64,000 nucleotides of DNA, from the IMG/VR virus record IMGVR_UViG_3300032235_000647, positions 62,001-126,000 of that record, one strand, 5' to 3'. Below the pieces are notes generated by a model. It was not told where the DNA came from. It saw only the letters and a list, made by a program, of their open reading frames with translations, and did no database searches. Shown piece after piece: positions 1 to 64,000 of the stretch. Within the stretch, counting starts at the first letter, position 1. Every line of letters begins with the position of its first letter. The translations under genes and the position numbers were made by a program. This DNA is from a virus.

Positions 1-42
1 TATATGAAAATTAATTTAATATAAGTATTCTTTTTTTATTTT

Positions 43-384
43 TTAAGAACCTTTTCCTGTTCTAGATTTTTTACCACCAGTATGTGTAGATACATTTATT
101 GGTTTTTTTCCTTGGCCTGGTGATTCGGAACCTCCTCTACCTGTCTTGTTTTGTGCTGCTCTTTTTCTACGAGTTGCAGATTCTTTTTCTTTTTTACTCA
201 TAGTTTTTGCTTTTGCAGCAGGGACACACTTTGCATATCCACTCTTTTCTCCGCTCGTTCCACAAGGAGGATGTTTTCCACCAACTTTTTTACCAATATT
301 AACCCACTTGGATTTGAACCAATTACGAAGGTCTTCATTGGTGGTTTGTTGAGATATTTCTTGTAGAATTTGATTGAGTTTCAT
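43..384 (-). CDS. Small basic head-associated protein with N-terminal [LI]xE signal
   Basis: This 113-residue protein begins MKLNQILQE, a short amphipathic leader ending in I-x-x-E/L-Q-E that resembles the capsid-targeting peptides removed by T4-type prohead protease. It continues with an aromatic segment (WF..KWVNIGKK, residues 22-32), two cysteines (41 and 53) in a PPCGTS...KCVPAAKA pattern, and a Lys/Arg/Gly/Ser-rich tail from about residue 60. The Cys-containing W-V-N-I...PCG...K-C-x-P core recurs in unrelated phage proteins, but I know no function for it. The ATG overlaps the stop codon of the upstream reading frame (TAATG), so translation is probably coupled. The basic tail would suit nucleic acid or core binding inside the head, which is inference. 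The gene is real on spacing and composition; its function is unknown. Confidence 0.75.
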   Translation of the reverse strand: MKLNQILQEISQQTTNEDLRNWFKSKWVNIGKKVGGKHPPCGTSGEKSGYAKCVPAAKAKTMSKKEKESATRRKRAAQNKTGRGGSESPGQGKKPINVSTHTGGKKSRTGKGS

Positions 385-578
385 TAGTCCTTACATTTTT
401 TCCAACCACCACCCTTACCTTTGTAGTTTTTTGCAGCCCATCCATTTGCATAAGCAGAAGGATATACATCAAACTTCTTTTTTGCTGCTGCTTTGGATGC
501 AGACCATTTTTCAGGGTCAGTTGGGCAATTCTTTTCCATCAATTTTTGGACTTCTTCACCTAATCTAATTAATTCAGA
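384..578 (-). CDS. C-terminal CPTDPEKW domain read in -1 frame of the upstream gene
   Basis: These 64 codons plus a stop follow directly after a run of ten adenines on the coding strand and have no start codon of their own. They encode S-E-L-I-R-L-G-E-E-V followed by CPTDPEKWSASKAAAKKKF, then a Y-P-S-A-Y-A-N-G-W-A-A-K core and a glycine/lysine tail ending KKCKD. This is a compact domain I recognise as recurring in phage and giant-virus proteins, without known function. It is in the -1 frame relative to the 569-1216 gene; joining the two gives a 277-residue protein. Either programmed slippage on the A10 run or a one-base deletion in the homopolymer (biological or sequencing) explains the break. 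The stop overlaps the next start as TAATG, which supports this as a real translated end. Confidence 0.7.
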   Translation of the reverse strand, partial: SELIRLGEEVQKLMEKNCPTDPEKWSASKAAAKKKFDVYPSAYANGWAAKNYKGKGGGWKKCKD

Positions 579-1216
579 TTTTTTTTTTCGTCTAGTTTAG
601 ATTCTAACTTAGTTCTTATTTTATTAGTAACTCTATTCAATTCTTTTTTATCAATACCTAGTGCATCCAAAACTCTACCCATTACTTGTAATTTTTGTGG
701 ATATGTTAGTTTCTTTGCATCAAGTATATCTAACGCCTTTTGTAATTTGAGTCTTACATCACCGGGAATTGGTGCCTTATTAACATCTTCACCTGCTTCG
801 GATATGGATTCTCTGATTCCTAATCTTTTTTTCATTTCGTCTTCAGTAATTTCTCCCATCTTGTAATATCTATTAAGAATATGACCCATATCTTCATACA
901 ATCCGTGTAATCTCTGGTCTAATGAATTAGCTTCAGTTGCACACTTATCAAACTCTTTACCTAACTTATCTAATTCATTCAAGTTTCGTTTGATAGTCAC
1001 TTTATCAAACCAGTCATCACTTTCACCTAACAATAAAGTTTTTGCAGCTTCGGTAATTCCACCTAAAACTTCTGCAACTTCGGTAATATCGGATTTTCTA
1101 TCCATCATTTCTTGATATTTGTTATATGTAGAAATGATTTCAAGGAAGTGTTTCTTCACTTGAGGTGATAATGTTCTAGGTTCTTCGTTTTCTTTTAGTA
1201 ATTTAGTTAATTTCAT
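569..1216 (-). CDS. Head-associated modular protein with [LI]xE sites (frameshifted end)
   Basis: In the zero frame this encodes 215 residues, starting MKLTKLLKE with an AGGAG ribosome site just upstream. The leader LLKE/N fits the T4 gp21 cleavage rule (hydrophobic-x-E). Two more candidate sites sit together at residues 134-141 (IRE/S and ISE/A), dividing an acidic helical N-terminal half from a C-terminal helical part (about 150-205). The frame closes within a few codons after an A10 tract (579-588), where a -1 shift continues into the conserved CPTDPEKW domain. It lies in a same-strand run with short spacers between a small CTS-bearing gene and the gene at 43. I do not recognise the helical region. 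A packaged or core protein processed into two parts is an inference from the sites and position. Confidence 0.75.
   Translation of the reverse strand: MKLTKLLKENEEPRTLSPQVKKHFLEIISTYNKYQEMMDRKSDITEVAEVLGGITEAAKTLLLGESDDWFDKVTIKRNLNELDKLGKEFDKCATEANSLDQRLHGLYEDMGHILNRYYKMGEITEDEMKKRLGIRESISEAGEDVNKAPIPGDVRLKLQKALDILDAKKLTYPQKLQVMGRVLDALGIDKKELNRVTNKIRTKLESKLDEKKNLN
579..588 (-). other. A10 slippery homopolymer, candidate -1 frameshift site
   Basis: On the coding strand ten consecutive A residues follow GACG. Read straight, the frame reaches TAA six codons after the GAA. Re-reading one A opens a 64-codon frame encoding a complete conserved domain that ends in a TAATG overlap with the next gene. 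Runs of A this long support both ribosomal and polymerase slippage. A sequencing or assembly indel would look the same. Confidence 0.6.
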
Positions 1217-1235
1217 TAGTATATTCTCCTATATG

Positions 1236-1487
1236 TTAATAAATACCAGGTCGGTCACCTTTTTTCATGGTATCTGCCCAAGTTTGAAACATTTTTTTAA
1301 TATCTGCTGGTAATTGTTTATCTCTTATCGTTAAAACTCCATCTTTACTGATATGGGCAATTATTTTATAGTCACCATTTTTTTCTTCGGCTCTATTCCA
1401 AATAGTTAAACCATTACCCATCCATCCCGAACCGATATCGTATTTTTTTGTTTCTTTAAGAATTGAAGTTAAACGAGTTGATTTCAT
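1236..1487 (-). CDS. Small protein with capsid-targeting-like leader KSTRLTSILKE
   Basis: This 83-residue protein starts MKSTRLTSILKE/T, a leader ending in I-L-K-E that fits T4-type prohead protease processing. The rest (KKYDIGSGWMGNGLTIWNRAEEK... to DRPGIY) looks like a small beta-rich domain with conserved Trp and Gly residues and no motif I recognise. A good AGGAG site precedes the ATG. The same 11-residue leader, and 33 identical bases of DNA, occur in the middle of the neighbouring 1500-4289 gene, so the two genes share a duplicated targeting peptide. A small protein carried into the capsid is inferred from leader and context. Confidence 0.75.
   Translation of the reverse strand: MKSTRLTSILKETKKYDIGSGWMGNGLTIWNRAEEKNGDYKIIAHISKDGVLTIRDKQLPADIKKMFQTWADTMKKGDRPGIY
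1452..1484 (-). repeat. 33-bp direct repeat, copy 1 (leader KSTRLTSILKE)
   Basis: These 33 bases are identical to 2580-2612. Here they encode the start of the 83-residue gene; in the second copy they lie inside the adjacent large gene. They are a likely recombination footprint. Confidence 0.85.
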
Positions 1488-1499
1488 TAGTATAATCTC

Positions 1500-4289
1500 C
1501 TATCTAAATTTATTAATCAAGGATCTAAAACGAGATCCAAGTGAACCTTTTTTTGATTTATCAGCATCCGATTCTCTGTCACGATTTTGAGTAGGTGGCG
1601 GAGGAGGAGGCGGTGGCGGTGGAATTGAACCTGCTGGTCTTGGTTTCACACCTGGTGCACTTCCACTCTTTGGAATCGGTGGAGGTGGAGGTGGAGGAAG
1701 TTTACGAGCAGGTGCTGCAGCCTTTGGTGCTACCGTAGGTGGAACTTTAACCGAAGGTTTAGTATCCCACTTACTATTAGGTGCAACTGCTTTTGAAGAA
1801 TCCCATCCACTTGGTGCATTTTTTATCCAATCTGGCTCTTCCCATGCTCCTCCTTTTGAAGTTGTAGGTGGAGGAGTTTTCAAAGATGGTTTTCCACTAG
1901 GTGGTGGAGGTGGAGGTGGCGGTGGAACCGCACCTTTTGGTCTTACACCAGGAGGTGTTCCAACAGATTTTCCACTAGGTGGAGCAATAACTGGTGGTTT
2001 AGCCTTTACACCAGGAGGTGGACCGAGTGGTGCCTTTGGTGCAGAAGGTGGAGCAATAACTGGTGGTTTAGCCTTTACACCAGGAGGTGTTCCAACAGAT
2101 TTTCCACTAGGTGGTGGAGGTGGAGGTGGCGGTGGAACCGCACCTTTTGGTCTTACACCAGGAGGTGGTCCCATAACTTTAGTTCCAACAGGTGGTTGAG
2201 CATTTTTAGGAGGTGGACCCATTACTTTAGTTCCAACTGGTGGTTGAGCATTTCTAGGAGGGGCACTTGTCACCTTAGTTCCCATTGCTGGTTTAGCATT
2301 AGTTGGAGGTGGACCCATTACTTTAGTTCCCATTGCTGGTTTAGCATTAGTTGGTGCTTGTTGTTTTACATCCGGAGCGTGCTTAAACATATTCGAACCT
2401 TTTATTGCAGCACCTGCTGGTTTTTTTGGTTCATTTCCTGCACTTGATGACTTAGAATCAGTTGGTGTATATTTCCCACTATCATCTTTCTTAAATGTAG
2501 GTGCATTTGCATCCTTTTCCTTGCCCTTTTCCTTATATCTACCATATCCAATATGGGTATATTTATCATCCTCACTTGCTTCTTTAAGAATTGAAGTTAA
2601 ACGAGTTGATTTACTCTCTTTAATTACTGATTGAATTGTATCTGCTAATTTGTGAAAACCATTCATTCTTAGAGTATACGCGATACCATCAATTGCAGTA
2701 TCACCACTCCATTCTGCTTCTTGTGAAGCAGTTGTTCCTAAATTTCTAGCAAATCTATCAACATCATCGGTATACTTAGATGCATATTTTGCTCGAATTG
2801 CATTCATCTTTTCTTTATAATTAGGGTCATCCATTGATGGGTAATCTGGTTTTTCTGCCAACTCAGGTTTTCCTTCTAATTTAGCAACCAATTCTCTTGC
2901 TTCACCATGGAAGTTCGAATCAGTTAATGCTTCAACTGCTGCTTGAGCCATTTGTTTTTGATATTCTTCTTTACCTAATTTCTCAGGAGTAATACCATAC
3001 GAATCTGCTTTTGCTTTTACTGCTTTATTTACCTTTGGATTACCTTTTCTTTGTTGTTTAGGTTGTGATTTGGGTTCTTCCATTGAATCATCAAATGATT
3101 TTGCATCATTCCAATCATCAGGAACTATGAATGTATCACTACCATAGGTTTGAATACCTTTAACGGTTCCCATACCAACAAAGGTTGGTTTACCGTTAAT
3201 AACCAATGTTTGGTTTTTTGGATTCATTACTACTTCACCACTATATTCTTTATCACCATCCTTATAGACTACGGGTCTTCCTACTTCAAAGTCATCACCC
3301 CATCTATCTGGTTTTGATGATTTTGGTTCATCTTTTTTAGGACCCTCTTGATTTGCATCAGCCTTCTTAGCGGCAACTCCAATTTCTTCAGCAAATTTGT
3401 TTGCCATAGGAATTGCATCCTTGATATCCATATCAATTACAATAACTTTCATGTTAGCAGGTTTTCCATCTGCAATTGCGGCGGAAGTTACGGCTGCCCA
3501 TCTATGGTGACCATCAATTACATATCCATCTCTACTCACATAGATTGGGGCTGTTATTGCTGGATGGTTAGGGTCTTTTTCTAATGCCTTTGACATACCA
3601 GCTACTTTAGCACCAACCAATTCAGATTGAGTTGCTTTTAATCTATCGGATGGTATTTCAGTTTCTGCAGTTTTGATACCTTTTTCCTTCAACATTTTTT
3701 TGAACACTGGTTCAGTATCAACTTCACCACTAGCATCAACTGCCATTTTAGAAGCAGGAGAACCAGGAGTTGGTTTTCCTTTGAATTGTGGCATCTCTTC
3801 ACGAGGAATACCAGCATTACCTTCACAATATAAGTTAGTTCCAGGAACTGTTATTTTACACAAATTGAAGTTTGGTGCAGCTTCTCCTTTTTCTTTTGCT
3901 TGTTTTGCAAGTTCTGCTAACTTATCAATCTGCATTGAGATTTCTTTCTTCTGTGAATCAGGTATTTTATTTATGTCAGATTGTCCAGTAAAAGTTTCTT
4001 TATCTGCCTTCGGCATTAATGTTGTAAGTTTACTTGAAGAAACTTTTGGAGTATCTGATTTTTCTTTTTTATCCGAAGTCTTTGGTTTAGCAAAAATATT
4101 TACCTTTGGAGTATCTTTTTTAGAATCTTTACCACTTGTAGGCTCATCGGATTTAATAGGAACATATTTTCCTTGGTCAGTCTTTTTAAAAGTCTGAGCC
4201 TTAGGGTCTTTTTCCTTACCTTTTTCTTTATATTTACCATACCCAACGTGAGTATATTCGGCCTCTAAAAGTAAATTTTTTAATCTCAT
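1500..4289 (-). CDS. Modular head-associated polyprotein: ParB-like fold plus proline-rich region
   Basis: I place the start at the ATG of MRLKNLLLE, with GGAGAT six bases upstream; a GTG four codons earlier also is open. The product is 929 residues. Order: leader ending LLLE/A; a YTHVGYGKYKEKGKEKD tag (about 12-45); a region with C-x-I-T-V-P-G...CEGN; a ParB/sulfiredoxin-like segment with DGHHRW at 259-264; charged linker; a second leader KSTRLTSILKE/A (about 559-569) and second tag; then several hundred residues of P-P-P-P and (K/R)P.G.K repeats like formin FH1 regions, ending in a basic tail. The ParB-like family includes nucleotide-hydrolysing or nuclease-like members, but activity here is unproven. 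The internal leader suggests two genes fused, or a precursor cut into two packaged parts. It lies just downstream of the prohead protease. Confidence 0.75.
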   Translation of the reverse strand: MRLKNLLLEAEYTHVGYGKYKEKGKEKDPKAQTFKKTDQGKYVPIKSDEPTSGKDSKKDTPKVNIFAKPKTSDKKEKSDTPKVSSSKLTTLMPKADKETFTGQSDINKIPDSQKKEISMQIDKLAELAKQAKEKGEAAPNFNLCKITVPGTNLYCEGNAGIPREEMPQFKGKPTPGSPASKMAVDASGEVDTEPVFKKMLKEKGIKTAETEIPSDRLKATQSELVGAKVAGMSKALEKDPNHPAITAPIYVSRDGYVIDGHHRWAAVTSAAIADGKPANMKVIVIDMDIKDAIPMANKFAEEIGVAAKKADANQEGPKKDEPKSSKPDRWGDDFEVGRPVVYKDGDKEYSGEVVMNPKNQTLVINGKPTFVGMGTVKGIQTYGSDTFIVPDDWNDAKSFDDSMEEPKSQPKQQRKGNPKVNKAVKAKADSYGITPEKLGKEEYQKQMAQAAVEALTDSNFHGEARELVAKLEGKPELAEKPDYPSMDDPNYKEKMNAIRAKYASKYTDDVDRFARNLGTTASQEAEWSGDTAIDGIAYTLRMNGFHKLADTIQSVIKESKSTRLTSILKEASEDDKYTHIGYGRYKEKGKEKDANAPTFKKDDSGKYTPTDSKSSSAGNEPKKPAGAAIKGSNMFKHAPDVKQQAPTNAKPAMGTKVMGPPPTNAKPAMGTKVTSAPPRNAQPPVGTKVMGPPPKNAQPPVGTKVMGPPPGVRPKGAVPPPPPPPPPSGKSVGTPPGVKAKPPVIAPPSAPKAPLGPPPGVKAKPPVIAPPSGKSVGTPPGVRPKGAVPPPPPPPPPSGKPSLKTPPPTTSKGGAWEEPDWIKNAPSGWDSSKAVAPNSKWDTKPSVKVPPTVAPKAAAPARKLPPPPPPPIPKSGSAPGVKPRPAGSIPPPPPPPPPPTQNRDRESDADKSKKGSLGSRFRSLINKFR
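1560..2370 (-). repeat. Proline-rich coding repeats
   Basis: The DNA here consists of imperfect GGTGGAGG-type repeats on the plus strand, encoding runs of seven to ten prolines separated by G-V-(R/K)-P/K and N-A-(K/Q)-P-x-x-G-T-K-V units. A unit of about 60 bases near 1899 recurs almost exactly near 2108. Such tracts are prone to length change by recombination. Confidence 0.8.
2580..2612 (-). repeat. 33-bp direct repeat, copy 2 (internal leader)
   Basis: This is identical to 1452-1484. It encodes an internal copy of the targeting-type leader in the middle of the large modular protein, immediately before its second YTHIGYG tag. Confidence 0.85.
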
Positions 4290-4291
4290 TC

Positions 4292-4489
4292 TTATCTCCA
4301 CTTATGGGTTGTTTCTACTTTTTTATTTGTATAAAGGTCTAATTTACCATCTTCGGTAAATTTAACTTCGTAATTTGTTTTTCTTATATCATTATGACCA
4401 CCTTTGTAGGGAGTATCGCCAACTTCTTTTTGGATTTTACCAACATTGATTGTATTCTTGGCCATATAATCTTTTATATCGAATGCCAT
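4292..4489 (-). CDS. Small protein downstream of the prohead protease, unknown
   Basis: This 65-residue protein (MAFDIKDYMAKNTINV...) lies between the protease and the modular polyprotein, with two to four bases to each neighbour. It has no transmembrane segment and, unlike its neighbours, no [LI]xE leader. A polar stretch KFTEDGKLDLYTNKK and a terminal KWR are visible. In T4 the scaffold follows the protease, but this is far too short to be a scaffold. It may be a small core or accessory protein; I do not recognise it. Confidence 0.65.
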   Translation of the reverse strand: MAFDIKDYMAKNTINVGKIQKEVGDTPYKGGHNDIRKTNYEVKFTEDGKLDLYTNKKVETTHKWR

Positions 4490-4493
4490 ATAA

Positions 4494-5084
4494 TTAGTGT
4501 AATTCTGTTATAATTTCTCTCATCAAGTCTTGTGCTTTGCAGTAATCACCACAAACAACACCCTCTTGAATGTTTTTATTTACTGATTCTTGTAATGGAG
4601 TCATGAACGCACCATGAGTAGATGGATTAGAAACGAAATCCCAACCAATCAATTCAAAGTCATCACCAACTTTTACCTTACCTTCACCTATATTCGTCAC
4701 CGAACCCATACCACGAGATGATATTCCTAATAGAATACCAGCTCTTAATAACTCTTTAAGTATATTTCCTGATGGAGTTGGAAGTATTTCAACGGTACCA
4801 ACCAAATCATCACCATCCCAATGAATTTCTCTTACATTGTGAGAAACATTCTTCAAGTTGATTACAGAAGAATCAGGATGGTCTAACTCGCCCAATGCTC
4901 TTCTTTCTTTAATAAGAGTTTCGTATTTCTTAGCCTCTCTCATTAAGATTTCTCTTGGATATATTCTACCATTTTGGTTTTCTGCACCTGCTCGTTGTAA
5001 AATACCCTTAACGAGAGTTCTTCCACTCGCGTCTTCGTTTATTCTACCTTCAAATAGGTTTGTTTCTATTAGTAATGATTTCAT
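4494..5084 (-). CDS. 21: Prohead core protein protease, T4 gp21-like
   Basis: This 196-residue serine protease of the T4 gp21 type would mature the prohead by cutting scaffold, core and capsid precursors after hydrophobic-x-E. The motifs are in order: RAGAENQNGRIYP (31-43), the catalytic-type histidine in GELDHPDSS (H69), the serine in LLGISSRGMGS (S122 or S123), and D149 in GWDFVSNPST. The length matches the family. Its own N-terminus, MKSLLIE/T, carries a candidate site consistent with self-processing. AAGGAT lies ahead of the ATG. It sits downstream of terminase, portal and core-like genes, as in T4, and is flanked by many proteins with matching cleavage sites. Confidence 0.92.
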   Translation of the reverse strand: MKSLLIETNLFEGRINEDASGRTLVKGILQRAGAENQNGRIYPREILMREAKKYETLIKERRALGELDHPDSSVINLKNVSHNVREIHWDGDDLVGTVEILPTPSGNILKELLRAGILLGISSRGMGSVTNIGEGKVKVGDDFELIGWDFVSNPSTHGAFMTPLQESVNKNIQEGVVCGDYCKAQDLMREIITELH

Positions 5085-5092
5085 TTTAATCC

Positions 5093-6523
5093 TTATCTTT
5101 TTAATTTTACAACTTTAATAGTTGGTTTTACTGCTTCGTTTACTGACTCATCAGCTGGATACTTGATACCAAATTTTGCTAGCGCTTTTCTTTTGTATTC
5201 TAACGCCTTTGCAGCTCTACTTAGATATTTTTTAAAAAATGCAAGCATCTCCTCTTTTGTATCAAATGCCTGTGACCCCCTAAACTGTGTATCACTTAAA
5301 TCAGTAGTCCAAAATGCGGCAGAACCTCTATCATAGTCATAGTATCCTACAATTTTACCATTTAATAATATTTTACCATCTTTAGCAATTAGACTTTCGT
5401 TTACTGACTCTACTGCGTATTTGGTTTCCGATTCACCCAATTGTTTTCCAAATTCATCCCAAATCTGTAATGCTCTTTTTTGAACACCTTCTTTAGAATT
5501 ACTTGCACCAACTGGAATAACTTTCTGAAGTTTACCACGAACTACAAACCCACCATACATGGTCTCACCCTTTGTAGTTTTGACTACTACTATTTGAATA
5601 CCTTGTTCATTTTTAAGTTTACTTACAACTTTAATAGTTGGCTTTGATGCTTCGTTTACTGATTTACTTTCAGCCATACCATTATAAGTTAATAGTTTTT
5701 TATGTTTTTTAGCAAACATGGAAACTATTTTTAATACTTCGGCTTCACTCTTAATATATCTCTTTTCCTCAATGGTATCATTTTGTGTTCTTTGAACTAA
5801 CACATGATATGTTCCTTCAATTTTTTTATCGCCATCAACATATCCAGGTCCTCTTCTTACTTCTATAAGATTTGAATATAAAGGACTATCACCATGCATA
5901 GGATGGGGTAATATAAAGTAGTATTTTTCTTCTCCTATAAATCTACCACCTAATGGGGAATGGCCTACTTTAAGTTTATTAATACCCAATTCTTTTTTAA
6001 TAATTACTTCTATTTTTTTAGCAAGATTTGATGGGAAATGTTCGGTTGCTTCGTTTACACCCCCTACTTCGGATTTTCCTTCCGATACATCCCATTGTTT
6101 TTTAGTCATTATACTATGTCCACCAGGACTTTTCATGACCCATGCTTTTGCTTCACTACCTGATTTAAATGTTTTGACCAATTTTGGGCCTTTTGGAGTT
6201 TTTTCAATCCCAACCCATGCCCCAGATGCCATTGCTTCGTTTGTTTTACCAGCTCTTAATGCAGCTAAATCAGATGCCTCAATCTCACCATCACCATCAA
6301 CATCTAATTTGTGTTGATTGCCAGTCAATTCTTCGTTCTTTTCACCCTTAGCATCCCAAGCGGCATCAATTTTGTTAAAGAAAGCCTTTTTTTCTTCATC
6401 ACTCATATCAGGAATAGACTTTCCAGCCTTTTCTAATGCTCTTTTAAAGAACTCTTGATACTCTGATTCATCTATCATTACTTCTCTTACGATACCTTTG
6501 AATTGTTCTTTTGTTATTTTCAT
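5093..6523 (-). CDS. Modular head-core protein with repeated xNE/A sites and EF-hand loop
   Basis: This 476-residue protein begins with a helical leader to MIDE/S (residues 16-20). A helical part follows, then an EF-hand or dockerin-like loop (DVDGDGEIEASDL, 74-86). The rest is several small modules separated by near-identical N-E/A or N-E/S junctions: TNE/A (94-97), VNE/A (156-159), VNE/A (289-292), VNE/S (374-377) and VNE/A (461-464). The sequence after two of them (x-K-P-T-I-K-V-V) is repeated. I read these as protease sites that cut the protein into peptides and small domains inside the head. Its start overlaps the upstream stop (ATGA) with AGGAGAT upstream. It occupies the T4 gp67/gp68 interval between portal and protease. 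The function of the modules is unknown. Confidence 0.75.
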   Translation of the reverse strand: MKITKEQFKGIVREVMIDESEYQEFFKRALEKAGKSIPDMSDEEKKAFFNKIDAAWDAKGEKNEELTGNQHKLDVDGDGEIEASDLAALRAGKTNEAMASGAWVGIEKTPKGPKLVKTFKSGSEAKAWVMKSPGGHSIMTKKQWDVSEGKSEVGGVNEATEHFPSNLAKKIEVIIKKELGINKLKVGHSPLGGRFIGEEKYYFILPHPMHGDSPLYSNLIEVRRGPGYVDGDKKIEGTYHVLVQRTQNDTIEEKRYIKSEAEVLKIVSMFAKKHKKLLTYNGMAESKSVNEASKPTIKVVSKLKNEQGIQIVVVKTTKGETMYGGFVVRGKLQKVIPVGASNSKEGVQKRALQIWDEFGKQLGESETKYAVESVNESLIAKDGKILLNGKIVGYYDYDRGSAAFWTTDLSDTQFRGSQAFDTKEEMLAFFKKYLSRAAKALEYKRKALAKFGIKYPADESVNEAVKPTIKVVKLKR

Positions 6524-7173
6524 TTTTCTATCTCCTGAAGAGTTCTTGCTATGTTAATTAATCTTTCTTTTATTTTATAAATATGGGTGTTGGTTCTTTT
6601 CCAATAGTTATCGGAATCCAACTCATTGATGTTTTTAATCTTGTTATACCAAGAAAAAAACTTTTCAACTTCTGCCAATTGATATTTTAATTCTTTCAAT
6701 CCAGTTGCCAATTTTTTATTAGCATGCATTGATGTATCATTCTTTAATTCTAACCAACGATTTTCGGTTATAGATTCATCTATTTTAAAATCCTTGAAGT
6801 TTCCTATATGAGATGCAAGAGCAGCAGAATGATATAGTTTACCACTAATTTTATTTTTAAAACTATTTGCACCGATTTTAACAAAAGGTCCATATCCACC
6901 ACCTGAAACTTTAGCCCCATTTGGTAATCCCTTTAATTGTTTTTCTCTGTCTTGAAGATTTGTTTCAGTAATATTATCTACATCATTATCAACTACCGAA
7001 TACCCTAATTGAGTTGCAATTTTCTTTCTTCTTTGGGAATCGGATTTACGTGAAAAAGCATGAGGAGTCTGATATCCATCAGTATTACCTGTCACATTGG
7101 ATTCTTCTAACTCCTTTTCAACTTCGTGAATAAGTTCGTCTATGTATTTTTTAAGAGATTCTTTTTTTAACAT
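6520..7173 (-). CDS. Putative prohead core protein between portal and protease
   Basis: This 217-residue protein starts with an amphipathic helix (MLKKESLKKYIDELIHEVEKELEE/S) ending in a candidate protease site. A region TDGYQTPHAFSR...LGYSVVD follows; a similar LVGYSVVD segment occurs in the giant protein at 13370. There is a Gly-rich part (GGGYGPFVKIG, 91-101), more acidic sites IDE/S (131-134), and a long C-terminal coiled coil beginning RWLELKND that runs to the end. The coiled coil and position match core or scaffold components of T4-like heads, but I see no direct family signature. It overlaps the upstream gene by 23 bases and the downstream start by four. Confidence 0.7.
   Translation of the reverse strand: MLKKESLKKYIDELIHEVEKELEESNVTGNTDGYQTPHAFSRKSDSQRRKKIATQLGYSVVDNDVDNITETNLQDREKQLKGLPNGAKVSGGGYGPFVKIGANSFKNKISGKLYHSAALASHIGNFKDFKIDESITENRWLELKNDTSMHANKKLATGLKELKYQLAEVEKFFSWYNKIKNINELDSDNYWKRTNTHIYKIKERLINIARTLQEIEK
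6577..6585 (-). promoter_or_regulatory. Candidate internal promoter motif ATATTTATA
   Basis: An exact copy of the recurrent 9-mer lies inside the upstream coding region, 53 bases before the start at 6523. Because it is intragenic, it may be a chance match. Confidence 0.25.
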
Positions 7174-8020
7174 TTTTTATTTCCTTTACCAATTCATACG
7201 CCATCATTAAAGAAGAAACTTGTTCATCGGTAACTTTCTTACCAATTTTTTGTGTCTTTAATACATTAATAGTTTCTTTTAATTTGATTTTTGTAATTCT
7301 ATCTTCCATTTTTGTATAAATGGAATGTAGTTCAGTTATTACTAGTTTTAATTGATTAGAATAATATTCACCAAATTTAGATGTATTGGTAACATTGTTA
7401 ATATATTCTCTCAATAAATTTTTCTGAACATCATTGAGATTTGAATATTTCTTATTAAATGTTTCAAGAAGGATTTTATAAGTAAGTAAACGAAGATCCT
7501 TTTCTTGTTTTTTATAATCTTCAACCAGTCTATCTTCTTTTTGCTTTAATGTAGGACTTGATGTAGATATATGTTCTACCAATGTTAATTTTGAATCAAA
7601 TATATCTTTTATATCGGAAATATCAGATTTTTTAGCCTCAAATAGTTTATGAATCGAAGCCAATACTCTATAATTTGTTACAGGTGAAGTTAAGAAATTA
7701 TCAATTTCAAATGTTTCTTTAATTGCCTTTACAAGATTATATTTTTCTTTAATGAGTTTTTGTTCATCAAGTTTAGTTCTAGCCTCTAATATAGCATCAA
7801 TAAACTTTTCAGCTTTAGATTCTGTATTATACTTTTCATCTATTAAAAGTTTATATAGACGAAGTTCTTTAGATAATTCAGTCCCATTACCAAAGAATTC
7901 GGCTACAATTTTTTTAGCTTTCTCAGGAGAGTTGTTTAATATCTCTAAAGTTATTTGACGGGTTAATAGTTCAAATAGAAAACCCGTATTTTTAAATTTA
8001 GAATGTTTAATTTTTTTCAT
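7151..8020 (-). CDS. Helical protein downstream of the portal, possible core/scaffold
   Basis: This 289-residue protein is highly charged and helical throughout, rich in Lys, Glu and Leu. It opens MKKIKHSKFKNTGFLFELLTRQI, and E-L-x-x-Y-K-L-L and SKAEKFIDAILEARTKL segments follow. It has no signal peptide, cysteine motif or transmembrane span. It is the first gene after the portal, a position held in T4 by small core genes, and it has its own upstream promoter-like motifs at 8062-8076. I recognise it as a type of protein found beside portals of related phages but cannot name a function. It lacks the [LI]xE leader of its neighbours. Confidence 0.65.
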   Translation of the reverse strand: MKKIKHSKFKNTGFLFELLTRQITLEILNNSPEKAKKIVAEFFGNGTELSKELRLYKLLIDEKYNTESKAEKFIDAILEARTKLDEQKLIKEKYNLVKAIKETFEIDNFLTSPVTNYRVLASIHKLFEAKKSDISDIKDIFDSKLTLVEHISTSSPTLKQKEDRLVEDYKKQEKDLRLLTYKILLETFNKKYSNLNDVQKNLLREYINNVTNTSKFGEYYSNQLKLVITELHSIYTKMEDRITKIKLKETINVLKTQKIGKKVTDEQVSSLMMAYELVKEIKNVKKRIS

Positions 8021-8061
8021 ATTTACTCAATTATTTATTTTGATATACTCAAAAACTCTTA

Positions 8062-8076
8062 TATAAATATAAATAT
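8062..8076 (-). promoter_or_regulatory. Tandem ATATTTATA promoter-like motifs
   Basis: Two overlapping copies of ATATTTATA on the coding strand (8062-8070 and 8068-8076) lie 41 bases before the start at 8020, followed by TATAAGAGTTTT. The same AAGAGTT flank follows the motif at 52428. Confidence 0.5.
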
Positions 8077-8094
8077 TTTTTTGATTTGTTATTT

Positions 8095-9831
8095 TTATTG
8101 ATTATCTAGTATATTTGATTCGTCTAACATACCTTTTGTTTCATGTAGATATTTTCTCTTCGAAGAAATACCATTAATATATTTCAAGGCTTTTTGTTCG
8201 GATGTTCGATGTTTTAACACATTATTATTTTCCTTATCACCAAGAGGGTCTCTACCAAATGGTGATTTATCTTTACCATAGGTATTACCCTCTCGTGGTC
8301 TTCCACCTTTATCTTTAGTTGCTTCTAATTCAGTTTTAAGTTGATTGAGAGATTCTTCAACATCTTCAGGTTCATTCTGCATAGCAGGATCATTACCTTG
8401 GTCTTCAATAGAACGATATCTGAATCTATCTTTAATATCATTAATAATTTTAACTCGTTGAACCTCTTGTTCACCATCTGCTAACTTAAAGATATTCTCA
8501 TAAACCCAATCTTTAGATAACATATTTAGACCAGCTATATCGGTTGCTAATCTTACCTTTTCAGACCATAGGTTTACTCGTTCTTGTTCGTAAATAGTAG
8601 ATGGGTTAATCAAATTCAATTCAAAGTTTGTCATTTCAACATCTTGAATTCCCTGAGAATATAAGTGAATGATTGCAATCTTTGATAATTCTGATATGAT
8701 TGTTCGTTGGATTCTTTCAATAGTTCTAGCAAAACGAACATCTTCTGCAGCAAGAGTAGCCTTACCATTTACATTCTCATCATATCCCAAATATGCCTTA
8801 GGAATTTTAAGAGCAGCAAAAAGTTTATTTTTTAGATATTGAATATCTTCAGTTGCTGCATAATCCAAACCTGAAATATTTTCGATAGAAGTTCCACTAT
8901 CGCCACCACGAACTGGTAAGAAGAAATCTTCTGTTAGGTTTTGCATATTATACTTCAAGTTATACTCACCACTATTTCTATCAATAAAAGGAACTTTCTT
9001 CATCTTATTGATAATTCGTTGCATGTAGTTATCAACTTCTTGTGGTGGGATATTACCGATATCAATTTTGAACACTCTTTTCTCAGGTGCTCTCATGATT
9101 CGGTGAATCAACATGGCATCTTCCATAAGAGATAATTGTTTCCACAATCTTCTACCATTTTCAATCATAGATTTACCGTATGGAAGCCAGTTTGTATCTG
9201 ATAATAATCTAAAGTGTGCAATTTCAAAGTTATCATATTCCATTTTACCCATAGGGTCTTCGGTAATTTTAAACTTTACTGCGTTTGGATTATTTGGGTC
9301 TATAAGTTCTAATCTTTCAGTATTATAAACTGAATGTGGGGTTGCGTTTACGATACCCTTTCCTTCTGCAATTTCCAACCCAAGAAAAAAGTCACCATAC
9401 TTACACATATTTCGTGTCCATGGCCATAGGTTGAATTCAACATTTAGAATATCATAGAATAAATTCTCTAGGGATTCTTGAACTCTATTATTATCCGAAC
9501 GAATTGAAAGGATTGTTCCAAATTCGTTTTTAAGTGTAGATTCATCTGCATAAATATCTAATGCAGAAGCAATGATTGGGTCTTGGTCCATTGCATCATA
9601 ATCACGAAAAACCTCTCTACGAACTTGCTGATATGCCATTGATTGGGCACCACCAGCCTGCTCGTAAAAGGATTTCTGCAACTTAGTGTATCTGTCCCTT
9701 AACGATGATAAGTTCGTTTGTTGTCTTTCATCAGTATCAACTACCCTTCTCTTACCATCTTTATCAACCGTAACAATTGCCTTTGATGAAAAGAGTTTGG
9801 ATAATCTACCGAAAAATGAAGTATCTGCCAT
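8095..9831 (-). CDS. 20: Portal vertex protein, T4 gp20-like
   Basis: This 578-residue protein resembles T4-type portal (head-tail connector) subunits, which form the dodecameric ring for DNA entry and tail joining. Typical features are an N-terminal region leading to R-E-V-F-R-D-Y-D-A-M-D-Q-D-P-I-I-A-S-A-L-D-type sequence, then ADESTLKNEFG, the NLWPWTRNMCKYGDFFLGLEI block, and the long helical region with KMKKVPFIDRNSGEYNL and KIPKAYLGYDE. The size is close to the 520-620 residues usual for the family. The last 90 residues are charged and disordered. It follows the terminase and a small gene, in conserved T4-like order. Confidence 0.92.
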   Translation of the reverse strand: MADTSFFGRLSKLFSSKAIVTVDKDGKRRVVDTDERQQTNLSSLRDRYTKLQKSFYEQAGGAQSMAYQQVRREVFRDYDAMDQDPIIASALDIYADESTLKNEFGTILSIRSDNNRVQESLENLFYDILNVEFNLWPWTRNMCKYGDFFLGLEIAEGKGIVNATPHSVYNTERLELIDPNNPNAVKFKITEDPMGKMEYDNFEIAHFRLLSDTNWLPYGKSMIENGRRLWKQLSLMEDAMLIHRIMRAPEKRVFKIDIGNIPPQEVDNYMQRIINKMKKVPFIDRNSGEYNLKYNMQNLTEDFFLPVRGGDSGTSIENISGLDYAATEDIQYLKNKLFAALKIPKAYLGYDENVNGKATLAAEDVRFARTIERIQRTIISELSKIAIIHLYSQGIQDVEMTNFELNLINPSTIYEQERVNLWSEKVRLATDIAGLNMLSKDWVYENIFKLADGEQEVQRVKIINDIKDRFRYRSIEDQGNDPAMQNEPEDVEESLNQLKTELEATKDKGGRPREGNTYGKDKSPFGRDPLGDKENNNVLKHRTSEQKALKYINGISSKRKYLHETKGMLDESNILDNQ

Positions 9832-9872
9832 TTGTTTTCCTAATTTATATTATAACCTTTATTATTTTTATT

Positions 9873-10322
9873 TTACCACTTTCTACAACTCCAATATCTT
9901 GCTTTATGTCTTGGTCCTGGTGATTCACAATTATGTCTTGCTCTAAAAGATTTTCTTCTTTCAGGATTGTTCTTTTTAATTTTTACACCCTTTTGTCCGA
10001 AGTTAACTTTTACAACATTTCCTTGTGGATTTTTTACATATACCTTAAATTTCTTAACATCACCTGCCATTGGTTTTCCCAACTTCACTTCTCTACCTGG
10101 ATATTCTGCTTCATAAACACAATTACAATTTGCTTCCGTAAGTTCGGTTGTGTATGATTTTAAGAAATTTAGAAAATCCTCTTCATCTTCTTCTTCAACA
10201 TCAAGTTCGTCATAATCTAAAAAATTATGTTCTGCTGCATCAAATGGATAATCTTGAACATAACCATCAGTATTTTCTTTGATGGATTGTTTTTTATTTA
10301 AAATATTTTTTAACTTTATCAT
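9873..10322 (-). CDS. Small head protein with KFKVYVK...RARH domain
   Basis: The 149 residues comprise a leader (MIKLKNILNKKQSIKE), a strongly acidic stretch (38-50), a candidate protease site LTE/A at 61-64, and a C-terminal domain (about 72-149). That domain contains PGREVKLGKPM, KKFKVYVKN, a basic S-F-R-A-R-H-x-C and a terminal RYWSCRKW. I recognise this C-terminal domain as recurrent in head-associated proteins of marine and other phages, sometimes fused to other head proteins. Cutting at LTE/A would remove the acidic propeptide and release the basic domain. This gene lies between terminase and portal and has a strong AAGGAG site plus an upstream promoter-like motif. Confidence 0.75.
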   Translation of the reverse strand: MIKLKNILNKKQSIKENTDGYVQDYPFDAAEHNFLDYDELDVEEEDEEDFLNFLKSYTTELTEANCNCVYEAEYPGREVKLGKPMAGDVKKFKVYVKNPQGNVVKVNFGQKGVKIKKNNPERRKSFRARHNCESPGPRHKARYWSCRKW

Positions 10323-10340
10323 AATAGGGTCTCCTTATAC

Positions 10341-10349
10341 TATAAATAT
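10341..10349 (-). promoter_or_regulatory. ATATTTATA promoter-like motif
   Basis: The coding-strand 9-mer lies 18 bases upstream of the start at 10322, followed by an AAGGAG ribosome site. Confidence 0.5.
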
Positions 10350-10374
10350 ATACTTCTAATAATAACCTATTATT

Positions 10375-11952
10375 TTAAATTAACCAAGTTAGGTCTTCAT
10401 CTTGATTACCAACTTTCATTGACCACGGATTTGTATCAACCGATGAATTGCCACCAAACCCATCTAATGTAAATGAGTGTTGCTGTATACCACCAAGCGT
10501 TCGTTTAGTTAAATCAACACCTTCTTGTCTCAAACGAAGTGCTGTATCTCTAACCCAAAGAGCAATTCCTAATGCCATTACAAGGTCATCATTGTATCCT
10601 CTCATTGCTTCTGCACGATTTCCCGTCCATATAAAAGTAAATAATTCATCTATCAAACGAGTAGAACGAATTGTCACGTCTTTTTCTCTAATGTATTGTT
10701 CTAACTTGGAAACAATAAGTGGACGAGTTTTCATTGTAGTTGAAAATCCAGCAACCATACCTCTTTCTTCTGCTCTGAATTTATTATGTAGTTGATGTTG
10801 GACATCTACATATTTTAAATCCTTACTCATGTAGAATAGATTTGAATAACCCCTATCGATTACTTGTTGAATTACTGCCCAACCAATGTTTGCGTTTTCA
10901 ATTACTAATAGGGCCTCATTATAATCAGTAGAAAGGGATACTAAGAAATTTCCAAAATCCTTTGTATCCATTTTTCCTTTGTATTCAGCCACTTGTGTTG
11001 CAGTTTCCACATCAAATACATGACACGCAGAGTAATCCGCACCATCACCCCTAGCAACGTCAGCTACAACCATGTATCCTTTGTTGTAATCAGGGTATTC
11101 CCATCTCCATAGATTATGGTCTATCCAAGTTTTTTCAATAGGGTCTTGGCAATATGATTCTTTGTAGAATTGTAATAATTGTGGGTCAATAACCGTGTCA
11201 CCAGAAGAAACGAAGTCACAATCACATTCTTGTGCTGCACCTTTCGGTCCTAATAATCGTTCTTGTTCATCTCTCCATGCTTGTCCTCGTTCTGGGTGAA
11301 CTGACCAATGTAGTCGGATTGTATTAAATCCGTTTGTTTCATCTTCTGCACCTACCCATGTTTTATGGAAAAAATTACCTACACCATTTGGAGTAGAAAG
11401 TATAATTGCATTACCACCCGTTGAAAGGGTAGATTGTGCAGATATCCAAATCTCTTCAATTTTATCAATGAAAGCAGCCTCATCAAATACCAATAGGGAT
11501 AGTGCTTCGGAACGGCCGGCGTCTCCTGCAGCAGAAGTTGCTTTGATTTGAGAACCATTCGAATATCGTAGAGATAATTTATTGTCTTCTACGGTAGTTT
11601 GTTTTAACCAACTCGGTAGGTATTGATTCATAACTCGAACCTTCGTTACAAGGTTCTTTGCCACCTCTTGCTTGGTTGCAATTACCAACACATTAAAGTC
11701 TTGGTTGAATAACATCTTCCAAAGTGAAAATCCTGCTACAAGAGTAGATATACCAGTCTGACGGGATTTTAGAACGATATTATATCTATGGTCTTTAAAT
11801 TCGGTGAGAGTTCGTTCTTGGAACGGGTATAAGTGAAAAGGAATTTTGCCACGAACAGGATGTTGAATCATACAATACTTCTTCATAAAGTAAATTGGAT
11901 CCGAAGCACATTTTTGATACTCTAACTTTATTATTTCCTTTAAACTCGGCAT
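10375..11952 (-). CDS. 17: Terminase large subunit, T4 gp17-like
   Basis: This 525-residue DNA-packaging motor has an ATPase domain with a Walker A variant SRQTGIST (63-70), Walker B LLVFDEAA (153-160) and coupling motif STPNG (about 186-190). The C-terminal RNase H-like nuclease domain has acidic residues in VADVARGDGAD (D298), in VIENAN, and in YNDDLVMALGIAL. It would dock on the portal, package DNA into the prohead and cut the concatemer. The length and motif order are complete. It is separated by five bases from the spanin-like gene upstream and lies just before the portal module. Confidence 0.95.
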   Translation of the reverse strand: MPSLKEIIKLEYQKCASDPIYFMKKYCMIQHPVRGKIPFHLYPFQERTLTEFKDHRYNIVLKSRQTGISTLVAGFSLWKMLFNQDFNVLVIATKQEVAKNLVTKVRVMNQYLPSWLKQTTVEDNKLSLRYSNGSQIKATSAAGDAGRSEALSLLVFDEAAFIDKIEEIWISAQSTLSTGGNAIILSTPNGVGNFFHKTWVGAEDETNGFNTIRLHWSVHPERGQAWRDEQERLLGPKGAAQECDCDFVSSGDTVIDPQLLQFYKESYCQDPIEKTWIDHNLWRWEYPDYNKGYMVVADVARGDGADYSACHVFDVETATQVAEYKGKMDTKDFGNFLVSLSTDYNEALLVIENANIGWAVIQQVIDRGYSNLFYMSKDLKYVDVQHQLHNKFRAEERGMVAGFSTTMKTRPLIVSKLEQYIREKDVTIRSTRLIDELFTFIWTGNRAEAMRGYNDDLVMALGIALWVRDTALRLRQEGVDLTKRTLGGIQQHSFTLDGFGGNSSVDTNPWSMKVGNQDEDLTWLI

Positions 11953-11957
11953 TATTT

Positions 11958-12377
11958 TTAGTTTACAAGTAATACACCAACTGCTATAACACCAACAATT
12001 GTTCCCACCTTATATAAAAAAGTTTTTCTCTTTTCTGATTTCAATTCCTTTAATAGGGATTCGGATTTTTCTCGTTCTAACTTAAATTGCTCATCTTTCT
12101 GTGTGATGATATAATCCAAATTAGTAATTTTAGAATTGAGAGTCAAAATTATTTCATCTTTAAGTACTAATTTTTGATTTGTTAATGAAAGAACTTTTTT
12201 AGTTTCTTCTAACTCAATGAGTGCACCATCCCCTTTAATTAAATCTTTGATGATTAATTTTGCAGTAGGAATTTTTAGTGCTACAATAGTATCAGTTTGA
12301 GTCTGATTCGTAACGGTCTGTGAAAAACTTGTTAAGGTCACTAAAATTAAACTTATTAACAGAATTAACTTTTTCAT
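11958..12377 (-). CDS. Exported coiled-coil protein with C-terminal membrane segment, spanin-like
   Basis: This 139-residue protein has a clear signal peptide (MKKLILLISLILVTLTSFSQ), with the SFSQ end typical of flavobacterial exported proteins. A coiled coil (about 55-118) follows, then a hydrophobic segment near the C-terminus (VGTIVGVIAVGVLLVN, 123-138) after an RKTFLYK anchor. No lipobox cysteine is present. It overlaps the upstream gene by 86 bases in another frame. That gene also encodes a membrane-anchored coiled coil, and such overlapping pairs recall Rz/Rz1 spanins. A role in outer-membrane disruption at lysis is inference; no holin or endolysin lies next to it. Confidence 0.65.
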   Translation of the reverse strand: MKKLILLISLILVTLTSFSQTVTNQTQTDTIVALKIPTAKLIIKDLIKGDGALIELEETKKVLSLTNQKLVLKDEIILTLNSKITNLDYIITQKDEQFKLEREKSESLLKELKSEKRKTFLYKVGTIVGVIAVGVLLVN

Positions 12378-12639
12378 TTGTATTTACCTTTATATTTCTT
12401 ATGTTTGTATTAACTGATGTAATATCAGTATCTAATAACCCAATTTCGGAAGATATGCTATCTATTTTTAAATCTAAATTTTTATTTACAAGTACAACCG
12501 AATCTATATTGTGTTGAATACTATCGATTTTTTGGTTATACATTTCTATATCCGTTTTTAGTTGTTTAGTAGAATAAATACTATATGCCAATAAACATAT
12601 TAAAACCAATAATAGAAACGATACATTTCCATTTTTCAT
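12292..12639 (-). CDS. Membrane-anchored coiled-coil protein, inner spanin candidate
   Basis: The 115 residues have an N-terminal transmembrane helix (SFLLLVLICLLAYSIYS, 7-23), a short basic/polar linker and a long heptad-rich coiled coil to about residue 100. This is the topology of inner-membrane spanins (Rz type). AGGAG precedes the ATG. Its 3' end overlaps the following exported coiled-coil gene by 86 bases. The pair lies between a zinc-ribbon gene and terminase, an unusual but possible location for lysis genes. Alternatively it could be a superinfection or envelope protein. Confidence 0.6.
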   Translation of the reverse strand: MKNGNVSFLLLVLICLLAYSIYSTKQLKTDIEMYNQKIDSIQHNIDSVVLVNKNLDLKIDSISSEIGLLDTDITSVNTNIRNIKVNTNEKVNSVNKFNFSDLNKFFTDRYESDSN

Positions 12640-12653
12640 AAAAAAACTCCTTT

Positions 12654-12662
12654 ACTATAAAT
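12654..12662 (-). promoter_or_regulatory. Variant promoter-like motif CTATTTATA
   Basis: One mismatch from the recurrent 9-mer, 14 bases before the start at 12639 and followed by GTAAAGGAG, closely matching the arrangement at 10341. Confidence 0.35.
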
Positions 12663-13311
12663 AGTGTTCTAATTTGTGTTCTTTTATAACCTCGAAAGCT
12701 TCATTTCGTTTTTCTACAACTTCTTTTAATTCAATTTCACCATTATCAATAATTTCTTGAATTTCAATCTTTACTTCATCGATTGGTTTTGGTAAACTCC
12801 ATTTTTCAACCGTTCCATCTTCATTAATAAATTCATAATAAGGTTTTAATTCAGTTAATGAGTGTTTTAATTCTTCTAATTTCATTTTACCTTCTACAAT
12901 CATACGAGTGTAAATTCGAAAATCTTCATATTCTTTCCAAATTCCAGCCCCTCTGAAATTATGTTCGATATCTGCCAAACAATTAATACAATATCCAGTT
13001 TTTTGTATTAATTTTTCATCATTTTTAGTTTTTTTAATCTTTTTACAACTTGGATTACTACATTCCTTTTTAAGATTTAAATAATTACGAATTTCTTGTA
13101 AGGCTTCGTGATTTTTTCCAGTTTTAATGGTATAACCTTCCTTTTTTTCGTATCTGTAAAATTCATCCTCCCAAATATCACCAACATTTCGTTGTTCTTC
13201 GGTTTTTGTCCAACCAATTTGAGTATTATTATCATACTCACCAGTTTGAATCATATCTACCAACTTTCTACGAGTTGGGTGCATATATTTTCGTTGAAAT
13301 TCTTTACTCAT
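12655..13311 (-). CDS. Zinc-ribbon protein near terminase, possibly small terminase
   Basis: This 218-residue protein has four cysteines in a C-x4-C...C-x2-C arrangement (84, 89, 108, 111), suggesting a zinc ribbon. The flanking sequence is charged. The N-terminus (EFQRKYMHPTRRKLVDMIQTGEYD) and C-terminus are helical. It is located two genes upstream of the terminase large subunit, where small terminase subunits often lie, but I see no recognisable helix-turn-helix or gp16 signature. Other options are a DNA-binding regulator or a nuclease accessory factor. A promoter-like motif precedes it. Confidence 0.6.
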   Translation of the reverse strand: MSKEFQRKYMHPTRRKLVDMIQTGEYDNNTQIGWTKTEEQRNVGDIWEDEFYRYEKKEGYTIKTGKNHEALQEIRNYLNLKKECSNPSCKKIKKTKNDEKLIQKTGYCINCLADIEHNFRGAGIWKEYEDFRIYTRMIVEGKMKLEELKHSLTELKPYYEFINEDGTVEKWSLPKPIDEVKIEIQEIIDNGEIELKEVVEKRNEAFEVIKEHKLEHYL

Positions 13312-13337
13312 TGTTATACATTAGGTTATACATTATA

Positions 13338-13346
13338 TATAAATAT
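13338..13346 (-). promoter_or_regulatory. ATATTTATA promoter-like motif
   Basis: The coding-strand motif in a longer ATATATTTATATATA context lies 26 bases upstream of the start at 13311. Confidence 0.5.
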
Positions 13347-13369
13347 ATAAAAATGAATAAAGTGATATT

Positions 13370-16300
13370 TTAAGCGTAAAATATACCTAAAATCTGATTT
13401 AATGAGGCAAATGCACCAGTTAATTTGAAAGTTTTACCTTGATATGTAAAAACTATACCTTCGTTTGGAACAATTTTATCAGCCCCACCGATTGCTTGTA
13501 ATCTTCTCAACTCTAATTTCAATTTTTCAATCTTTTTAGGGTCTCCTGATTTCTCAACTTCCTTAATTGTTTGGTCTAATCTCTTTTTCATGTCTCGAAT
13601 TGCTGCATCAGGGTTTACAGTCAATACTGATGATGTGAATTGTAGAACTTCTGCTCCAACTCCCAAGAAAATATCCTCAAATTTCATTAGGTTTTGTTTT
13701 GTGATTTTAGCTTGGTCTTCTTTATCAGTTGTTAATGCCCAATTTAACACTTTTTCATCAGTTATGTTCTTACTATCAATTCGAAACCCTTTGTCACCAA
13801 ATGCCCATCTCTTGACCAATCCCATTTTGGTTTTATTATCCAACATTGATGGTGATTTTTTGTTAATATAATCATTCCACCATGCTTGATGATACTCAGC
13901 AACACCATCAGTATCTTTCAAACCGAATTCTTTTTGTAATTTTGAGATTTTAGCAGTATATTTTCCTTTTTTAGATGAAAGGTCTTGTGATTTTGGTAAA
14001 AAAAGAACAGGAGGTCCTTGAATTGTGTAATTATCTTGAACATCTTTGTTTATTTGTTTAATCATACCCGCAAGGATTTTTGCTGCTCCTTGATTTTCAC
14101 CTATTGCATTACCTTCATCATCATATTCCATCGTTCCATGGAACACTAATAGTGGTTGTCCGTAAGGAATTACATTGACTGATGTTGGATATATCACTTC
14201 AAGATTCATAAAACAAGCACCATCCTTAAAAATTTTAAATCGTTGGGCTTCTGAAAGTGATTTTATAGCATCGGTGAGGTCTTTCATTGCAAAATTATAC
14301 GCTTTTTCCAATTCACCTCTGCCAGTAAACTTATCTGCCACACCTTTTATGTCTAAAGCACCAGCACCTTTGTTTTTCAAGTGTCCTTTATTACGAGCGG
14401 CAACTAATCTTCCACCTACCCATGAGATTGCAAGGGCTTGACCATCAGTTTTTTCTCGTGCAAGTTCTAAATTTCCATCCAATGCACGATTAACAATATC
14501 TTTTAGTTGTCCAAAAGTTAAATTGATTTCGGTATCAAATGGATGATTCATGTGTCCATACGCACCACCTTCTTTTAAAAGGGATTCTTTAACGGATTGG
14601 TATTTTTTATTCCATACATATTGGAATAACTCACCCCATATAGGTCCATCAATTTTACCATCCCACTCGTAATTATATATAGGTTTACTATTAAATGATT
14701 TGCCAGTTTTATTAAGAGCAGTTCTTCCCAACCCTTTTACATTAGTAGATTTTGGTTTTACTAATTTTTTACCACCCCAAGTTTTTTCGAGTCGTTTCTC
14801 ATCTTTGTAATGTAAAAATAACTGATAACCTCTATTTACATCTTTAACCTTATCCACAATTTTCTGCATGAAATCTTCTACTTTTGGATATTTTTTTAAA
14901 AATGCTTCAACTCTTCTTGGGTCTATATATCTAGCAACTTCTTCTTTTAATTCATAAGTTTTTTTATGAATAGTATCAAGTTGTTTTCTCAACTTTTTCA
15001 TTTCCTTCTCATGATTATCCATCCACGCTTGGTCAGGATATCCATGAGGTGCTAATTCATCTATTTTTTTATTTATTTTTCTGAATTTATCCAATTCTAT
15101 TTCACGAAGTTGTTTTAATGCTTCCTCATAAGTTTCATGGGTACCTAATTTTTCACCACCAGTTTTACGATATACCACCCACTTATTATCTACTTTTTGA
15201 ATTGTTTCTTCTATCTTTTTAAGTTTCGTATAATATTTTGGGTCTTCAAATAGGTGGTCCATTGCTATTTCTTTTGCAATATCAGTATCAGTAGTATGTT
15301 CCCTTTCTACTTTATACCCCTTTTTGAATTCATCCATCAATTCTGAAACTGGGATATTGTGTTTTTTAGCAATATCAGATAAACTCATACCTTGTGATAA
15401 TCCACCTGGTATTTTAGATTCCTTTTTAATTGATTTCGTACTATTCATAAATTCTTGTGGTGATTTAAAATGAGCTTTTAATATACGATTGTATTTAGAT
15501 GTTTTGTTTCCATCACCATGTACCATTAGAGGTATTCCTTGGTCTACTGCTCTTCCTAATTCAAATTTTGATGGAACTTCGTGAACTAATTCAAAACCAG
15601 GTAGGCTTCCTAAATAATATTCTTGGGTATCGTACTCTTCCCAAGAATGATTGTACATATAGCCAGTAGCTCCTGCAGCATCGTTAGGAGTCATTGAACC
15701 CCTGACCCCATCATAAAAACCACTATTGACTTCATCTATTAAATTTTCCGATTCAAAGGATAGAATAGGATCAGATGATTTAAAATCATCCTTTCGCATC
15801 ACCGTTTTTGCAATGGCCTGATTTGCTTGTTTAACAAAAGGAATGTTTATATCATATCTTTTATCTCTAACAACTATTTCTTTATATTTCTCTAAAAATT
15901 CTTTAAATTTATTTTTTATTCTTGATAATCTTTTAAAGAATCCTGTTAATTCAGCATCAGAAATCGGTTTACCATTTCTTGGATCATTTACTCTATCAAA
16001 GAAATGTTGAGTAAACTCAATATCTTGTGGTGATAATTGTTTTTCTGCATATCTCTCAACACCTCTTAATTGAGACATACTCATTTCATTTGTTGGAGTA
16101 TCAAAAGTTAAATTACTTGGATATTGGTTAACCGATTTGAATCTATCTGCTTCCTTTTGCTTTAATGCAGGAAGGAATCTAAATTTGGCAAGTTTAACAA
16201 TTTTTCTTTTCTTTTTTTGAACCATTTGAGATACTCTAGTCTTTTGTGGTAAAGAGAGTTCATTATAAGGAGTCATTCCAAATAATCGTTGAGTCCATTC

Positions 16301-18859
16301 TTTCCTTACATACAAGTAAGCAAGTTTGTATGCTCTTTTATATAAAACTGAATATGGTTTTTTACGAATTTGTGTTCGTTGTTTTTTAATGTTGATTAGT
16401 TTTTTATTTTTTGCAAAACTCCATCTCCTTGCAGCTCTTTGTGCTTGAGTTAAAGCCTCATCCAAACTTTCTTCATCTTCCCACTCTTCTAATTCTGCAA
16501 AATCATACTCTTGTTGCTGAGAATCCCAACCACAAGTGTGACATAAATATGGATGTTCATCTTTTACTTCAAGTTCCCATTCATGTTCACATATTTCACA
16601 TTTAATAGAAGTTCCAGCAATGGATTCCATCATAATTGGATCAGAACCCATCCACTCATTTTTCATCATATTGTCTACTAACTCAACATGAGATTCACCA
16701 GCTAATACAATAGGAATTTTACCTTGTGAAGATAATTCTTTTGTTTTTCTTAACAAATTTACATCTCTGAATTTATTAAAAGATTCTTGTGCAGCATGTA
16801 TTTTTGTTTTCTTATCACCATAATCATCTGCAAAAGATAATCTATATAGAGTATCAACATCTTCTTCAGTTGGATTTGAATCCCATGTATTCGATAAAGG
16901 TAGATTTGCTTCTTGTGCTGATTGTTTTAAAAGTTCTTTACCTTTATCGGTTAAGTAATCTTCAGGTGACATATCTTCTACACTATCACCTTGTCCTATC
17001 ATACTTGCCCAATTGGCAGCCATGACTTCTTCATTACTTAATCCAGTTTCTTGTTCTTGGTATTTGTATAGTGGAGATTCATTATCAAATACACTTGTCT
17101 CGTCACCATCCCATGTATCAATTCCTGCACCAATTTTTTGGAATTTCTTTGCAGCATAATCCATTTCGCCACCAAATTCCAACTCACCCTCATCATTACC
17201 CATTCCACCTTCACCTACAAACACAACGTCTTTCCATCTATCTTGTGGTATAGTTGATTTTACTTTATCAAGTATATCATCAACCATTTTTTTATTTCCA
17301 TGAACGGTTCCAAATACTTGCCCACCACCTTCAAGTTCGGTTGTTTGAATTTCCTTACCTGATTTAGCTCCTTGAAATGTATTTACACCTGATTTAGGTT
17401 GTTGTTTTTTAGCAGGATCACTTGATGGTAGTGAATCCTTATATCCACTATCTTTTGAAAAAATATTTTGTTTTGGTTTATTTTCAGGTGTAGAATCACC
17501 ACTCTCTATTGGAGTGTATTTACCACTATCATCTTTTTTAAAAATAGGAGCAGAAGAATCTTTTTCTTTACCTTTTTCCTTATATCTACCATACCCAATA
17601 TGGGTATATTTTTCATCTTCTTTATCGGCCTCAAAGAAAACTTGCTTTCCTTCCTTAACCAATCTGAATGTGACAACTTTTTTGCCATTTATAGTTGGCA
17701 TCCCGTGTTCGTCTTTACCGATTGTTTTTACAACTACTTTTTTATTTTTGAATTTACCCATCAATAGAGTATCTCCAATTTCAACTGGTAACGTGATTGA
17801 TTCCTTAACAACCTTTTTATCAGATTCTTTTGAAAGTTCTCTAGCACCTTTAGCAAGTTGTGTTGAAAGTTTATCATCAACATTTAATGCTTTATCAACT
17901 ACTGAATAACCAACTAATGATGCAGTACGAGTCACGTGTTTATACCACTTATCATAAGCACCATTTACCATTACATCAAATTCACCCATTGGGTCTTTTT
18001 TACCAATAGCACCTCTTGGAAAAAATGTAACTCTACCACTTGGTCCTTCTGGGTATGTAATATAATCATCCATTGAATCATCCATAACCATATTGATTAT
18101 TTCCCATCCAATTTGTTGAGCTCTTTCGCCGTTGATGACTTTAAACGAATTATAGTCCGGTAAGAAAATAACAGGACCATCATCAACCATATCTTGGCCA
18201 AATCCAGATGATACTTCTATGAGTAAATCTTCAAGTTGTGTTTTAGATAATCTGATACAAGATTCTTGTAACTTATTTGTAATAAGGTTGAATATTGTTT
18301 TGTTGAATTTAGAATATGCTCTATCTACAAAAAAGTTCTTTTTTTGTTCTTCACTTCCACTTCCCAATCCAATTCTTACTTCGGTTCCACTTACTCCTCC
18401 GCCACCCTCAGGTGCCACATAAATATATCCCTTATCTTTATATCCTTCGGTTGGGTTACCATCCCACTTTGCAAAATATTTACCACCCAATCTACTTGCA
18501 TCTTTTTGGCCAACTACGGTTACAAAAGCAGTAGTTTTTTCATCAAACTTTTTTAGGATTTCGGTAGGTGCATAAGGATTCTTGACCTCGTATATTTTGT
18601 TTGATGGAACACCAAACATCGTGGTCATAATTTGTTTTTTCTCCTTAAAATTAAATGGAGATTTTGGTTTTTCTACTTTATCAGAAGTTCCTATAAATAC
18701 ATTATCTTTTCCGAACTTACTAACTAAATGTGAATAAGTTGCATAATGACCTTTATGAAAAGGTTGAAATCTACCTGCATAAATGACTACTGTCTTTTTT
18801 ATGGGGGTAGATTCCTCTAATAATATTTGTTCTACTAAATATCTTGAAAGTTCGTTCAT
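13370..18859 (-). CDS. Giant multidomain head-packaged polyprotein (NMNAT-like, Zn ribbon, ligase-like)
   Basis: The 1829 residues start with an amphipathic leader ending ILLE/E (residue 15-16). An adenylyltransferase-like domain (about 22-165) follows, with GRFQPFHKGH (30-38) and G-T-E-V-R. After a second candidate site, LLIE/V (212-216), comes a domain with GPSGRV and LVGYSVVD. A YTHIGYG tag (418-452) follows FFE/A. Next are a region with VLAGESH (718-724), a C-x2-C...C-x2-C zinc ribbon (754-776) and a very basic segment (800-910). Helical domains with EHTTDTDIAKEIAMDHL (1187-1203) precede site LLKE/G (1427-1431). The C-terminal domain has KTDG (1470-1473), N-L-E-V-I and EGIVF (1800-1804), resembling nucleotidyltransferase/ligase motifs I, III and IV. 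Packaging and cleavage are inferred. Confidence 0.8.
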   Translation of the reverse strand: MNELSRYLVEQILLEESTPIKKTVVIYAGRFQPFHKGHYATYSHLVSKFGKDNVFIGTSDKVEKPKSPFNFKEKKQIMTTMFGVPSNKIYEVKNPYAPTEILKKFDEKTTAFVTVVGQKDASRLGGKYFAKWDGNPTEGYKDKGYIYVAPEGGGGVSGTEVRIGLGSGSEEQKKNFFVDRAYSKFNKTIFNLITNKLQESCIRLSKTQLEDLLIEVSSGFGQDMVDDGPVIFLPDYNSFKVINGERAQQIGWEIINMVMDDSMDDYITYPEGPSGRVTFFPRGAIGKKDPMGEFDVMVNGAYDKWYKHVTRTASLVGYSVVDKALNVDDKLSTQLAKGARELSKESDKKVVKESITLPVEIGDTLLMGKFKNKKVVVKTIGKDEHGMPTINGKKVVTFRLVKEGKQVFFEADKEDEKYTHIGYGRYKEKGKEKDSSAPIFKKDDSGKYTPIESGDSTPENKPKQNIFSKDSGYKDSLPSSDPAKKQQPKSGVNTFQGAKSGKEIQTTELEGGGQVFGTVHGNKKMVDDILDKVKSTIPQDRWKDVVFVGEGGMGNDEGELEFGGEMDYAAKKFQKIGAGIDTWDGDETSVFDNESPLYKYQEQETGLSNEEVMAANWASMIGQGDSVEDMSPEDYLTDKGKELLKQSAQEANLPLSNTWDSNPTEEDVDTLYRLSFADDYGDKKTKIHAAQESFNKFRDVNLLRKTKELSSQGKIPIVLAGESHVELVDNMMKNEWMGSDPIMMESIAGTSIKCEICEHEWELEVKDEHPYLCHTCGWDSQQQEYDFAELEEWEDEESLDEALTQAQRAARRWSFAKNKKLINIKKQRTQIRKKPYSVLYKRAYKLAYLYVRKEWTQRLFGMTPYNELSLPQKTRVSQMVQKKKRKIVKLAKFRFLPALKQKEADRFKSVNQYPSNLTFDTPTNEMSMSQLRGVERYAEKQLSPQDIEFTQHFFDRVNDPRNGKPISDAELTGFFKRLSRIKNKFKEFLEKYKEIVVRDKRYDINIPFVKQANQAIAKTVMRKDDFKSSDPILSFESENLIDEVNSGFYDGVRGSMTPNDAAGATGYMYNHSWEEYDTQEYYLGSLPGFELVHEVPSKFELGRAVDQGIPLMVHGDGNKTSKYNRILKAHFKSPQEFMNSTKSIKKESKIPGGLSQGMSLSDIAKKHNIPVSELMDEFKKGYKVEREHTTDTDIAKEIAMDHLFEDPKYYTKLKKIEETIQKVDNKWVVYRKTGGEKLGTHETYEEALKQLREIELDKFRKINKKIDELAPHGYPDQAWMDNHEKEMKKLRKQLDTIHKKTYELKEEVARYIDPRRVEAFLKKYPKVEDFMQKIVDKVKDVNRGYQLFLHYKDEKRLEKTWGGKKLVKPKSTNVKGLGRTALNKTGKSFNSKPIYNYEWDGKIDGPIWGELFQYVWNKKYQSVKESLLKEGGAYGHMNHPFDTEINLTFGQLKDIVNRALDGNLELAREKTDGQALAISWVGGRLVAARNKGHLKNKGAGALDIKGVADKFTGRGELEKAYNFAMKDLTDAIKSLSEAQRFKIFKDGACFMNLEVIYPTSVNVIPYGQPLLVFHGTMEYDDEGNAIGENQGAAKILAGMIKQINKDVQDNYTIQGPPVLFLPKSQDLSSKKGKYTAKISKLQKEFGLKDTDGVAEYHQAWWNDYINKKSPSMLDNKTKMGLVKRWAFGDKGFRIDSKNITDEKVLNWALTTDKEDQAKITKQNLMKFEDIFLGVGAEVLQFTSSVLTVNPDAAIRDMKKRLDQTIKEVEKSGDPKKIEKLKLELRRLQAIGGADKIVPNEGIVFTYQGKTFKLTGAFASLNQILGIFYA

Positions 18860-18865
18860 AATATG

Positions 18866-18899
18866 ATATACTTCATCAGTATATAAATATGAAGTATAT
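18866..18899. repeat. 11-bp perfect inverted repeat around a promoter-like motif
   Basis: Arms ATATACTTCAT (18866-18876) and ATGAAGTATAT (18889-18899) enclose a 12-base loop containing most of the recurrent TATAAATAT motif (18882-18890). It could be an operator or a weak hairpin ahead of the giant polyprotein gene. Confidence 0.6.
18882..18890 (-). promoter_or_regulatory. ATATTTATA promoter-like motif inside inverted repeat
   Basis: The coding-strand 9-mer lies 22 bases upstream of the start at 18859, partly within the loop of an 11-bp inverted repeat. Confidence 0.5.
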
Positions 18900-18904
18900 A
18901 AAGT

Positions 18905-19033
18905 TTAGTGATTTTTATATACAAACGGATCTCGTTTACGAAGTTCTTCTAATTTTTTCTTGTAGATTTCTTGTCTTTTTTTCTCTTCTCGCTTATTTTT
19001 AAAATAAGCTATAATTTTCTTGATTGGGTTCAT
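18905..19033 (-). CDS. 42-residue charged microprotein (KKRDPF-type)
   Basis: This short gene encodes MNPIKKIIAYFKNK followed by a Lys/Glu/Arg-rich helix and the ending RKRDPFVYKNH. The first dozen residues form an amphipathic, possibly membrane-associating helix. I recognise this pattern (I-K-K-I-x-A-Y-F-K-x-K ... R-D-P-F-x-Y-K) from other phage microproteins, but its function is unknown. It overlaps the end of the preceding gene by 35 bases and ends seven bases before the inverted repeat. Only two or three neutral codons would be expected by chance in this frame at this composition, and the charged pattern supports a real product. Confidence 0.6.
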   Translation of the reverse strand: MNPIKKIIAYFKNKREEKKRQEIYKKKLEELRKRDPFVYKNH

Positions 19034-20465
19034 TTTCTAATAATTTATTAAGGTTATTAACATAAGTATCTGAAATATATTCTTCACTCATTGAAAGTAA
19101 ATGATTTCTATTGTATTCTAATATCGGATATAATTTTTCATATAATTCATCCCATTCTTCATTTGTTTTTTCTACTAATGATTTTACTACTTCATATACT
19201 TTTATAATCCTTTCAGAATTATTTTGTATAGTATCATAAGATTCATCCCAAAACTCTGAAAAAGTTTTGAATCCCCATTTTTGTAGTTGATTTATTATAC
19301 CTGGCTTACCCAATATTACAAATGGATGTAAGTGAGCAATTCCTTTAAATGTTTTTTCCGAAATATAATGTCCATGTTCGTAAAATAAAGTTTCGGTTAT
19401 TAAACTAAAATATGTGTTTAAGTATGGTTCTTTCTGTTCAAATCCAAATCCCCAAACTTTTCCAATATTATCATAATCAATTATATTCTTTGGATTTTTA
19501 CTTAATTTAAAATACCCACCAATCATTTTAGATTTATATTGTTTATTTTGAATATATGAAACACCATCATAATCGGTACCATTTGCCAATTCTAATCCCA
19601 TATCGTCAAGACCATAATCCCATAATGTCAAATCAATCGAGTACTCACATTCTTTTAACAAACCATCAGTTTGAAGTAAACTTAAAATAATTACTCTATG
19701 TGGTGCAACTCTTCTATTATATATTAAACATTTTTTTGGTTTATTTTTTGTATTCTTTAATTCATTTAGATTCATTAAAGAACATTCATTTGCATTTCCA
19801 TTAAATTCAAATACTGAATCTGTACTTAACAAATGTTCGGTCTCTTTTTTCTTAGCAGTTACTGACCAGCAATAATACGCAGTATAAAATTGTTCTGATT
19901 CTAAATTATTTTTTAAATACTCTTCGTAAATATCACGAGTATTCATTGATGAAGATATTACAATAACTTTTTTTGGTGGTATATCTAATTCTTTACATTT
20001 TTTATGCAAATTTTCAAATAAAGAGTTTCTTATATCACCTTCACTACTATAATCCACAACTAAATAAAAATTAGTAGCATTTCTTAAATATTTTTTAGCA
20101 ATTTCAGATATAAAATCAAATGAATGTGTATGTTCATGATAATTTGTATTTTTACCAGTACAAGTATCAATACTACCATACGGATGAACTGTCATTAAAA
20201 ATAATGATTTATCCATTGAGTTTTCAAGAATTTTTTCATTCTCATCATATCTTACATCTGATATGTGTAAATCATTTAAACTCAATGGTAAATTCAAATT
20301 ACATTCATATACAGGTACTTGAACGTATTTTGAATTAAAAGTTTCTATAAAATTGTGATTAATCACAAAATTATTATTCCAAATATCATCAGTAAAATTC
20401 CAATTCCACCCAGTAGGAACAAATCCAGCAGGTCCCACTACATCAAATAATCTTTTAATTTTCAT
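18999..20465 (-). CDS. Glycosyltransferase-like protein, FKTF..WDESYD family (member 1)
   Basis: The 488 residues are probably a cytoplasmic sugar-transferring enzyme, although the activity is not proven. The C-terminal third carries the shared block I-S-E-K-T-F-K-G...HPFVILGKPG...GFKTFSEFWDESYD (about 380-428). It resembles the donor-binding end of fucosyltransferase-like folds (x-S-E-K...P..x-G). A similar block recurs in the proteins at 24126 and 27393 and, degenerate, at 48885. N-terminal features include VGPAGFVPTGWNWNF and a middle CLIYNRRVAPHR segment, also echoed in the 27393 protein (FLMYNRNSERMHR). It is the last large gene of the glycan cluster, overlapping the E1-beta gene by 11 bases. 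Confidence 0.65.
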   Translation of the reverse strand: MKIKRLFDVVGPAGFVPTGWNWNFTDDIWNNNFVINHNFIETFNSKYVQVPVYECNLNLPLSLNDLHISDVRYDENEKILENSMDKSLFLMTVHPYGSIDTCTGKNTNYHEHTHSFDFISEIAKKYLRNATNFYLVVDYSSEGDIRNSLFENLHKKCKELDIPPKKVIVISSSMNTRDIYEEYLKNNLESEQFYTAYYCWSVTAKKKETEHLLSTDSVFEFNGNANECSLMNLNELKNTKNKPKKCLIYNRRVAPHRVIILSLLQTDGLLKECEYSIDLTLWDYGLDDMGLELANGTDYDGVSYIQNKQYKSKMIGGYFKLSKNPKNIIDYDNIGKVWGFGFEQKEPYLNTYFSLITETLFYEHGHYISEKTFKGIAHLHPFVILGKPGIINQLQKWGFKTFSEFWDESYDTIQNNSERIIKVYEVVKSLVEKTNEEWDELYEKLYPILEYNRNHLLSMSEEYISDTYVNNLNKLLENEPNQENYSLF

Positions 20466-21003
20466 AATATAATTCAGGATATTCTACTAAAATAATTGGT
20501 CCATTTGATGATAATGCTTTTTTATATGCAGGAAGAATTTTATCAGCTGAATCCAATTTTATAATGGGAATATGTTTTAACATTGAAGAAAATTCATCAG
20601 AATAATCTGCCTTATGTTGATGGCCAGGATCCAATGGTTTATCAGAACCCTTTCCTACTCTAATGATTACATTTGGAATAAATTGACCATCTGACATTGA
20701 TTCAAGTTTATCCAAATGATTTATTAATTGGTTTGATGCACAAATAAGAAAATCCCATCTTGGATAAAATGATACTACACGATGACCTGTCATGGCCAAC
20801 CCAATACTCATACCCATCTGAGTTTCCTCCATTACTGGAGTTTCAATCATTCGTTCTTTTGGTAACCCTTCAATAGTTTTACTCATTGGGTTTCCATAAT
20901 ATACAATTTGTTGGCCAATAAAAATTGTGGAAGGGTCTTCCATGCACAATTTCATTGATTCTGTCAATGCATCTAAATACGGTGTATATTGTGGTGAACT
21001 CAT
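20455..21003 (-). CDS. E1 beta-like pyrimidine-binding subunit of a thiamine-diphosphate enzyme
   Basis: This 182-residue protein matches the pyrimidine-binding domain of transketolase-like E1-beta subunits. The motif ETPVMEETQMGMSIGLAM (54-71) includes the glutamate (E59) that activates the cofactor, and LDPGHQHKADYSDEFSSML (about 128-146) follows. The usual C-terminal transketolase domain is missing (full E1-beta is about 325 residues). The matching diphosphate-binding subunit is the separate gene at 25232. Together they could transfer a two-carbon or acyl unit in synthesis of a branched or keto sugar, suggested by the flanking epimerases. The start overlaps the upstream stop as TAATG. Confidence 0.8.
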   Translation of the reverse strand: MSSPQYTPYLDALTESMKLCMEDPSTIFIGQQIVYYGNPMSKTIEGLPKERMIETPVMEETQMGMSIGLAMTGHRVVSFYPRWDFLICASNQLINHLDKLESMSDGQFIPNVIIRVGKGSDKPLDPGHQHKADYSDEFSSMLKHIPIIKLDSADKILPAYKKALSSNGPIILVEYPELYYEN

Positions 21004-21995
21004 TATGGTCTTGAATTTGGATTATACTGATGTTTGTTTTCTTTATACCACTCAAGTGTTTCTTTAAGTGCCTGTTTCAAATCTCTTTTAGGTTTCCAAC
21101 CTGCTGTATTTATTTTCTTTGATGATAATAAACGAATCGGAATCATTGGTGCCTTATTATTTACATAAGAAATAGGATTATCATTTCCTTCTATTTCTTT
21201 AATCCATCCCAACACTTCATTTACACTAAATCCTTCACCATACGCAACATTAAAGATATTATATGTATCGTTGTTTTCGGCAACCCAAATGAACCCATCT
21301 GCCATATCTTCAACATGAAGTAAATCTCTAACTTCAGAGCCATCACCCCATACTGGAATTGGATTTAATCCATCAGCAACTTTACGAATATTTGCAGGAG
21401 TAACATGACATTTTTCGAAATCAAATTTATCGTTTGGTCCAAATGCATTTGAAGGTCTAACAATCAAACACTGCATTGGATTGTGAATTTGGTGTGAAAA
21501 ATAATCACAAAGTAATTCACCATATCGTTTCATATTACCAACTGCTCCATAAATTGGAAAAGTTGGAGTTGCGTGAATGTTTATATCTTCGGTACAAAAC
21601 TCATCCTTCATATCAGGATAAACGGTATTAGATGAAATGAATAGAAATTTCTTTACTCCATTTCTCCAACTTTGTTCCATAAGATTTACATTCATTTCAA
21701 CATTAGGTGTTACATGAAGTAATGGATTTTCTTTTGTATCTAATGCGTTAGATGTATTTGCTGCACAATGAAATACAACATCTACATCCTTTGTAACATT
21801 TTCACAAAAAAACTTTGTCTGCAAATCACCTTGAAAATGGTGTACTGATTCCCATCCATCAAAATCACCTCTTAAATCTCTTGAAAAAGAAGTTGATCTT
21901 AAATTTCTATAACCTTTTTCCCAAAGTAATCGCAGTAAATGTGAACCAATGAATCCACTTGCACCCGTAACTAAAATAGTATCTGTTTTTTTCAT
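21003..21995 (-). CDS. NAD-dependent epimerase/dehydratase (extended SDR)
   Basis: This 330-residue nucleotide-sugar SDR has the Rossmann motif TGASGFIGSHL (10-20), the F-H-C-A-A-N motif, S-S-N-T-V-Y with the active-site Ser/Thr, the late substrate motif RPSNAFGPND and GDGSEVRDLLHVEDMADG. The expected Y-x-x-x-K is replaced by IYGAVGNMKRYGE, with the lysine shifted relative to the tyrosine. Similar W/M-K-R spacing is known in some phage and bacterial relatives. It would act on a nucleotide-activated sugar such as a GDP- or dTDP-hexose; the substrate is not predictable. It is adjacent to another SDR at 21999 and to E1-beta. Confidence 0.88.
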   Translation of the reverse strand: MKKTDTILVTGASGFIGSHLLRLLWEKGYRNLRSTSFSRDLRGDFDGWESVHHFQGDLQTKFFCENVTKDVDVVFHCAANTSNALDTKENPLLHVTPNVEMNVNLMEQSWRNGVKKFLFISSNTVYPDMKDEFCTEDINIHATPTFPIYGAVGNMKRYGELLCDYFSHQIHNPMQCLIVRPSNAFGPNDKFDFEKCHVTPANIRKVADGLNPIPVWGDGSEVRDLLHVEDMADGFIWVAENNDTYNIFNVAYGEGFSVNEVLGWIKEIEGNDNPISYVNNKAPMIPIRLLSSKKINTAGWKPKRDLKQALKETLEWYKENKHQYNPNSRP

Positions 21996-21998
21996 AAC

Positions 21999-22964
21999 TT
22001 ATTTTTTATACTCATTTAAATAATAATCAATTGTTTGTTTTAATCCTTCTTTAAGGGATACTTGTTGAATAATACCAAATGATTCTGCTCTTTCGGTACT
22101 CATCAATCTTTTTGTATCGCCGTTTGGTTTTGTTGGGTCCCACTCAATATCCACTTTAACTCCATACATTTCTTCGTAGATTTCTACAAGAGTTTCTGCA
22201 AGTTCTTTGATTGTTACACCAGTTCCACTACCCAAATTAATTGGTTGTGTTAATTTTTGTTCGTACGCCTTAATAATTCCATCGGCAATATCACCTGCAT
22301 AGATAAAATCTCTAATAGGTGAACCATCTCCCCAACATACCAATGGATGTTCTTTTTCACCAAACAATCTTTTAATAAGTGATGCAATTACGGTTGATTC
22401 AGGTCCAAAATTATCGTGTCTACCATAAATGTTAGCAGGTCTTACAATTGACGCCTTATTCCAGTCATAAGATACTGAATAAACTTCTGCTTGTAATTCA
22501 CCTAGTCTCTTTGCCCATCCAGCATATTTATCTTTTTCCGATGGGAAAGTTTTCCAAACATCATCTTCATAAAATACTTCTGCTGGTTGATAAACTCCAA
22601 CCGTTGAAGTGTATACATACCATTCAACATCTTCCAATCTTGCTGCTTCCATCATATTGGTGTTGAATTGTAACATTGGTACAAAATAATCTGCAGGTTG
22701 CTCCATTGCTCTTTTCGGAGAACCCTTTACACCTGCAATATGAAAAATTATTTCTTGTCCTTTTACAACTTGTTTACACGAATCAAATTCTCTCAAATCT
22801 GCCTTGATAAACTGATAATTACCATCTTTATACTTTTCAACTTGATTCATTGGTTCGTGGATATCCACTGCTGTTACAAGTGCACCTTTATCGATACACT
22901 TTTGAACCATATAATTACCAACTAATCCATTGGCACCTGTTATTAAAACCTTTTTACCTTCCAT
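21999..22964 (-). CDS. NAD-dependent epimerase/dehydratase (extended SDR)
   Basis: The 321 residues begin with VLITGANGLVGNYM (5-18). They contain FHIAGVKGSP, YTSTVGVY, and an active-site-like region DKYAGWAKRLGE where the Lys is five positions after Tyr rather than four. The substrate-binding end has RPANIYGRHDNFGPES and WGDGSPIRDFIYAGDIADG. This is a typical nucleotide-sugar epimerase or dehydratase of the GDP-fucose synthase/UDP-glucose epimerase superfamily. It is the upstream partner of the SDR at 21003, three bases away, and probably performs a consecutive step on the same sugar. A promoter-like variant lies 14 bases upstream. Confidence 0.88.
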   Translation of the reverse strand: MEGKKVLITGANGLVGNYMVQKCIDKGALVTAVDIHEPMNQVEKYKDGNYQFIKADLREFDSCKQVVKGQEIIFHIAGVKGSPKRAMEQPADYFVPMLQFNTNMMEAARLEDVEWYVYTSTVGVYQPAEVFYEDDVWKTFPSEKDKYAGWAKRLGELQAEVYSVSYDWNKASIVRPANIYGRHDNFGPESTVIASLIKRLFGEKEHPLVCWGDGSPIRDFIYAGDIADGIIKAYEQKLTQPINLGSGTGVTIKELAETLVEIYEEMYGVKVDIEWDPTKPNGDTKRLMSTERAESFGIIQQVSLKEGLKQTIDYYLNEYKK

Positions 22965-22978
22965 TTTCTTATTTTATA

Positions 22979-22987
22979 TATACATAT
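22979..22987 (-). promoter_or_regulatory. Variant promoter-like motif ATATGTATA
   Basis: One mismatch from the recurrent 9-mer, 14 bases before the start at 22964, in a 35-base spacer that is otherwise only A/T. Confidence 0.3.
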
Positions 22988-22999
22988 ATGTTTTTATTT

Positions 23000-24124
23000 T
23001 TATATTGGTTTCCTACCATCGTTTTTAATTAAATCAGTAAAATTTGATTGAATATAAATTTTATTAAATTTATATAAACGATTTACTTCATCAACAAAAT
23101 TATGATATTCATTATGCTCCTCCATCCAAACTGCTTTACGTGTAAATGATTCATAATCCATGTGAGTCCATTGATATATTTTACCAAAATAAACAAGAGT
23201 TGCTTCGGAGTATTGTTGTTTCTGAATTCTATTTTCAAATTTTTTGTAAATCAATTCAGCAAACTCCCTCATTTCTTTGTAATTATCTAATTGAGTAACA
23301 AATGAACATCTTAAATTTTGTATAGTCGGTATAGTACTAATAAAATCTAAATTCTCCATTAAAACTTCCCAATTACCACCAATTCTTGTTTTATTTTCGT
23401 AGGTATCTTTTGTAGCAGCATCTATTGATATTTCTACTGATTTAACATACGGATGTGCCTTTTCTATCCTCTTCCAATTCTTTTCATTAAATAAATTGGC
23501 ATTAGTTGTCAAATAAATATCATCCAAATTTGGCCATAATTTTGGGTCAAATTCAAATAAAAATTTTCTAAATGATTTTGATGCCCAAGGGTCACCACTA
23601 CCTGTTATTGCTAATTTTCTTGCTTCTTTTGAATAGTTATTTTTTATAAAATCAGTTATATTATCAATTTTTATAATTTCATTTGGTTTTGCCATTATAA
23701 CGTGTAATCTACATGATGGACATTTTAAATTACAACTATCATCATAAGTAAAATTAATTGAACCAGGTCCTGAACTTATATTTTTGTCATCTACTACAAA
23801 TCCATCATGCATTTTAAATGGTAATTTTTCTTTTTCTACAAAAAATCCACTTGCTTTTTGAGTGTTTATCAATGTACTTAAATGAGGACAGGCAGTTTTA
23901 TGACAATGTGAATACGAACCATCTAAAACAGATTCTCTGATTTTATTTGCAGTTTCAGATTTCCAAACATCGTAATTTAATGTACCATCTTCATTTTTAC
24001 CATACCATAATTTTGTTTCCAACCAAGTTGGACAACATAATGTTGCATGGTCTTCAAAAAATTCTATATGTTTGAATGGTTGAATACAAATATATTTTTT
24101 AAGAATGTCTTCTTTATTTTTCAT
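23000..24124 (-). CDS. Radical SAM protein
   Basis: This 374-residue protein has the [4Fe-4S] radical SAM motif CNLKCPSC (C131, C135, C138), preceded by F-T-Y-D-D-S. GSGDP (a variant of the GGEP motif) lies about 50 residues later. Extra cysteines in CIQPFKHIEF...LCCPTWL (13-35) and a C-H-x3-C-P motif (74-79) may bind an auxiliary cluster or substrate. Related proteins modify sugars or peptides by radical chemistry. It lies in the sugar cluster between an SDR and a WDESYD-family protein, so a carbohydrate substrate is plausible, but a peptide one cannot be excluded. The N-terminal auxiliary Cys resembles SPASM/twitch-type proteins. Confidence 0.85.
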   Translation of the reverse strand: MKNKEDILKKYICIQPFKHIEFFEDHATLCCPTWLETKLWYGKNEDGTLNYDVWKSETANKIRESVLDGSYSHCHKTACPHLSTLINTQKASGFFVEKEKLPFKMHDGFVVDDKNISSGPGSINFTYDDSCNLKCPSCRLHVIMAKPNEIIKIDNITDFIKNNYSKEARKLAITGSGDPWASKSFRKFLFEFDPKLWPNLDDIYLTTNANLFNEKNWKRIEKAHPYVKSVEISIDAATKDTYENKTRIGGNWEVLMENLDFISTIPTIQNLRCSFVTQLDNYKEMREFAELIYKKFENRIQKQQYSEATLVYFGKIYQWTHMDYESFTRKAVWMEEHNEYHNFVDEVNRLYKFNKIYIQSNFTDLIKNDGRKPI

Positions 24125-24125
24125 G

Positions 24126-25247
24126 TTACAGATTTTTAAAAAACAAACTTATACCATCCATTTTCATTTGATTAAAATGATTTTTATTATATATACAAAT
24201 TTCTTTTGTTTGCTGGTATAGTTCATTTAGTTTATTTATATCATATGAATTTAATTTTAAAACCACTTCAGAAATTTTAAAATATCTTTCTCTAGGCTCA
24301 AATATTGTATCATATGATTCATCCCAAAATTTTGAAAAGGTTTTAAATCCCAATCTTTTTAACTCTTTAAGATAGTTACAAGGCCCAAAAACTATAAATG
24401 GTTGATAATTTAAAATCGGTTTTAAAATCTTTTCTGATATAAACAATTCGTTATTTACATACGATGATTCAGTTACCAAATGAATACACGAATTTAAAAA
24501 TAAATCTTTCCGCATAGTATTGTTAACAGTAAAATTAAAATTTTTATTTGTATCCAACTCTATCGGAATATGTTTTATATATTCTTCTACTTGTAATTTC
24601 TGTTCTTGAAAAGGAAAACAATGTATTCCTTCAAATGTTAAAAAACTAAAATACGAATCACTAAAATCATTTGTTAAATAATCATGTAATAATGAATATC
24701 TGTGTTCTTTATCTACCGTTCTATTAAACGATAAAAATTTTTTACTTCTAAATTTATTTAGTTCATCTAATGATATCTCTTCACTTTTGTATCCCAAATC
24801 AGTTTTAACATTAAAAAATGAATTTTTATGATTGATTGCATCTTCAAGAAAAAAATGATAAGAATATACATTTCTTTCTTGCAAATTTACATTACTAGTT
24901 AAGAATATACATCTATGTAAAATTCCATGCTTTTTTAATTTTAAAGCTAATTTTCTATATCTTTCAAACGGTGGTGCGTCTGCAATAGAACATAATATTA
25001 TTTTTAAATCATGTTCTTCTATAAATTTTTTAATATCTACTTTTCGTAAAATAGCATCAATTCTCTTTTCAAGAGCATGATACATTTCAGTAGGCTCTAT
25101 CAATATGTAATTTTTATAATCTGTTTTAATATTTGGAAATTGTGTACACGAATATTCATTTATGACCTTTTGAGTCATAGGTCCTTCGAAACACCACTTT
25201 CCATAATTTGATTCAGGTGGTAAAATAAAATTTAAAAAACTACCCAT
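24126..25247 (-). CDS. Glycosyltransferase-like protein, FKTF..WDESYD family (member 2)
   Basis: This 373-residue member of the family carries F-I-S-E-K-I-L-K-P-I-L...PFIVFGPCNYL...GFKTFSKFWDESYD (about 275-320). Other segments are KFLSFNRTVDKEHRYSLL, which resembles the L-x-Y-N-R...R-x-x-L motif of the other members, and a Rossmann-like N-terminal half. The order of motifs suggests a GT-B-like transferase with a donor-binding C-terminal domain. It overlaps the E1-alpha gene by 16 bases, and the radical SAM gene follows directly. Its exact substrate is unknown. Confidence 0.65.
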   Translation of the reverse strand: MGSFLNFILPPESNYGKWCFEGPMTQKVINEYSCTQFPNIKTDYKNYILIEPTEMYHALEKRIDAILRKVDIKKFIEEHDLKIILCSIADAPPFERYRKLALKLKKHGILHRCIFLTSNVNLQERNVYSYHFFLEDAINHKNSFFNVKTDLGYKSEEISLDELNKFRSKKFLSFNRTVDKEHRYSLLHDYLTNDFSDSYFSFLTFEGIHCFPFQEQKLQVEEYIKHIPIELDTNKNFNFTVNNTMRKDLFLNSCIHLVTESSYVNNELFISEKILKPILNYQPFIVFGPCNYLKELKRLGFKTFSKFWDESYDTIFEPRERYFKISEVVLKLNSYDINKLNELYQQTKEICIYNKNHFNQMKMDGISLFFKNL

Positions 25248-25870
25248 TTTCCCGTCCCATAATGTGGGTATTTAGATTTATATTTATAATAAATTACATC
25301 ACTTGGTATTTCTCTCTGAATGCCACCCCATGTATATGATGTTGGTGTATTGGTTGAAACTTCGTTATCTTCTACTACAAAATATAGTGGTAAATTGAAA
25401 TTTCTTGCGTATTTATGAACTTCATAAAAGAATCCAGTTTCAAAAGTCATGTCACCAATAAAACACCAAACTTTTTCATCACTACCTTTTAGTTTTATTG
25501 ATTTTGCAACTCCAAGTGCAATAGGTAATGTACCTGTTACAATTGCAGACGAATAAAAATTAGATTCTTTATCTACGATAGTTATTGATTTTCCATCAAG
25601 AATTTTTTCTTTTAATGTAGATGGTTTAACTCCGTGAAGAAGTGCATGATAATGAGATCTCCAAGTTGAAAATACCCAATCGGTTGGCGATATTTTTTTG
25701 AATACTTCAATAAGTTGTTCTTCATTTCCATTTGATAAATGAATAGGTCCTTTTATTTCTCCTTTTTCCCAATGAGAAATAATATCATCTTCAAAATGAA
25801 TAAGTTCTTCCTTATTCCAGTTACCATCCAACCATCGGTCTTCATGATAATTTAAATTTTTAATTTCCAT
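25232..25870 (-). CDS. E1 alpha-like TPP-binding subunit of a thiamine-diphosphate enzyme
   Basis: This 212-residue protein has the features of the diphosphate-binding E1-alpha/transketolase domain. These are STWRSHYHALLHG (68-80), GTLPIALGVA (113-122), and the TPP motif WCFIGDMTFETGFFYE (135-150) leading to EDNEVSTNTP (167-176), with the magnesium ligands expected at D140 and N169. It is shorter than bacterial E1-alpha (about 320-360 residues), so it may be compact or need the small beta partner at 20455. The pair could perform a ketol or acyl transfer on a nucleotide sugar. It overlaps the RmlC-type gene by 11 bases. Confidence 0.85.
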   Translation of the reverse strand: MEIKNLNYHEDRWLDGNWNKEELIHFEDDIISHWEKGEIKGPIHLSNGNEEQLIEVFKKISPTDWVFSTWRSHYHALLHGVKPSTLKEKILDGKSITIVDKESNFYSSAIVTGTLPIALGVAKSIKLKGSDEKVWCFIGDMTFETGFFYEVHKYARNFNLPLYFVVEDNEVSTNTPTSYTWGGIQREIPSDVIYYKYKSKYPHYGTGKWVVF

Positions 25871-26444
25871 TTTTATCTCTTTTTGACAAGATTGGGTTTT
25901 CGGTTGGCCAATCTATATTAAATCTTGAATCGTTCCATACAATAGTATGTTGTTTATTTTCATCATTATATTCACCCTCGTATGCCATTTTATATGAGAA
26001 AATGGAATCATCTTCCATTACAAAATGTCCATTTGCAAAATAAGGCGGAACAAGAACTTGAGTTCCAGTTTCAGGTGAGAGAATAAATGATTCCCATTTA
26101 CCAAAATCAGGTGTTTTTTCTCTTACATCTAAAACTACTAAATAAATTCTACCGTGTGGACACGAAACTAATTTCCAAGTTTTTTCATCCCAATGTAAAC
26201 CTCTAAGAACACCTTTTTTAGATTTAGAATATCTATCATGTTTAAATGCTAACCCATCATTTCTATCGGCTGCTGGTAGTAATCTATCGTAATAGTCTGA
26301 ATGATAGGTTGTTGATATTGAACCACGAATTTCGTGATAAATTGATGGTTGTACAATTTTTACTTGTGGTAAAACCGACCCATTATAAAAATGAAAATCG
26401 TTCCAACTTCTTTCTTTATAAAATATACTACGTCCTTGTGCCAT
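25860..26444 (-). CDS. rfbC: dTDP-4-dehydrorhamnose 3,5-epimerase-like (RmlC family)
   Basis: This 194-residue cupin enzyme has the RmlC hallmark RGLHWDEKTWKLVSCPHGRIYLVVLDVR (81-108), with H84 and K91 in the active-site positions, followed by VLVPPYFANGHFV (about 128-140). The length matches the family (about 180-200). It would epimerise a 4-keto-6-deoxy nucleotide sugar at C3 and/or C5. No RmlA or RmlB homologue is identified here, so the substrate may come from the host. It sits between E1-alpha and an SDR, with short overlaps on both sides. Confidence 0.9.
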   Translation of the reverse strand: MAQGRSIFYKERSWNDFHFYNGSVLPQVKIVQPSIYHEIRGSISTTYHSDYYDRLLPAADRNDGLAFKHDRYSKSKKGVLRGLHWDEKTWKLVSCPHGRIYLVVLDVREKTPDFGKWESFILSPETGTQVLVPPYFANGHFVMEDDSIFSYKMAYEGEYNDENKQHTIVWNDSRFNIDWPTENPILSKRDKNGN

Positions 26445-27396
26445 AACCTAATGGAAATCCATTTCTATATTTTGATGATAAATCTTGTATTAAAATTGTG
26501 TAAGTTTTTATAAGTTCGTCAATACCATCATCTAAACTCCAATCAGGATTCCATCCAGTAGATTCTAGTTTGGCATTTGAAACTAAATAATCTCGTTTAT
26601 CAGGGTCTTGGTAAAAATCAGAATAAGTGATTGCAAAATCAGGAACAAATTCTTTAATTTTTTCTACCAATTGAGCTTTTGTTAAATTTGCAGATGTCAA
26701 CCCTACATTAAATACTTCACCTTGAAATTTTTCGTAATTTTCTATCATATATTCAAATGTTTTTGCAACATCTCGGATATGAATGTAATTTCTTTGAAAA
26801 TTTTTCTCAAAAATAGTGATGTATTTATCAGTTAATGCTTTGTAAACAAATTCGTTTACCAACAAATCCATTCTCATTCTTGGAGATGAACCAAATACGG
26901 TGGCAAGTCTTATTGAAATGCCACCGATATTAAGAACCTCTCTCTCGGCTTTAACTTTGGTCACTCCATAGTGTGATATAGGGTTAAGTGGACTTTCTTC
27001 AGTACACTCACCATTCTCGCCTATCCCATACCCACTATTTGTATTTGGATATATTACTTTTATATCAGTACCTCTAACTAAATCACAAATGGTTTTTACA
27101 TGAGTATAATTTACTGCAGTTGCTAAATCTCTATCTCTATCACATGCAGGAAATCCTACAATTGCAGCTAATGGAATTATAACATTAAAAGTTGGTACTA
27201 GTTTTTCTAATAAACTAGTATCTCTAACATCACCATAAATAAAATGGAATCTTTTATTATAAGAGTAATGAATTAGGGATGTTTGATTATACATCAAATT
27301 ATCTAATACGGTAACTTCGTGACCACTATCAAGTAGTCTATCTACCAACACCGAACCGAGGTATCCTGCCCCTCCTGTAATTAGTACTTGTTTCAT
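26428..27396 (-). CDS. NAD-dependent epimerase/dehydratase (canonical SDR)
   Basis: This 322-residue extended SDR has TGGAGYLGSVLVDRLL (7-22), a nearby LDNLMYN, the PLAAIVGFPACDRD segment, YPNTNSGYG and a canonical catalytic YGVTK (about residue 150). It also has RLATVFG and YIHIRDVAKTFEYM. It has the normal Tyr-x-x-x-Lys, unlike the two SDRs at 21003 and 21999. A nucleotide-sugar 4-epimerase, reductase or dehydratase role fits. It overlaps the RmlC-like gene by 17 bases and the downstream start of the 27393 gene by four, in one likely operon. Confidence 0.9.
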   Translation of the reverse strand: MKQVLITGGAGYLGSVLVDRLLDSGHEVTVLDNLMYNQTSLIHYSYNKRFHFIYGDVRDTSLLEKLVPTFNVIIPLAAIVGFPACDRDRDLATAVNYTHVKTICDLVRGTDIKVIYPNTNSGYGIGENGECTEESPLNPISHYGVTKVKAEREVLNIGGISIRLATVFGSSPRMRMDLLVNEFVYKALTDKYITIFEKNFQRNYIHIRDVAKTFEYMIENYEKFQGEVFNVGLTSANLTKAQLVEKIKEFVPDFAITYSDFYQDPDKRDYLVSNAKLESTGWNPDWSLDDGIDELIKTYTILIQDLSSKYRNGFPLGYGTRT

Positions 27397-28829
27397 AATA
27401 TATGGGTTTCGTGTAATATATTTTCAAAGAAATTTTTAATTTCTCTTTTTTCGGTGGATAATTTATGTAATAACTTTTGATTATGTATTAATATTTCTTG
27501 CATCTCTTCTAATAATACAATCCATTCATCATCGGTTTTATTACACAAACTAATTACTAAATTTAATAGTAAATCTGTTCTAGTTTTAAAATCTTTGATG
27601 TTATCATACGATTCATCCCACCATTTATCAAAAGTTTTAAATCCATGTGATTTTAAAACATCTAATGTATTTGGATTACCCAACACTACAAATGGATGAA
27701 GATTCATTATTGGTTTAATTGTTTTTTCAGTTAAAAATGAATACGGAGATTCTGCATTAGTTTCTGAAATTATTGTAAAATATGAATTTTCATATTCATC
27801 TTTTCTACTAAGAAAATTATGATATTCTGCTACTCTGTCTGGATTATCATCATCGATTACTAAAGGATAATAATTTTTGTAATTCTTTTTTATATCTAAT
27901 GTGTCCTCTTGTGTTAAACCCAATGGTGGATATTCCTTTTCTTCATTTAAAAATTTTACAAAATGTGAATTTTCTAAAAAAGAGATAAATCCTTTATCCA
28001 ATAAATTATTTTTATATAGTAAATTTAGAAAATAAGCTCTATGCATCCTTTCCGAATTTCTATTATACATTAAGAACTTTTTTTGTTTTTTATTAAATTT
28101 TAATTCAGTTTGAAATGAATAATCATAGCCATCTTGCTGTATTAAGTGAGTTGACCCACTTCGTAGTATACTCATAAATCTACCAGCAGATGTTATCAAA
28201 TAATTATTTGGAAATACACTAATTTGATTTTTAAATTTTGGAAATTTTTTAGAATGTTTTAACTTTATAATATTATTGTTGTTGGTAGAAATATAAACTT
28301 TATCCGTATGATTTATATCATTTCTTTCTAAAAATTTATGTATTTTTTCTAAAAAACTTATATTATGCATATACGCCCCTTCACCAGAATCTACAAAAAC
28401 TATTTTAAAATTTGTATTATTTTTTATTAGATTTAATAAATCTGGTGAAATCATATCTTCTATTACTATCTTATCGGAAGAATAGTATTCAAACATATTA
28501 TTAACATTCAGGCTTTCAAAAACTACCAAATATAAATTATTAGATTTTATATTATCTTTAATATCTTTTGTTAAAACAAATTCAGTATTTTTTGTATATT
28601 GTGTAACATAATTTGAAAATTCAGAACTTGTATTATAAAAAAAATGAGTAGGGTCATGAACCGATGCGTAATAACCAGTAAATTGTTTATCATTTGGATT
28701 TTGCAATTTGTATTGCATCATAATTGGTAGTGTATATTTTGTATACCCTAATGGTATGTATCCACCTGGCCCTTTAAAATCTAAAACAAAATAAGTTTTT
28801 GGAATTTTATTTAAATTGAATCCATCCAT
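27393..28829 (-). CDS. Glycosyltransferase-like protein, FKTF..WDESYD family (member 3)
   Basis: This 478-residue protein is a close architectural match to the 18999 gene. It has an N-terminal F-K-G-P-G-G-Y-I-P-L-G-Y, a middle FLMYNRNSERMHRAYFL, a Y-Y-P-L-V-I-D-D-D segment, and the C-terminal block FLTEKTIKPIM...HPFVVLGNPNTL...GFKTFDKWWDESYD (about 372-420). A helical tail follows. This makes the two genes paralogues within one cluster. The end of the block suggests a nucleotide-sugar transferase fold. It overlaps the LamG gene upstream by 19 bases. Confidence 0.65.
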   Translation of the reverse strand: MDGFNLNKIPKTYFVLDFKGPGGYIPLGYTKYTLPIMMQYKLQNPNDKQFTGYYASVHDPTHFFYNTSSEFSNYVTQYTKNTEFVLTKDIKDNIKSNNLYLVVFESLNVNNMFEYYSSDKIVIEDMISPDLLNLIKNNTNFKIVFVDSGEGAYMHNISFLEKIHKFLERNDINHTDKVYISTNNNNIIKLKHSKKFPKFKNQISVFPNNYLITSAGRFMSILRSGSTHLIQQDGYDYSFQTELKFNKKQKKFLMYNRNSERMHRAYFLNLLYKNNLLDKGFISFLENSHFVKFLNEEKEYPPLGLTQEDTLDIKKNYKNYYPLVIDDDNPDRVAEYHNFLSRKDEYENSYFTIISETNAESPYSFLTEKTIKPIMNLHPFVVLGNPNTLDVLKSHGFKTFDKWWDESYDNIKDFKTRTDLLLNLVISLCNKTDDEWIVLLEEMQEILIHNQKLLHKLSTEKREIKNFFENILHETHIL

Positions 28830-29578
28830 GATTTATCAAACTTAATTAAATTATTACCTACGTGTGTTATATCTAATATTTTATATGGAGTTTGTTTTTG
28901 AAAATTAAAAGCGGCAGCTGGTTTTAATCTTTTTGAAATTGTATCAGGGTTATTATACACTTCATCAATTTCTTCTCTATTTAAAAACTTAGAACATATT
29001 GCCGCATAAAACATTTCTCCGTTAAAAAATTGTCTAAAATCAGTTGGACAACTATCTAATGGGTTAGATGCACCAAACCACATCCATGCATTAGAATAAT
29101 CAATCAATGAACCTTCAAATTTTTTACTATGCCATGTTCCATTACAATAAATGGAAAATTCTTTCTCATTTTTTTTAAATGAAAATCCTATTTTATATTT
29201 TTTTAATTCGTCTCCTGGTTCCCAATTTACTTTTACCAAAATATCAAAATTTTTAAGATTTGAAGTTGAGTAAGTTTCCCATAGGTTTGTTGTATCAGTA
29301 GTTGGTATTATATCAGATGTCCAAATTGTTCCTTTTATATAACAATGGTCTTCGTTTGGTTTTACAACACTTAATCCCATGTGTAATCCATTTTTAATTA
29401 TAATACCACCTTCACGAGTTAAATCATTAGGATTCATTTTATCCCAATTAACAGTTATTTCAGTTAAAAATGAAAAATCATTTTCAGTAATATTTTTCAT
29501 TGCATAGGTTGATAATCCATATTTGTTATCAGGAGTTACAAACCAAGCAGATCTTCCATCAAATTTTAAACTATTCAT
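28811..29578 (-). CDS. LamG-like jelly-roll protein
   Basis: The 255 residues have the strand pattern and glycine-aromatic pairs of a concanavalin-like LamG domain. SLKFDGRSAWFVTPD begins it, and WMWFGASNPLDSC plus F-N-G-E-M-F-Y-A-A-I-C-S-K-F-L follow near 180-205. A tail with F-N-F-Q-K-Q-T-P ends it. No signal peptide or enzyme motif is visible. LamG modules bind carbohydrates; here it may target glycan acceptors for the neighbouring enzymes or be a virion decoration. Similar modules are inserted in the two GT7-type genes at 31056 and 32519. Confidence 0.7.
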   Translation of the reverse strand: MNSLKFDGRSAWFVTPDNKYGLSTYAMKNITENDFSFLTEITVNWDKMNPNDLTREGGIIIKNGLHMGLSVVKPNEDHCYIKGTIWTSDIIPTTDTTNLWETYSTSNLKNFDILVKVNWEPGDELKKYKIGFSFKKNEKEFSIYCNGTWHSKKFEGSLIDYSNAWMWFGASNPLDSCPTDFRQFFNGEMFYAAICSKFLNREEIDEVYNNPDTISKRLKPAAAFNFQKQTPYKILDITHVGNNLIKFDKSWMDSI

Positions 29579-31032
29579 ATTTTAATTGTTTTTGTCCATT
29601 CAAAAAATTCTTCTAATTCAGGAAATACTTTTTTGAAGTTGGTTCCTCGTCTATCATCATGTGCTTGAAAATACTTACCAAAGTTGTATTGTTTTCTAAG
29701 TAATTCTTCATCTTGTTTTACCGATTTCATCCAATCATACGTTCTTTTGATTTTTTGAATTTCTATATCCGAATACCCTATGTATTTGTTTTCAAAAAGA
29801 GGAACTGCTAAGAAATCGGAAAGTTGTGCTTGTTTGTAAATATTTTCTGCCCATTGTTGTGGTAATACTTGAACTGTTTGATGGGTCGGGTATCTCAAAT
29901 AAGAAGTATCCAAAAATGCTGCAGATGCCCAATATCTATCGGTTGAACCATATTCCTTTTTAAGTTGATAAACACCTTCTATAAGTTTATCATAATTTGG
30001 AACTGATAATGCATTATATGTAGACATAAAAGTTAGATTGACTCTTGGACAACTTCTCATTAATTTATTTACATTGTCCCAAAATTGATTAAATACCAAT
30101 CCATTTCTAATATATTCTGCTTGATCTCCCCATGTATCACACGAGGTAAATACTATAAATTCATTTACTCTATTTTCTTCAGTTATTCGTTTTATTTTTT
30201 CAATAAATTTATCAACTAATTTATCAGGAACGCCAAGATTTGAATTGATTGCAAGATTCAATCCTCTATTTGGATTTGGATTATCAATAATATAATCCAA
30301 TACATCCCATGTATCCTTTGACATTAGTGGTTCACCACCTGTAATTCTGAATGTATGTAAATCATTATATAAATCTGGCCACCATTTCCAAAATGCCTCT
30401 ACATAAGGATTATATTCGGTTTGTCTGAATGGTTTTTTATTTTCCTCTTCTAAATAACGAGTATCATTGAATCTATCAGTAGTAGGATATGCTCCATGCT
30501 TTTCTATCTCTTCCATCCATTTTGATGAAAAAGCAGGTCCACAATAAGAACATTTAAAATTACAAGCATTTGAAAAAGCAACCTCTACATATTTTGGGTT
30601 GTAATCAGCTCTCCAATTTAATTCAGTAATTTCTTTATAATGAGGTAAAGACCATGATTCTGATGATTTGAATGTTCTATCCGAAAATCTATCTGAATTA
30701 TCTTCAACATTCCAACAATAATCACATTCTTCAGGTCTACTACCTTCCAACATTTCTTTTCTTCTTCGTTTTTTATACGCAGTGTTATGTAATGCCGAAG
30801 GATTTCTTTTTATTTCAGATTGAGATATTGGATGTGTTCGTGGGTGGTGACAGGAATGAGTATGACCGAGTTGTAAATGCATGGTGACTTGTGTCCATTT
30901 TGCTAGACACATACCTGGACCTATTTTATTCAAATCATCTCTTACACCGAGATAAAATGGATTATCGCCTGCAAATGTTTTTTTAAGTTTTTTATTTTCT
31001 TCTTTTTGAAATTCTATATTTTCCTCAGCCAT
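29575..31032 (-). CDS. Twitch-type radical SAM protein
   Basis: The 485 residues have the radical SAM motif C-N-F-K-C-S-Y-C (C157, C161, C164), GGEP-like ITGGEPL about 75 residues later, and a conserved N-terminal part with CLAKWTQVTMHLQLGHTHSC (42-61), HHPRTHPI and ECDYCW (102-107). This N-terminal Cys/His pattern is characteristic of a radical SAM group common in aquatic phages; their reaction is not known. The overlap of four bases with the LamG gene suggests joint translation. A possible role is radical modification of a sugar or of a virion peptide. Confidence 0.85.
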   Translation of the reverse strand: MAEENIEFQKEENKKLKKTFAGDNPFYLGVRDDLNKIGPGMCLAKWTQVTMHLQLGHTHSCHHPRTHPISQSEIKRNPSALHNTAYKKRRRKEMLEGSRPEECDYCWNVEDNSDRFSDRTFKSSESWSLPHYKEITELNWRADYNPKYVEVAFSNACNFKCSYCGPAFSSKWMEEIEKHGAYPTTDRFNDTRYLEEENKKPFRQTEYNPYVEAFWKWWPDLYNDLHTFRITGGEPLMSKDTWDVLDYIIDNPNPNRGLNLAINSNLGVPDKLVDKFIEKIKRITEENRVNEFIVFTSCDTWGDQAEYIRNGLVFNQFWDNVNKLMRSCPRVNLTFMSTYNALSVPNYDKLIEGVYQLKKEYGSTDRYWASAAFLDTSYLRYPTHQTVQVLPQQWAENIYKQAQLSDFLAVPLFENKYIGYSDIEIQKIKRTYDWMKSVKQDEELLRKQYNFGKYFQAHDDRRGTNFKKVFPELEEFFEWTKTIKI

Positions 31033-31055
31033 AACTTCTTATTTATTAATATATA

Positions 31056-32522
31056 TTAGAGTTTTACATTTATCATTTTTGCCCTAGATGTCAATTCATC
31101 AATACTAACTAATTCATATTTTAACGAATTAATACCATCTGTTTTATAGTCCCAATTACCTTGTTGCATTTGTAAAACATATCGTCTTTCGTTTCGTGCA
31201 GTAGTTTCACCCTTTGCCCACTTATCAACACCCCCAACTTTGATTAACCCTTCATCTTGATGTGGTAGACATCTCAATCTACCCAGTCTTCTATGTGGAA
31301 TTATTGTATACGGAATTCTAATTTTTTCTTTTTGTTCTTCACAACAATGGATTGCCCCATGGGTTTCATTTCCACTTAAATCAATTGCTGTATATGAAGA
31401 ATTTTGTTGCCGGGGATTATTAAAATCATAATGTAATTTCAATCCTTCATTTGGTAGTTCTTTATGTAGATTTTGGATTTCATCAGATGAAAGAGAACGA
31501 TTCCAAATCATAACCTTTGATATATCTCCCTTAAACCACCGATTTACTTCTTTCTTACCTACCGAAGTTGTTGTTCCGATATACCAATCATCTAACCCAT
31601 AACTCTTCAGTCTACCTTCATAATGAAGTGGTGAGGGTGTCCCAGTTCCCCAGCGAGAATCCGATTCTTTTCCATTTAAATAGAAGTGAATGTTTTGGTT
31701 TGATGTATCAACTGAAAGAGTTACCCAAGACCATTGATTCTCATATCGTTTCATCCACTGGTATAAATGGGTTTGTTCCGAGTCCCATAATTGTGCGGTA
31801 TACGCACGAGAGTTATTATACGATATTCCATAATCATATCCAGGTCTTCGTATAATTGGATACTCACAAAATCTTCTTTCAGTATCACCAACTAACCAAA
31901 TTGGAACTTTTTCTTCTTGTTGATTTGCACGAACTAAAACTGAAATTGTATGAGAACGAGATGTTACATTTCGTAATTCTGAATGTTTATCAATTTTTAT
32001 ATGTGAATTGTGGCCATCAAAGTGTAAGTAGGTTTCTTCATGTGTTGGATAATCCATATAAGAATTATTTACATATCCTTCTAAATTACATCTCCAAAAA
32101 AGATCATCATCTTCCATGCCCCAATCCCAATAGTCATTTGAATACCCATTAGTTTTTTGGACGTGTTCTTTTGAAAAAATAACAGCACCACCAAAGTATT
32201 CTTCATACTTCAGTTCGTAGTTCATTTGCGAGATATTAGTTGCAATATGAACAGGATTTTCATTAGGAAATGAATAATCACATCCTTCTTCAGGTATCAT
32301 ATCAATATCATGCCAAACTATATAATCACAGCCATCTTCAAATGCATGTTTTGCAGCAATATTTTTCATTGCACCACGATTAAAAAGTTTATCATCTACT
32401 TGATGACCAAAATACATTTGATAATCTATACCTCTGTCTTCAAGATATTTTCCAACAAGAGGTATGAATTCTTTTAAATGAGCCTCTCTATTTCTATATG
32501 GTATACAAACTCCTAATTTCAT
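31056..32522 (-). CDS. GT7-type galactosyltransferase with inserted LamG domain
   Basis: This 488-residue protein begins with a GT-A fold of the beta-1,4-galactosyltransferase (GT7) type. It has CIPYRNREAHLKEFI (6-20), FNRGAMKNIAA, the D-x-D motif HDIDMIP (71-77), and GYSNDYWDWGMEDDDLFWR (126-144). At about 165 the sequence leaves the GT fold and enters a LamG-like jelly roll to about 385. It then resumes GT7-like C-terminal sequence with PHRRLGRLRC and D-G-I-N-S-L-K-Y-E-L-V. So the LamG appears inserted into the transferase rather than appended. It overlaps the 32519 paralogue by four bases. Confidence 0.8.
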   Translation of the reverse strand: MKLGVCIPYRNREAHLKEFIPLVGKYLEDRGIDYQMYFGHQVDDKLFNRGAMKNIAAKHAFEDGCDYIVWHDIDMIPEEGCDYSFPNENPVHIATNISQMNYELKYEEYFGGAVIFSKEHVQKTNGYSNDYWDWGMEDDDLFWRCNLEGYVNNSYMDYPTHEETYLHFDGHNSHIKIDKHSELRNVTSRSHTISVLVRANQQEEKVPIWLVGDTERRFCEYPIIRRPGYDYGISYNNSRAYTAQLWDSEQTHLYQWMKRYENQWSWVTLSVDTSNQNIHFYLNGKESDSRWGTGTPSPLHYEGRLKSYGLDDWYIGTTTSVGKKEVNRWFKGDISKVMIWNRSLSSDEIQNLHKELPNEGLKLHYDFNNPRQQNSSYTAIDLSGNETHGAIHCCEEQKEKIRIPYTIIPHRRLGRLRCLPHQDEGLIKVGGVDKWAKGETTARNERRYVLQMQQGNWDYKTDGINSLKYELVSIDELTSRAKMINVKL

Positions 32523-33814
32523 ATTCCAACATTTAAATGTATTATATTTTTTTCTTTAATTTTGCCATATAAAGTATAATCTAAACAAGTTGATAATCCA
32601 TCTTCAATATTATCTCTATATCCATTCTGTACTTCGTTATTGTATCTCAACTGGTTCCATCTACTATTATCATCTTTCCATCTACCATTATTAAAACCAC
32701 AATCATCATGATTTAATTTTAATAATTTACTATTTCTTCTAAATGGAATATATGAATAATAATTTGTAAATGGTTTAAAATTATCTAAATATACATTGAA
32801 TAATTCACCATGATTTTTATTACCAGAAATATCTTTTAGTCGATATTCTTCTATATTGTGATTTTTGTAATGTATTTTTACTTCACCATTTTGTTCTATT
32901 AAAAATTCATTTATACTTCCTTTGAAAAAATTTTCTAATTCATTATCTGAACCAAGTATTATATTATTATGGGAATAGTTGTATATGTAATTTGAAATAT
33001 TAATATTACTCAATTTATCATTTACTGAAAAATTTATTATTTTATTATTTTTATTGTATTCAATTTTTATTTTATTATGAGATGTTGTTACGATATCAGA
33101 ATGTACATCGTAATATGCACCAGTCTTATCAAAAACTTGTAAATAAAATCTATTAAATGAATTATAAAATAATTTAAAATCGAATCCGTGTATTGTTAAT
33201 ATAGGAAATATATCAAATTGTTTATTTACATCATATACAACTCTATCCAAATTAATATCAAGTTCTATATTAAAATTTCTATTGTAGTTTATTACATTCG
33301 GAATTTTTGCATATGCATCAACTCCGTTAAAAATAGGTAACACATCTTGACTAATATATTCTGTTATGTGATTTGAAAATGGTATATTATTTTTTACACA
33401 CCTATATCGTAAATCATCATCTTCAAATCCCCAGCCCCAGTATAAATTAGAAAATCCATTTATTTCTTTAAAAATGGTTGATGGAAATAATGTCATTCCA
33501 CCAAAATAAGATTCAAATGGAATATTATCTGTTGCTAAATGAATTGGTGTATTTGAGTAAGAATAATCAACATCCACAGGAATCATATCCACATCGTGGA
33601 TTACTACATAATCACATTTGTTTTTATGTGATTCTATAAATCCAATGTTACATAACATCCCACGATTAAATAATTTTGCATCATCTTGCTCAACAATTAT
33701 AACTACATAGTTTTGATATGAATTTGAATCAAGATATTCAATTATTGATTTTTTGAATTTTTCAAGATGTTCGTAACGATTTCGGTAAGGAACAATAATT
33801 CCTAACTTTTCCAT
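32519..33814 (-). CDS. GT7-type galactosyltransferase with inserted LamG domain (paralogue)
   Basis: This 431-residue sister of the previous gene has the same order. GT7 motifs VPYRNRYEHLEKF, HDVDMIPVD (73-81) and LYWGWGFEDDDLRYR (124-138) come first. A LamG-like insert then runs from about 160 to 345, rich in Asn and Tyr. Finally there is a GT7 C-terminus with PFRRNSKLLKL and EDGLSTCLDYTL. The insert is highly divergent from that of the paralogue, while the catalytic motifs are kept, suggesting that the acceptor-binding module varies. It lies five bases from the small gene at 33819. Confidence 0.78.
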   Translation of the reverse strand: MEKLGIIVPYRNRYEHLEKFKKSIIEYLDSNSYQNYVVIIVEQDDAKLFNRGMLCNIGFIESHKNKCDYVVIHDVDMIPVDVDYSYSNTPIHLATDNIPFESYFGGMTLFPSTIFKEINGFSNLYWGWGFEDDDLRYRCVKNNIPFSNHITEYISQDVLPIFNGVDAYAKIPNVINYNRNFNIELDINLDRVVYDVNKQFDIFPILTIHGFDFKLFYNSFNRFYLQVFDKTGAYYDVHSDIVTTSHNKIKIEYNKNNKIINFSVNDKLSNINISNYIYNYSHNNIILGSDNELENFFKGSINEFLIEQNGEVKIHYKNHNIEEYRLKDISGNKNHGELFNVYLDNFKPFTNYYSYIPFRRNSKLLKLNHDDCGFNNGRWKDDNSRWNQLRYNNEVQNGYRDNIEDGLSTCLDYTLYGKIKEKNIIHLNVGI

Positions 33815-33818
33815 CTAT

Positions 33819-34022
33819 TTATTTTTTATCACCTTCATCGATGTATTTTTCTTTCCAAAGGGATAAATACCATTCAATTCTTGGTCCCCATGTATCCTTA
33901 TCAATCTCTTCAAACCAAATGGTTAATGCGTCAAGAGAGTTGGCAATTTTTTCTAATGCCTTAACTTTTCTCTCTTCAAGAATTTGTTGATTTTCGTTTG
34001 TTTCAGTTGTTTTTGTAGCCAT
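33819..34022 (-). CDS. Small acidic-basic protein, unknown
   Basis: The 67 residues begin with a polar, disordered stretch and continue as a helix with L-E-K-I-A-N-S-L-D-A-L-T-I-W, then DTWGPRIEWYLSLW. I recognise the pattern of a short helical tryptophan-rich protein, but no family. It is co-directional with the glycosyltransferase pair and has its own upstream promoter-like motif at 34045. A role as a small partner or chaperone for the GT7 proteins is possible but unsupported. Confidence 0.6.
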   Translation of the reverse strand: MATKTTETNENQQILEERKVKALEKIANSLDALTIWFEEIDKDTWGPRIEWYLSLWKEKYIDEGDKK

Positions 34023-34044
34023 AACTTTTATTTTAATTCGTATA

Positions 34045-34053
34045 TATAAATAT
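34045..34053 (-). promoter_or_regulatory. ATATTTATA promoter-like motif
   Basis: The coding-strand 9-mer in a longer ATATATTTATATATA context lies 22 bases before the start at 34022, between two glycan-cluster genes. Confidence 0.5.
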
Positions 34054-34060
34054 ATTATTT

Positions 34061-34912
34061 TTAGATAATTACAATTTTTTTACTCAATTTATTCCACTTT
34101 GAATAATCCCAATGATTGTTAGTATTCATCCTCTCAAACATGAATCCAGGGTTGTTTATATCAATCTTCCAATCAAACATTTCAATACTTTTATACATTT
34201 TTAAATACTCTTGCCAGTAGGTATAGTCTTCTTTTGTTTCTGAAACTTCTTTCAATCTTTCCAAAACCGTTGAATCCCATTTAAAGTGATGTACTTGAAC
34301 CAATCCCTCGCCTCTACCAATTGGATATCTTTTTGGATGTTTAATATTATCCTTACCCCACGAGTTTTTATCATCACCAAAATCTACATAATGTTGGCCA
34401 GATGTTACATTTATATAACCCTTCATAACACACACTTTATTTGGGCAAGCCCCACTCATAGGATATCTAAAGAAACCTGCAAGTGGGAACTCACTCCAAA
34501 CATCAGTTAGGCTACTAACTTCAGGAAATGTTCCATTCTCTCCTATTCTATCTACAAATCCACCAGTGATAAACTCCCATCCATTTTCTTCACATTCAGA
34601 AATCATTTCTCTAATTGGTTTTGGATAAATGTGAAATTCATCATCATCTGATACAATCCACCATTCGTTTGGTTTCGTAGATTTCACTTCATTATATAAT
34701 TGGGTTACTCTTTCCCAATTAAATTTTGATTCGGTTACTATTTTAAAAGGTTTTATTCCAAGATTAATTACATCTTCTAAAATACCATCTAGTTCATGTT
34801 GTCTATATACCACAACATAAATTTCATCTACAACATCTTTGTAGTGTTTTAACATATGTGGTAATAAAGTTGTATTGTGTCCTACAACGGTAACTAAATT
34901 TAGTTTTTGCAT
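34061..34912 (-). CDS. GT-A type glycosyltransferase
   Basis: The 283 residues have a GT-A-like start (LNLVTVVGHNTTLLPHMLKHY), the D-x-D-type motif WIVSDDDEFHI (about 85-95), an aromatic-rich middle, and HHFKWDS (about 222-228) in the acceptor/metal-binding region. This is like the family 2/92-type transferases found in phage and capsule loci. It would transfer a single sugar onto a lipid, glycan or protein acceptor in the cytoplasm. It overlaps the methyltransferase gene by 13 bases. Confidence 0.75.
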   Translation of the reverse strand: MQKLNLVTVVGHNTTLLPHMLKHYKDVVDEIYVVVYRQHELDGILEDVINLGIKPFKIVTESKFNWERVTQLYNEVKSTKPNEWWIVSDDDEFHIYPKPIREMISECEENGWEFITGGFVDRIGENGTFPEVSSLTDVWSEFPLAGFFRYPMSGACPNKVCVMKGYINVTSGQHYVDFGDDKNSWGKDNIKHPKRYPIGRGEGLVQVHHFKWDSTVLERLKEVSETKEDYTYWQEYLKMYKSIEMFDWKIDINNPGFMFERMNTNNHWDYSKWNKLSKKIVII

Positions 34913-35682
34913 TTTTGAATAAAAGTTAAACCAGTAGATGCTGGTTTTGTTCTAAGTATTCCATTATTGAAAAAATTAAATACTTCCCAATCTGAACTTT
35001 GTTTTAATTCTTTTATAAACCGAGAAGGTCCATTTGCATATTCTTGATAATTTTCTGATTTTACATCATGTGTAACTATATGCTCTTTTTCATAAGATGT
35101 ATCAGTATCATGAATTGAAATTATACCAGACGGGTTTAAAAGTTTAGAATATAGTTCAAAATCTTGTTTTACATTTTCATAAGAATGTCCTGCATCAATA
35201 TGTAAATAGTCGATTTTAATATCCTCTTTTACAAAATAATTGTAAAATGCATTTTCAGTTGTGTCTAGAATAATTCTACAAGGAAAATGTTTTCTAAAAA
35301 ATGAATCTTCATCTACCCAATCAGTTTCACCATTAATTTTATTATTGGCATCTACTAAAATAGTTGTTCCAATATTACCCCATTCAAGTTGTCTATCTCC
35401 TTCGAAAATTCGTTGGTCATGTAAATCTAATCTTGCTTGAGACATGATTCTCGGAATAAATCCACCTCCACTTCCAAGACAAACACAAGTTTTGGCTCGC
35501 ATGTATTGAATAGTAGAATAAATTAATATACCATCACCTAAGTGTAAATCAGTGGCACCATGAGTCCAACGATATTTTACAGGAGTTAGTTCTAAAAAAG
35601 ATTCTCCGTTTACAGATTCTTTTTGTATTTGGTTATTCGTAAAAAAATCTTTTACAATATTAAAATTTATAATGCTACCCAT
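34900..35682 (-). CDS. Class I SAM-dependent methyltransferase
   Basis: This 260-residue protein has a Rossmann methyltransferase core with the glycine motif VCLGSGGGFIPR (about 68-79), an acidic residue region LVDANN, and IDYLHIDAGHSYENVKQDFELYSKLLNPSGIISIHDTD (about 172-210), typical of the sugar or glycan methyltransferases called Methyltransf_24. The methyl acceptor is probably a sugar hydroxyl in the glycan made by the cluster, but could be a peptide. It has a 147-base noncoding gap upstream containing a palindrome. Confidence 0.82.
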   Translation of the reverse strand: MGSIINFNIVKDFFTNNQIQKESVNGESFLELTPVKYRWTHGATDLHLGDGILIYSTIQYMRAKTCVCLGSGGGFIPRIMSQARLDLHDQRIFEGDRQLEWGNIGTTILVDANNKINGETDWVDEDSFFRKHFPCRIILDTTENAFYNYFVKEDIKIDYLHIDAGHSYENVKQDFELYSKLLNPSGIISIHDTDTSYEKEHIVTHDVKSENYQEYANGPSRFIKELKQSSDWEVFNFFNNGILRTKPASTGLTFIQKCKN

Positions 35683-35829
35683 AGTATATTAGTTAAGAGT
35701 ACTTACTACTATTTTAATTCTATTTAACTGATCAGTTATTATAGTGATCTACCCCCCTACCCCCCTTTAAGGATAAATATAAGAGTTTTCACCAAACGAT
35801 ATATATTTATATAAAAATATACAAAAAAA
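35683..35829. promoter_or_regulatory. 147-bp noncoding gap with palindrome and C-tract repeat
   Basis: No start codon with a useful frame is seen on either strand. Visible are a perfect 14-base palindrome TAACTGATCAGTTA (35725-35738), a tandem TACCCCCC repeat (35750-35765) and A/T-rich stretches resembling the recurrent promoter motif in opposite orientations (35773-35820). It could be a regulatory region, recombination site or replication start. Confidence 0.5.
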
Positions 35830-37029
35830 TTATCTCAAAACAGCATTTCGAACATCATCAATCCATTTACTTAAATTGGTAAATTTAAGCATATATTCCT
35901 TTAATTTCATAAAATTTTCTAAACGAGTTTCATACGAATCTTTTAATATTGTTTTAACACATTTATCAAATTCCATTTTTGTTGAAGCACGATATTTGTA
36001 TGATATCTCTGGAGCCCAGTCATGATTTAAAATTGGTAATTTACCATAATCAACTGCCTGAAAAATAGAATATCCAAATGGTTCTTTAAAATATGCACCA
36101 TGAAAAATTCCCCAATTTTTTAACATAAATTGATGATGAATACCAGGGTCCCATTGGTATATATCGATATCCCTTAATGTATATGTACTTGTATCTCTTA
36201 AATTTTTAATATCATATTGTGAAGTTAATGCATATCCATGATGGCCATTAAGCCAATGTATACACTTACGAGTTTCTGCCCTAGATGCGAATCCTATTTT
36301 ACCATTATCAATATGAGTTGTTAATGATAAATTATGATTAAACTGATACATATTTGGAATTATATAAGTATAATTTGGAAACTCGTCTAAAAATGAAGAA
36401 TGATTATTACCAATCCATATACGCTTTTTAAATGTTGATAAATACTCTTCATAAAATTTTGCATCTATATTCGTTTGTGTTTGTATTTGATTTAGCTCGG
36501 GTATTTTATTTAAAACATTTATGATTTCCTTAGCATATGCATGTACAAAAACCGTTTTGAATTTATCTTCGTGGTGCCAGATATGCTCTCTTTTATGATA
36601 ATGTGGATGAAGAACATGAATTTCTTGTGAATTTTTTAACCACTCTTCCGTTATCTTTGGATTATCACCATGAAAATGATATGTTATACCTTTGGGTAAT
36701 GAATTTGCATTAAAATTTAAAGGTCTCTTTGAATCAATAAGAAGTTTCCAAGTTTTTCTTAAAGGCAAGGTAGGCCACACGTATTTTAAAAAATCATTAA
36801 CCCACATATCTGCACCACCAACTATGGTATTACCTGCTCCAGTACAAATCAAGATTTTATGAATACCTTTTCGTAAACTATCATGTGTATATAATTTATC
36901 CTCATCATCAGTCCATTCATTTAGAATTTCTGCAATATGATTGGTATCGATTTCAGTATCATACTGTAAAAAGTATTCTTTCAGAGATTCATGTAATTTT
37001 ATTAAATCTTTACCCGAAACTTTTGTCAT
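35830..37029 (-). CDS. GT4-like glycosyltransferase (GT-B fold)
   Basis: This 399-residue protein has an N-terminal Rossmann-like half, with KILICTGAGNTIVGGADMWVNDFL (about 55-78), and a C-terminal half ending with WGIFHGAYFKEPFGYSIFQAVDYGKLPIL (about 314-342). The latter contains the E-P-F-G-x-S..Q-A...G motif of GT4 donor-binding domains. The substrate cannot be deduced. It ends with a helical R-N-A-V-L-R. It is upstream of the noncoding gap and has a short gap before the radical SAM gene. Confidence 0.8.
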   Translation of the reverse strand: MTKVSGKDLIKLHESLKEYFLQYDTEIDTNHIAEILNEWTDDEDKLYTHDSLRKGIHKILICTGAGNTIVGGADMWVNDFLKYVWPTLPLRKTWKLLIDSKRPLNFNANSLPKGITYHFHGDNPKITEEWLKNSQEIHVLHPHYHKREHIWHHEDKFKTVFVHAYAKEIINVLNKIPELNQIQTQTNIDAKFYEEYLSTFKKRIWIGNNHSSFLDEFPNYTYIIPNMYQFNHNLSLTTHIDNGKIGFASRAETRKCIHWLNGHHGYALTSQYDIKNLRDTSTYTLRDIDIYQWDPGIHHQFMLKNWGIFHGAYFKEPFGYSIFQAVDYGKLPILNHDWAPEISYKYRASTKMEFDKCVKTILKDSYETRLENFMKLKEYMLKFTNLSKWIDDVRNAVLR

Positions 37030-37059
37030 TTTAGTTATTAATTTTATATAATTATTTAA

Positions 37060-38088
37060 TTATTCAAAAAGTGCTGAAGCACATGACCTACATATCGTAT
37101 CGTATGATTCTTGTACTTTTTGTTGATGCTCGTCCTTTCCCCAAAAATCTTTTAATTCTTGAGTTTTAAAATCTCCAAACTGAATTTCCATATCATAATC
37201 ATTACAACACAAAAATACCTTACCAGCTGCATTTACATGAATCCACCCAACGGGCCGGCCACCAACCTCTCTACCATTACCACACCCAATAACTTTTTTA
37301 GTTTCATCACCTCGTTGTAAATTTCTTTTTATTGCCTCTTTGTTAGTCATTATATGGTCTAATAATCCAGCTCTATCAATTAACGATGGTACATCAAATA
37401 CTTGTAAACCAGGAAATAATTCTCTAGCTTTATTTGTTTGAGTTGCAAGTTCTCCAGTAGTTGGTTCCAAATCCATATCGATTGGGAAGTCGGGTCCTTT
37501 ATCTAGCCAACCACCTCTGTCACCAAAAGAATTGTAATTAGACCCGTTTACTTGAATTGAGAATGATTTATTTATAACCATATCGGGTAGTTTTTCTATA
37601 GCATAATTAACATTAGAAATTAATTTATCAAATTGTTTTATGTTTATACCACTTCGTAAACTCCAAATTTCGGGTTCAAATGCTGGTATATTCAAACATA
37701 TACCATTTACAACTCCTTTGTATTTTATAATCAAATCTACTTTCTCAGGTGTTAAAGGAATACCATTTGATAAGACCATAAAACATAATCTATATTTCTG
37801 ACAAATTTGTAATAGTTCTTCAAAATGTGGATATAAAAGAATTTCATTGTAATGTGCTGTATAGAATCCACCAAAATGTTTATGTACTAACCCATCTTCT
37901 TTGTCTCTTTCATCTATTAAATTTTTAATTATTTTTTCTAATAATTCAACACTCATTACTTCTTTACCATTTGTCGGATTACCTCTGTACTTAACGGGAC
38001 AAAACCAACATTTTGCATTACAGACCCCAAACGGGTCTAATTGCATTTGATGAATTTTATAAGTTTGGAATTGTTCTTTTATTGTCAT
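37060..38088 (-). CDS. Radical SAM/SPASM-type protein
   Basis: I choose the ATG that overlaps the upstream stop as ATGA; an in-frame ATG 14 codons earlier would overlap more. The resulting 342 residues have C-N-A-K-C-W-F-C (C23, C27, C30) and a C-terminal C-C-N-D (near 310) and C-R-S-C typical of SPASM-like auxiliary cluster binding. Segment F-L-C-C-N-D-Y-D-M-E-I-Q-F-G-D-F-K is like that of other SPASM proteins. It lies among sugar and GT genes. The substrate may be a peptide or a sugar. Confidence 0.85.
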   Translation of the reverse strand: MTIKEQFQTYKIHQMQLDPFGVCNAKCWFCPVKYRGNPTNGKEVMSVELLEKIIKNLIDERDKEDGLVHKHFGGFYTAHYNEILLYPHFEELLQICQKYRLCFMVLSNGIPLTPEKVDLIIKYKGVVNGICLNIPAFEPEIWSLRSGINIKQFDKLISNVNYAIEKLPDMVINKSFSIQVNGSNYNSFGDRGGWLDKGPDFPIDMDLEPTTGELATQTNKARELFPGLQVFDVPSLIDRAGLLDHIMTNKEAIKRNLQRGDETKKVIGCGNGREVGGRPVGWIHVNAAGKVFLCCNDYDMEIQFGDFKTQELKDFWGKDEHQQKVQESYDTICRSCASALFE

Positions 38089-39029
38089 ACCAATACTGAT
38101 TTTTTTGCTGTATTTTGTATTAGTTTCCAATACTCATACGAGGTGGTTCCTTCTTTAATATCTAACACTTCATTGTATGGTAATTTGTTCATATATTCTG
38201 CTTTAAAAAATAATCCAGTTGTTGCATTTACAACTCCTGCATTATGAAATATGTTGCAACTATTCCATAAATTACCAGACGATGTAGCCCAACTAAATTC
38301 CATATTTGGATGGCATATTGTATTTTTGTTCATTTTCCATCCATTCCACAAAACTGCCCACATATCAGCACACCATATTTGAATTTCATGATATTCTGGG
38401 TTATTAATTTTTTTAATTCTATTTAGTTCGGTTATATTTGTAAATAATTTTTCACAATCATTTTCAACATTTTCCCAAAATTTTGATGTTATACCTTTCA
38501 TTAGATATTGTGCACCAATTCCGTTTAATTCGTTTTGTTCAACAACAGATTCATCAATATCTGCAATAGAGCACATAGCTTTTAATATATCATCTCCTTT
38601 TGATTTTATATAAGAATGAGATATATACCATCTACAATCTGAACCATACCAATTATCGTCATTTATCATGTCATTGGTAATCCACTCACTAATTGGTTTT
38701 GTAAAAGCAATATCACAATCGTGATAAAAAATTACATCACTATGTATTTCAGGTCTAGCTTCCCAATGTTGTTTTAATATATTAGGTCTTATTGAAGATG
38801 TATACCCTTTTTTTATTCTAGTATCGTTATAAAAGAAAAATCTAACATAATTGTATTTTTTTGCTAATTTACTCCATTGTTCCGGTATAATTCCATTTTC
38901 TACATAACATACCACATCCATATTATTTGGATTAACACCCATTTCAATAAAGTTGTGTATCATCACTTCAACTTGCCAAGTATAGTATGGGATGGCAGGT
39001 TGGGCACATACAAATCGTAAATTTTTCAT
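38085..39029 (-). CDS. GT-A-like glycosyltransferase, first gene after the tail genes
   Basis: The 314 residues begin MKNLRFVCAQPAIPYYTWQ. They contain the D-x-D-type motif VIFYHDCDIAF (about 100-110) and a conserved F-H-N-A-G-V (about 260). This pattern matches nucleotide-sugar transferases with metal-binding D-C-D. Its last four bases form the ATGA junction with the radical SAM gene. It directly follows the threonine-rich tail protein gene (13 bases), making it the first candidate to act on that protein. Confidence 0.72.
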   Translation of the reverse strand: MKNLRFVCAQPAIPYYTWQVEVMIHNFIEMGVNPNNMDVVCYVENGIIPEQWSKLAKKYNYVRFFFYNDTRIKKGYTSSIRPNILKQHWEARPEIHSDVIFYHDCDIAFTKPISEWITNDMINDDNWYGSDCRWYISHSYIKSKGDDILKAMCSIADIDESVVEQNELNGIGAQYLMKGITSKFWENVENDCEKLFTNITELNRIKKINNPEYHEIQIWCADMWAVLWNGWKMNKNTICHPNMEFSWATSSGNLWNSCNIFHNAGVVNATTGLFFKAEYMNKLPYNEVLDIKEGTTSYEYWKLIQNTAKKSVLV

Positions 39030-39042
39030 AACATATTATTAA

Positions 39043-40479
39043 TTAAATACAAGTAAATGGACCACTCATAGAACTACCATTCCATAAATAATATCCACCA
39101 TCACCTTGTAAATATATAGAATTAGGCCACAGACCACCATTACAATTGCTAACAGATGTACTTGGACCATAATATAAAGTATTGGTATTAACACTTGTTG
39201 TACTAAAATATCCATTTAATGTTCTTGGATTGTTACATACTTGAGTTGTTGTTGTACCTGACCCAATTGTCAATAAGAAACATGGTGGTAATGTAGTTGT
39301 TGTAGTAGTTGTAGTTGTAGTTGTTGTTGGTGGATCAGTTGTTGTTGTAGTTGTAGTTGGTGCTGCAGTTGTAGTAGTAGTTGTAGGTGCTGCAGTTGTT
39401 GTTGTAGTTGTTGTAGTAGTTGTAGTCGTGGTACAATTAACTACCACTGGCGTATTTTGTATAGAAACTGTTCCTACTGAATCCATCACTGCAATATACC
39501 AAGATCCATTCGGTATATTACTCCAAGAATATGGATTTGATGAAACAGAATATCTTGTTCCACCAAGACCATTAATTGCTTGGATAGCATTAAATTGTGA
39601 ATTTTCTATGGCAATATAGCTATAAGTTCCACTACCACCTGAAATAGTTGATGTGAATGAGCCAACATTACCAAAGCAAGTTACTCCACTATTTGTTATG
39701 GTTAATGGAGGTAAAGTTGTAGTTGTAGTTGTTGTAGTTGTAGTACAATTAAATGTTACTTGACCGATATAAATCTCATTTGAATAAGATGTATCGGTTA
39801 CATATACATTATATGTATCAAATGAACCTAATCCAGTAAACACATTAAATGATTGAATTGTATTCGTACCATCCGATGTTCTTGTAATTCTATAACTATA
39901 ATTACCACTACCACCTGTTGCAGTAATATTAATAGTTCCTACACCATTACTATCACAGCTACTTGCAAATGTTCCGGCCAATGCAGGTAAACAATCAATT
40001 ACAATTGGATTTGAACTATATGTATAAATTATATTATCAGTTACGCTTTTTACTTTTATGTTATAATTTCCATCATTTAAGTTATTAAATGTAAATGTAT
40101 TTGAGGAAGTGGTTGAAGTAAAACTAGCACCATTATCATAACTATATTGATACTGCCCACTTCCACCTGAAACGGTGATTACAATTCTACCACTTCCTTC
40201 GTACATGACACAGCTACCAACCACACTTGTAAATGTAATTGGTGAAAAAGTTGTAGTGGTTGTAGTTGTGGTGGTTGTAGTTGTAGTTGTAGTTGTAGTT
40301 GTTGTGGTTAAACTCTTACCATAAAACTCATCCATACCCAGCTGATTAGTACCATCAGTTGTATAAGAAACCGAATAAACATTACCAGCTGAAGCCAAAT
40401 CAATTTGAGTACCAGATGAGATTCCTCTATCGGTATTCATATCATTCATACTAATTTGACCTGAACTTGGTAATGGCAT
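39043..40479 (-). CDS. Threonine-rich tail-fibre-like protein with SprB-like repeats
   Basis: This 478-residue protein starts with the short MPLPSSGQISMNDMNTD type of tail-fibre N-terminus. Poly-threonine stretches separate three SprB-like domains (S-G-G-S-G-x-Y-x-Y-S around residues 110, 195 and 275; ending in N-C or D-C). A final aromatic-glycine region (LPPCFLLTIGSG..., about 400-478) may be the receptor-binding tip. SprB-type repeats are found in Bacteroidota surface adhesins. Poly-threonine linkers are candidates for O-glycosylation. The start overlaps the end of the 1667-residue fibre gene by one base. Confidence 0.75.
   Translation of the reverse strand: MPLPSSGQISMNDMNTDRGISSGTQIDLASAGNVYSVSYTTDGTNQLGMDEFYGKSLTTTTTTTTTTTTTTTTTTTTFSPITFTSVVGSCVMYEGSGRIVITVSGGSGQYQYSYDNGASFTSTTSSNTFTFNNLNDGNYNIKVKSVTDNIIYTYSSNPIVIDCLPALAGTFASSCDSNGVGTINITATGGSGNYSYRITRTSDGTNTIQSFNVFTGLGSFDTYNVYVTDTSYSNEIYIGQVTFNCTTTTTTTTTTLPPLTITNSGVTCFGNVGSFTSTISGGSGTYSYIAIENSQFNAIQAINGLGGTRYSVSSNPYSWSNIPNGSWYIAVMDSVGTVSIQNTPVVVNCTTTTTTTTTTTTTAAPTTTTTTAAPTTTTTTTDPPTTTTTTTTTTTTLPPCFLLTIGSGTTTTQVCNNPRTLNGYFSTTSVNTNTLYYGPSTSVSNCNGGLWPNSIYLQGDGGYYLWNGSSMSGPFTCI
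39293..39432 (-). repeat. Poly-threonine trinucleotide tract (third)
   Basis: ACN triplet repeats on the coding strand encode T-rich linkers interrupted by A-A-P. Three similar tracts occur in this gene (39293-39432, 39715-39744, 40250-40309). Length changes in multiples of three would keep the frame. Confidence 0.8.
39715..39744 (-). repeat. Poly-threonine trinucleotide tract (second)
   Basis: A short ACN repeat between the second and third SprB-like domains. Confidence 0.8.
40250..40309 (-). repeat. Poly-threonine trinucleotide tract (first)
   Basis: An ACN repeat of about twenty codons near the N-terminus, before the first SprB-like domain. Confidence 0.8.
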
Positions 40480-43400
40480 TATTTATTCTTTTTTAATTCT
40501 TCAATTTCTAATTTTAATTCTTTTATACACTCTACCAAAAGTGGAACTACTTTACTATAATCAATAGTTAAATAGTCTTCACCTGTTACCGAACCTCCCT
40601 TACCATCTTTATCAAATGGTGCTATACTTACAACTTCTGGCAAAATTTCTTTTACTTCTTGAGCAATTAATCCAACTTGTTTATTATCATTTTTTTCATA
40701 TCCAAATCTTTCAGCTACTTCACTTTGTGTGTAATAAACTCCATTTAATTTTTGGATTTTATCTAATGGATTTTCAATTTTTCCAATAATATTTTTTAAT
40801 CTTTTATCGGAATAATATGCAATTACGTTTCCATAACATTGTATTTCTTTTAGTACTTGAACATTACCATCCGTATCAATTCTAAATCGTAGTGGTCTTA
40901 TAACACTACTATAAGTAGCATCATTTACGGGAGTACCGGTATGTACTCTAAAAGTACTTGTACCAATTGTTATACCACCACCATCTTTTAATACTCCTTG
41001 ATTTTCAGATAATGAACCATTTGAATATGATATACCTGGTCTATCATAAATCATAGCCTCTTGAGTTCTCGGTAACCATTGACTCGATTGTAACGAATCA
41101 TTTTCATCAGTACTACCAGTTGGAAATTTGAAAAAATCGGTAGATTGTAATGGTGTATTGAAAAATAATCCATCAGTACGAAATCCACCTTTAGAATCAT
41201 TAAATACAATAGATTTTCCAGCCAAAGCAATAGGCATACCACCTGCAGTATTATGTCTAAAGAATCTTTCATTATCAGTACTTACAACGAAACCATTATT
41301 ATTAATTGTTGTAGTTCTATAAAGACTAGAATCTACTCCAGGATCAGTTGTTCCACTTGTAGATACTTGAAATCTCGTATTACTTCCTTCTAATAATTCA
41401 ATTTTATTAGCTGATGAATTTAATCGAATTGTACTACCAGACTGAGTTTTAAAAATACCAGTACTATTAACACTCCATCCACCAATCGTAGCTGAAGTTG
41501 CAGTAACATTTCCTGCAGAATCTACACTAAATAATGGAGACGATGCGTTTGGTACATTTATAGTACCACCTACGATAGCTCCACCTTGAACTGTACCTGT
41601 AAAGGTACCACTACCACTTACAACTAAGTTACTACCATCCCAAAATAATCCTCCACCTGAACCAACTAATGACATTATACCGCTTGTTCCATTACTTCCT
41701 ATAAAGACACCATTGTTTCCGTATGCCTTTGTAGATTGTCCAATCGATATATAAGGTGATGTTGTACCCCCCGCAATTGTTATATTAGCGTTACCACTTG
41801 TGTTCGTACCAACATTTATTGTATTTTGTACAAATGATTCTCTAAATATTGCAATTTCTGCAGCCACAAAGAATGAATCAGTACCGAGAGATTCCCAGAA
41901 TGTACCAGTATTCAAATCTGGTCTTTTATTTAAGTTTGTAGTTGCATTCGGTAAAGTTGCATAATAAGTTCCACTATATAATACAGCATCTCTACGAGTA
42001 GGTACATCATCGGTATCAAAATAAGTTACTGATGCACTCCAAGGCCCTCTGAAAACTATACCTGGTCCATCTGCTCCATCTGAACCCGAAGCACCAGTTG
42101 AGCCAGATGGACCTGAATCACCAATCCCAGTAACACCAACTTCAAAATTTATTACATTTCCGGTAAATTGAGTTCCTTCTGAATTTCTATATGATAAGGT
42201 AACCACCCCATTTGTTCCATTTAAATTGTTAGGAGTTGTTGGTGTAATAAAAGTGTTAGGAGCAGTATGTGAACCACTTGTTACATTTGTTATATTAAAT
42301 GTACTCGGGCCACTTGTGTTATAGGTATAATTCGAACCACCTTCATTTACAATTATTGAAATGGTTGATGGAGTACCTATACCAACAAGAGACCCACTTA
42401 TTACAGTTTGAGATTGTGGATTTGCAGAAATAGTAACAACTGGGGCAGAACTCCGTACTCGTGAAACTGATGCTACCACATTTTTAGTACCACTAACACC
42501 CTCACTATCGGTAAAATTTACAGGTATAGTTACGGTGCCTGTGTCCGAAGTCATACTTGATGCATTACTTGAAAATACGAAGGTATTTGAAACATTACTT
42601 CCATTTAAACCATTTGTAAAAGTTGGAGTCCCAAGAGAACTAAATCTATTAGTACCACCTTCTAATGCAGTTATGGTCAAAGTTTGTGGAGTAGCTGAAC
42701 CACTACCACGAGAATTGGATTGAATCGATTGAGCAGTTGGAGAAACTGCAACTTCTATGTTCGGTGTTGCTGCCTTTGATTTGCTATATGATACGGTTTT
42801 GGAAATATCGGTTGTATCACCTGCTCCATCTTTATATCTAACAATTACATTTATTGAACCAGAATCTACTCCATTGAGTGAAGTAATTCCGTATTGGTTG
42901 ATTGTTGGATTTGATGAATTAACGGTAATGCCCGTACTACCACTAACTGATATAATAGCAAATGTATTATTTCCTTGCCCATCACCCTCATCATCAAATA
43001 TAATAGTTTCATTACCAACCTTTACATCTACCGAGCCACTTGTTAATATAAATGAACCACTTTGTACAAAACCAGTAGACCTTGCAGGTAAGGACGCGTT
43101 TTCATTTGTTAAAGTTACAGATAAACCATCGAGAATTTTAATCGGTGTAATTTTTATGGTATCATGGTAATCAATATCATAGGTATCAGATGCAGTAAAA
43201 AAATATGTGGCAGAACCAGACCTAAAATTAAAATTAGAACCGGATAAGAAGTAAGTTGCTACTCCAGTTGTTGGGTCATCAAACAACAATGATAATGGTG
43301 CAGCAGTTCCAAATTCACTACCAGAGTTGATAATAATTGGTTCACCAGACGTACCTAAATTCTTTCTTCGTACATCAAAAGTTATTACCTGACTTGATGG

Positions 43401-45482
43401 ATTTAATGTTAAATCCGTTGCCTTATAAATAAATTGATTTGCAGTTGATGAAGCAAATATCCCTGGGGCATTATCACCATCTTCCAATCTATAAATTGTT
43501 TCGAAGTCTTCTAATCCTTCTGCAGATGCTGTATAAACAATAAATCCAACTCTAAATGTACTAGTTGTTGAAGTATCTAATGAACCACTAAATTCGTCTA
43601 TTTGTACAACAAAACCGGCAGAAGAAGATGCATGTAATCTACCAGGATATTCTAATCCACCTAATGAAAGATATTCGGCCTCACTAATATAACTACCAGT
43701 TATGTCAAAAACTGATCTTCCATATACAACATCACTCACGATGTTTTGACGAGTTGTACTAAATCCAATTTGTTGAAATGGTGGATTTGCAAATGAACCA
43801 GTTACAAATCTAAATGCATTTCTATCAGAATTAATTGTTAATATTTTTGTTGATGTTGGAAAATCATTACCACCATCAAAAGTACCAACAGCTGTTACAT
43901 CAACTGGAATATAATTGTTATTTATATCATAAAACTCAAATCTGAAATCAAATGTTTCAATTGGTAATTTTCTAGGTATATCCTGAACTAATATAAACTC
44001 ATCTGGAGAAAAGGATGTTTCTTGTGCATTTTTCAAAGAAACATTTGATATATACCAATCCGAACCACTAATCTCAAATACCAATTTTGCATTAGAAGCA
44101 GATATAGGATTTGCAATAATATTTTGAGTAACGATTTGCCTAGTTTTGTATATATCCGACCCACTTATAGTTAAAAAAGTTTGCTGGTATCCATCGGATG
44201 ATGAGAGGTATCCCTTGAGGTATTCTGACCCATTTAGGGAACCACTAATTAATGTTTTGAATGTTAGGGTATATTCTACGTCTTTGGAAATAACAAATGA
44301 TTCCGATGTAATAAGGTGTTGAACACCACCGGCAGAAAAGTTATAATCAGTTTTAATAGATGATTGAAGAACATCCACATTTACCGATAAAGGGTGGTCA
44401 TTTGATGAAGATAACCAATACGTAGATAAATTGAATTGCGAAAAATTTCCATAAGAAATTTCAGTATCAGTTGATACGGTTATATCTCTCAATAATTCTG
44501 ATGCTTCTAATTTTGATTCTTGGACGAACTGGAAATCAGTTACCTCATTTCTTGATTTTCGGAATACTTTTACTCTTGCAACATCACCAACAAATGTTTT
44601 AAGATTTGATATTTGAATCCTTGCAAATGAACCAGTAAGTGTAGATTCACTAACAGTTTGTCCTTCTAAAAATTCAAATGTGGTTTGATATAAAGATGAT
44701 GTAAAATTTTGTACTATGTTATTAACTGAATATGGTACATCAACTAATACTTCTTTGTTATTTAAAACCTCACGAACAACAGGCGAATACCCTAACGATG
44801 GAATCGATATAGTATTTTCATCTACCGAAGAAGTCCAATTAGTCCCATCGATAATTTTTAATTTATATATAGTTCCAGCAGTCCATGTGGAAAGATTAGA
44901 ACCAAGTGATGGTTGTAACGCAATACCCTCTAATGAACCAGTTTGAGTTATACTCGGAATTGTTTTAGAAAAAATAGGTTTAACTAATTCTGTGATAGAT
45001 ACCAACGGCCTTCTATAAAAACGAACAGTATCTTCATTAGAGATGTTTCTGTTGATTTTAAAGGTCCTTTCCCACTTTACATTATAAACCCCCTTCCATT
45101 CATCAGGAACCGGTAAGCGAGTCCCATTTTCGTTTATATACTCTTTTAATTCACCAAGTATAGTTATCTTACCAATTCCAATTGGAGTATCGGGATAAAC
45201 ATGAACGGATACCAAACTTGATAATCCTTCGTAATAATCGGGAGTTCCTTTACCTGGTTCAAAATAAACTGGGTTTCCCTCAACATCAAGTATTTCTATT
45301 TTTACTTCAGTTGTTTCTTTTAAGAACTCTGAACCCTCTATTAAGAATCCATTCTTACCACCACTAAAAGCTTCTTTGAATTCGGTAACTCTAAAAAAAT
45401 CTGAATTGGGGTTTCTATCAACTATGAAAGTTGAAAAGTTAGAAAGATTCTGAAAAGGTGAAAACGATTTTATTATGGCCAT
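40479..45482 (-). CDS. Large tail fibre with collagen-like stretch and S74 chaperone
   Basis: The 1667 residues start MAIIKSFSPFQNLSNFSTF with beta-rich virion-attachment-like sequence. They continue through Ig-like and carbohydrate-binding-like modules. A collagen-like G-x-y run lies at about 1120-1140, followed by GPWSASVTYFDTDD...Y, a CBM-type segment. A triple-helix or beta-solenoid part follows. The C-terminal domain (about 1555-1667) with SDKRLKNIIG...QVGLIAQEV..LPEVV and a final coiled coil is the peptidase S74 intramolecular chaperone. Such domains trimerise fibres and then cut themselves off. It has a good AGGAG site and a promoter-like motif upstream. Confidence 0.88.
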   Translation of the reverse strand: MAIIKSFSPFQNLSNFSTFIVDRNPNSDFFRVTEFKEAFSGGKNGFLIEGSEFLKETTEVKIEILDVEGNPVYFEPGKGTPDYYEGLSSLVSVHVYPDTPIGIGKITILGELKEYINENGTRLPVPDEWKGVYNVKWERTFKINRNISNEDTVRFYRRPLVSITELVKPIFSKTIPSITQTGSLEGIALQPSLGSNLSTWTAGTIYKLKIIDGTNWTSSVDENTISIPSLGYSPVVREVLNNKEVLVDVPYSVNNIVQNFTSSLYQTTFEFLEGQTVSESTLTGSFARIQISNLKTFVGDVARVKVFRKSRNEVTDFQFVQESKLEASELLRDITVSTDTEISYGNFSQFNLSTYWLSSSNDHPLSVNVDVLQSSIKTDYNFSAGGVQHLITSESFVISKDVEYTLTFKTLISGSLNGSEYLKGYLSSSDGYQQTFLTISGSDIYKTRQIVTQNIIANPISASNAKLVFEISGSDWYISNVSLKNAQETSFSPDEFILVQDIPRKLPIETFDFRFEFYDINNNYIPVDVTAVGTFDGGNDFPTSTKILTINSDRNAFRFVTGSFANPPFQQIGFSTTRQNIVSDVVYGRSVFDITGSYISEAEYLSLGGLEYPGRLHASSSAGFVVQIDEFSGSLDTSTTSTFRVGFIVYTASAEGLEDFETIYRLEDGDNAPGIFASSTANQFIYKATDLTLNPSSQVITFDVRRKNLGTSGEPIIINSGSEFGTAAPLSLLFDDPTTGVATYFLSGSNFNFRSGSATYFFTASDTYDIDYHDTIKITPIKILDGLSVTLTNENASLPARSTGFVQSGSFILTSGSVDVKVGNETIIFDDEGDGQGNNTFAIISVSGSTGITVNSSNPTINQYGITSLNGVDSGSINVIVRYKDGAGDTTDISKTVSYSKSKAATPNIEVAVSPTAQSIQSNSRGSGSATPQTLTITALEGGTNRFSSLGTPTFTNGLNGSNVSNTFVFSSNASSMTSDTGTVTIPVNFTDSEGVSGTKNVVASVSRVRSSAPVVTISANPQSQTVISGSLVGIGTPSTISIIVNEGGSNYTYNTSGPSTFNITNVTSGSHTAPNTFITPTTPNNLNGTNGVVTLSYRNSEGTQFTGNVINFEVGVTGIGDSGPSGSTGASGSDGADGPGIVFRGPWSASVTYFDTDDVPTRRDAVLYSGTYYATLPNATTNLNKRPDLNTGTFWESLGTDSFFVAAEIAIFRESFVQNTINVGTNTSGNANITIAGGTTSPYISIGQSTKAYGNNGVFIGSNGTSGIMSLVGSGGGLFWDGSNLVVSGSGTFTGTVQGGAIVGGTINVPNASSPLFSVDSAGNVTATSATIGGWSVNSTGIFKTQSGSTIRLNSSANKIELLEGSNTRFQVSTSGTTDPGVDSSLYRTTTINNNGFVVSTDNERFFRHNTAGGMPIALAGKSIVFNDSKGGFRTDGLFFNTPLQSTDFFKFPTGSTDENDSLQSSQWLPRTQEAMIYDRPGISYSNGSLSENQGVLKDGGGITIGTSTFRVHTGTPVNDATYSSVIRPLRFRIDTDGNVQVLKEIQCYGNVIAYYSDKRLKNIIGKIENPLDKIQKLNGVYYTQSEVAERFGYEKNDNKQVGLIAQEVKEILPEVVSIAPFDKDGKGGSVTGEDYLTIDYSKVVPLLVECIKELKLEIEELKKNK

Positions 45483-45500
45483 AAATTACTCCTATACCAA

Positions 45501-45509
45501 TATAAATAT
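45501..45509 (-). promoter_or_regulatory. ATATTTATA promoter-like motif in a divergent spacer
   Basis: The coding-strand motif lies 18 bases upstream of the fibre gene start at 45482. The plus-strand copy TATAAATAT lies about 60 bases before the ATG of the plus-strand gene at 45570, so the region could act on both sides. Confidence 0.5.
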
Positions 45510-45569
45510 GGAGTTTTTTTATACTTATTAAAAACATATATAGAAATATATAGAAATCTATAATTCAAA

Positions 45570-45737
45570 ATGGATAAACAAAAATATACAACACTGCAAA
45601 TAAAAAAAGAAACCCATGAACTTCTCAAACATTATTGCGAAGAACATGGGCATAAATTAAGTGGATTGGTTGAATCTATGATTAAACAAAGAATTCAACA
45701 ACCAAAACCAACAAATGTATTACGAGTTAAAACTTAA
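45570..45737 (+). CDS. Ribbon-helix-helix-like small protein, the only plus-strand gene
   Basis: The 55 residues begin MDKQKYTTLQIKKETHELLK, continue HYCEEHGHKLSGLVESMIKQRI and end in a polar tail. The beta strand Y-T-T-L-Q-I followed by two helices with S-G-L-V-E is the pattern of Arc/CopG-type ribbon-helix-helix DNA-binding proteins. A repressor or activator role is likely by fold only. It runs opposite to every neighbour. Its last 11 bases overlap the end of the convergent Mre11-Rad50 gene. The upstream spacer has repeats ATATATAGAA twice (about 45536-45556). Confidence 0.7.
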   Translation: MDKQKYTTLQIKKETHELLKHYCEEHGHKLSGLVESMIKQRIQQPKPTNVLRVKT

Positions 45738-48700
45738 CTTTTGAGAATCCATTTACCTTTTTAATCTCTACTAAATTATCTACTACATCTCTCATAGAAT
45801 CAATGTGAGAAATAATCATTACAAAATCAAATTGTGTTTTTAGGTAGGTGAATAACATAAATAGTGATTGTAAGTTCTCACTATCCAATGTTCCGAATCC
45901 TTCATCAATCACAAGGAAATTAGGTCTCGGTAGGTTACACACATTGATTAGAGCGACTCGGATTGCTAATCCACTAATGAATCTCTCCATGCCACTACAC
46001 ATCTCTAAGCTCCATCTTTGGTCTCCATATACAAGATATGCATTGATGTTCTTACCATCCATCTCTAACTGCATTCCAAACTCTACAATCTGACCGAGAA
46101 TGTTATTTACTTCACCTTCAATCATTGGAAGAGCCTTTTCAATCAATTCATAAGAAACACCATCTTTACCAAGAGCATTCAAATAATACTCAAATAACTT
46201 GGATTGTTCTTCTAAACTTCGGACTTCTTTGATTCGCTCTTCAATGGTTTCTTTTTGATTTTGTAGAGCAGAAATCCTACCATTCAGTTTTAAAACCTCT
46301 GAATTCACTTTTTTCAAATCTTCCTTATTCTGGTTCAATTGACTACGAACTTGAGTTATTTCCTCTCGAATTTCTTTGTTTTTTTTGATTTGTTCTTCGT
46401 TCTTGTAATATTCACTAATCAGTTGTTCTTGCTGTTGAAGTTGAGTTTCCAACCTAACTTCTTCGGTTTCTTTTGTAGAAAGTTGATTATGGAGTTGAAT
46501 AATTTCCCTATCCAATTTATCTTCTTTTTCTTTGGCTTCTTGTAATTTGTCCCATTCTTCCTTAACTGATGTCAATGAATCAATAAGAAATAAAAGAGAT
46601 AATTTTTGTGATGTGACATCTGAATAATTATCTTCTGCAGTATCAATACGAGAATCTACCTCTGCCTTCTGGTCTCTAATAGATTGGGAGTTCTGCATAC
46701 AAATCTCACAATTTTCGTTATATTTATGAGATTCCAAGTGTTTTTTTCTATCGTAGTAAGAATCCAAACCAACTTTGATTTTTTCAATTTCAGATTCTAC
46801 TTTACTTAAACTTTGCCTAGCAGTGGATAATTTATCAATAGATTCTTTTAATTCATCCTCATCATACGAATCGATGATTTCTTCCAATGTCACTTGTAAT
46901 TCTTCTCTATGTGTGATTCTTTCTTGAATTGAACCTTTTGAATTTTGTACCTCTTCAATTTTATCTTTAAGGATTTGCAATCGTTTCTCTAACTCTTCAA
47001 TAGAAACACCACTATCTGAATTCAGTTTTACAATACGTTCATTTAACTTATTGATTTTCTTGTTTAACTCGTCTTCTTCGGTTTTTAATACCGTTTGGTT
47101 CATTTCCAACAACTTGAACTCATTTTTATCGGTTTTAAGTTTAGTTTGAATTTCTGCCAACTTTGTAGTAAAATCATCCGATTTGAATTTTCTGATAAGT
47201 GTTGCAGTATCTCGATTCTCATCTGATGCTATATTATACAACTTATCGAATATATCCACCCCAATGAATTGAGAAAGAATTTCCTTTCTTTCACTTTGTG
47301 ACTTGTCAATGAATAGAGCATTGTTTCCTTGAAGGGAAAGTGTAGTAAGAACAAAATCTTCAAACTTACCCAAGTATTTTTCAATGTTATCGTTGGTTTC
47401 TCTTCTTTGTTCTCCATTCAGAGAGATTTCGATACCATCCTCTACTTTCCAAAAATTTACATCAACTTTAACTGCAGTTTGTTTTCGAACAAACTTTGCA
47501 CTTCGTTCGATGAAATAATCAACACCATCAATTTCAAAGTTAAACTTACAATAAAAGAAGTCCTTTTGGTTATTTAGGATATTTTTAGCAGAATTGGTAC
47601 GAGAAGTTTTATCAAAGATACAAAATGAGAGAACATCAAAAAGAGAGGACTTACCACTTGCATTAGGGGCAAAGATACCCATGATACCCTGAGCCCTATC
47701 AAACCTAACCAAGTTATCTTCTCCGTATGAGAACATATTAGAGAACTCTAAACTCTTTGGGGTCCATAAAATGTTCTCTGTCAAATCATCTGAATTGATT
47801 TTGGTATTTAGTTCTTTATTTATCTCGGCAATCTTATCTAGTTCTGAATCATCCAATAGGTATTGTCTTTCTAAATAATCTCGGATAAGAGAATTCTGAA
47901 AAGTTTCATCTTTAACATTACCAACAATGTTCTTATTTAATTTGGTATTGGTTTTAAGTTGTCCGATTGTATCAGTTCTAGTTACGGTTACCTCATCTAC
48001 CTTAAACAACTTTTTAAGTTCCGAAATACAAATTTTCATTTGTGCAGCTTCGGTATTGGTGAATCGTAATCTCAATCTTGGATGGGTTGGTAGTTTAGTA
48101 TTCAACTCGTCATATACCCATTGTGGAATTTTACCACTCACTACATCTATGGTTAGGAATCCATAATCATTATATAGGTGATGTTCGGTAAATGTTCTGC
48201 TTGGGACATCCCATAGTAGATAACCATGATTCTCCAACATCTCACCATGATTTTGCTGAACCATTGAACCTGCGTACGCAACCCATTCATACCCTTCACC
48301 AAAAGTTTGTCTCTTGTGAATATCACCCAACATTGCCATATCAAACCCATCAAACATATCCACTTGGAATGAATTGGATGATACGGTATAGCCAATATCA
48401 GTTTGTGCTTTATTTACGGGCCCATGAAAAAGACAGATTTTGTTTTCTCCTGTTACATCGCTTCCTTTTGGCCAATTCTTCTTATCATCTAAAATAGAAT
48501 AGACAACAAAAGTTAAATTATGGATATTATAGATTCCAGTATCTCGGAGGTAATGGATTCGAGGATTGTTTAGATTTTCTACAATTGGAGTAAGAACATC
48601 CAATCTATGTGAGTTATTTAGATTACAATCATGATTACCTGTAATCAAAATAGTTTCTCTTAATTTCGAACATTCAGTTAGGAACCACGAAATTTCTTGT

Positions 48701-48885
48701 ACTAATTCAGGAGACATTTCAGTTTTAGCATGGGCAATATCCCCTGCTATATAAATTACCGAATCATTGATTCCATCTGTTTTTACTTGTTTTAGGAATT
48801 GTTCAAATACCAAACGATACTCTTTGTGTCTTTGCAGATTTCGAATGTGTAAATCTGCTAAGTGGTAGATTTTATTTATAACCAT
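45727..48885 (-). CDS. Fused Mre11-Rad50-type recombination nuclease/ATPase (gp47-gp46)
   Basis: This 1052-residue protein combines what T4 makes as gp47 and gp46. The N-terminal phosphoesterase has D-L-H (11-13), AGD (47-49), G-N-H-D (83-86), F-H-G-P and GDIHK (187-191). From about 370 the Rad50/SbcC part begins (LEFSNMFSYGED) with Walker A A-P-N-A-S-G-K-S-S (406-414). A coiled coil with zinc hook C-E-I-C (about 737) follows, then signature region and Walker B FLVIDEGFGTLD (about 990). It would resect DNA ends and remodel recombination intermediates. The fusion is in frame with no sign of frameshift. It overlaps the plus-strand gene at the end and the upstream gene at one base. Confidence 0.93.
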   Translation of the reverse strand: MVINKIYHLADLHIRNLQRHKEYRLVFEQFLKQVKTDGINDSVIYIAGDIAHAKTEMSPELVQEISWFLTECSKLRETILITGNHDCNLNNSHRLDVLTPIVENLNNPRIHYLRDTGIYNIHNLTFVVYSILDDKKNWPKGSDVTGENKICLFHGPVNKAQTDIGYTVSSNSFQVDMFDGFDMAMLGDIHKRQTFGEGYEWVAYAGSMVQQNHGEMLENHGYLLWDVPSRTFTEHHLYNDYGFLTIDVVSGKIPQWVYDELNTKLPTHPRLRLRFTNTEAAQMKICISELKKLFKVDEVTVTRTDTIGQLKTNTKLNKNIVGNVKDETFQNSLIRDYLERQYLLDDSELDKIAEINKELNTKINSDDLTENILWTPKSLEFSNMFSYGEDNLVRFDRAQGIMGIFAPNASGKSSLFDVLSFCIFDKTSRTNSAKNILNNQKDFFYCKFNFEIDGVDYFIERSAKFVRKQTAVKVDVNFWKVEDGIEISLNGEQRRETNDNIEKYLGKFEDFVLTTLSLQGNNALFIDKSQSERKEILSQFIGVDIFDKLYNIASDENRDTATLIRKFKSDDFTTKLAEIQTKLKTDKNEFKLLEMNQTVLKTEEDELNKKINKLNERIVKLNSDSGVSIEELEKRLQILKDKIEEVQNSKGSIQERITHREELQVTLEEIIDSYDEDELKESIDKLSTARQSLSKVESEIEKIKVGLDSYYDRKKHLESHKYNENCEICMQNSQSIRDQKAEVDSRIDTAEDNYSDVTSQKLSLLFLIDSLTSVKEEWDKLQEAKEKEDKLDREIIQLHNQLSTKETEEVRLETQLQQQEQLISEYYKNEEQIKKNKEIREEITQVRSQLNQNKEDLKKVNSEVLKLNGRISALQNQKETIEERIKEVRSLEEQSKLFEYYLNALGKDGVSYELIEKALPMIEGEVNNILGQIVEFGMQLEMDGKNINAYLVYGDQRWSLEMCSGMERFISGLAIRVALINVCNLPRPNFLVIDEGFGTLDSENLQSLFMLFTYLKTQFDFVMIISHIDSMRDVVDNLVEIKKVNGFSKVKF

Positions 48886-49976
48886 TATTTGTAATTGTTT
48901 CTATCAAATATAAATTTTTGTTTCATTAAAATATCAAAATTTCTTGTTATATTATTCATATTTTTCACAAAATAATTATTCAATTCAGAATAAGTCATTT
49001 TATTAATAATATCTAAATTTGATTTAAATTGATTAAGTATTTCAGTTCTACTATCTTTAGGTGTTATATCAAATAAATCACCGGCCATCCAAAACCCAAG
49101 TTCTTTAAGATAATTATTTAAATACTTAGAACCCAAAATAAGTGGAATATTATGTGATATAAATGGATTCCATGATTTTTCACTTAAATGTATTTCAGTA
49201 TCGTCCATCACCATAGTTTCACATATACAACTTACATAGGAATTTAAACACAGGGGAAATGGTGGAAATTCTACATTTACTGCACCATCCAAACTTCTTT
49301 CAAATGGAACATCCAATATAATCGGAAGTGTATTATTTCTAAATTCAATTAATTTATCAGATAATTCATCATCGGAATATGCCTGATTAAATCCACTATA
49401 CCCAACATATCCATCTTTATATAAACCAGTATTGTAAATGTGTTTTAGTGATGTTAATCGTTCTATTTTATCTACACCTACTATAAAGTTAAATTTTTTC
49501 TGTCTAATATTGGATAAAAATGGGTTAATTAATTCACTCAAGTTATTAGTCCAAGTATGATGTGGAGTTCTGTATCTGAAATAATTAAAATTATTTCTGC
49601 AGTTTAATACACTAAATCTATTTGAAAAATATGTAAACTTTTCATTATCAGAATGTTCATATTGATTATCATCATCAACTATAAAAAACTTACATTTATA
49701 TTTTTCCCAATGTTTATTTACATTGGTAATAAATTCATGAAGGTTTCCATGATTTGAAAAATAACGCTTATCAACGAAAACTGAATCACCACTTTTAACA
49801 TTTAGATTATTTAAAATCTCATCTAAAAATATCGTATTATCTTCTTGTTGTAAATTGCGTTCTATATTAATATCATCGTATCCTTGTAAAATGTTTACAT
49901 CCTCGGTGAAGTGTATTAGTTTGTACCAAGCTGGCCAAGAACCTTTATTTATATGATGTGGAATTAAATGAATCAT
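48885..49976 (-). CDS. Glycosyltransferase-like protein, divergent member of the family
   Basis: The 363 residues have no identified enzyme motif, but near 270-300 carry L-S-E-K-S-W-N-P-F-I...P-L-I-L-G-S-K-Y-L-N-N-Y-L-K-E-L-G-F, matching the S-E-K...P...G...L...G-F block of the cluster genes at 18999, 24126 and 27393. The WDESYD end is replaced. It lies outside the sugar cluster between the recombination gene and the primase, with single-base and four-base overlaps. This distant copy could be a relic or have a distinct role. Confidence 0.55.
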   Translation of the reverse strand: MIHLIPHHINKGSWPAWYKLIHFTEDVNILQGYDDINIERNLQQEDNTIFLDEILNNLNVKSGDSVFVDKRYFSNHGNLHEFITNVNKHWEKYKCKFFIVDDDNQYEHSDNEKFTYFSNRFSVLNCRNNFNYFRYRTPHHTWTNNLSELINPFLSNIRQKKFNFIVGVDKIERLTSLKHIYNTGLYKDGYVGYSGFNQAYSDDELSDKLIEFRNNTLPIILDVPFERSLDGAVNVEFPPFPLCLNSYVSCICETMVMDDTEIHLSEKSWNPFISHNIPLILGSKYLNNYLKELGFWMAGDLFDITPKDSRTEILNQFKSNLDIINKMTYSELNNYFVKNMNNITRNFDILMKQKFIFDRNNYK

Positions 49977-50914
49977 AACCCAAATAGTTTTTGTTTTATT
50001 ACATCATCGAAACTGGTTTCTTTCGATTCTTTCAAAATTCTATTCACTTTTGAAAAACCCATTTCACCTGCATCTTTATCCGATGGAATTATATTTCGTG
50101 TGGTTATTCCTTGATTTTGGAATTGTACTGTATAATATAGAGCAATTTCTTGAGCATCTTTATCTAATAAGATATTGATATTTTTCACTCCCTTATCATA
50201 TATATTTTCAATTAATTTTTTTGGAATAAATTTACCAAGTATAGGAATCGAGTTTCGTTTTACTGCCATGGAGTCAAAAACTCCCTCTACCAAAGTTATT
50301 GGTTCATTCCAATTAATTTGGTTCTCAAACATGATTACATTTTTTGATACTGGTGGATTTTTGTATTTAAACTTTTCTTCCTCAAATACTGAACGGGCGA
50401 TGAAGTAGTTGAGTTTGTTATTAAAATCATAGGAAGGAATAATAATCCTACCAGAATAAATACCACTATCAACATAACCAATGTTATACCTGATAATATC
50501 TTCAGTAGTAATTCCACGAGAATCTGCATAATGCTTTGCCTTTTTATATGTAGGATTTAATCCTTTTGGTTTGTGTAATAGGGATTTAAATTCACTTGGT
50601 AATCTGAGCTCTATCGTCTCCTCTTCGGAATCATTAGAATAGACCACATAATCGTCTCCATAGATTTCATAAAGTTTTTGTAGTTTCTTTGAATCCACAT
50701 GGAGTTTTCTTAATAGTGATACAATTCTTTTACCTTTTGAATCACATACCCAACAATGCCATTGCTGAGTTTCTAAATTAACTTGGAGTTTCTTTTTATG
50801 GTGATGGCAAAATGGGCAATGATGTGCCTGTTCATTTCCTTTCATGGAAGTTCCAGCACCTAACACTTCATCGAGTATATTTATTACAACAGATTTATCT
50901 CTTATGGAGAGCAT
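49973..50914 (-). CDS. 61: DNA primase, T4 gp61-like
   Basis: The 313 residues have an N-terminal zinc-binding domain with C-P-F-C (33-36) and C-W-V-C (54-57). A linker follows, then a TOPRIM domain with TLVEGVFDSMAV (about 209-220) containing the conserved glutamate and a later LLDKDAQEIA with the D-x-D-type motif. It would make RNA primers for lagging-strand synthesis with the phage helicase, which is not in this window. The length (about 313) agrees with phage primases. It overlaps the 48885 gene by four bases. Confidence 0.9.
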   Translation of the reverse strand: MLSIRDKSVVINILDEVLGAGTSMKGNEQAHHCPFCHHHKKKLQVNLETQQWHCWVCDSKGKRIVSLLRKLHVDSKKLQKLYEIYGDDYVVYSNDSEEETIELRLPSEFKSLLHKPKGLNPTYKKAKHYADSRGITTEDIIRYNIGYVDSGIYSGRIIIPSYDFNNKLNYFIARSVFEEEKFKYKNPPVSKNVIMFENQINWNEPITLVEGVFDSMAVKRNSIPILGKFIPKKLIENIYDKGVKNINILLDKDAQEIALYYTVQFQNQGITTRNIIPSDKDAGEMGFSKVNRILKESKETSFDDVIKQKLFGL

Positions 50915-50954
50915 ATAGTTTTATTTGTACAACAAAGATACTAAAAAAATGTCA

Positions 50955-51392
50955 CTATTCCAAATCTTTTCGAAAAAACTTTCCAAGTAGATTATCATTT
51001 AGTGCTCGTTTATCACCAAGAACATCGTGAGAAAATTGTTCTTGTAATTCATAATAAGTAAGTGATTTGGTTGAAGAACAAAAACGAAGTATTCGTAATT
51101 CTAATTGGTCATTTTCTTTATCTTTGAACCATTCTTGCACTTGTTTATTTGAAGAACGGTATGATTTCCAATCCGATTCACTAGTAATCATCTCGTATGT
51201 TTTTAACCTTTTATCAGTTAATAAAGCAATTTCTTTTTTACCGAATTTTCTTTTTCTAGTTGATAAAACATTTTTCTTTCCAATGTAATACTCACCAGTT
51301 TTTCCATTAGTAATTTTATAAATGAAACCAACTGTTCCTTCTGGCATATCATTTAATTCAGTTATAAAACTTCCGTTATATATCCAAGTCAT
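50955..51392 (-). CDS. GIY-YIG-like nuclease
   Basis: I choose the ATG of MTWIYNGSFITELNDMPEG; an ATG seven codons earlier is also open but overlaps the upstream gene more. The 145 residues have the GIY-YIG-like motif pair GFIYKITN (22-29) and EYYIGKK (34-40), then a basic helical region. Similar proteins occur in T4-like phages and may be homing endonucleases or structure-specific nucleases. No inverted repeats or intron suggestive of homing were seen. It lies directly upstream of primase and may be co-transcribed. Confidence 0.65.
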   Translation of the reverse strand: MTWIYNGSFITELNDMPEGTVGFIYKITNGKTGEYYIGKKNVLSTRKRKFGKKEIALLTDKRLKTYEMITSESDWKSYRSSNKQVQEWFKDKENDQLELRILRFCSSTKSLTYYELQEQFSHDVLGDKRALNDNLLGKFFRKDLE

Positions 51393-51948
51393 AGTTAAAA
51401 ATCGTGAAATCATTTTTATATTTGTTTCGTACCCATTCTTTTATCCACTCTTCGTTGTAGTATTGTTTGTATAATTTATGGGTGTTTAAATTTGGATGTT
51501 TTTCCCAATATACATTTCGGTTTAAGTGTGGGATTTCAGTTAGTGATATTCCTATTTGTTTTGATATGTAAGTTAAATCATTATTAAAATTCTCATACTT
51601 ACCAACAAAAGAAACTTTTTTATTTGATGTTTGCCCGTGATGTAAATAATATTCTTGTGAAAAAAATAAGAAATCCAATGGTTCTATTGATTCTACAAAA
51701 CTTGAAAATAATTGAATATTTCCTTCTCTTTTTTTGTGCTCATACCATGATGCAAGACGAGTAAATGGATTTCTCACAAATGAAAAAATAAAAAAATCCT
51801 CAACATTCATTAATTGATTAAGTGTACCATGAACCATTATTTGTTCTGAATCAGGTACACTTAATAAAATTTTAGATATAGAATTACCACCTGTCTTAGG
51901 TATATGAATGAACGCCCACTTTTGTGTACGATTAATAATTAATCCCAC
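51376..51948 (-). CDS. Sulfotransferase family protein
   Basis: This 190-residue protein has the PAPS-binding loop FIHIPKTGGNSI (13-24) and FSFVRNPFTRLASWYEH (about 56-72) of the membrane-type sulfotransferase 2 family. It would move a sulfate group from PAPS to a sugar or other hydroxyl. It is smaller than many relatives (about 250-300), so may be a compact phage form. It probably completes the glycan modification system although it lies in the replication block, 12 kb from the main cluster. Confidence 0.8.
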   Translation of the reverse strand: MGLIINRTQKWAFIHIPKTGGNSISKILLSVPDSEQIMVHGTLNQLMNVEDFFIFSFVRNPFTRLASWYEHKKREGNIQLFSSFVESIEPLDFLFFSQEYYLHHGQTSNKKVSFVGKYENFNNDLTYISKQIGISLTEIPHLNRNVYWEKHPNLNTHKLYKQYYNEEWIKEWVRNKYKNDFTIFNYDLDI

Positions 51949-51961
51949 TTTTAAAGTTTAT

Positions 51962-52174
51962 TTATTTTCTATCAGTTACGTCTGAATATTTTTTAGTATT
52001 AGTAAACCCACCTGTAAGATTTCCTAACTTACCTCCTCGTGATTTTTCAATTTGTTGCTCACCAATTTGAAGATCAGAACCATCAAAGTCTTTTGCAGAA
52101 ATTGGAGTTCTATCTTTTTTTAACGGAAGTTTAGCAAACTCAGTTTTTTTGTATAATTCTTCTATTGATGCCAT
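51962..52174 (-). CDS. Small protein, unknown (MASIEELYKKTEF)
   Basis: The 70 residues begin MASIEELYKKTEFAKLPLKKDRTPIS and include GGKLGNLTGGFTN with several glycines. The pattern suggests an extended, perhaps disordered peptide that binds a larger protein. No domain is recognised. It lies one base from the next gene upstream and has the spacing of a real gene. Confidence 0.6.
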   Translation of the reverse strand: MASIEELYKKTEFAKLPLKKDRTPISAKDFDGSDLQIGEQQIEKSRGGKLGNLTGGFTNTKKYSDVTDRK

Positions 52175-52175
52175 A

Positions 52176-52382
52176 TTATTCTGATATTAGTTTATATACT
52201 CTAAAATTACAAAATTCTTTTTCAGCGTCATCATATTGATGTTTTGATAAAAAATCTTCATACACATTTTCACCCCATTGAAACACATTAAATTCATCAG
52301 ATTCAATCATTAAATTTAATTCATCTTGAGATACTGATTCATTTAATACTTCTCCCTTATAATTAAAAATCGTGTAATTCAT
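52176..52382 (-). CDS. Small acidic protein, unknown
   Basis: The 68 residues begin MNYTIFNYKGEVLNE and are rich in acidic and aromatic residues (DELNLMIESDEFNVFQWGENVYEDF). It may be a small folded domain or a DNA-mimic-like protein, but I cannot identify it. A promoter-like motif at 52428 precedes it, and it is the first gene of the replication block in the transcription direction. Confidence 0.6.
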   Translation of the reverse strand: MNYTIFNYKGEVLNESVSQDELNLMIESDEFNVFQWGENVYEDFLSKHQYDDAEKEFCNFRVYKLISE

Positions 52383-52427
52383 TTTATTTTTTTCCTTTTT
52401 TTTTATGTGTAGTTAATATAACTCTTA

Positions 52428-52436
52428 TATAAATAT
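52428..52436 (-). promoter_or_regulatory. ATATTTATA promoter-like motif
   Basis: The coding-strand motif is 45 bases upstream of the start at 52382, followed by TATAAGAGTT as at 8062. It would start the replication block. Confidence 0.5.
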
Positions 52437-52438
52437 CA

Positions 52439-53521
52439 TTAAGTATCAAAACGAATTAAAAAGTTCAAATCGTAATCAGGTAAATTCTTAATTGGTTGTG
52501 GTAATTTTGCAACTGCTACCATATCTCCATTATCGTCATACAATCCAATCGTTGTAATATATGGTGCTAAGTAAGAACCAGTTGGGTCTACTGATGATGA
52601 ATTGTAATAATCATTCCATGTACCAACTTTAGTAGAATCGATAGAGCCAGAATAGAATCTTCTTTGTTCTATATCTAAAATTTCTTTTATTTTTACATTC
52701 TTAGCAGGAGATACATTTAGAATTGGTGTTGTTTCAAAATAATAAGAACCACTAAGAGTAACATCAACTGCAGATGGATTTTGTGAATAATTAAATTCTC
52801 CTGCTTTTACCGAAACAAGAATTTCTGTTTCATAAATAGTTTGAGTAGAACGATATTCCAATTCATAAGAAGATAAATCCATATCGCCTCTAATAACAAT
52901 TACACCATCCGAATAAAAAACATTACCATAAGAAAGTGATTGTATTGCAATATTTTCAAAATCTAACTCATAGGTAAATACTATTATACCTGTTTCAAAA
53001 TTTATACTAACAACAAAATATGTTTCTGCATCTCCGTCATCTAATAATACAATACCACCTGATTGTAAATCAAATGTTACAACATCTATGTCATATTCTA
53101 CTGAATTTTGTTCTATTGTTAAAATACCAAGTTCTGCATCAAATTTTGTGAAGTTATAAGTTGGGATTGGATTTATAAGTTTACCAAATCCATCATCCGT
53201 ATACTCATCACCATTTGCAGTTCTTAGTCTTACGGATTTTTTACGTATGAGTTCACCAAACTTATTTCTATCAATATCAATTACATAGATAGTATCTGAA
53301 AGTTGCCTTTCTTCAGAAATTTGTGCTATATTTTTATATGACCCAAATGTATTGAAAACATTACCATCTAAATTAGAATAGTACTTTGAACGAATTGAAC
53401 GATATAGTGGATTAGAACCACTTATCAATTCAGCTGGATAAGTACCCTGACTTGCATTCCAAAGTTTATAAACCTGGAACTTCCTTTTAGTAATACTTGA
53501 TTTTGGTATTGATTTTAACAT
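52439..53521 (-). CDS. Virion structural protein, paralogue of the next gene
   Basis: This 360-residue protein is beta-rich. Its last third contains F-N-Y-S-Q-N-P-S, then TTIGLYDDNGDMVAVAKLPQPI (about 330-350), which matches the end of the 53633 protein (TTVGLYNDANEMIAVAKTSQPI). Two related proteins in tandem suggest duplicated subunits or a pair assembling in one structure. The sequence lacks enzyme motifs. A baseplate or tail role is inferred from the neighbours. A promoter-like motif and a terminator lie upstream. Confidence 0.7.
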   Translation of the reverse strand: MLKSIPKSSITKRKFQVYKLWNASQGTYPAELISGSNPLYRSIRSKYYSNLDGNVFNTFGSYKNIAQISEERQLSDTIYVIDIDRNKFGELIRKKSVRLRTANGDEYTDDGFGKLINPIPTYNFTKFDAELGILTIEQNSVEYDIDVVTFDLQSGGIVLLDDGDAETYFVVSINFETGIIVFTYELDFENIAIQSLSYGNVFYSDGVIVIRGDMDLSSYELEYRSTQTIYETEILVSVKAGEFNYSQNPSAVDVTLSGSYYFETTPILNVSPAKNVKIKEILDIEQRRFYSGSIDSTKVGTWNDYYNSSSVDPTGSYLAPYITTIGLYDDNGDMVAVAKLPQPIKNLPDYDLNFLIRFDT

Positions 53522-53538
53522 AATATATTCCTACTTTA

Positions 53539-53547
53539 TATAAATAT
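53539..53547 (-). promoter_or_regulatory. ATATTTATA promoter-like motif
   Basis: The coding-strand motif lies 17 bases before the start at 53521 and immediately downstream of a terminator hairpin, so transcription would restart here. Confidence 0.55.
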
Positions 53548-53550
53548 ACC

Positions 53551-53581
53551 AAAAGAAAAAACCCCATATTACTATGGGGTT
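53551..53581 (-). terminator. Rho-independent terminator
   Basis: On the transcribed direction the stem AACCCCATA (53581-53573) and TATGGGGTT (53568-53560) form nine perfect base pairs with a four-base loop, followed by TTTTTTCTTTT. It lies just after the stop of the 53633 gene and before the promoter-like motif at 53539. Confidence 0.85.
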
Positions 53582-53632
53582 GAAACTCCTACGAGTCGGT
53601 CCTACGCTTCTAACATAGGAGGGGTACTATTT

Positions 53633-54838
53633 TTAGAAATCAAGTTTTACTTTGATTAACACTTCTTTATCAAATGATTTTGGAATTGGTTGAGATGTTT
53701 TAGCAACTGCAATCATTTCGTTAGCATCATTGTATAAACCAACGGTTGTAATGAAAGTTTTAGGGTCTCTTTCGAAAGTTGCTTCTGTAAATGAACCATC
53801 AGACCCGGTTGCAAATGTTGGATTGTTTGAGAAGTTAAATTCTCTATTAGTTGCTCTTACAAAGTAGTGTGATGTTGAAACATTTTCAGTTCTTCTAGCA
53901 TCAAACTCAGCACCTAATTTTATTGAATTAAATAATCTAATGTGATTCTTTTGTTCAGCAACCGTAGATAATGAACCAGTTAATTCGGAACCTACTACCG
54001 AACCAATTGCAGCTGGATTTAGTACTAACAAACCTTGATCAGGATAAAATAATCCAAATCCTTGTCCATTAGAACCTGTTGTAGAAACAACAGTTGCTTC
54101 TGCATCAAATCCTAAGTTTAGAGAACCTGATGCTACAAAAAATACTCTACCTGCTTTTCCAACGGTATCGGAAAACTTTTTACCTGAATCATCTATAAAT
54201 GTAAACAATCCATTTGAACCGCTCAAAGATAACTCCCAGTTTCCGGCATCCATTTTTTCTTTGTATCTGGCACGAGATACATTAATTACATAGATTGCCG
54301 AAGAATCTACTCCGCCCACTTCGGTTCCATCGGTAAATGTAAAGAATTCATCATCTTGTTCTAGTAAGATAGAACGATATTGAGCATAAGTTGCCTTAGT
54401 TGCTAAAGTAGAGAATTGGTTATTATCTAAACTTACAGACCCACTACCGAATTTATGTCCATACGCTACTGCAAATTGAACTTCTGCAGATGATGTTGCA
54501 TTGATATCGGTATTATATACATTTATATAATAATTTGATGAGCTTGCTGCAGCTTGTGTGGATGATGTAAAGAAGGTGTTCAATTCACCACTATCACCAC
54601 TCCAAAGTCCAGTAGTAACAATTTCTACTTTACCAGTTACTTGGTCAAATTCACCAAATCTTTTGTAGATACCCGTGTTGATGTTTCCACCTTGAGCACC
54701 CAATTTATCACCACCAGTTAAGTATTGGTTAATAATTGTTGATAATTGCTCAGATGTTAAACTCCCTTGTTGTGCGTTTAAATACGCAGCCAATTCTTGG
54801 GTTAAGTTAACTCCGGCTTGTCCTGTAATTTGTGCCAT
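53633..54838 (-). CDS. Virion structural protein, related to the 52439 gene
   Basis: The 401 residues start MAQITGQAGVNLTQELAAYLN and include GYGHKFGSGS-like segments, F-N-F-S-N-N-P-T and the shared C-terminal TTVGLYNDANEMIAVAKTSQPI. Similar proteins are common in tail or baseplate regions of marine phages, but I cannot name one. The codon usage and gene spacing are normal. A strong terminator follows, so it is the last gene of an operon running from the right. Confidence 0.72.
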   Translation of the reverse strand: MAQITGQAGVNLTQELAAYLNAQQGSLTSEQLSTIINQYLTGGDKLGAQGGNINTGIYKRFGEFDQVTGKVEIVTTGLWSGDSGELNTFFTSSTQAAASSSNYYINVYNTDINATSSAEVQFAVAYGHKFGSGSVSLDNNQFSTLATKATYAQYRSILLEQDDEFFTFTDGTEVGGVDSSAIYVINVSRARYKEKMDAGNWELSLSGSNGLFTFIDDSGKKFSDTVGKAGRVFFVASGSLNLGFDAEATVVSTTGSNGQGFGLFYPDQGLLVLNPAAIGSVVGSELTGSLSTVAEQKNHIRLFNSIKLGAEFDARRTENVSTSHYFVRATNREFNFSNNPTFATGSDGSFTEATFERDPKTFITTVGLYNDANEMIAVAKTSQPIPKSFDKEVLIKVKLDF

Positions 54839-54860
54839 ATCTTTTTAATTCCTCGTTTTA

Positions 54861-55490
54861 TTATCTTGGTTGTACATAGGATACTGTTACTGGAATTGAT
54901 TGAGAACCTCCAGTTTCGTTACCATATACGGTTAAAGTTGTCTTAATTGTTGTAGTGATATTAGGATTTGGAATGAAAGTAAATGCCAATCCTCTTTCTA
55001 CTGCAGCTGTTGTAGTAATTTCATCACCCAAGAATACTGGTATGGTACCACTGCCTGCAGCTAAACCCGAACCAACAATCGAACCTGCATTTTTGTTAGC
55101 AAGAACCAAAGTATATCCCGCTTGGGTGTTTCCACTTGGAGATGTTGTTGGAGTAAGAGAAACTTGACCTGAATTCTGATTTACAGAAATAGATGGTACA
55201 CCGAATTCAACTTTAGGTATTTTAGTTGTACCCTTTGGAAGAGTTACTAATTTATATCTCAACACTTGAGTTTCATCAGGTGAAGCTTCAGTAATAGGAA
55301 TTGCTCTAATTGCTGAATCATAGTAAGCAGAACCAAGTGGATGGTCTGGTGCATATAAGGTGTAATCAATTTCATCGTCACCCAATGCAAATTTTGTAAT
55401 GTTTAATCCTTCACCAGTTGCTAATTTCTCTCTACCCTTTTTGGTAAGAATTGCATCAACGGTAATCTCGGTATTATCTAAATAAGCCAT
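54861..55490 (-). CDS. Virion structural protein (MAYLDNTEITVDAILTKKGRE)
   Basis: The 209 residues begin with MAYLDNTEITVDAILTKKG, then F-A-L-G-D-D-E-I-D-Y-T-L-Y-x-P-D-H-P-L-G-S. I recognise this N-terminal pattern as common to structural proteins in T4-like marine phages, close to the tail/baseplate genes. A Pro/Ser/Thr-rich linker follows, then a beta-sandwich-like end with Y-G-N-E-T-G-G. No enzyme motif is seen. A promoter-like motif lies 27 bases upstream. Confidence 0.75.
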   Translation of the reverse strand: MAYLDNTEITVDAILTKKGREKLATGEGLNITKFALGDDEIDYTLYAPDHPLGSAYYDSAIRAIPITEASPDETQVLRYKLVTLPKGTTKIPKVEFGVPSISVNQNSGQVSLTPTTSPSGNTQAGYTLVLANKNAGSIVGSGLAAGSGTIPVFLGDEITTTAAVERGLAFTFIPNPNITTTIKTTLTVYGNETGGSQSIPVTVSYVQPR

Positions 55491-55517
55491 AGTTTTTTTT
55501 CCTTTTTACTTTCAATA

Positions 55518-55526
55518 TATAAATAT
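55518..55526 (-). promoter_or_regulatory. ATATTTATA promoter-like motif
   Basis: The coding-strand motif is 27 bases before the start at 55490, followed by an AAAAGGAAA site. Confidence 0.5.
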
Positions 55527-55556
55527 AAGTATTTTTTAATTTTGTAATAATAATTA

Positions 55557-58500
55557 TTACTCTACAATCAATATTGGTTCTCCACTACCTCTACCAGTAT
55601 CAGAAACTCTTAATGTATTAGGGTTAGTAGTAAATGTTACAACAGGTGAACCACCATCAAGAGTAGTAAGTTGAGTTTGTTTAGAACCTCTGAAATAACT
55701 ATTTTCAAGACCAGTTGTTAAATCACCAACATTTCGGTAGTGAGTCGGGAAGTAACCATTCAATGGAGTTGCCGAAACAATATTACCACCACTTGGAGTA
55801 GGGGATTCTAATCCATTAGAACCAGTAAATGGTAGTATTGTTACTTTGTTTCTAAATAGTGTTTGTTTAACAAATTCTTTACCTAAAGATTCATCATTTG
55901 GATTTATATTTTGTGGTATGTCAATTTGATAACTTTCTTTTATTTGAAATATTTTTACTCTTTCTTTTACCACATTACCAGATACATCTAAATAAGTTCT
56001 AATAGAATGAGAACCACTACCAAATACTCCAAATCCAGCAACAGAAATAGAATCTTTATCCATTCCAATTTGGGTAAATGCAGTTGATTCATATTCACGT
56101 GTTAATGATGAACCAAGTTCGGCATCAATATTAAATACAATACCACCCATATCAGACCCTGAATTAATGGTCATAAAACCAGATAAAGATTGGTTTTCAG
56201 TATTTTTATAAATACCTTCGTAATCATTTTTTTCAGCACTCAAAGATGACACATCGGTATCAGTAATTATACCTTCATATTGTGGATTCGTTACATCAAA
56301 TACTACATCTTGAACTACTGATAGAGTAACTTCTTTTCCTTCATTTGTACTGATTATATTAGTTTCTTCTTGGGTATTAATACTTGCCTCATAGTCACTC
56401 TTTTCAGAAGTTGGTTTTTTCCATTGTACCTTACTTCTTTCTAAAATATGTGGTTCAATTAATAATCCAGATGAAACTTTTGCTCTTGCAGGAACTAACG
56501 ATTCCAAAGTATCAAATAAAGATTTATCAATATAACGAACTAGTTGAATATATTCGTTAAAGTTTAAATCAAATCGTTCAAAATAGTAATTTCTTAATCT
56601 ATCTAAATCAGTATATTTATCGTTATATTCATCTTGTGGATTTCCAATATAATCATCAATATTAAAATTACCTAATGATTTTAGGATATCCATATTGATT
56701 TCCTTTATTGGAGAAAAGAATAAACCTAATCTATCAGTATCAATTGGTGCAGTATCAAATGATTTCTTAGTTGCACGAGATTTATAATCAAGATTAACAC
56801 CATTTATTGATTCTGAATTTATTTCATTTCCTTCAAAATCAAATTGAGTTTCAAATCTAAACTTGTTTCCAAAGTTAAATCCAGTTTGAGGAACGGTTGC
56901 AGTTACATCTCTATCGTATGGAATATAATTATATGGGTAGTTAGTTATAGACGGGAATCCACTTGCAACTGAAGATGTTTGGTAAGATTGAATATACGCA
57001 ACATTTTTGACATCTACTTCAATGCCACGGTTTTTTGGATATTCAAAATCATTTCTAAAAATCAAATCAACCGTAGATGCAGAAATATGATTTCCATCTA
57101 TACCATCTGGTATTAAAGTGTGATTTTCAATTCTTGATTCAGAAAGTGCAGTTGTCCATAATCTAAATTCATCAATAGAGCCGGTAAAGTATGGTTGAGT
57201 TCCACCAATTGTTAATTCAGAGCCACTCTTCCACGATGTTGACCCAGTTAATAATAATAAATTAGATGAAGACTGGTTTCTAATTCTACCATTGAAACTT
57301 TCTTTAATATAAACATTAAATAGTTCATTGCTACCACTTATAGTTTTATTTAATGCAATATGATAATAATCTTCATAATACACAGGAACATAATCAGTAT
57401 AACTACTTGTTTCAGTACCACTACCACTTATGGTAAATTTAATTCGTCCTAAATAATTTGAACCACTTTCTATTTCAAGTTTCCAACCATCAGTTTGTGC
57501 AATTACCTGATTTTGTTTTTGAGTTGTATTAATTCTAAATTCCACGGAATTTGGGTAATCACCATTAAACTCTTTCCAATCTACTGAAAGTTGAGATGTT
57601 CCACTTAAATTTAATGCAGCAGTTCTATCTTCAAATGTAAACTTGGTTGTAGCATTTAATTGAGGGTCTTGAGGTCCACCAAATTCCATTATAGTTAATA
57701 ATGAAGCAGGTATACCATAACAAGCCATGGCTGCATGTAATGCTCGTTTAGTACCTTTATGTTTGTTTAAATATGGTAAGTTATTAAGTAATCTTCTCCA
57801 AATTTCTTGTTGTCTGTCTTTACCACTCATTGTGGAGATTTCAGTTCCATCCGAGTGCTTACCAAATGCATATTCCCATAAGAATTGAGATTTAACTCCC
57901 ATATCAGCATCCCAGCCAAGAGATTCTAACATATGATAAATCAATTCATCTTTAATACCAATTTCGTACTTGTGTTCTAATTTTTTAGATTGTTGTAATC
58001 CTTTAGTATATGACCAAATAATATCAAAATGCTGACCAATCATATTAAAGAACAAAATAAAATCTTGTCCTGCATCATCATCTTGAATATGCTGAGGTAA
58101 ATTATTTATAAGATTAGATGTGTTGTAATAATCATAATCATCGGCAGATCTTGTAATTGTATCATACCAATCTAAAACAACTGTAGCAGTAGATGCAGAC
58201 AATTGAGTACCTCCTGCACCTGGATATGTTAATCCATCTTCCGATGAAGAAAAATATAAGAATTTTTCAAATGAATCAAAATCATTTTTTACTTTTGAAA
58301 TCTTATTGGTATACAAATTAGCTTCATTCACAACGGTAAGAGAAGCAGTCCAATCAGTTCCAGTTGTTAAATTTTGATATTTTTCATTATAAAATTCTAT
58401 AAGTTTTATTTTATAAATAAAATTTTCTATTCGTTCTTTAGCAGAAGAATACTTTACAAAATTTTCCCATCCCCAAGTATTATCACTCTCAACTAATATA

Positions 58501-60173
58501 GAACCAGATTCTATTTTAGTTGTAGATACGAATTTTATATTTAAATCTTCTAATGAAAATTCAGATGATGATACGAACTGACTTATCAAATCAGTAGATG
58601 TAGTTGACCCACTTGATATTAATTCATCAAGAATTTGATATCCAATATCATCACCTAAATCAACACTAAAGTTTGGAGTTAAGGGAGTACAATTATTTGC
58701 TATATCACCAATAATAGAAATTTGCTCAATCATTGGTATTGATTGTACTTTAGAAATCCAAACCGTTTGATTTTCTTCTATTGATGTTGGTAGTGGTTCG
58801 TATAATTTTAATACTAAAGATTTTGGTTGATTTAGTTTTCGTTTAAATGCATTTCCTTCTGAATCAAATCCTTCTTCGTATTCTGAAAAAGTTTCAGTAT
58901 CAACACCCCATGTTGCTATTAATTTATTATCACCGTTTCCAAAATGTATATAATGAGTTAATAAATTAGAAATCTCATCTTTGAATATCGTGGTATTAAA
59001 ATGTCTATTAAACGCCTCTCTAATATCGGAAACTACATTACCTCTTCGTAATCGTAAATCACTTTTATCAAAAAGTATTTCAATTTCTTCAACAACACCT
59101 TCGGTTAATTCATCACTTTCAATATTTGTTGGTACTAATAAAAGTTTAAATTGTATTTTATCAGTATTCTCATTATAATTTGATTTGGATTTTTTTAATA
59201 CTTTATCTACATTAAAAGTTGCCTTACCCGATGGTGAGAATCTACCTAATACAAATTCAGAATCTTTTTTACTTACATAGATGTCTACATAGTTTGTGTT
59301 TATAGATGCCCAAGTAATATCAAAATCAACATTAAAACCAACAAAATCCTTACCCTTTATCATTTCAGGATAAGTTATATTTGTGATATCAGGGCCAGGT
59401 AAGAAAGACTTACTTAATACATTTATAGAAATAGTTTGTAATGGCCCTATTCCAGCTTTAATAGAAACTGGTTGTAGGTATAATGTATGTTGACCTATGT
59501 ATTGTAACTCTGTTTTTGATAATTTTAATTCACCCCTTGCAGGTAATCGTCTTTGAATTTTACCCAAAGACATCTGAACGTAATCATCTACTCCGGCAAA
59601 TTCTCGTAAAGCAGCTAAATTATCATACGATAATTCGTATGGAATACTTAATGGTAATGAATCATTTATATTCCATGTATACCCATTCGTAACAAGATTT
59701 ACTTTGGGTGTACTTGGTGCAGAAGGAACATTATTTTTAGTAGTGATTACACCAATTAACAAACTACCACCTGATAAATCAATTTGTAAGTCTTGGTCTA
59801 CAAATGGTGTTTGATTTGCAAATCGTGGGTCATTTAAGTTTGCAGAACCTTTTAGTACTTTAATTTCACTTCTATATTGTGTTCCGATGTTTTGTCTTTC
59901 GAATTTAATCCATCTAGAATCGGTTCTAAAATTAAATGTATCCGAAATTAATCCACTCTCAAATTCGGTAATATATTTTATAGATGTGCCGCTAAATACA
60001 TCAACATCGAACCTGATATCAGTTCCCCCAACAGGTTGTGTTGAATTATCTTGTGTAGGGGAGAATGTAAATTGTATTGATGTTTCAGGAGAATCAGTTG
60101 GGTTAATAACACGCACCACTCCCTCATTTTCTTTAAAGATAGTTGTTTTATATGAAGTGGTAATTATAGCCAT
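55557..60173 (-). CDS. Large baseplate/tail structural protein with LamG domain
   Basis: The 1538 residues begin MAIITTSYKTTIFKENEGVVRV, with beta-rich domains. The middle contains a helical conserved stretch with NLPYLNKHKGTKRALHAAMACYGIP (about 790-815) followed by I-M-E-F-G-G-P. I recognise this from tail or baseplate proteins in marine phages. A LamG-like carbohydrate-binding domain lies at about 840-1015, then a region with Y-I-P-Y-D-R-D and ARAKVSSGLLIEPHILERSKVQW. No transmembrane or enzymatic motif is clear. The length, position and architecture support a large tail or baseplate component in contact with the cell surface. Confidence 0.75.
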   Translation of the reverse strand: MAIITTSYKTTIFKENEGVVRVINPTDSPETSIQFTFSPTQDNSTQPVGGTDIRFDVDVFSGTSIKYITEFESGLISDTFNFRTDSRWIKFERQNIGTQYRSEIKVLKGSANLNDPRFANQTPFVDQDLQIDLSGGSLLIGVITTKNNVPSAPSTPKVNLVTNGYTWNINDSLPLSIPYELSYDNLAALREFAGVDDYVQMSLGKIQRRLPARGELKLSKTELQYIGQHTLYLQPVSIKAGIGPLQTISINVLSKSFLPGPDITNITYPEMIKGKDFVGFNVDFDITWASINTNYVDIYVSKKDSEFVLGRFSPSGKATFNVDKVLKKSKSNYNENTDKIQFKLLLVPTNIESDELTEGVVEEIEILFDKSDLRLRRGNVVSDIREAFNRHFNTTIFKDEISNLLTHYIHFGNGDNKLIATWGVDTETFSEYEEGFDSEGNAFKRKLNQPKSLVLKLYEPLPTSIEENQTVWISKVQSIPMIEQISIIGDIANNCTPLTPNFSVDLGDDIGYQILDELISSGSTTSTDLISQFVSSSEFSLEDLNIKFVSTTKIESGSILVESDNTWGWENFVKYSSAKERIENFIYKIKLIEFYNEKYQNLTTGTDWTASLTVVNEANLYTNKISKVKNDFDSFEKFLYFSSSEDGLTYPGAGGTQLSASTATVVLDWYDTITRSADDYDYYNTSNLINNLPQHIQDDDAGQDFILFFNMIGQHFDIIWSYTKGLQQSKKLEHKYEIGIKDELIYHMLESLGWDADMGVKSQFLWEYAFGKHSDGTEISTMSGKDRQQEIWRRLLNNLPYLNKHKGTKRALHAAMACYGIPASLLTIMEFGGPQDPQLNATTKFTFEDRTAALNLSGTSQLSVDWKEFNGDYPNSVEFRINTTQKQNQVIAQTDGWKLEIESGSNYLGRIKFTISGSGTETSSYTDYVPVYYEDYYHIALNKTISGSNELFNVYIKESFNGRIRNQSSSNLLLLTGSTSWKSGSELTIGGTQPYFTGSIDEFRLWTTALSESRIENHTLIPDGIDGNHISASTVDLIFRNDFEYPKNRGIEVDVKNVAYIQSYQTSSVASGFPSITNYPYNYIPYDRDVTATVPQTGFNFGNKFRFETQFDFEGNEINSESINGVNLDYKSRATKKSFDTAPIDTDRLGLFFSPIKEINMDILKSLGNFNIDDYIGNPQDEYNDKYTDLDRLRNYYFERFDLNFNEYIQLVRYIDKSLFDTLESLVPARAKVSSGLLIEPHILERSKVQWKKPTSEKSDYEASINTQEETNIISTNEGKEVTLSVVQDVVFDVTNPQYEGIITDTDVSSLSAEKNDYEGIYKNTENQSLSGFMTINSGSDMGGIVFNIDAELGSSLTREYESTAFTQIGMDKDSISVAGFGVFGSGSHSIRTYLDVSGNVVKERVKIFQIKESYQIDIPQNINPNDESLGKEFVKQTLFRNKVTILPFTGSNGLESPTPSGGNIVSATPLNGYFPTHYRNVGDLTTGLENSYFRGSKQTQLTTLDGGSPVVTFTTNPNTLRVSDTGRGSGEPILIVE

Positions 60174-60186
60174 TTATTAATGTATT

Positions 60187-60744
60187 TTATCGTTGTGCAT
60201 TGTTTCTATTCATTGAAGTACCAGCTACTGCAAATTCAGGTCCTCTAAATTGACTAGAATTTGAATCAGAACCACCAGTTCCATTCGCTAATGTTTGTCC
60301 ACTTCCACCACCTGCGGTAGCTCCAACTACATTGGTTACCACTTCAGATGAAATAATATAAGTTTCCAATGATGAATTCGTACCATTAATTACTGAAATT
60401 ATTTTTGGTGTTAATAATTCAGTTTCTTGAAAATTCATAACATGAGGTGTGGTAAATTTAGTATCAACTCCATCAAGTAAAATACTTGCACCAATCGGAG
60501 ATGAAGTTATAGTAAAAGAAATAGTTCTACTAATAGGCACACTTGAAACTGCACCTGAAGTGTTGGTTACGGTGGTGGTAGTGGTTTCTCCAGTTTGTCC
60601 AGTTCCAGCTCCTCCATTACTTTCTGCAAGACTTGCTGCATCTTGTTGAGTAGCCGCAAGTGGATTGTTGGGATCAAATTGCCCTATGCCGCCACCACTA
60701 CGAACATCACCTATACCAATATTTGAAACATCTACTACAGCCAT
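60187..60744 (-). CDS. Putative virion protein with PEGA-like domain
   Basis: The 185 residues begin MAVVDVSNIGIGDVRSGGGIGQFDP, then a Gly/Thr linker. The middle contains T-S-S-P-I-G-A-S-I-L-L-D-G-V-D-T-K-F-T-T-P-H, resembling a PEGA-type surface-layer domain. The end is Gly/Ser-rich with R-N-N-A-Q-R, similar to the end of the next protein upstream (R-N-A-Q-Q). It may be a small tail-associated or cell-binding protein. A promoter-like motif is 29 bases upstream. Confidence 0.6.
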   Translation of the reverse strand: MAVVDVSNIGIGDVRSGGGIGQFDPNNPLAATQQDAASLAESNGGAGTGQTGETTTTTVTNTSGAVSSVPISRTISFTITSSPIGASILLDGVDTKFTTPHVMNFQETELLTPKIISVINGTNSSLETYIISSEVVTNVVGATAGGGSGQTLANGTGGSDSNSSQFRGPEFAVAGTSMNRNNAQR

Positions 60745-60773
60745 TATTTAAATTCTAAATTTATTGTATCCTA

Positions 60774-60782
60774 TATAAATAT
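60774..60782 (-). promoter_or_regulatory. ATATTTATA promoter-like motif
   Basis: The coding-strand motif lies 29 bases upstream of the start at 60744, in a 50-base spacer. Confidence 0.5.
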
Positions 60783-60794
60783 TTTAATATTATT

Positions 60795-62276
60795 TTATTG
60801 TTGAGCATTTCTTGTAGGTCTAGCTCCTGCAGCAATTCCATAATTAAATTGACCAGTCTGTCCTCTAGTATCTTCACTAAATCCTTCTCCTGCTGTAGTA
60901 GTAGGGCCACTGGCACCACCACCAGTTGTGGTATTAGTTGTTGTATTATTTGCAGATTCATTACTTTTATCAACAGAAGTTTTAGGTACATCTCTAACAT
61001 CTCCACCTGCTGAAATGTCAACCGACCCTTCGTAGTATGTTAATTTAAATTCGTCAAATTCATTAAATGTTTGCATACTTCCACCATTTTCAGATAAATA
61101 TTTAACCTTAGAACCATCTTTCCATCCGTACCAAGTTTTTGTTACCAAATTACCTCTAGTTGAAGTTCGTGGAATCTGTCCATCATTTGTACCTCTCTCA
61201 AAAACACAACTACCATCATCTTCAGTTGCAAGTGGATTGTAATTTTTTGCAGTTGGATTAGTACACCCTCTTACTACAGCCGGTTGATTTACGAATAAAT
61301 CAGTATCGTATTTTGTACCTGAAGTTACTGTTTTTAAAAGTTGTTTTACTTCATCTAATGTTATTTGTTCATCTAAAGTTAAAATATTTTCTTCTTGATA
61401 TGTTCGTTGTGGTAAGTATTTATCTATTACTTTTATTAGAATTGAATTTAAAGTTTCTACAATTTTTTCTACTGATAATTCTAAATCTCTTGGAGTAGAA
61501 AGTGGTTTACCATAATTGTTAGATGAAATATTCCAATCTTTATTATCAACAAAATATTGAGCACCTTCAATCAGTTTTTCTCTGATTTGATTTATGAATA
61601 AATCCCAGCTTTGAATTTTAAATTCTGCTTGAATTAGTTTTACATAATTTTCACCTGAAACTACACTGCCATTCAATGTTAAAAATGTTTTTAATACATC
61701 ATCAACCTTAATAGATTCAACCATCGATTTTACAAAATAAATGGTATCATCTCTAAAATTTCTACCATTTAATAAAATGTTTAATCTTTTTTGTAAATCA
61801 TCATATACTAATTCATTTTCATCTTCCATAGGAAGAACACGAATTTCAGTACGAGATGGTGATATTTCATGAATCCATAATTTATCTTTATCTATTGTTT
61901 CCGAACCAACTCGTCTGTTTAATAAGGAAACTTGACTTTTAAAAATACCATTAGAATAACCAGCCTCGGTAATAAGTTTTTCTATATCAATAATATACTC
62001 ATCTGCCCCATTCATTTTCATGTTTGAGGGATTTTGAGTAATTAAGAAGTATTTTCTAATATTTTCTAAATCCAAAGGAATGTATCTTACTAATTGGCCA
62101 GAATCCCCTTGTGGTAATTGATTATCATTTGAATCATAAACAATAAATTCAATCATATCGGATATACCAAGACCAAAGTATGATTTACCAATTTCTCTTT
62201 CGAAAATGGCTCTATCTTTGGCGTTCACCTTGAACCCTTTTTTATCTACTATTTCTTTGAATCCTCTTATTGCCAT
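60795..62276 (-). CDS. Structural protein with a GCTNPTA..DDGSC motif
   Basis: The 493 residues begin MAIRGFKEIVDKKGFKVNAKDRAIFEREIGKSYFGLGISD, which suggests a baseplate or tail-type attachment region. About 335-361 contain GCTNPTAKNYNPLATEDDGSC, a calcium-binding-like motif common in Bacteroidota extracellular proteins. A W-Y-G-W-K-D-G-S-K-V-K-Y region and a Thr/Gly linker follow, and the end is R-N-A-Q-Q. It overlaps the coiled-coil gene upstream by ten bases. The pattern supports a cell-surface or virion protein rather than an enzyme. Confidence 0.7.
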   Translation of the reverse strand: MAIRGFKEIVDKKGFKVNAKDRAIFEREIGKSYFGLGISDMIEFIVYDSNDNQLPQGDSGQLVRYIPLDLENIRKYFLITQNPSNMKMNGADEYIIDIEKLITEAGYSNGIFKSQVSLLNRRVGSETIDKDKLWIHEISPSRTEIRVLPMEDENELVYDDLQKRLNILLNGRNFRDDTIYFVKSMVESIKVDDVLKTFLTLNGSVVSGENYVKLIQAEFKIQSWDLFINQIREKLIEGAQYFVDNKDWNISSNNYGKPLSTPRDLELSVEKIVETLNSILIKVIDKYLPQRTYQEENILTLDEQITLDEVKQLLKTVTSGTKYDTDLFVNQPAVVRGCTNPTAKNYNPLATEDDGSCVFERGTNDGQIPRTSTRGNLVTKTWYGWKDGSKVKYLSENGGSMQTFNEFDEFKLTYYEGSVDISAGGDVRDVPKTSVDKSNESANNTTTNTTTGGGASGPTTTAGEGFSEDTRGQTGQFNYGIAAGARPTRNAQQ

Positions 62277-63310
62277 GATACTTGCTTATTCTTATTTGCA
62301 AAGACTTTATATACTAAAATTGAAAACTTCTCACCAAATTTATGTAAGAATTTTCCTTTATAATTTTGTTTTGGTAAAACACCCATTTCATATGCCATGT
62401 ATTCAGACCAATCTTTAACAAAATAATTGTAAACAAATTTAGAAAAAGATTTAGATGTTTTAAGTTTATCAACAATTGGTTGAGCCCATATCCAATATCC
62501 ATACATGATTTCTGGATTTTTTTGAAGTACAATATCACCAAACTTGGAATCCATATCATAAATAAATTGAGGCATGAATCCTTGATTATACATTTCAGTA
62601 CAAATGATAGTACCTCTTCCTTCACTATTTCTTTCATTAAGTGCATTAGCAGCATCTGCAAAATTATTTTGTGCAGCTACTAAATTATCTTGAATTGTTG
62701 CAATGGTGTTGTTAGCTCTTTCCAATGAACTCTTCGCATCTTCTTGAAGTGCTATAAATGCTTCTTTTTCGGCAAGTAAACCTTGTAATGATGCTTCTCG
62801 TGATACTCTTTCTATTGCTTCTTTAACGCCCTTAGAAAGTGCAGATTGTAAATCTAAAGTTACGGTTTGCAGTACTTGATTTGTAGCGTCTCTTTCATTT
62901 TCAGCAGATGCCTTTAGTAGTTTTTGTAAATCAATATCAACTTCTAATTGTTCTATATCACTTCTAAGACCTTCATTTTCTACAAGTAGGGTATCAACTT
63001 CTTGTTGTAAATTTTGTATATCACTAAGAGCCTGATTATACAATCTTCGTAAATCATCGTATATTGTTTTTAATACAACAGCAGGGGCCTCTCTTTGTGG
63101 TGGACCTATTAATTCATCAACAACCGTATCAACTGCTTTAACAAGCTGTTCATTATTATAAACGGGTCTTTCAACATAACCAAAAGTAGAACCATCAGTA
63201 TCTATTCGAGTATCTGATATAATGGTTCCATCATCAGTAAATTCCCGTTTTAATGCAGCTGAACCACTTTTTATAAGTTCTGATAATATAAATTCGTTAC
63301 CTAATGCCAT
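62267..63310 (-). CDS. Coiled-coil structural protein
   Basis: The 347 residues begin MALGNEFILSELIKSGSAALK, with a long heptad-rich coiled coil (about 85-225) that includes L-Q-Q-E-V-D-T-L-L-V-E-N-E-G-L-R. The C-terminal domain (about 240-347) has YDMDSKFGDIVLQKNPEIMYGYWIWAQP and ends NKQVSWQ. It may be a trimeric spike or baseplate hub protein, or a tail chaperone. I do not recognise a family. It shares one base with the partial upstream gene, fitting an operon. Confidence 0.65.
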   Translation of the reverse strand: MALGNEFILSELIKSGSAALKREFTDDGTIISDTRIDTDGSTFGYVERPVYNNEQLVKAVDTVVDELIGPPQREAPAVVLKTIYDDLRRLYNQALSDIQNLQQEVDTLLVENEGLRSDIEQLEVDIDLQKLLKASAENERDATNQVLQTVTLDLQSALSKGVKEAIERVSREASLQGLLAEKEAFIALQEDAKSSLERANNTIATIQDNLVAAQNNFADAANALNERNSEGRGTIICTEMYNQGFMPQFIYDMDSKFGDIVLQKNPEIMYGYWIWAQPIVDKLKTSKSFSKFVYNYFVKDWSEYMAYEMGVLPKQNYKGKFLHKFGEKFSILVYKVFANKNKQVSWQ

Positions 63311-64000
63311 TATTTTTCTACTAAGAATGTTAAATCTCTATCTGAGAAGTATTCTACTACACCATCTCTATCTATTTTTATTTCAATATAATATTCTCTA
63401 TTAGTTTCCCAATTTTGTAAATTTAACTTAAAAAAGTTACCATTGGAATCACAACTAACTTTTGAATAATCACCAAATGGGACAATTATATCATCAGTAA
63501 CAATATCTCTAATTTGGTAATATGTTGTTGATGGTAAATATTTTAAATCATTATATGTGTAATAATCAGTATAAGTTCTTAGTGGATATTTTTCTCTACC
63601 AAAAACTCTAATTTGAGGTTTACTACCTTGTTTGTATTTACTTTTTAATCGTTTGAATGTTACATGAATATCATCAGATGTTAGTTCGCTAAGTGAACCA
63701 GTTGTAAAAGTAGAATCATCCCATCCAATTCTTAATTTTGGTTGGTAAATTGTATTGGTTTCCTTGGAGAAGAATTTTAATTGACCATAATCATTTGCAT
63801 CATTTTCATATGCAGAATCGTATTTAATGATGAATCCATTATTTGGAATAGAACCACTTAACCATAATCGAAGTGTATTCTTTACATCAATTGATAAATC
63901 AGCAGTTTGATATTCAAATGATTGTGTAGATTGAGAAGCAGTATACCAAGTACCACCCCTACCATTATAAGAACCAGTAGAATCCAATGAAAGGGATTCT
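63310..64000 (-). CDS. Structural protein, 5' end cut by window edge
   Basis: The frame is open from 63310 to the right edge, so the true start is beyond the window. Visible residues include T-G-S-Y-N-G-R-G-G-T-W-Y-T, and LWLSGSIPNNGFIIKYDSAYE; these are like the beta-sandwich parts of virion proteins. Segments RVFGREKYPLRTYTDYYTY and VEYFSDRDLTFLVEK follow. A baseplate or fibre-attachment role is inferred from the neighbours. An in-frame TTG at 63987 is probably internal. Confidence 0.65.
   Translation of the reverse strand, partial: ESLSLDSTGSYNGRGGTWYTASQSTQSFEYQTADLSIDVKNTLRLWLSGSIPNNGFIIKYDSAYENDANDYGQLKFFSKETNTIYQPKLRIGWDDSTFTTGSLSELTSDDIHVTFKRLKSKYKQGSKPQIRVFGREKYPLRTYTDYYTYNDLKYLPSTTYYQIRDIVTDDIIVPFGDYSKVSCDSNGNFFKLNLQNWETNREYYIEIKIDRDGVVEYFSDRDLTFLVEK

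Follow-up and report, generated by a model that had tools for sequence, protein, structure and literature searches.

The window analysed here, a 64,000-nucleotide stretch of DNA corresponding to positions 62001-126000 of a 130,194-base virus record, contains a single open frame of 1829 amino acids (13370-18859, minus strand) in which enzyme-like domains and small modules are joined in one chain. These modules are shuffled among related phages and many of their joints carry a hydrophobic-x-Glu motif that matches the specificity of T4 gp21-type head maturation proteases. The likely reading is that the chain is packed in the phage head, cut into separate enzymes by such a protease and injected as a kit, with packaging, cleavage, injection and activity all being inferred. 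What we regard as new is that a multi-enzyme chain with shuffled modules carries head-protease signals at its joints, which joins the idea of polyvalent proteins (PMC5512222) with the targeting and gp21 system of T4.

The phage carrying this ORF is T4-like. On the same strand and following the ORF in transcription order are TerL (10375-11952), a T4-type portal (8095-9831) and the head maturation protease; the major capsid protein, Gp23, lies beyond the window, downstream of the protease. The modules of the chain and its proposed cutter are as follows, a slash within a motif marking the proposed cut:

18815-18859, minus strand: N-terminal leader, residues 1-15, MNELSRYLVEQILLE/ then E, capsid-targeting-like
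18215-18814, minus strand: NMN-adenylyltransferase-like module, residues 16-215, with GRFQPFHKGH and SGTEVR; Pfam, NCBIfam and PDB matches
17801-18214, minus strand: module M2, residues 216-353, no known identity, LLIE/V before it and VVKE/S at its end
17630-17800, minus strand: small KOW-like module, residues 354-410, ends LVKE/G and FFE/A
17495-17629, minus strand: 'tag' module, residues 411-455, DEKYTHIGYGRYKEKGKEKD; hydrophobic-x-E before the tag in 9 of 9 distinct contexts
16625-17398, minus strand: GESH module, residues 488-745, with GTVH, VGEGG and GESH conserved
16457-16624, minus strand: zinc-ribbon module, residues 746-801, CxxC...CxxC, ends SLDE/A
15731-16456, minus strand: basic module (802-923) and HFFDRVNDPRN module (924-1043, ends LIDE/V); phrog_23027 (3.6e-15), phrog_14518
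15404-15730, minus strand: module M8, residues 1044-1152, shuffled among relatives
15206-15403, minus strand: IF2_N-like/DUF5661 module, residues 1153-1218, Pfam DUF5661 3e-15; the EHTxxxxIAKEIAMDHL part
14570-15205, minus strand: helical modules, residues 1219-1430, with sites ELKE/E (1306), VKE/S (1425) and LLKE/G (1430)
13373-14569, minus strand: C-terminal ligase-like nucleotidyltransferase, residues 1431-1829; motifs, AlphaFold2 model and PDB matches
4494-5084, minus strand: head maturation protease of T4 gp21 type, the proposed cutter; Peptidase_S77 2.6e-27, PDB 5jbl 2.6e-18, phrog_207 1.3e-50

Residues 16-215 represent an NMN-adenylyltransferase-like (NMNAT-like) enzyme with intact catalytic motifs, the activity of which is inferred. 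HKGH is found within GRFQPFHKGH, SGTEVR follows downstream, Pfam CTP_transf_like matches at 8e-6 and the PDB sequence matches are NMN adenylyltransferases (2qjt at 9e-6, 1f9a and 1ej2). The protein meets the criteria for this enzyme family, namely (H/T)xGH and SxTxxR-type motifs together with a family match by both Pfam and NCBIfam. In diverged relatives, GPHH stands in place of HxGH.

The C-terminal domain, residues 1431-1829, is called ligase-like; motifs and weak fold matches favour the RNA-ligase type, and its activity is likewise inferred. It carries, in order, motif I KTDG (within EKTDG), AARNK, motif III FMNLEV, motif IV PNEGIVF and motif V FKLTG, thus meeting the RNA ligase superfamily criterion of ordered, conserved motifs KxDG, III, IV and V. 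Across 51 aligned sequences, with 46-93% identity to the first one, KTDG, AARNK, FMNLEV, EGIVF and KxTG are conserved and K46, D48, G49, E130, E376, G377 and K388 (alignment numbering) are invariant; the key residues are kept in two more diverged sequences. The nine best PDB fold matches of the AlphaFold2 model (pLDDT 80.5) are all RNA ligases, including archaeal 2vug and 8uce and T4 Rnl1 (5tt6), which share motifs I, III, IV and V in the same order. Each match is weak (best E 0.037), though nine out of nine in a library of 350,542 chains would be unlikely by chance. The domain differs from these ligases in its low sequence similarity, a large helical insertion between motifs III and IV and its head-gene context. 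Neither Pfam nor NCBIfam has a family for the C-terminal ~400 residues, and Pfam RNA_ligase scores only weakly (0.011) on the relative L101. Comparing profiles with T4 RnlB-type ligases gave no significant match, though the motif-I lysines aligned. BFVD matches of the ligase model are unannotated, free-standing proteins of ~400 aa from Ackermannviridae and other phages, with a common ligase-like fold. Weak PDB matches to ribosomal protein eS6 lie in the helical part, have no fold-search support and were treated as chance.

A first-pass annotation had described an 1829-residue ORF with HxGH, GESH, zinc-ribbon, basic, EHTxxxxIAKEIAMDHL and KxDG parts and four cleavage sites before its domains. 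All of this held: the frame opens with an ATG, each motif was located as described and the sites fall exactly at residues 15/16 (ILLE/E), 215 (LLIE/V), 410 (FFE/A) and 1430 (LLKE/G). Its adenylyltransferase-like domain is upheld by Pfam, NCBIfam, PDB and conserved motifs and its ligase-like domain by motifs, the fold match being weak in E-value; biochemical activity is inferred for both. Missing catalytic residues, which it had named as grounds for refutation, were not found, since the motifs of both domains are conserved. It overlooked that most modules lack an identifiable enzyme and that the central modules are shuffled among phages.

For the GESH module, AlphaFold2 gives a confident fold (pLDDT 86.9) with a disordered tail ending IMME/ (the 745 site), and a fold search of the model gave no convincing PDB match. 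Identity with a Tiki/TraB-type metalloprotease, suggested by a GxxH..E..GxxH pattern, is therefore not claimed. The homology start of the zinc ribbon is residue 747 (762 in stop-to-stop numbering, which is 15 higher); a Cas12f match over the ribbon (0.0036) was regarded as chance. A peptidase embedded in the chain, either GESH or the HExxH-like stretches found in relatives L020, L028 and L045, might itself perform the cutting, as proposed for other polyvalent proteins (PMC5512222). We consider this very unlikely, since most variants that keep the junction motif lack GESH, and neither the sequence nor the fold of GESH matches a peptidase.

Scans of viral contigs yielded 437 relatives in a first family, with 79 loci kept, and 304 in a diverged second family, with 80 loci kept, for which a Microcystis phage protein served as query; the ligase of L003 as query found zero contigs. 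Wherever one frame of the first family shows both, the NMNAT-like module is N-terminal and the ligase-like module C-terminal, and lengths range from ~780 to 1850 aa because intervening modules are gained, lost and reordered. M2 is found in some relatives and missing from others, the position of the KOW-like module (a mere label for residues 354-410) varies, the HFFDRVNDPRN module occurs in other phages by itself or with DUF5661, and the stretch after residue 1306 reappears behind another module in L020. Chains of the second family often have the NMNAT-like module in an internal position, and a P-loop Zeta/AAA_33 kinase precedes it in the two full chains scanned; the Microcystis phage protein has the NMNAT-like and ligase-like modules only. 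For the NMNAT-ligase protein of Microcystis phage Mel-JY01, the predicted cuts are LLSE/ and IIAE/GG. Other modules of the relatives include kinase, GNAT (in L030) and HD. In L101 and L145, a Zeta-toxin/AAA_33-like P-loop kinase, an NMNAT-like and a ligase-like module share one chain adjoining the terminase. The architectural criterion for polyvalent proteins, at least two functionally disparate domains in shuffled architectures, is met, and of the domains typical of the set described in 2017 (ARTs, zincin peptidases, GNATs) none was found in the window protein.

Hydrophobic-x-E is common by itself, with 36 occurrences in the 1829-aa protein, and therefore such sites alone prove nothing; comparison across relatives does. 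At the ligase junction the motif is placed exactly in 44-45 of 47 distinct upstream contexts, against a background of ~1.7% per residue: P4 is hydrophobic in 45/47, P3 is Leu or Ile in 47/47 (L31/I16), P2 is variable and P1 is Glu in 45 and Met in two. These two are L118 and L155 (KELLLM/GG). At the KOW-like junction, [LIVMF]xE occupies the same place in 17/20 distinct upstream contexts, with the same ~1.7% background. So that no boundary had to be picked by hand, 80 dereplicated chains were compared all against all and every homology start served as a breakpoint. The motif lies within -6 to +5 of 193 out of 382 starts, compared to 73.8 for random positions (sd 7.7, maximum 96, 300 trials); enrichment is mild for hE and hxxE and absent for hxD and hxK. 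Other large proteins encoded by these loci and this genome, put through the same procedure, gave no signal (39/190 vs 36 expected). Model confidence drops below pLDDT 50 both at the ligase junction (model residues 1-11) and in the GESH tail carrying the 745 site. Strong [LIVMF][LIVMF]xE sites are depleted three-fold inside the ligase domain (19 vs 60.5, sd 7.5). Inside the NMNAT-like domain hxE shows no depletion (133 vs 84.5 shuffled), and depletion was thus rejected as a general test.

These data bear on an alternative in which a packaged polyvalent protein is delivered whole, with the leader alone removed and the internal hydrophobic-x-E sites being remnants of gene fusion. In its favour, adjacent genes clearly do fuse, T4 Alt-type virion proteins lose terminal propeptides only (PMC9026906) and about half of the homology breakpoints carry no motif. 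Relics should decay, yet P3 and P1 are near-invariant and P2 variable over 47 contexts, and hxE is enriched where hxD and hxK are not. Whole delivery is thus unlikely. The motif is also weak at the basic/HFFDRVN and M8/DUF5661 boundaries; where it is missing, some modules may remain joined.

The ligase-like domain exists as a separate gene in 11 loci (L004-L009, L011, L012, L023, L032 and L035). These genes begin MIRLxKILNE[VI]LLKE/GGAYGHM, and the equivalent point in the window reads VKESLLKE/GGAYGHM; the domain therefore has a leader of its own when free and retains the last part of it when fused. The window encodes a likely second cargo polyprotein, in which two further copies of the tag are found:

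1500-4301, minus strand: likely second cargo polyprotein, 933 aa, with leader MRLKNLLLE/A followed by a tag, and internal KSTRLTSILKE/A followed by a tag
1452-1484, minus strand: 33 nt coding for a leader, identical to 2580-2612, with which a separate 83-aa ORF begins

The 33 nt coding for KSTRLTSILKE thus occur inside the 933-aa ORF (2580-2612) and, identically, at the start of a separate one (1452-1484). The 933-aa ORF also includes a stretch resembling ParB and a long region of proline-rich repeats.

Both sequence-level criteria for a T4-type gp21 substrate are met, since the 1829-aa chain has a short N-terminal leader ending in hydrophobic-x-E and a gp21-family protease is encoded among the head genes; its PDB match 5jbl is the T4 gp21 structure. 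The leader consensus M(N/K)xLxxFLVExIL[LG]E/[EA] is conserved among relatives. Eight other head-block ORFs begin with leaders of the same type, a modest excess in this block (9/15 vs 17/103, p=7e-4). In T4, processing of the capsid targeting sequence is set at residues 8 and 10, i.e., P3 and P1, scaffold proteins are cut into several pieces and mature virion proteins such as Alt have terminal propeptides alone removed (PMC9026906). The T4 gp23 site at E65, FLTE/A, aligns with LLDE/A of the window phage's Gp23, which we infer to be the maturation site of this capsid protein. A literature search for virion proteomics of related isolates found nothing usable.

Furthermore, each of the 160 loci showing both TerL and the cargo gene has TerL on the same strand, 0.5-3.4 kb downstream. 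The isolate Flavobacterium phage immuto has the same order of NMNAT-annotated gene, DUF5661 gene, TerL, portal, protease and capsid, and its DUF5661 gene, gene 190, carries the leader MKKSQLRQIIKE/A. A further alternative holds that the chain is a late intracellular enzyme fusion which never enters the head, its linkers being ordinary exposed helices. NMNAT-like and ligase-like enzymes do have obvious intracellular uses, but the leader, the TerL synteny, the gp21-matching junction motif and the absence of a signal in other large proteins render this very unlikely.

Packaged cargo cut into separate enzymes, as the first-pass annotation had proposed, is the best supported reading because of the protease nearby, the matching junction motif, the capsid-targeting-like N-terminus, the TerL synteny and the fission at the ligase junction; virion presence and cleavage remain inferred. 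According to this reading, the N-terminal leader would act like the T4 capsid targeting sequence and bring the chain to the core of the prohead. During head maturation, the gp21-type protease that the genome also encodes would then cut after Glu in [L/I/V]-x-E, both at the leader and at many internal linkers, where the motif is shown and cleavage is inferred. The predicted products are one enzyme resembling NMN adenylyltransferases, a number of small modules and a nucleotidyltransferase of the RNA-ligase type, which would be kept in the head and injected along with the DNA. Judging from the domains, they would most likely serve in the first minutes of infection as a ready-made kit that restores NAD and repairs RNA (or DNA) by resealing ends broken by host defences. 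The P-loop (Zeta/PNK-like) kinase beside the NMNAT-like and ligase-like modules of the diverged family is as expected for an end-healing and sealing set. Many joints carry their own cut signal, and modules could therefore be swapped by recombination without redesign of folds. Action on NAD, RNA or DNA ends in the new host, also suggested in the first-pass annotation, remains unproven.

A bolder reading, which we hold to be somewhat more likely than not, considers the chain a phage counterpart of the polyproteins of eukaryotic viruses, with the head protease acting in trans in the prohead to separate a shuffled multi-enzyme cargo at [LI]xE linkers. One address label would load the enzyme set in a fixed ratio, with modules freely exchanged between phages.

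Several known systems resemble this arrangement in part. Polyvalent proteins of phages and conjugative elements (Iyer et al., 2017; PMC5512222) share many disparate domains per chain, rapid shuffling, predicted capsid packaging and conflict-related enzymes (GNAT, peptidase-like). They differ in that embedded peptidases are proposed for their release, whereas here the joints carry the signal of the general head maturation protease, which would act in trans, and the conserved NMNAT-like/ligase-like pair was not met in the relevant sections of that paper. The internal proteins IPI-III and Alt of T4 (PMC9026906, PMC7411985) share the short leader ending in hydrophobic-x-E, the gp21-type protease and cargo injected with the DNA (here inferred), but each T4 cargo has a separate gene and leader, whereas here a single chain strings together numerous cargo modules, and many of the joints have a site. 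In the giant phages phiKZ, 201phi2-1 and SPN3US (PMC5694885, PMC9026906), many head proteins are similarly cut after Glu by a gp21 relative; these cuts remove propeptides, and no multi-enzyme chain was met in the relevant sections of the two papers.

If the proposal is true, tailed phages apply a polyprotein strategy to injected cargo and use the head protease to process it. From sequence alone, the junction motif would allow hundreds of phage proteins that lack annotation to be divided into candidate proteins for injection. It also predicts a virion-delivered NAD and nucleic-acid repair kit, with related genes present in isolated Flavobacterium and Microcystis phages.

Elsewhere in the window, a large block of nucleotide-sugar epimerase, glycosyltransferase and radical SAM genes (18999-39029, minus strand) separates the cargo gene from the tail fibre genes. 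Metallophosphoesterase-like and SbcC-like nuclease/ATPase pairs are usually encoded by two genes; at 45727-48885 (minus strand), metallophosphoesterase-like and SbcC-like parts form one chain of 1052 aa.

Follow-up and report, generated by a model that had tools for sequence, protein, structure and literature searches.

A likely two-module glycosylation locus in a T4-type phage: a PHROG 4417 protein beside an oligo-threonine protein, and a conserved sugar cassette

The DNA analysed here (the window; 64,000 nucleotides, positions 62,001 to 126,000 of IMGVR_UViG_3300032235_000647) is part of a virus record of 130,194 bases, which may be a fragment and which carries a T4-type terminase and portal. 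Positions 18999–39029 hold 19 minus-strand ORFs of at least 180 aa, most of which overlap their neighbours or lie a few bases from them (Table 1). A preliminary description had reported a tightly packed run of sugar synthesis and transfer genes at this position, and the ORF list and Pfam searches bore this out. All of the genes it named were found on the minus strand, the gene families mark a genuine locus for making and transferring sugars, and its "at least seven" transferase-like genes came to ∼8 (two GT7-type, one GT2-like, three GT-B-like paralogues and the genes starting at 35830 and 38085). The nearby sulfotransferase was also recovered, as a Sulfotransfer_2 match at 51376–51948 (E 4e-14). 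The suggestion that the run forms one pathway was not upheld. Of 80 loci retrieved through the GT7 gene, just 2 also showed the PHROG 4417 gene, and the cluster is accordingly divided into two modules, Module A (38085–40479) and Module B (18999–37029).

Table 1. Features of the locus and its flanks, in order of position in the window
Position	Strand	Feature	Basis or remark
13370..18859	-	1829-aa cytidylyltransferase-like protein, other flank of cassette	flank
18999..20465	-	GT-B-like paralogue A	C-terminal motif common to three paralogues
20455..21003	-	TPP enzyme beta half, E1 beta-like	PF02779, E 2e-4, below cut-off
21003..21995	-	SDR1	PF01370, E 2.5e-46; best family model GDP-fucose synthase, below cut-off
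21999..22964	-	SDR2	PF01370, E 8e-38; best family model GDP-fucose synthase, below cut-off
23000..24124	-	Radical SAM protein, uncommon among relatives (8/80, 5/80)	Pfam
24126..25247	-	GT-B-like paralogue B, modelled	common C-terminal motif; GT-B-like model
25232..25870	-	TPP enzyme alpha half, E1 alpha-like	PF00676, E 1e-14
25860..26444	-	RmlC-like 3,5-epimerase	PF00908, E 2e-39
26428..27396	-	SDR3, GalE/RmlB-like	PF01370, E 6e-36
27393..28829	-	GT-B-like paralogue C	C-terminal motif common to three paralogues
28811..29578	-	Stand-alone LamG-like protein	by eye
29575..31032	-	Twitch-domain radical SAM protein	NF033640, 354.1 bits, cut-off 170; E 1e-105
31056..32522	-	GT7-type transferase with Laminin_G_3 domain	GT7N and GT7C above cut-off
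32519..33814	-	Second GT7-type transferase, fast evolving	GT7N and GT7C above cut-off
34061..34912	-	GT2-like protein	Pfam, below curated cut-off
34900..35682	-	Methyltransferase	Methyltransf_24, Pfam
35830..37029	-	Conserved protein, glycosyltransferase-like by eye only	no Pfam match
37060..38130	-	Radical SAM/SPASM protein	Pfam; perhaps Module A
38085..39029	-	PHROG 4417 protein, GT-A/GT8-like glycosyltransferase by model	13 bp downstream of 39043..40479
39043..40479	-	Oligo-Thr protein, fibre-like, proposed acceptor	adjoins tail fibre gene; virion role inferred from position
40479..45482	-	Tail fibre with Peptidase_S74 chaperone, flank	relative in 40/80 GT7 loci

Among the sugar-modifying enzymes of Module B, the RmlC-like protein scored 135.5 bits against PF00908 (cut-off 27) and fell under the RmlC equivalog model TIGR01221 (119 bits against a cut-off of 155.75). 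Both TPP halves matched the fused family PHROG 34187 (E 2e-57 and 3e-27), and the stand-alone LamG-like protein gave no significant Pfam match. A search for nucleotidylyltransferases with PF00483, the one model used, returned no match in the 130,194-base and possibly fragmentary record. The first description of the pathway as "unusually complete" is thus not supported, and the activated sugar would be supplied by the host or by an unrecognised gene. A hydropathy scan of all cluster proteins revealed no convincing membrane segment; consequently, the cluster offers no evident candidate for a flippase, a polymerase or a membrane-bound initiating transferase.

The GT7-type transferase with the LamG domain resembles B4GALT7 (E 3e-27 over residues 2–147), and a short galactosyltransferase similarity was noted by eye in its C-terminal part. 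LamG may have been inserted within the GT7 catalytic domain, as likewise suggested by eye, although a profile of the C-terminal 100 residues matched no galactosyltransferase in the PDB and returned just unrelated viral glycoproteins at E 0.1 or worse. None of the three GT-B-like paralogues matched Pfam. The model of paralogue B was closest to an alpha1,3-fucosyltransferase (GT10; Z 11.3), tied with exostosin-1 and with T4 beta-glucosyltransferase within 1 of this score. Neither the GT7-LamG protein nor paralogue C had a tblastn match in a collection of isolated phages.

Module B is a cassette conserved among uncultured T4-like phages and under purifying selection. Its GT7 or TPP gene is carried by at least 134 contigs among those listed, gene order and orientation were largely kept in the 47 viral loci inspected (of 160), and dN/dS values of 0.03–0.35 were obtained for 17 genes compared with one relative. 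The kept order and the low dN/dS argue that the cluster is not a chance assembly. Two viral scans returned 177 and 152 relatives of two cluster genes, so the locus is not unusual for its lineage, and it has precedents in the cyanophages S-SM2 and P-TIM68. With contiguous SDR, epimerase and transferase genes in a T4-like phage, Module B is a variant of already known phage sugar clusters. Its TPP/SDR/RmlC core also recurs in SAR11 and other marine bacteria, and 7 of 45 loci, besides the phage-like locus L174, hold TPP alpha and beta, SDR2, RmlC and SDR1 together. Module B is likely to encode a rare-sugar pathway common to phages and SAR11-type marine bacteria.

In the scheme proposed for Module B, a host NDP-sugar would be altered in the cytosol by the SDRs and the RmlC-like epimerase, and a keto-sugar would receive a two-carbon unit from the split E1-type TPP enzyme, the reaction suggested for AviB1/AviB2 and Pau11/Pau12. 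The GT7, GT2-like and GT-B-like enzymes would then assemble the sugar, most likely onto a virion protein in the cytosol, for example the neighbouring fibre. Homology, the largely kept gene order, purifying selection and the lack of membrane parts are what was observed for Module B; its product and acceptor are predictions, and the C2-branched nature of the sugar is put forward tentatively. A modified NDP-heptose would be a possible, slightly less likely product instead. A SAR11 locus with the same core additionally encodes a GDP-mannose-dehydratase-like SDR, a GHMP kinase and an NTP_transferase/HAD fusion, and genes annotated as phosphoheptose isomerase and carbohydrate kinase occur in the clusters of S-SM2 and P-TIM68. 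Pfam, by contrast, identified no kinase or isomerase of this sort in the cluster studied here, and an E1-type TPP pair is not a known part of heptose pathways.

As for the acceptor, we lean slightly towards decoration of virions rather than of the host by Module B. A change in the host surface has previously been suggested for LPS-type genes of cyanophages, and Module B might similarly remodel LPS, capsule or a similar structure against superinfection, with Module A as an unrelated neighbour. The recurrence of the core enzymes in bacterial loci is in keeping with such a role, as are the capsular polysaccharide biosynthesis and phosphoheptose isomerase annotations in cyanophage clusters with a related TPP enzyme. 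Given the cassette's lack of a membrane protein in the hydropathy scan and the presence of a tail-fibre relative in 40 of 80 GT7 loci, this role is considered rather unlikely.

The surprise of the locus lies in Module A, Module B being of a known sort. PHROG 4417 is annotated "unknown function", and 37 members searched against Pfam matched 0 families at E 0.01, with no curated GT8 match. A structure model of high confidence (pLDDT 96.3) nevertheless predicts a GT-A fold for the protein, aligning with LgtC over 239 residues (Z 14.3, rmsd 3.7) and matching glycogenin (Z 14.1), UGGT (Z 13.8) and GlyE (Z 13.2). Residues D104, D106 and H262 are invariant in 37 PHROG 4417 sequences and may correspond to the DxD and the C-terminal metal-binding His of GT8 enzymes. 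The protein encoded upstream comprises 478 aa, of which 24% are Thr, and contains six internal Thr runs of 6–20 residues. Relatives of the radical SAM/SPASM protein at 37060–38130 were seen in 3 of 32 and 9 of 80 loci of PHROG 4417 but in none of the 160 loci of Module B, and for this reason it may be part of Module A.

The pairing of gene and Thr tract was assessed in 62 cluster representatives of the PHROG 4417 family, with neighbours defined by longest-first, non-overlapping ORF selection. The ORF directly upstream of the PHROG 4417 gene encodes a Thr tract in 49 of the 62, compared with 1/61 directly downstream and 45/463 for the remaining ORFs in these loci (Fisher p 1e-30, upstream versus remaining ORFs, the loci not being independent). 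The run lies no more than 12 residues from the C-terminus in only 12 of the 49 upstream carriers. The exceptions comprise five clusters without a Thr-dense ORF in the locus, one of which represents 21 loci with 4 kb of flank, five in which such an ORF lies only nearby (including Enterococcus phage VPE25 and Staphylococcus phage PT1-4) and two at contig edges. Conversely, 84 viral loci contain an ORF with a 9-Thr run; 12 carry the PHROG 4417 family, always as the next gene, and 72 lack it, a few of these bearing Thr tags on virion-like proteins (L419, L429 and L478). A search of open-licence full texts other than preprints returned no description of a link between Thr tags and PHROG 4417.

Control loci were also scored. 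A Thr run of 8 was present in 1/80 GT7-fetched and 0/80 TPP-fetched loci, the single positive (L027) carrying a PHROG 4417 relative, and a looser measure (20 Thr in 40) gave 3/80 and 0/80, respectively. These counts led us to reject the idea that an oligo-Thr protein serves every relative as acceptor for the entire cluster.

It is extremely improbable that the Thr tracts arose by slippage or faulty ORF calling and are linked to the gene by chance. Low-complexity DNA is prone to expansion, but each of the 45 runs examined, from the window and 11 loci, uses at least two codons, with no single-codon run lacking a link to the gene among them, and the upstream enrichment speaks against chance.

Within homologous virion proteins, tag and gene vary together. 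In a capsid family, a C-terminal Thr tag and the PHROG 4417 gene were both present in 28 cases and both absent in 29, with one alone in 0; in a tail protein family, the corresponding counts were 17 and 31, with tag only in three and gene only in two, and these five discordant cases are mostly explained. For untagged loci, gene presence was checked within 5 kb. Given that the loci are related, these counts overstate the number of independent events, and at 97% identity the capsid set reduces to 14 representatives (2 tagged, 12 untagged). The prophage comparison drew on 29 tagged capsids, including one without a stop. Among related prophages, the position after the capsid gene is occupied either by the tag with the PHROG 4417 gene or by an extension, Ig-like (Big_2) or other, that is read in a shifted frame, and in near-identical prophages tag and gene are exchanged as one ∼1-kb block for the Ig-like extension. 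Co-variation thus ties the putative transferase gene to the C-termini of capsid and tail proteins in PHROG 4417 prophages; the carrier in the window is fibre-like, with internal runs.

These observations bear on whether the Thr tracts are merely flexible linkers, with PHROG 4417 a late-operon passenger that modifies another target (DNA, lipid or other protein). The family does sit among late genes in annotated phages and some lineages have no Thr tract nearby, but a passenger would not predict the presence of a tag within homologous capsid and tail proteins, nor would a joint swap of tag and gene be expected, making this explanation improbable. Instead, the PHROG 4417 protein is very probably a Thr-tract glycosyltransferase, a soluble GT8-like GT-A enzyme that would add sugar to Thr runs of virion proteins. 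Its acceptor in this phage would be the oligo-Thr protein whose gene lies 13 bp upstream, next to that of the tail fibre, a pairing that we regard as probable; in other phages, the family would act on capsid and tail proteins that end in an oligo-Thr tag. Transfer, O-linkage, sugar and enzyme-acceptor pairing are all predicted from the model fold, the neighbouring genes and the joint variation of tag and gene. The decoration of the virion proposed in the preliminary description gains good support for one gene of the range, 38085–39029, through the link with oligo-Thr virion-type proteins.

Taken as a whole, the locus is likely to combine glycosylation of Thr runs by Module A with the sugar cassette of Module B. 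There is good reason to think that it belongs to a portable virion glycosylation system, in which an oligo-Thr tag on an exposed capsid, tail, Ig-like or fibre protein is paired with a dedicated GT8-like O-glycosyltransferase. Such a system would serve phages of Firmicutes, Chryseobacterium and aquatic hosts, and here it would stand at the head of a rare-sugar cassette, the products of which might lengthen the glycan. If this is true, sugar-coated particles are produced by hundreds of phages that infect dairy, gut and aquatic bacteria, and these phages are recognisable from sequence by one rule, a Thr tag plus a neighbour gene. An unannotated phage family would also gain a function and bacterial O-glycosylation a candidate portable tag, and naturally occurring near-isogenic pairs that differ in the cassette would allow the advantage of capsid sugars to be tested.

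Several known systems offer comparisons. The closest to Module B are the T4-like marine cyanophages S-SM2 (Synechococcus) and P-TIM68 (Prochlorococcus), which have runs of SDR, transferase and sugar genes; P-SSM2 is another cyanophage with a sugar cluster. The TPP enzyme of S-SM2 and P-TIM68 is 44–47% identical to the alpha half of this phage but is fused rather than split, and their clusters contain heptose-type kinase, isomerase and nucleotidyltransferase genes that are absent here. The GT7N and GT7C domains of both GT7-type proteins recall animal beta-1,4-galactosyltransferases, although in 31056–32522 a LamG domain follows. In PMC4425429 and PMC10338323, AviB1/AviB2, Pau11/Pau12 and EvdU5/EvdS3 are described as E1 alpha/beta-like pairs beside NDP-sugar enzymes, associated with two-carbon branched sugars. 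By that description the phage pair, with its E1 alpha and beta domains beside NDP-sugar enzymes, is similar, and a putative two-carbon transfer to an NDP-keto-sugar is suggested by analogy. Unlike in these systems, its halves are separated by four genes, and they are short (212 and 182 aa, against 325 and 345 aa given for Pau11/Pau12).

The PHROG 4417 protein of Module A shares with GT8 enzymes (LgtC, glycogenin and GlyE) its predicted fold (Z 13–14 over 213–239 residues), and its invariant DxD and late His may be counterparts of theirs, but sequence identity is just 6–13% and 37 relatives had no Pfam match. For virion glycosylation, the mycobacteriophages Che8, Corndog and Myrna are reported to encode glycosyltransferases and to bear glycans at the C-termini of capsid and tail tube proteins (Freeman et al. 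2023, as cited in PMC12619734 and PMC12363180), and in the few mycobacteriophages concerned this glycosylation is stated to shield particles from antibodies (PMC12363180). In Che8, gp108–gp110 do not match the PHROG 4417 profile (E 0.09 or worse), the transferase genes lie far from the virion genes, and the capsid and major tail proteins have no oligo-Thr tag (four Thr in the last 60 residues of each). The reported glycans resemble the Thr tags of PHROG 4417 prophages in their placement, at the C-termini of capsid and tail proteins.

The virus record of which the window forms bases 62001-126000 is 130,194 bases long, and the portal and terminase of the phage are of the T4 type. The terminase is ∼55% identical to its counterparts in Flavobacterium phage immuto and Microcystis phage Mel-JY01, and from such relatives a Bacteroidota host may be guessed. 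The gene list of the preliminary description, which placed a 20-kb sugar synthesis and transfer cluster at 18999-39029, was borne out by Pfam, NCBIfam and PHROG scans, and the single tight run it claimed was recovered as 19 ORFs of at least 180 aa on the same strand, most of which overlap or are separated by a few bases.

Features of the window, in window coordinates
Position	Strand	Feature	Observation
1500-4301		933-aa protein	Long proline runs; no Pfam match
13370-18859		1829-aa protein	Cytidylyltransferase-like start and DUF5661; between sugar cassette and terminase
18999-37029	-	Module B	Sugar cassette
18999-20465	-	GT-B A	GT-B-like paralogue
24126-25247	-	GT-B B	GT-B-like paralogue
27393-28829	-	GT-B C	GT-B-like paralogue
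31056-32522	-	GT7-LamG	
32519-33814	-	Second GT7	
37060-38130		Radical SAM/SPASM protein	
38085-40479	-	Module A	PHROG 4417 gene and oligo-Thr protein gene
38085-39029	-	PHROG 4417 gene	Final gene of the cluster range
39043-40479	-	Oligo-Thr protein gene	478 aa
45727-48885		Single ORF	Calcineurin-like phosphoesterase and AAA/SMC-type ATPase
48885-49976		SEK...PF...G motif protein, fourth after the three GT-B-like paralogues	Motif seen by eye; no Pfam match
51376-51948		Sulfotransfer_2 protein	E 4e-14; outside cluster
55557-60173		1538-aa protein	Amid virion-type genes; Laminin_G_3 domain

Two cluster genes are of the GT7 type, one of which carries a Laminin_G_3 domain (Pfam). Given the same domain in the 1538-aa protein, LamG is present both among virion-type genes and in a GT7 enzyme. 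The three GT-B-like paralogues share a C-terminal motif without annotation, and the one modelled was GT-B-like, with alpha1,3-fucosyltransferase and exostosin-1 (Z 11.3) nearest, together with T4 beta-glucosyltransferase (Z 10.6). No relative of the Sulfotransfer_2 protein was found in 160 Module B loci, the flanks of which may stop short. The phosphoesterase/ATPase ORF looks as if SbcD and SbcC (T4 gp47 and gp46) had been fused.

The last gene of the cluster range matches PHROG 4417, annotated as “unknown function,” and begins 13 bases downstream of the stop codon of the gene for the oligo-Thr protein, which consists of 24% Thr and has Thr runs as long as 20. The model of its product (pLDDT 96.3) matches GT-A enzymes of the GT8 type, including LgtC (Z 14.3, rmsd 3.7, 239 aligned), glycogenin (Z 14.1), UGGT (Z 13.8) and GlyE (Z 13.2); when viral models were compared, a GT8 protein was the first match after two likely kin. 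A DxD motif and a His are invariant in PHROG 4417 relatives, and none of 37 such relatives had a Pfam family match. On the basis of the model, the protein is predicted to be a GT-A glycosyltransferase of the GT8 type.

Association of this gene with Thr tracts was assessed in 199 loci (161 distinct proteins) from three viral scans and seven phage records, the hosts of metagenomic and IMG/VR loci being inferred. The second and third scans comprised the best 80 of 581 and the best 80 of 446 relatives, respectively; 12/80 third-scan loci repeat the first scan, and one isolate repeats the second. The genes formed 62 clusters at 80% identity, each represented once. By simple ORF calling, and with a Thr tract defined as a run of 5 or as 8 Thr in 20, a tract-bearing ORF lay immediately upstream of the PHROG 4417 gene in 49 of the 62 representatives and immediately downstream in 1 of 61, compared with a background of 45/463 for other ORFs in the same stretches. 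When all members were counted, the tract was upstream in 50 clusters, merely nearby in 5 and absent in 5, with 2 at a contig edge. Once the tract was masked, the 49 upstream carriers fell into 21 sequence families, the largest of which (25) is possibly inflated by imperfect masking. By record annotation, the carriers include a major tail protein and an Ig-domain protein, and Phage_cap_E is one capsid family among them. Control loci fetched with other cluster genes contained a run of 8 Thr in 1/80 and 0/80 cases, and the sole positive (L027) has its own PHROG 4417 relative. At least two ORFs with C-terminal Thr stretches (“tags”) were present within ∼9 kb in 54 of the 80 second-scan loci (best 80 of 581); in L257, for example, both capsid-type and tail-type proteins are tagged.

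Conversely, when viral sequences were searched for DNA that could encode nine consecutive threonines, at least 120 stretches matched, among which the run lay inside an ORF in 84 loci (91 ORFs, 20 of them with no further sequence downstream). Among the stretches listed, PHROG 4417 was present in 12/84 of these loci, always as the next gene, and absent from 72/84. Inspected singly, several of the first 80 stretches were filamentous-phage-like or unrelated. Thr-tagged virion-like proteins are encoded in L419 (4643-7255; three neighboring), L429 and L478, loci without a PHROG 4417 gene; a different transferase may serve these tags.

Tag and gene were also compared within protein families. The phiFL1A major tail protein has homologues in 54 loci (53 complete), of which 17 had tag and gene, 3 tag only, 2 gene only and 31 neither (Fisher 5e-9); for loci with sufficient flank, the corresponding counts were 14, 0, 2 and 19. 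One gene-only protein ends AVTTTTTSHA, just below the cut, and the other is a truncated ORF; among the tag-only trio, the upstream flank measures 447 bases in one locus, and the other two proteins end in a weak KTTTPVEP. In a capsid family of 60 loci, from which one partial protein and two without a stop were excluded, 28 had tag and gene, 29 had neither and none was discordant. Capsids at 94% identity to that of L594 comprised 29 tagged proteins, one of which (L625) lacks a stop, and 15 untagged ones. At 97% identity the family leaves 14 representatives (2 tagged, 12 untagged), so that few independent events are represented.

The tagged locus L594 and the untagged L607 share flanking blocks (96% and 86%), between which L594 has 1002 bases that include the end of the tag and the gene, whereas the 364 bases at this place in L607 include neither. 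The latter segment, with the frame shifted one base at the capsid stop, encodes a Big_2 Ig-like domain (E 2e-14). This extension lies after 6020 in L607, and likewise in L608 and L629, which look alike; L613 and L619 have another extension in the same slot. Given Big_2 behind the untagged L607 capsid and at the end of an untagged tail protein in L568 (E 2e-11), the C-terminal slot of these capsid and tail proteins appears to hold either a Thr tag with its transferase or a domain extension, the shifted-frame extension being predicted from sequence.

A relative of the radical SAM/SPASM protein was found in 12/112 loci from two scans with overlapping contigs, and adjoins PHROG 4417 in L219, L220, L221 and L356. 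In L220 (2501-6945), a close relative of the window gene is followed by a different sugar-type gene set, including a cytidylyltransferase and a PfkB kinase, after which comes the same cytidylyltransferase-like big protein. The slot after the PHROG 4417 gene seems to hold different sugar cassettes.

For Module B, which recurs as a conserved cassette in phages, viral scans gave 177 relatives of the GT7-LamG protein and 152 of the TPP alpha chain; the best 80 of each made up 160 loci on 134 distinct contigs. The usual order, read from the gene strings of 47/160 loci, is tail fiber, 35830, methyltransferase, GT2-like, GT7, GT7-LamG, twitch radical SAM, LamG-like, GT-B C, SDR3, RmlC, TPP alpha, GT-B B, SDR2, SDR1, TPP beta, GT-B A and cytidylyltransferase-like protein. 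Rearrangements are seen in some TPP loci (e.g. SDR3 after SDR1 in L126, L147, L156 and L159), and others are without some parts; relatives of the 1829-aa protein occur in 36/80. In the GT7 loci (best 80 of 177), many of which stop within the cassette, twitch radical SAM was present in 78/80, GT2-like in 73/80, methyltransferase in 70/80, the 35830 gene in 61/80, the second GT7 in 59/80, SDR3 in 52/80, TPP alpha in 47/80, RmlC in 43/80 and tail fiber in 40/80. Against one relative, dN/dS was 0.03-0.11 in the TPP, SDR, RmlC and twitch radical SAM genes, 0.08 in GT-B A and 0.23-0.35 in GT-B B, GT-B C and the second GT7. Module B is mostly a constant sugar-making core with transferases that evolve faster.

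When bacterial and archaeal genomes were scanned once with the TPP alpha alignment, 45 loci were obtained. Seven of these (L175, L176, L177, L179, L180, L183 and L186), whose titles refer to SAR11, Gammaproteobacteria and one Chloroflexi MAG, combine TPP alpha, TPP beta, SDR2, RmlC and SDR1 relatives. The SAR11 locus L179 also has a GDP-mannose-dehydratase-like SDR (E 3e-73), a GHMP kinase and an NTP_transferase/HAD fusion. The phage-type cassette, whole or partial, was seen in L173, L174 and L214, from MAGs labelled Saccharibacteria, Pelagibacterales and Gammaproteobacteria; L174 mostly keeps the phage gene order, and all three are probably phage contigs in MAG bins. Cyanophages S-SM2 and P-TIM68 have a fused TPP enzyme within sugar clusters, whereas that of the window phage is split. 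Given these precedents, Module B is a variant of an already known kind of sugar cluster.

The TPP halves are similar to pyruvate dehydrogenase E1 alpha and beta, and Glu59 of the beta half, which we take to be the catalytic Glu, is invariant in 10/10 aligned sequences. For the sugars of avilamycin, paulomycin and everninomicin, two-carbon branches have been proposed to come from E1-like pairs (PMC4425429, PMC10338323). By analogy, a C2-branched deoxy-sugar is tentatively put forward as the Module B product, with a heptose-type sugar close behind. Given that a hydropathy scan of the cluster proteins flagged SDR3 alone, with a peak read as the Rossmann core, no flippase or polymerase is evident among them, which favors, without proving, a cytosolic acceptor for the Module B sugar.

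For PHROG 4417, the established points are the coupling of gene and tag, the invariant DxD and His, and the GT-A fold of the model. In the mechanism proposed, a soluble enzyme would draw on a host NDP-sugar, or in the window phage perhaps on the Module B product, and would glycosylate Thr residues prior to or during assembly. The interchange of tag and gene with Ig-like domains suggests that the proposed sugar coat acts at the particle surface, where it might serve as a shield, in adhesion or in stability. Given that the Thr runs in the window are internal, not C-terminal, and that their carrier adjoins the tail fiber, decoration of the tail region by Module A is the natural guess. Of the systems described so far, mycobacteriophage virion glycosylation comes closest. 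The profile of PHROG 4417 does not match Che8 gp108-gp110, and oligo-Thr tags are absent from the Che8 capsid and tail proteins, in contrast to the PHROG 4417 carriers. Thus, although not a member by sequence, the PHROG 4417 system would work like the mycobacteriophage type.
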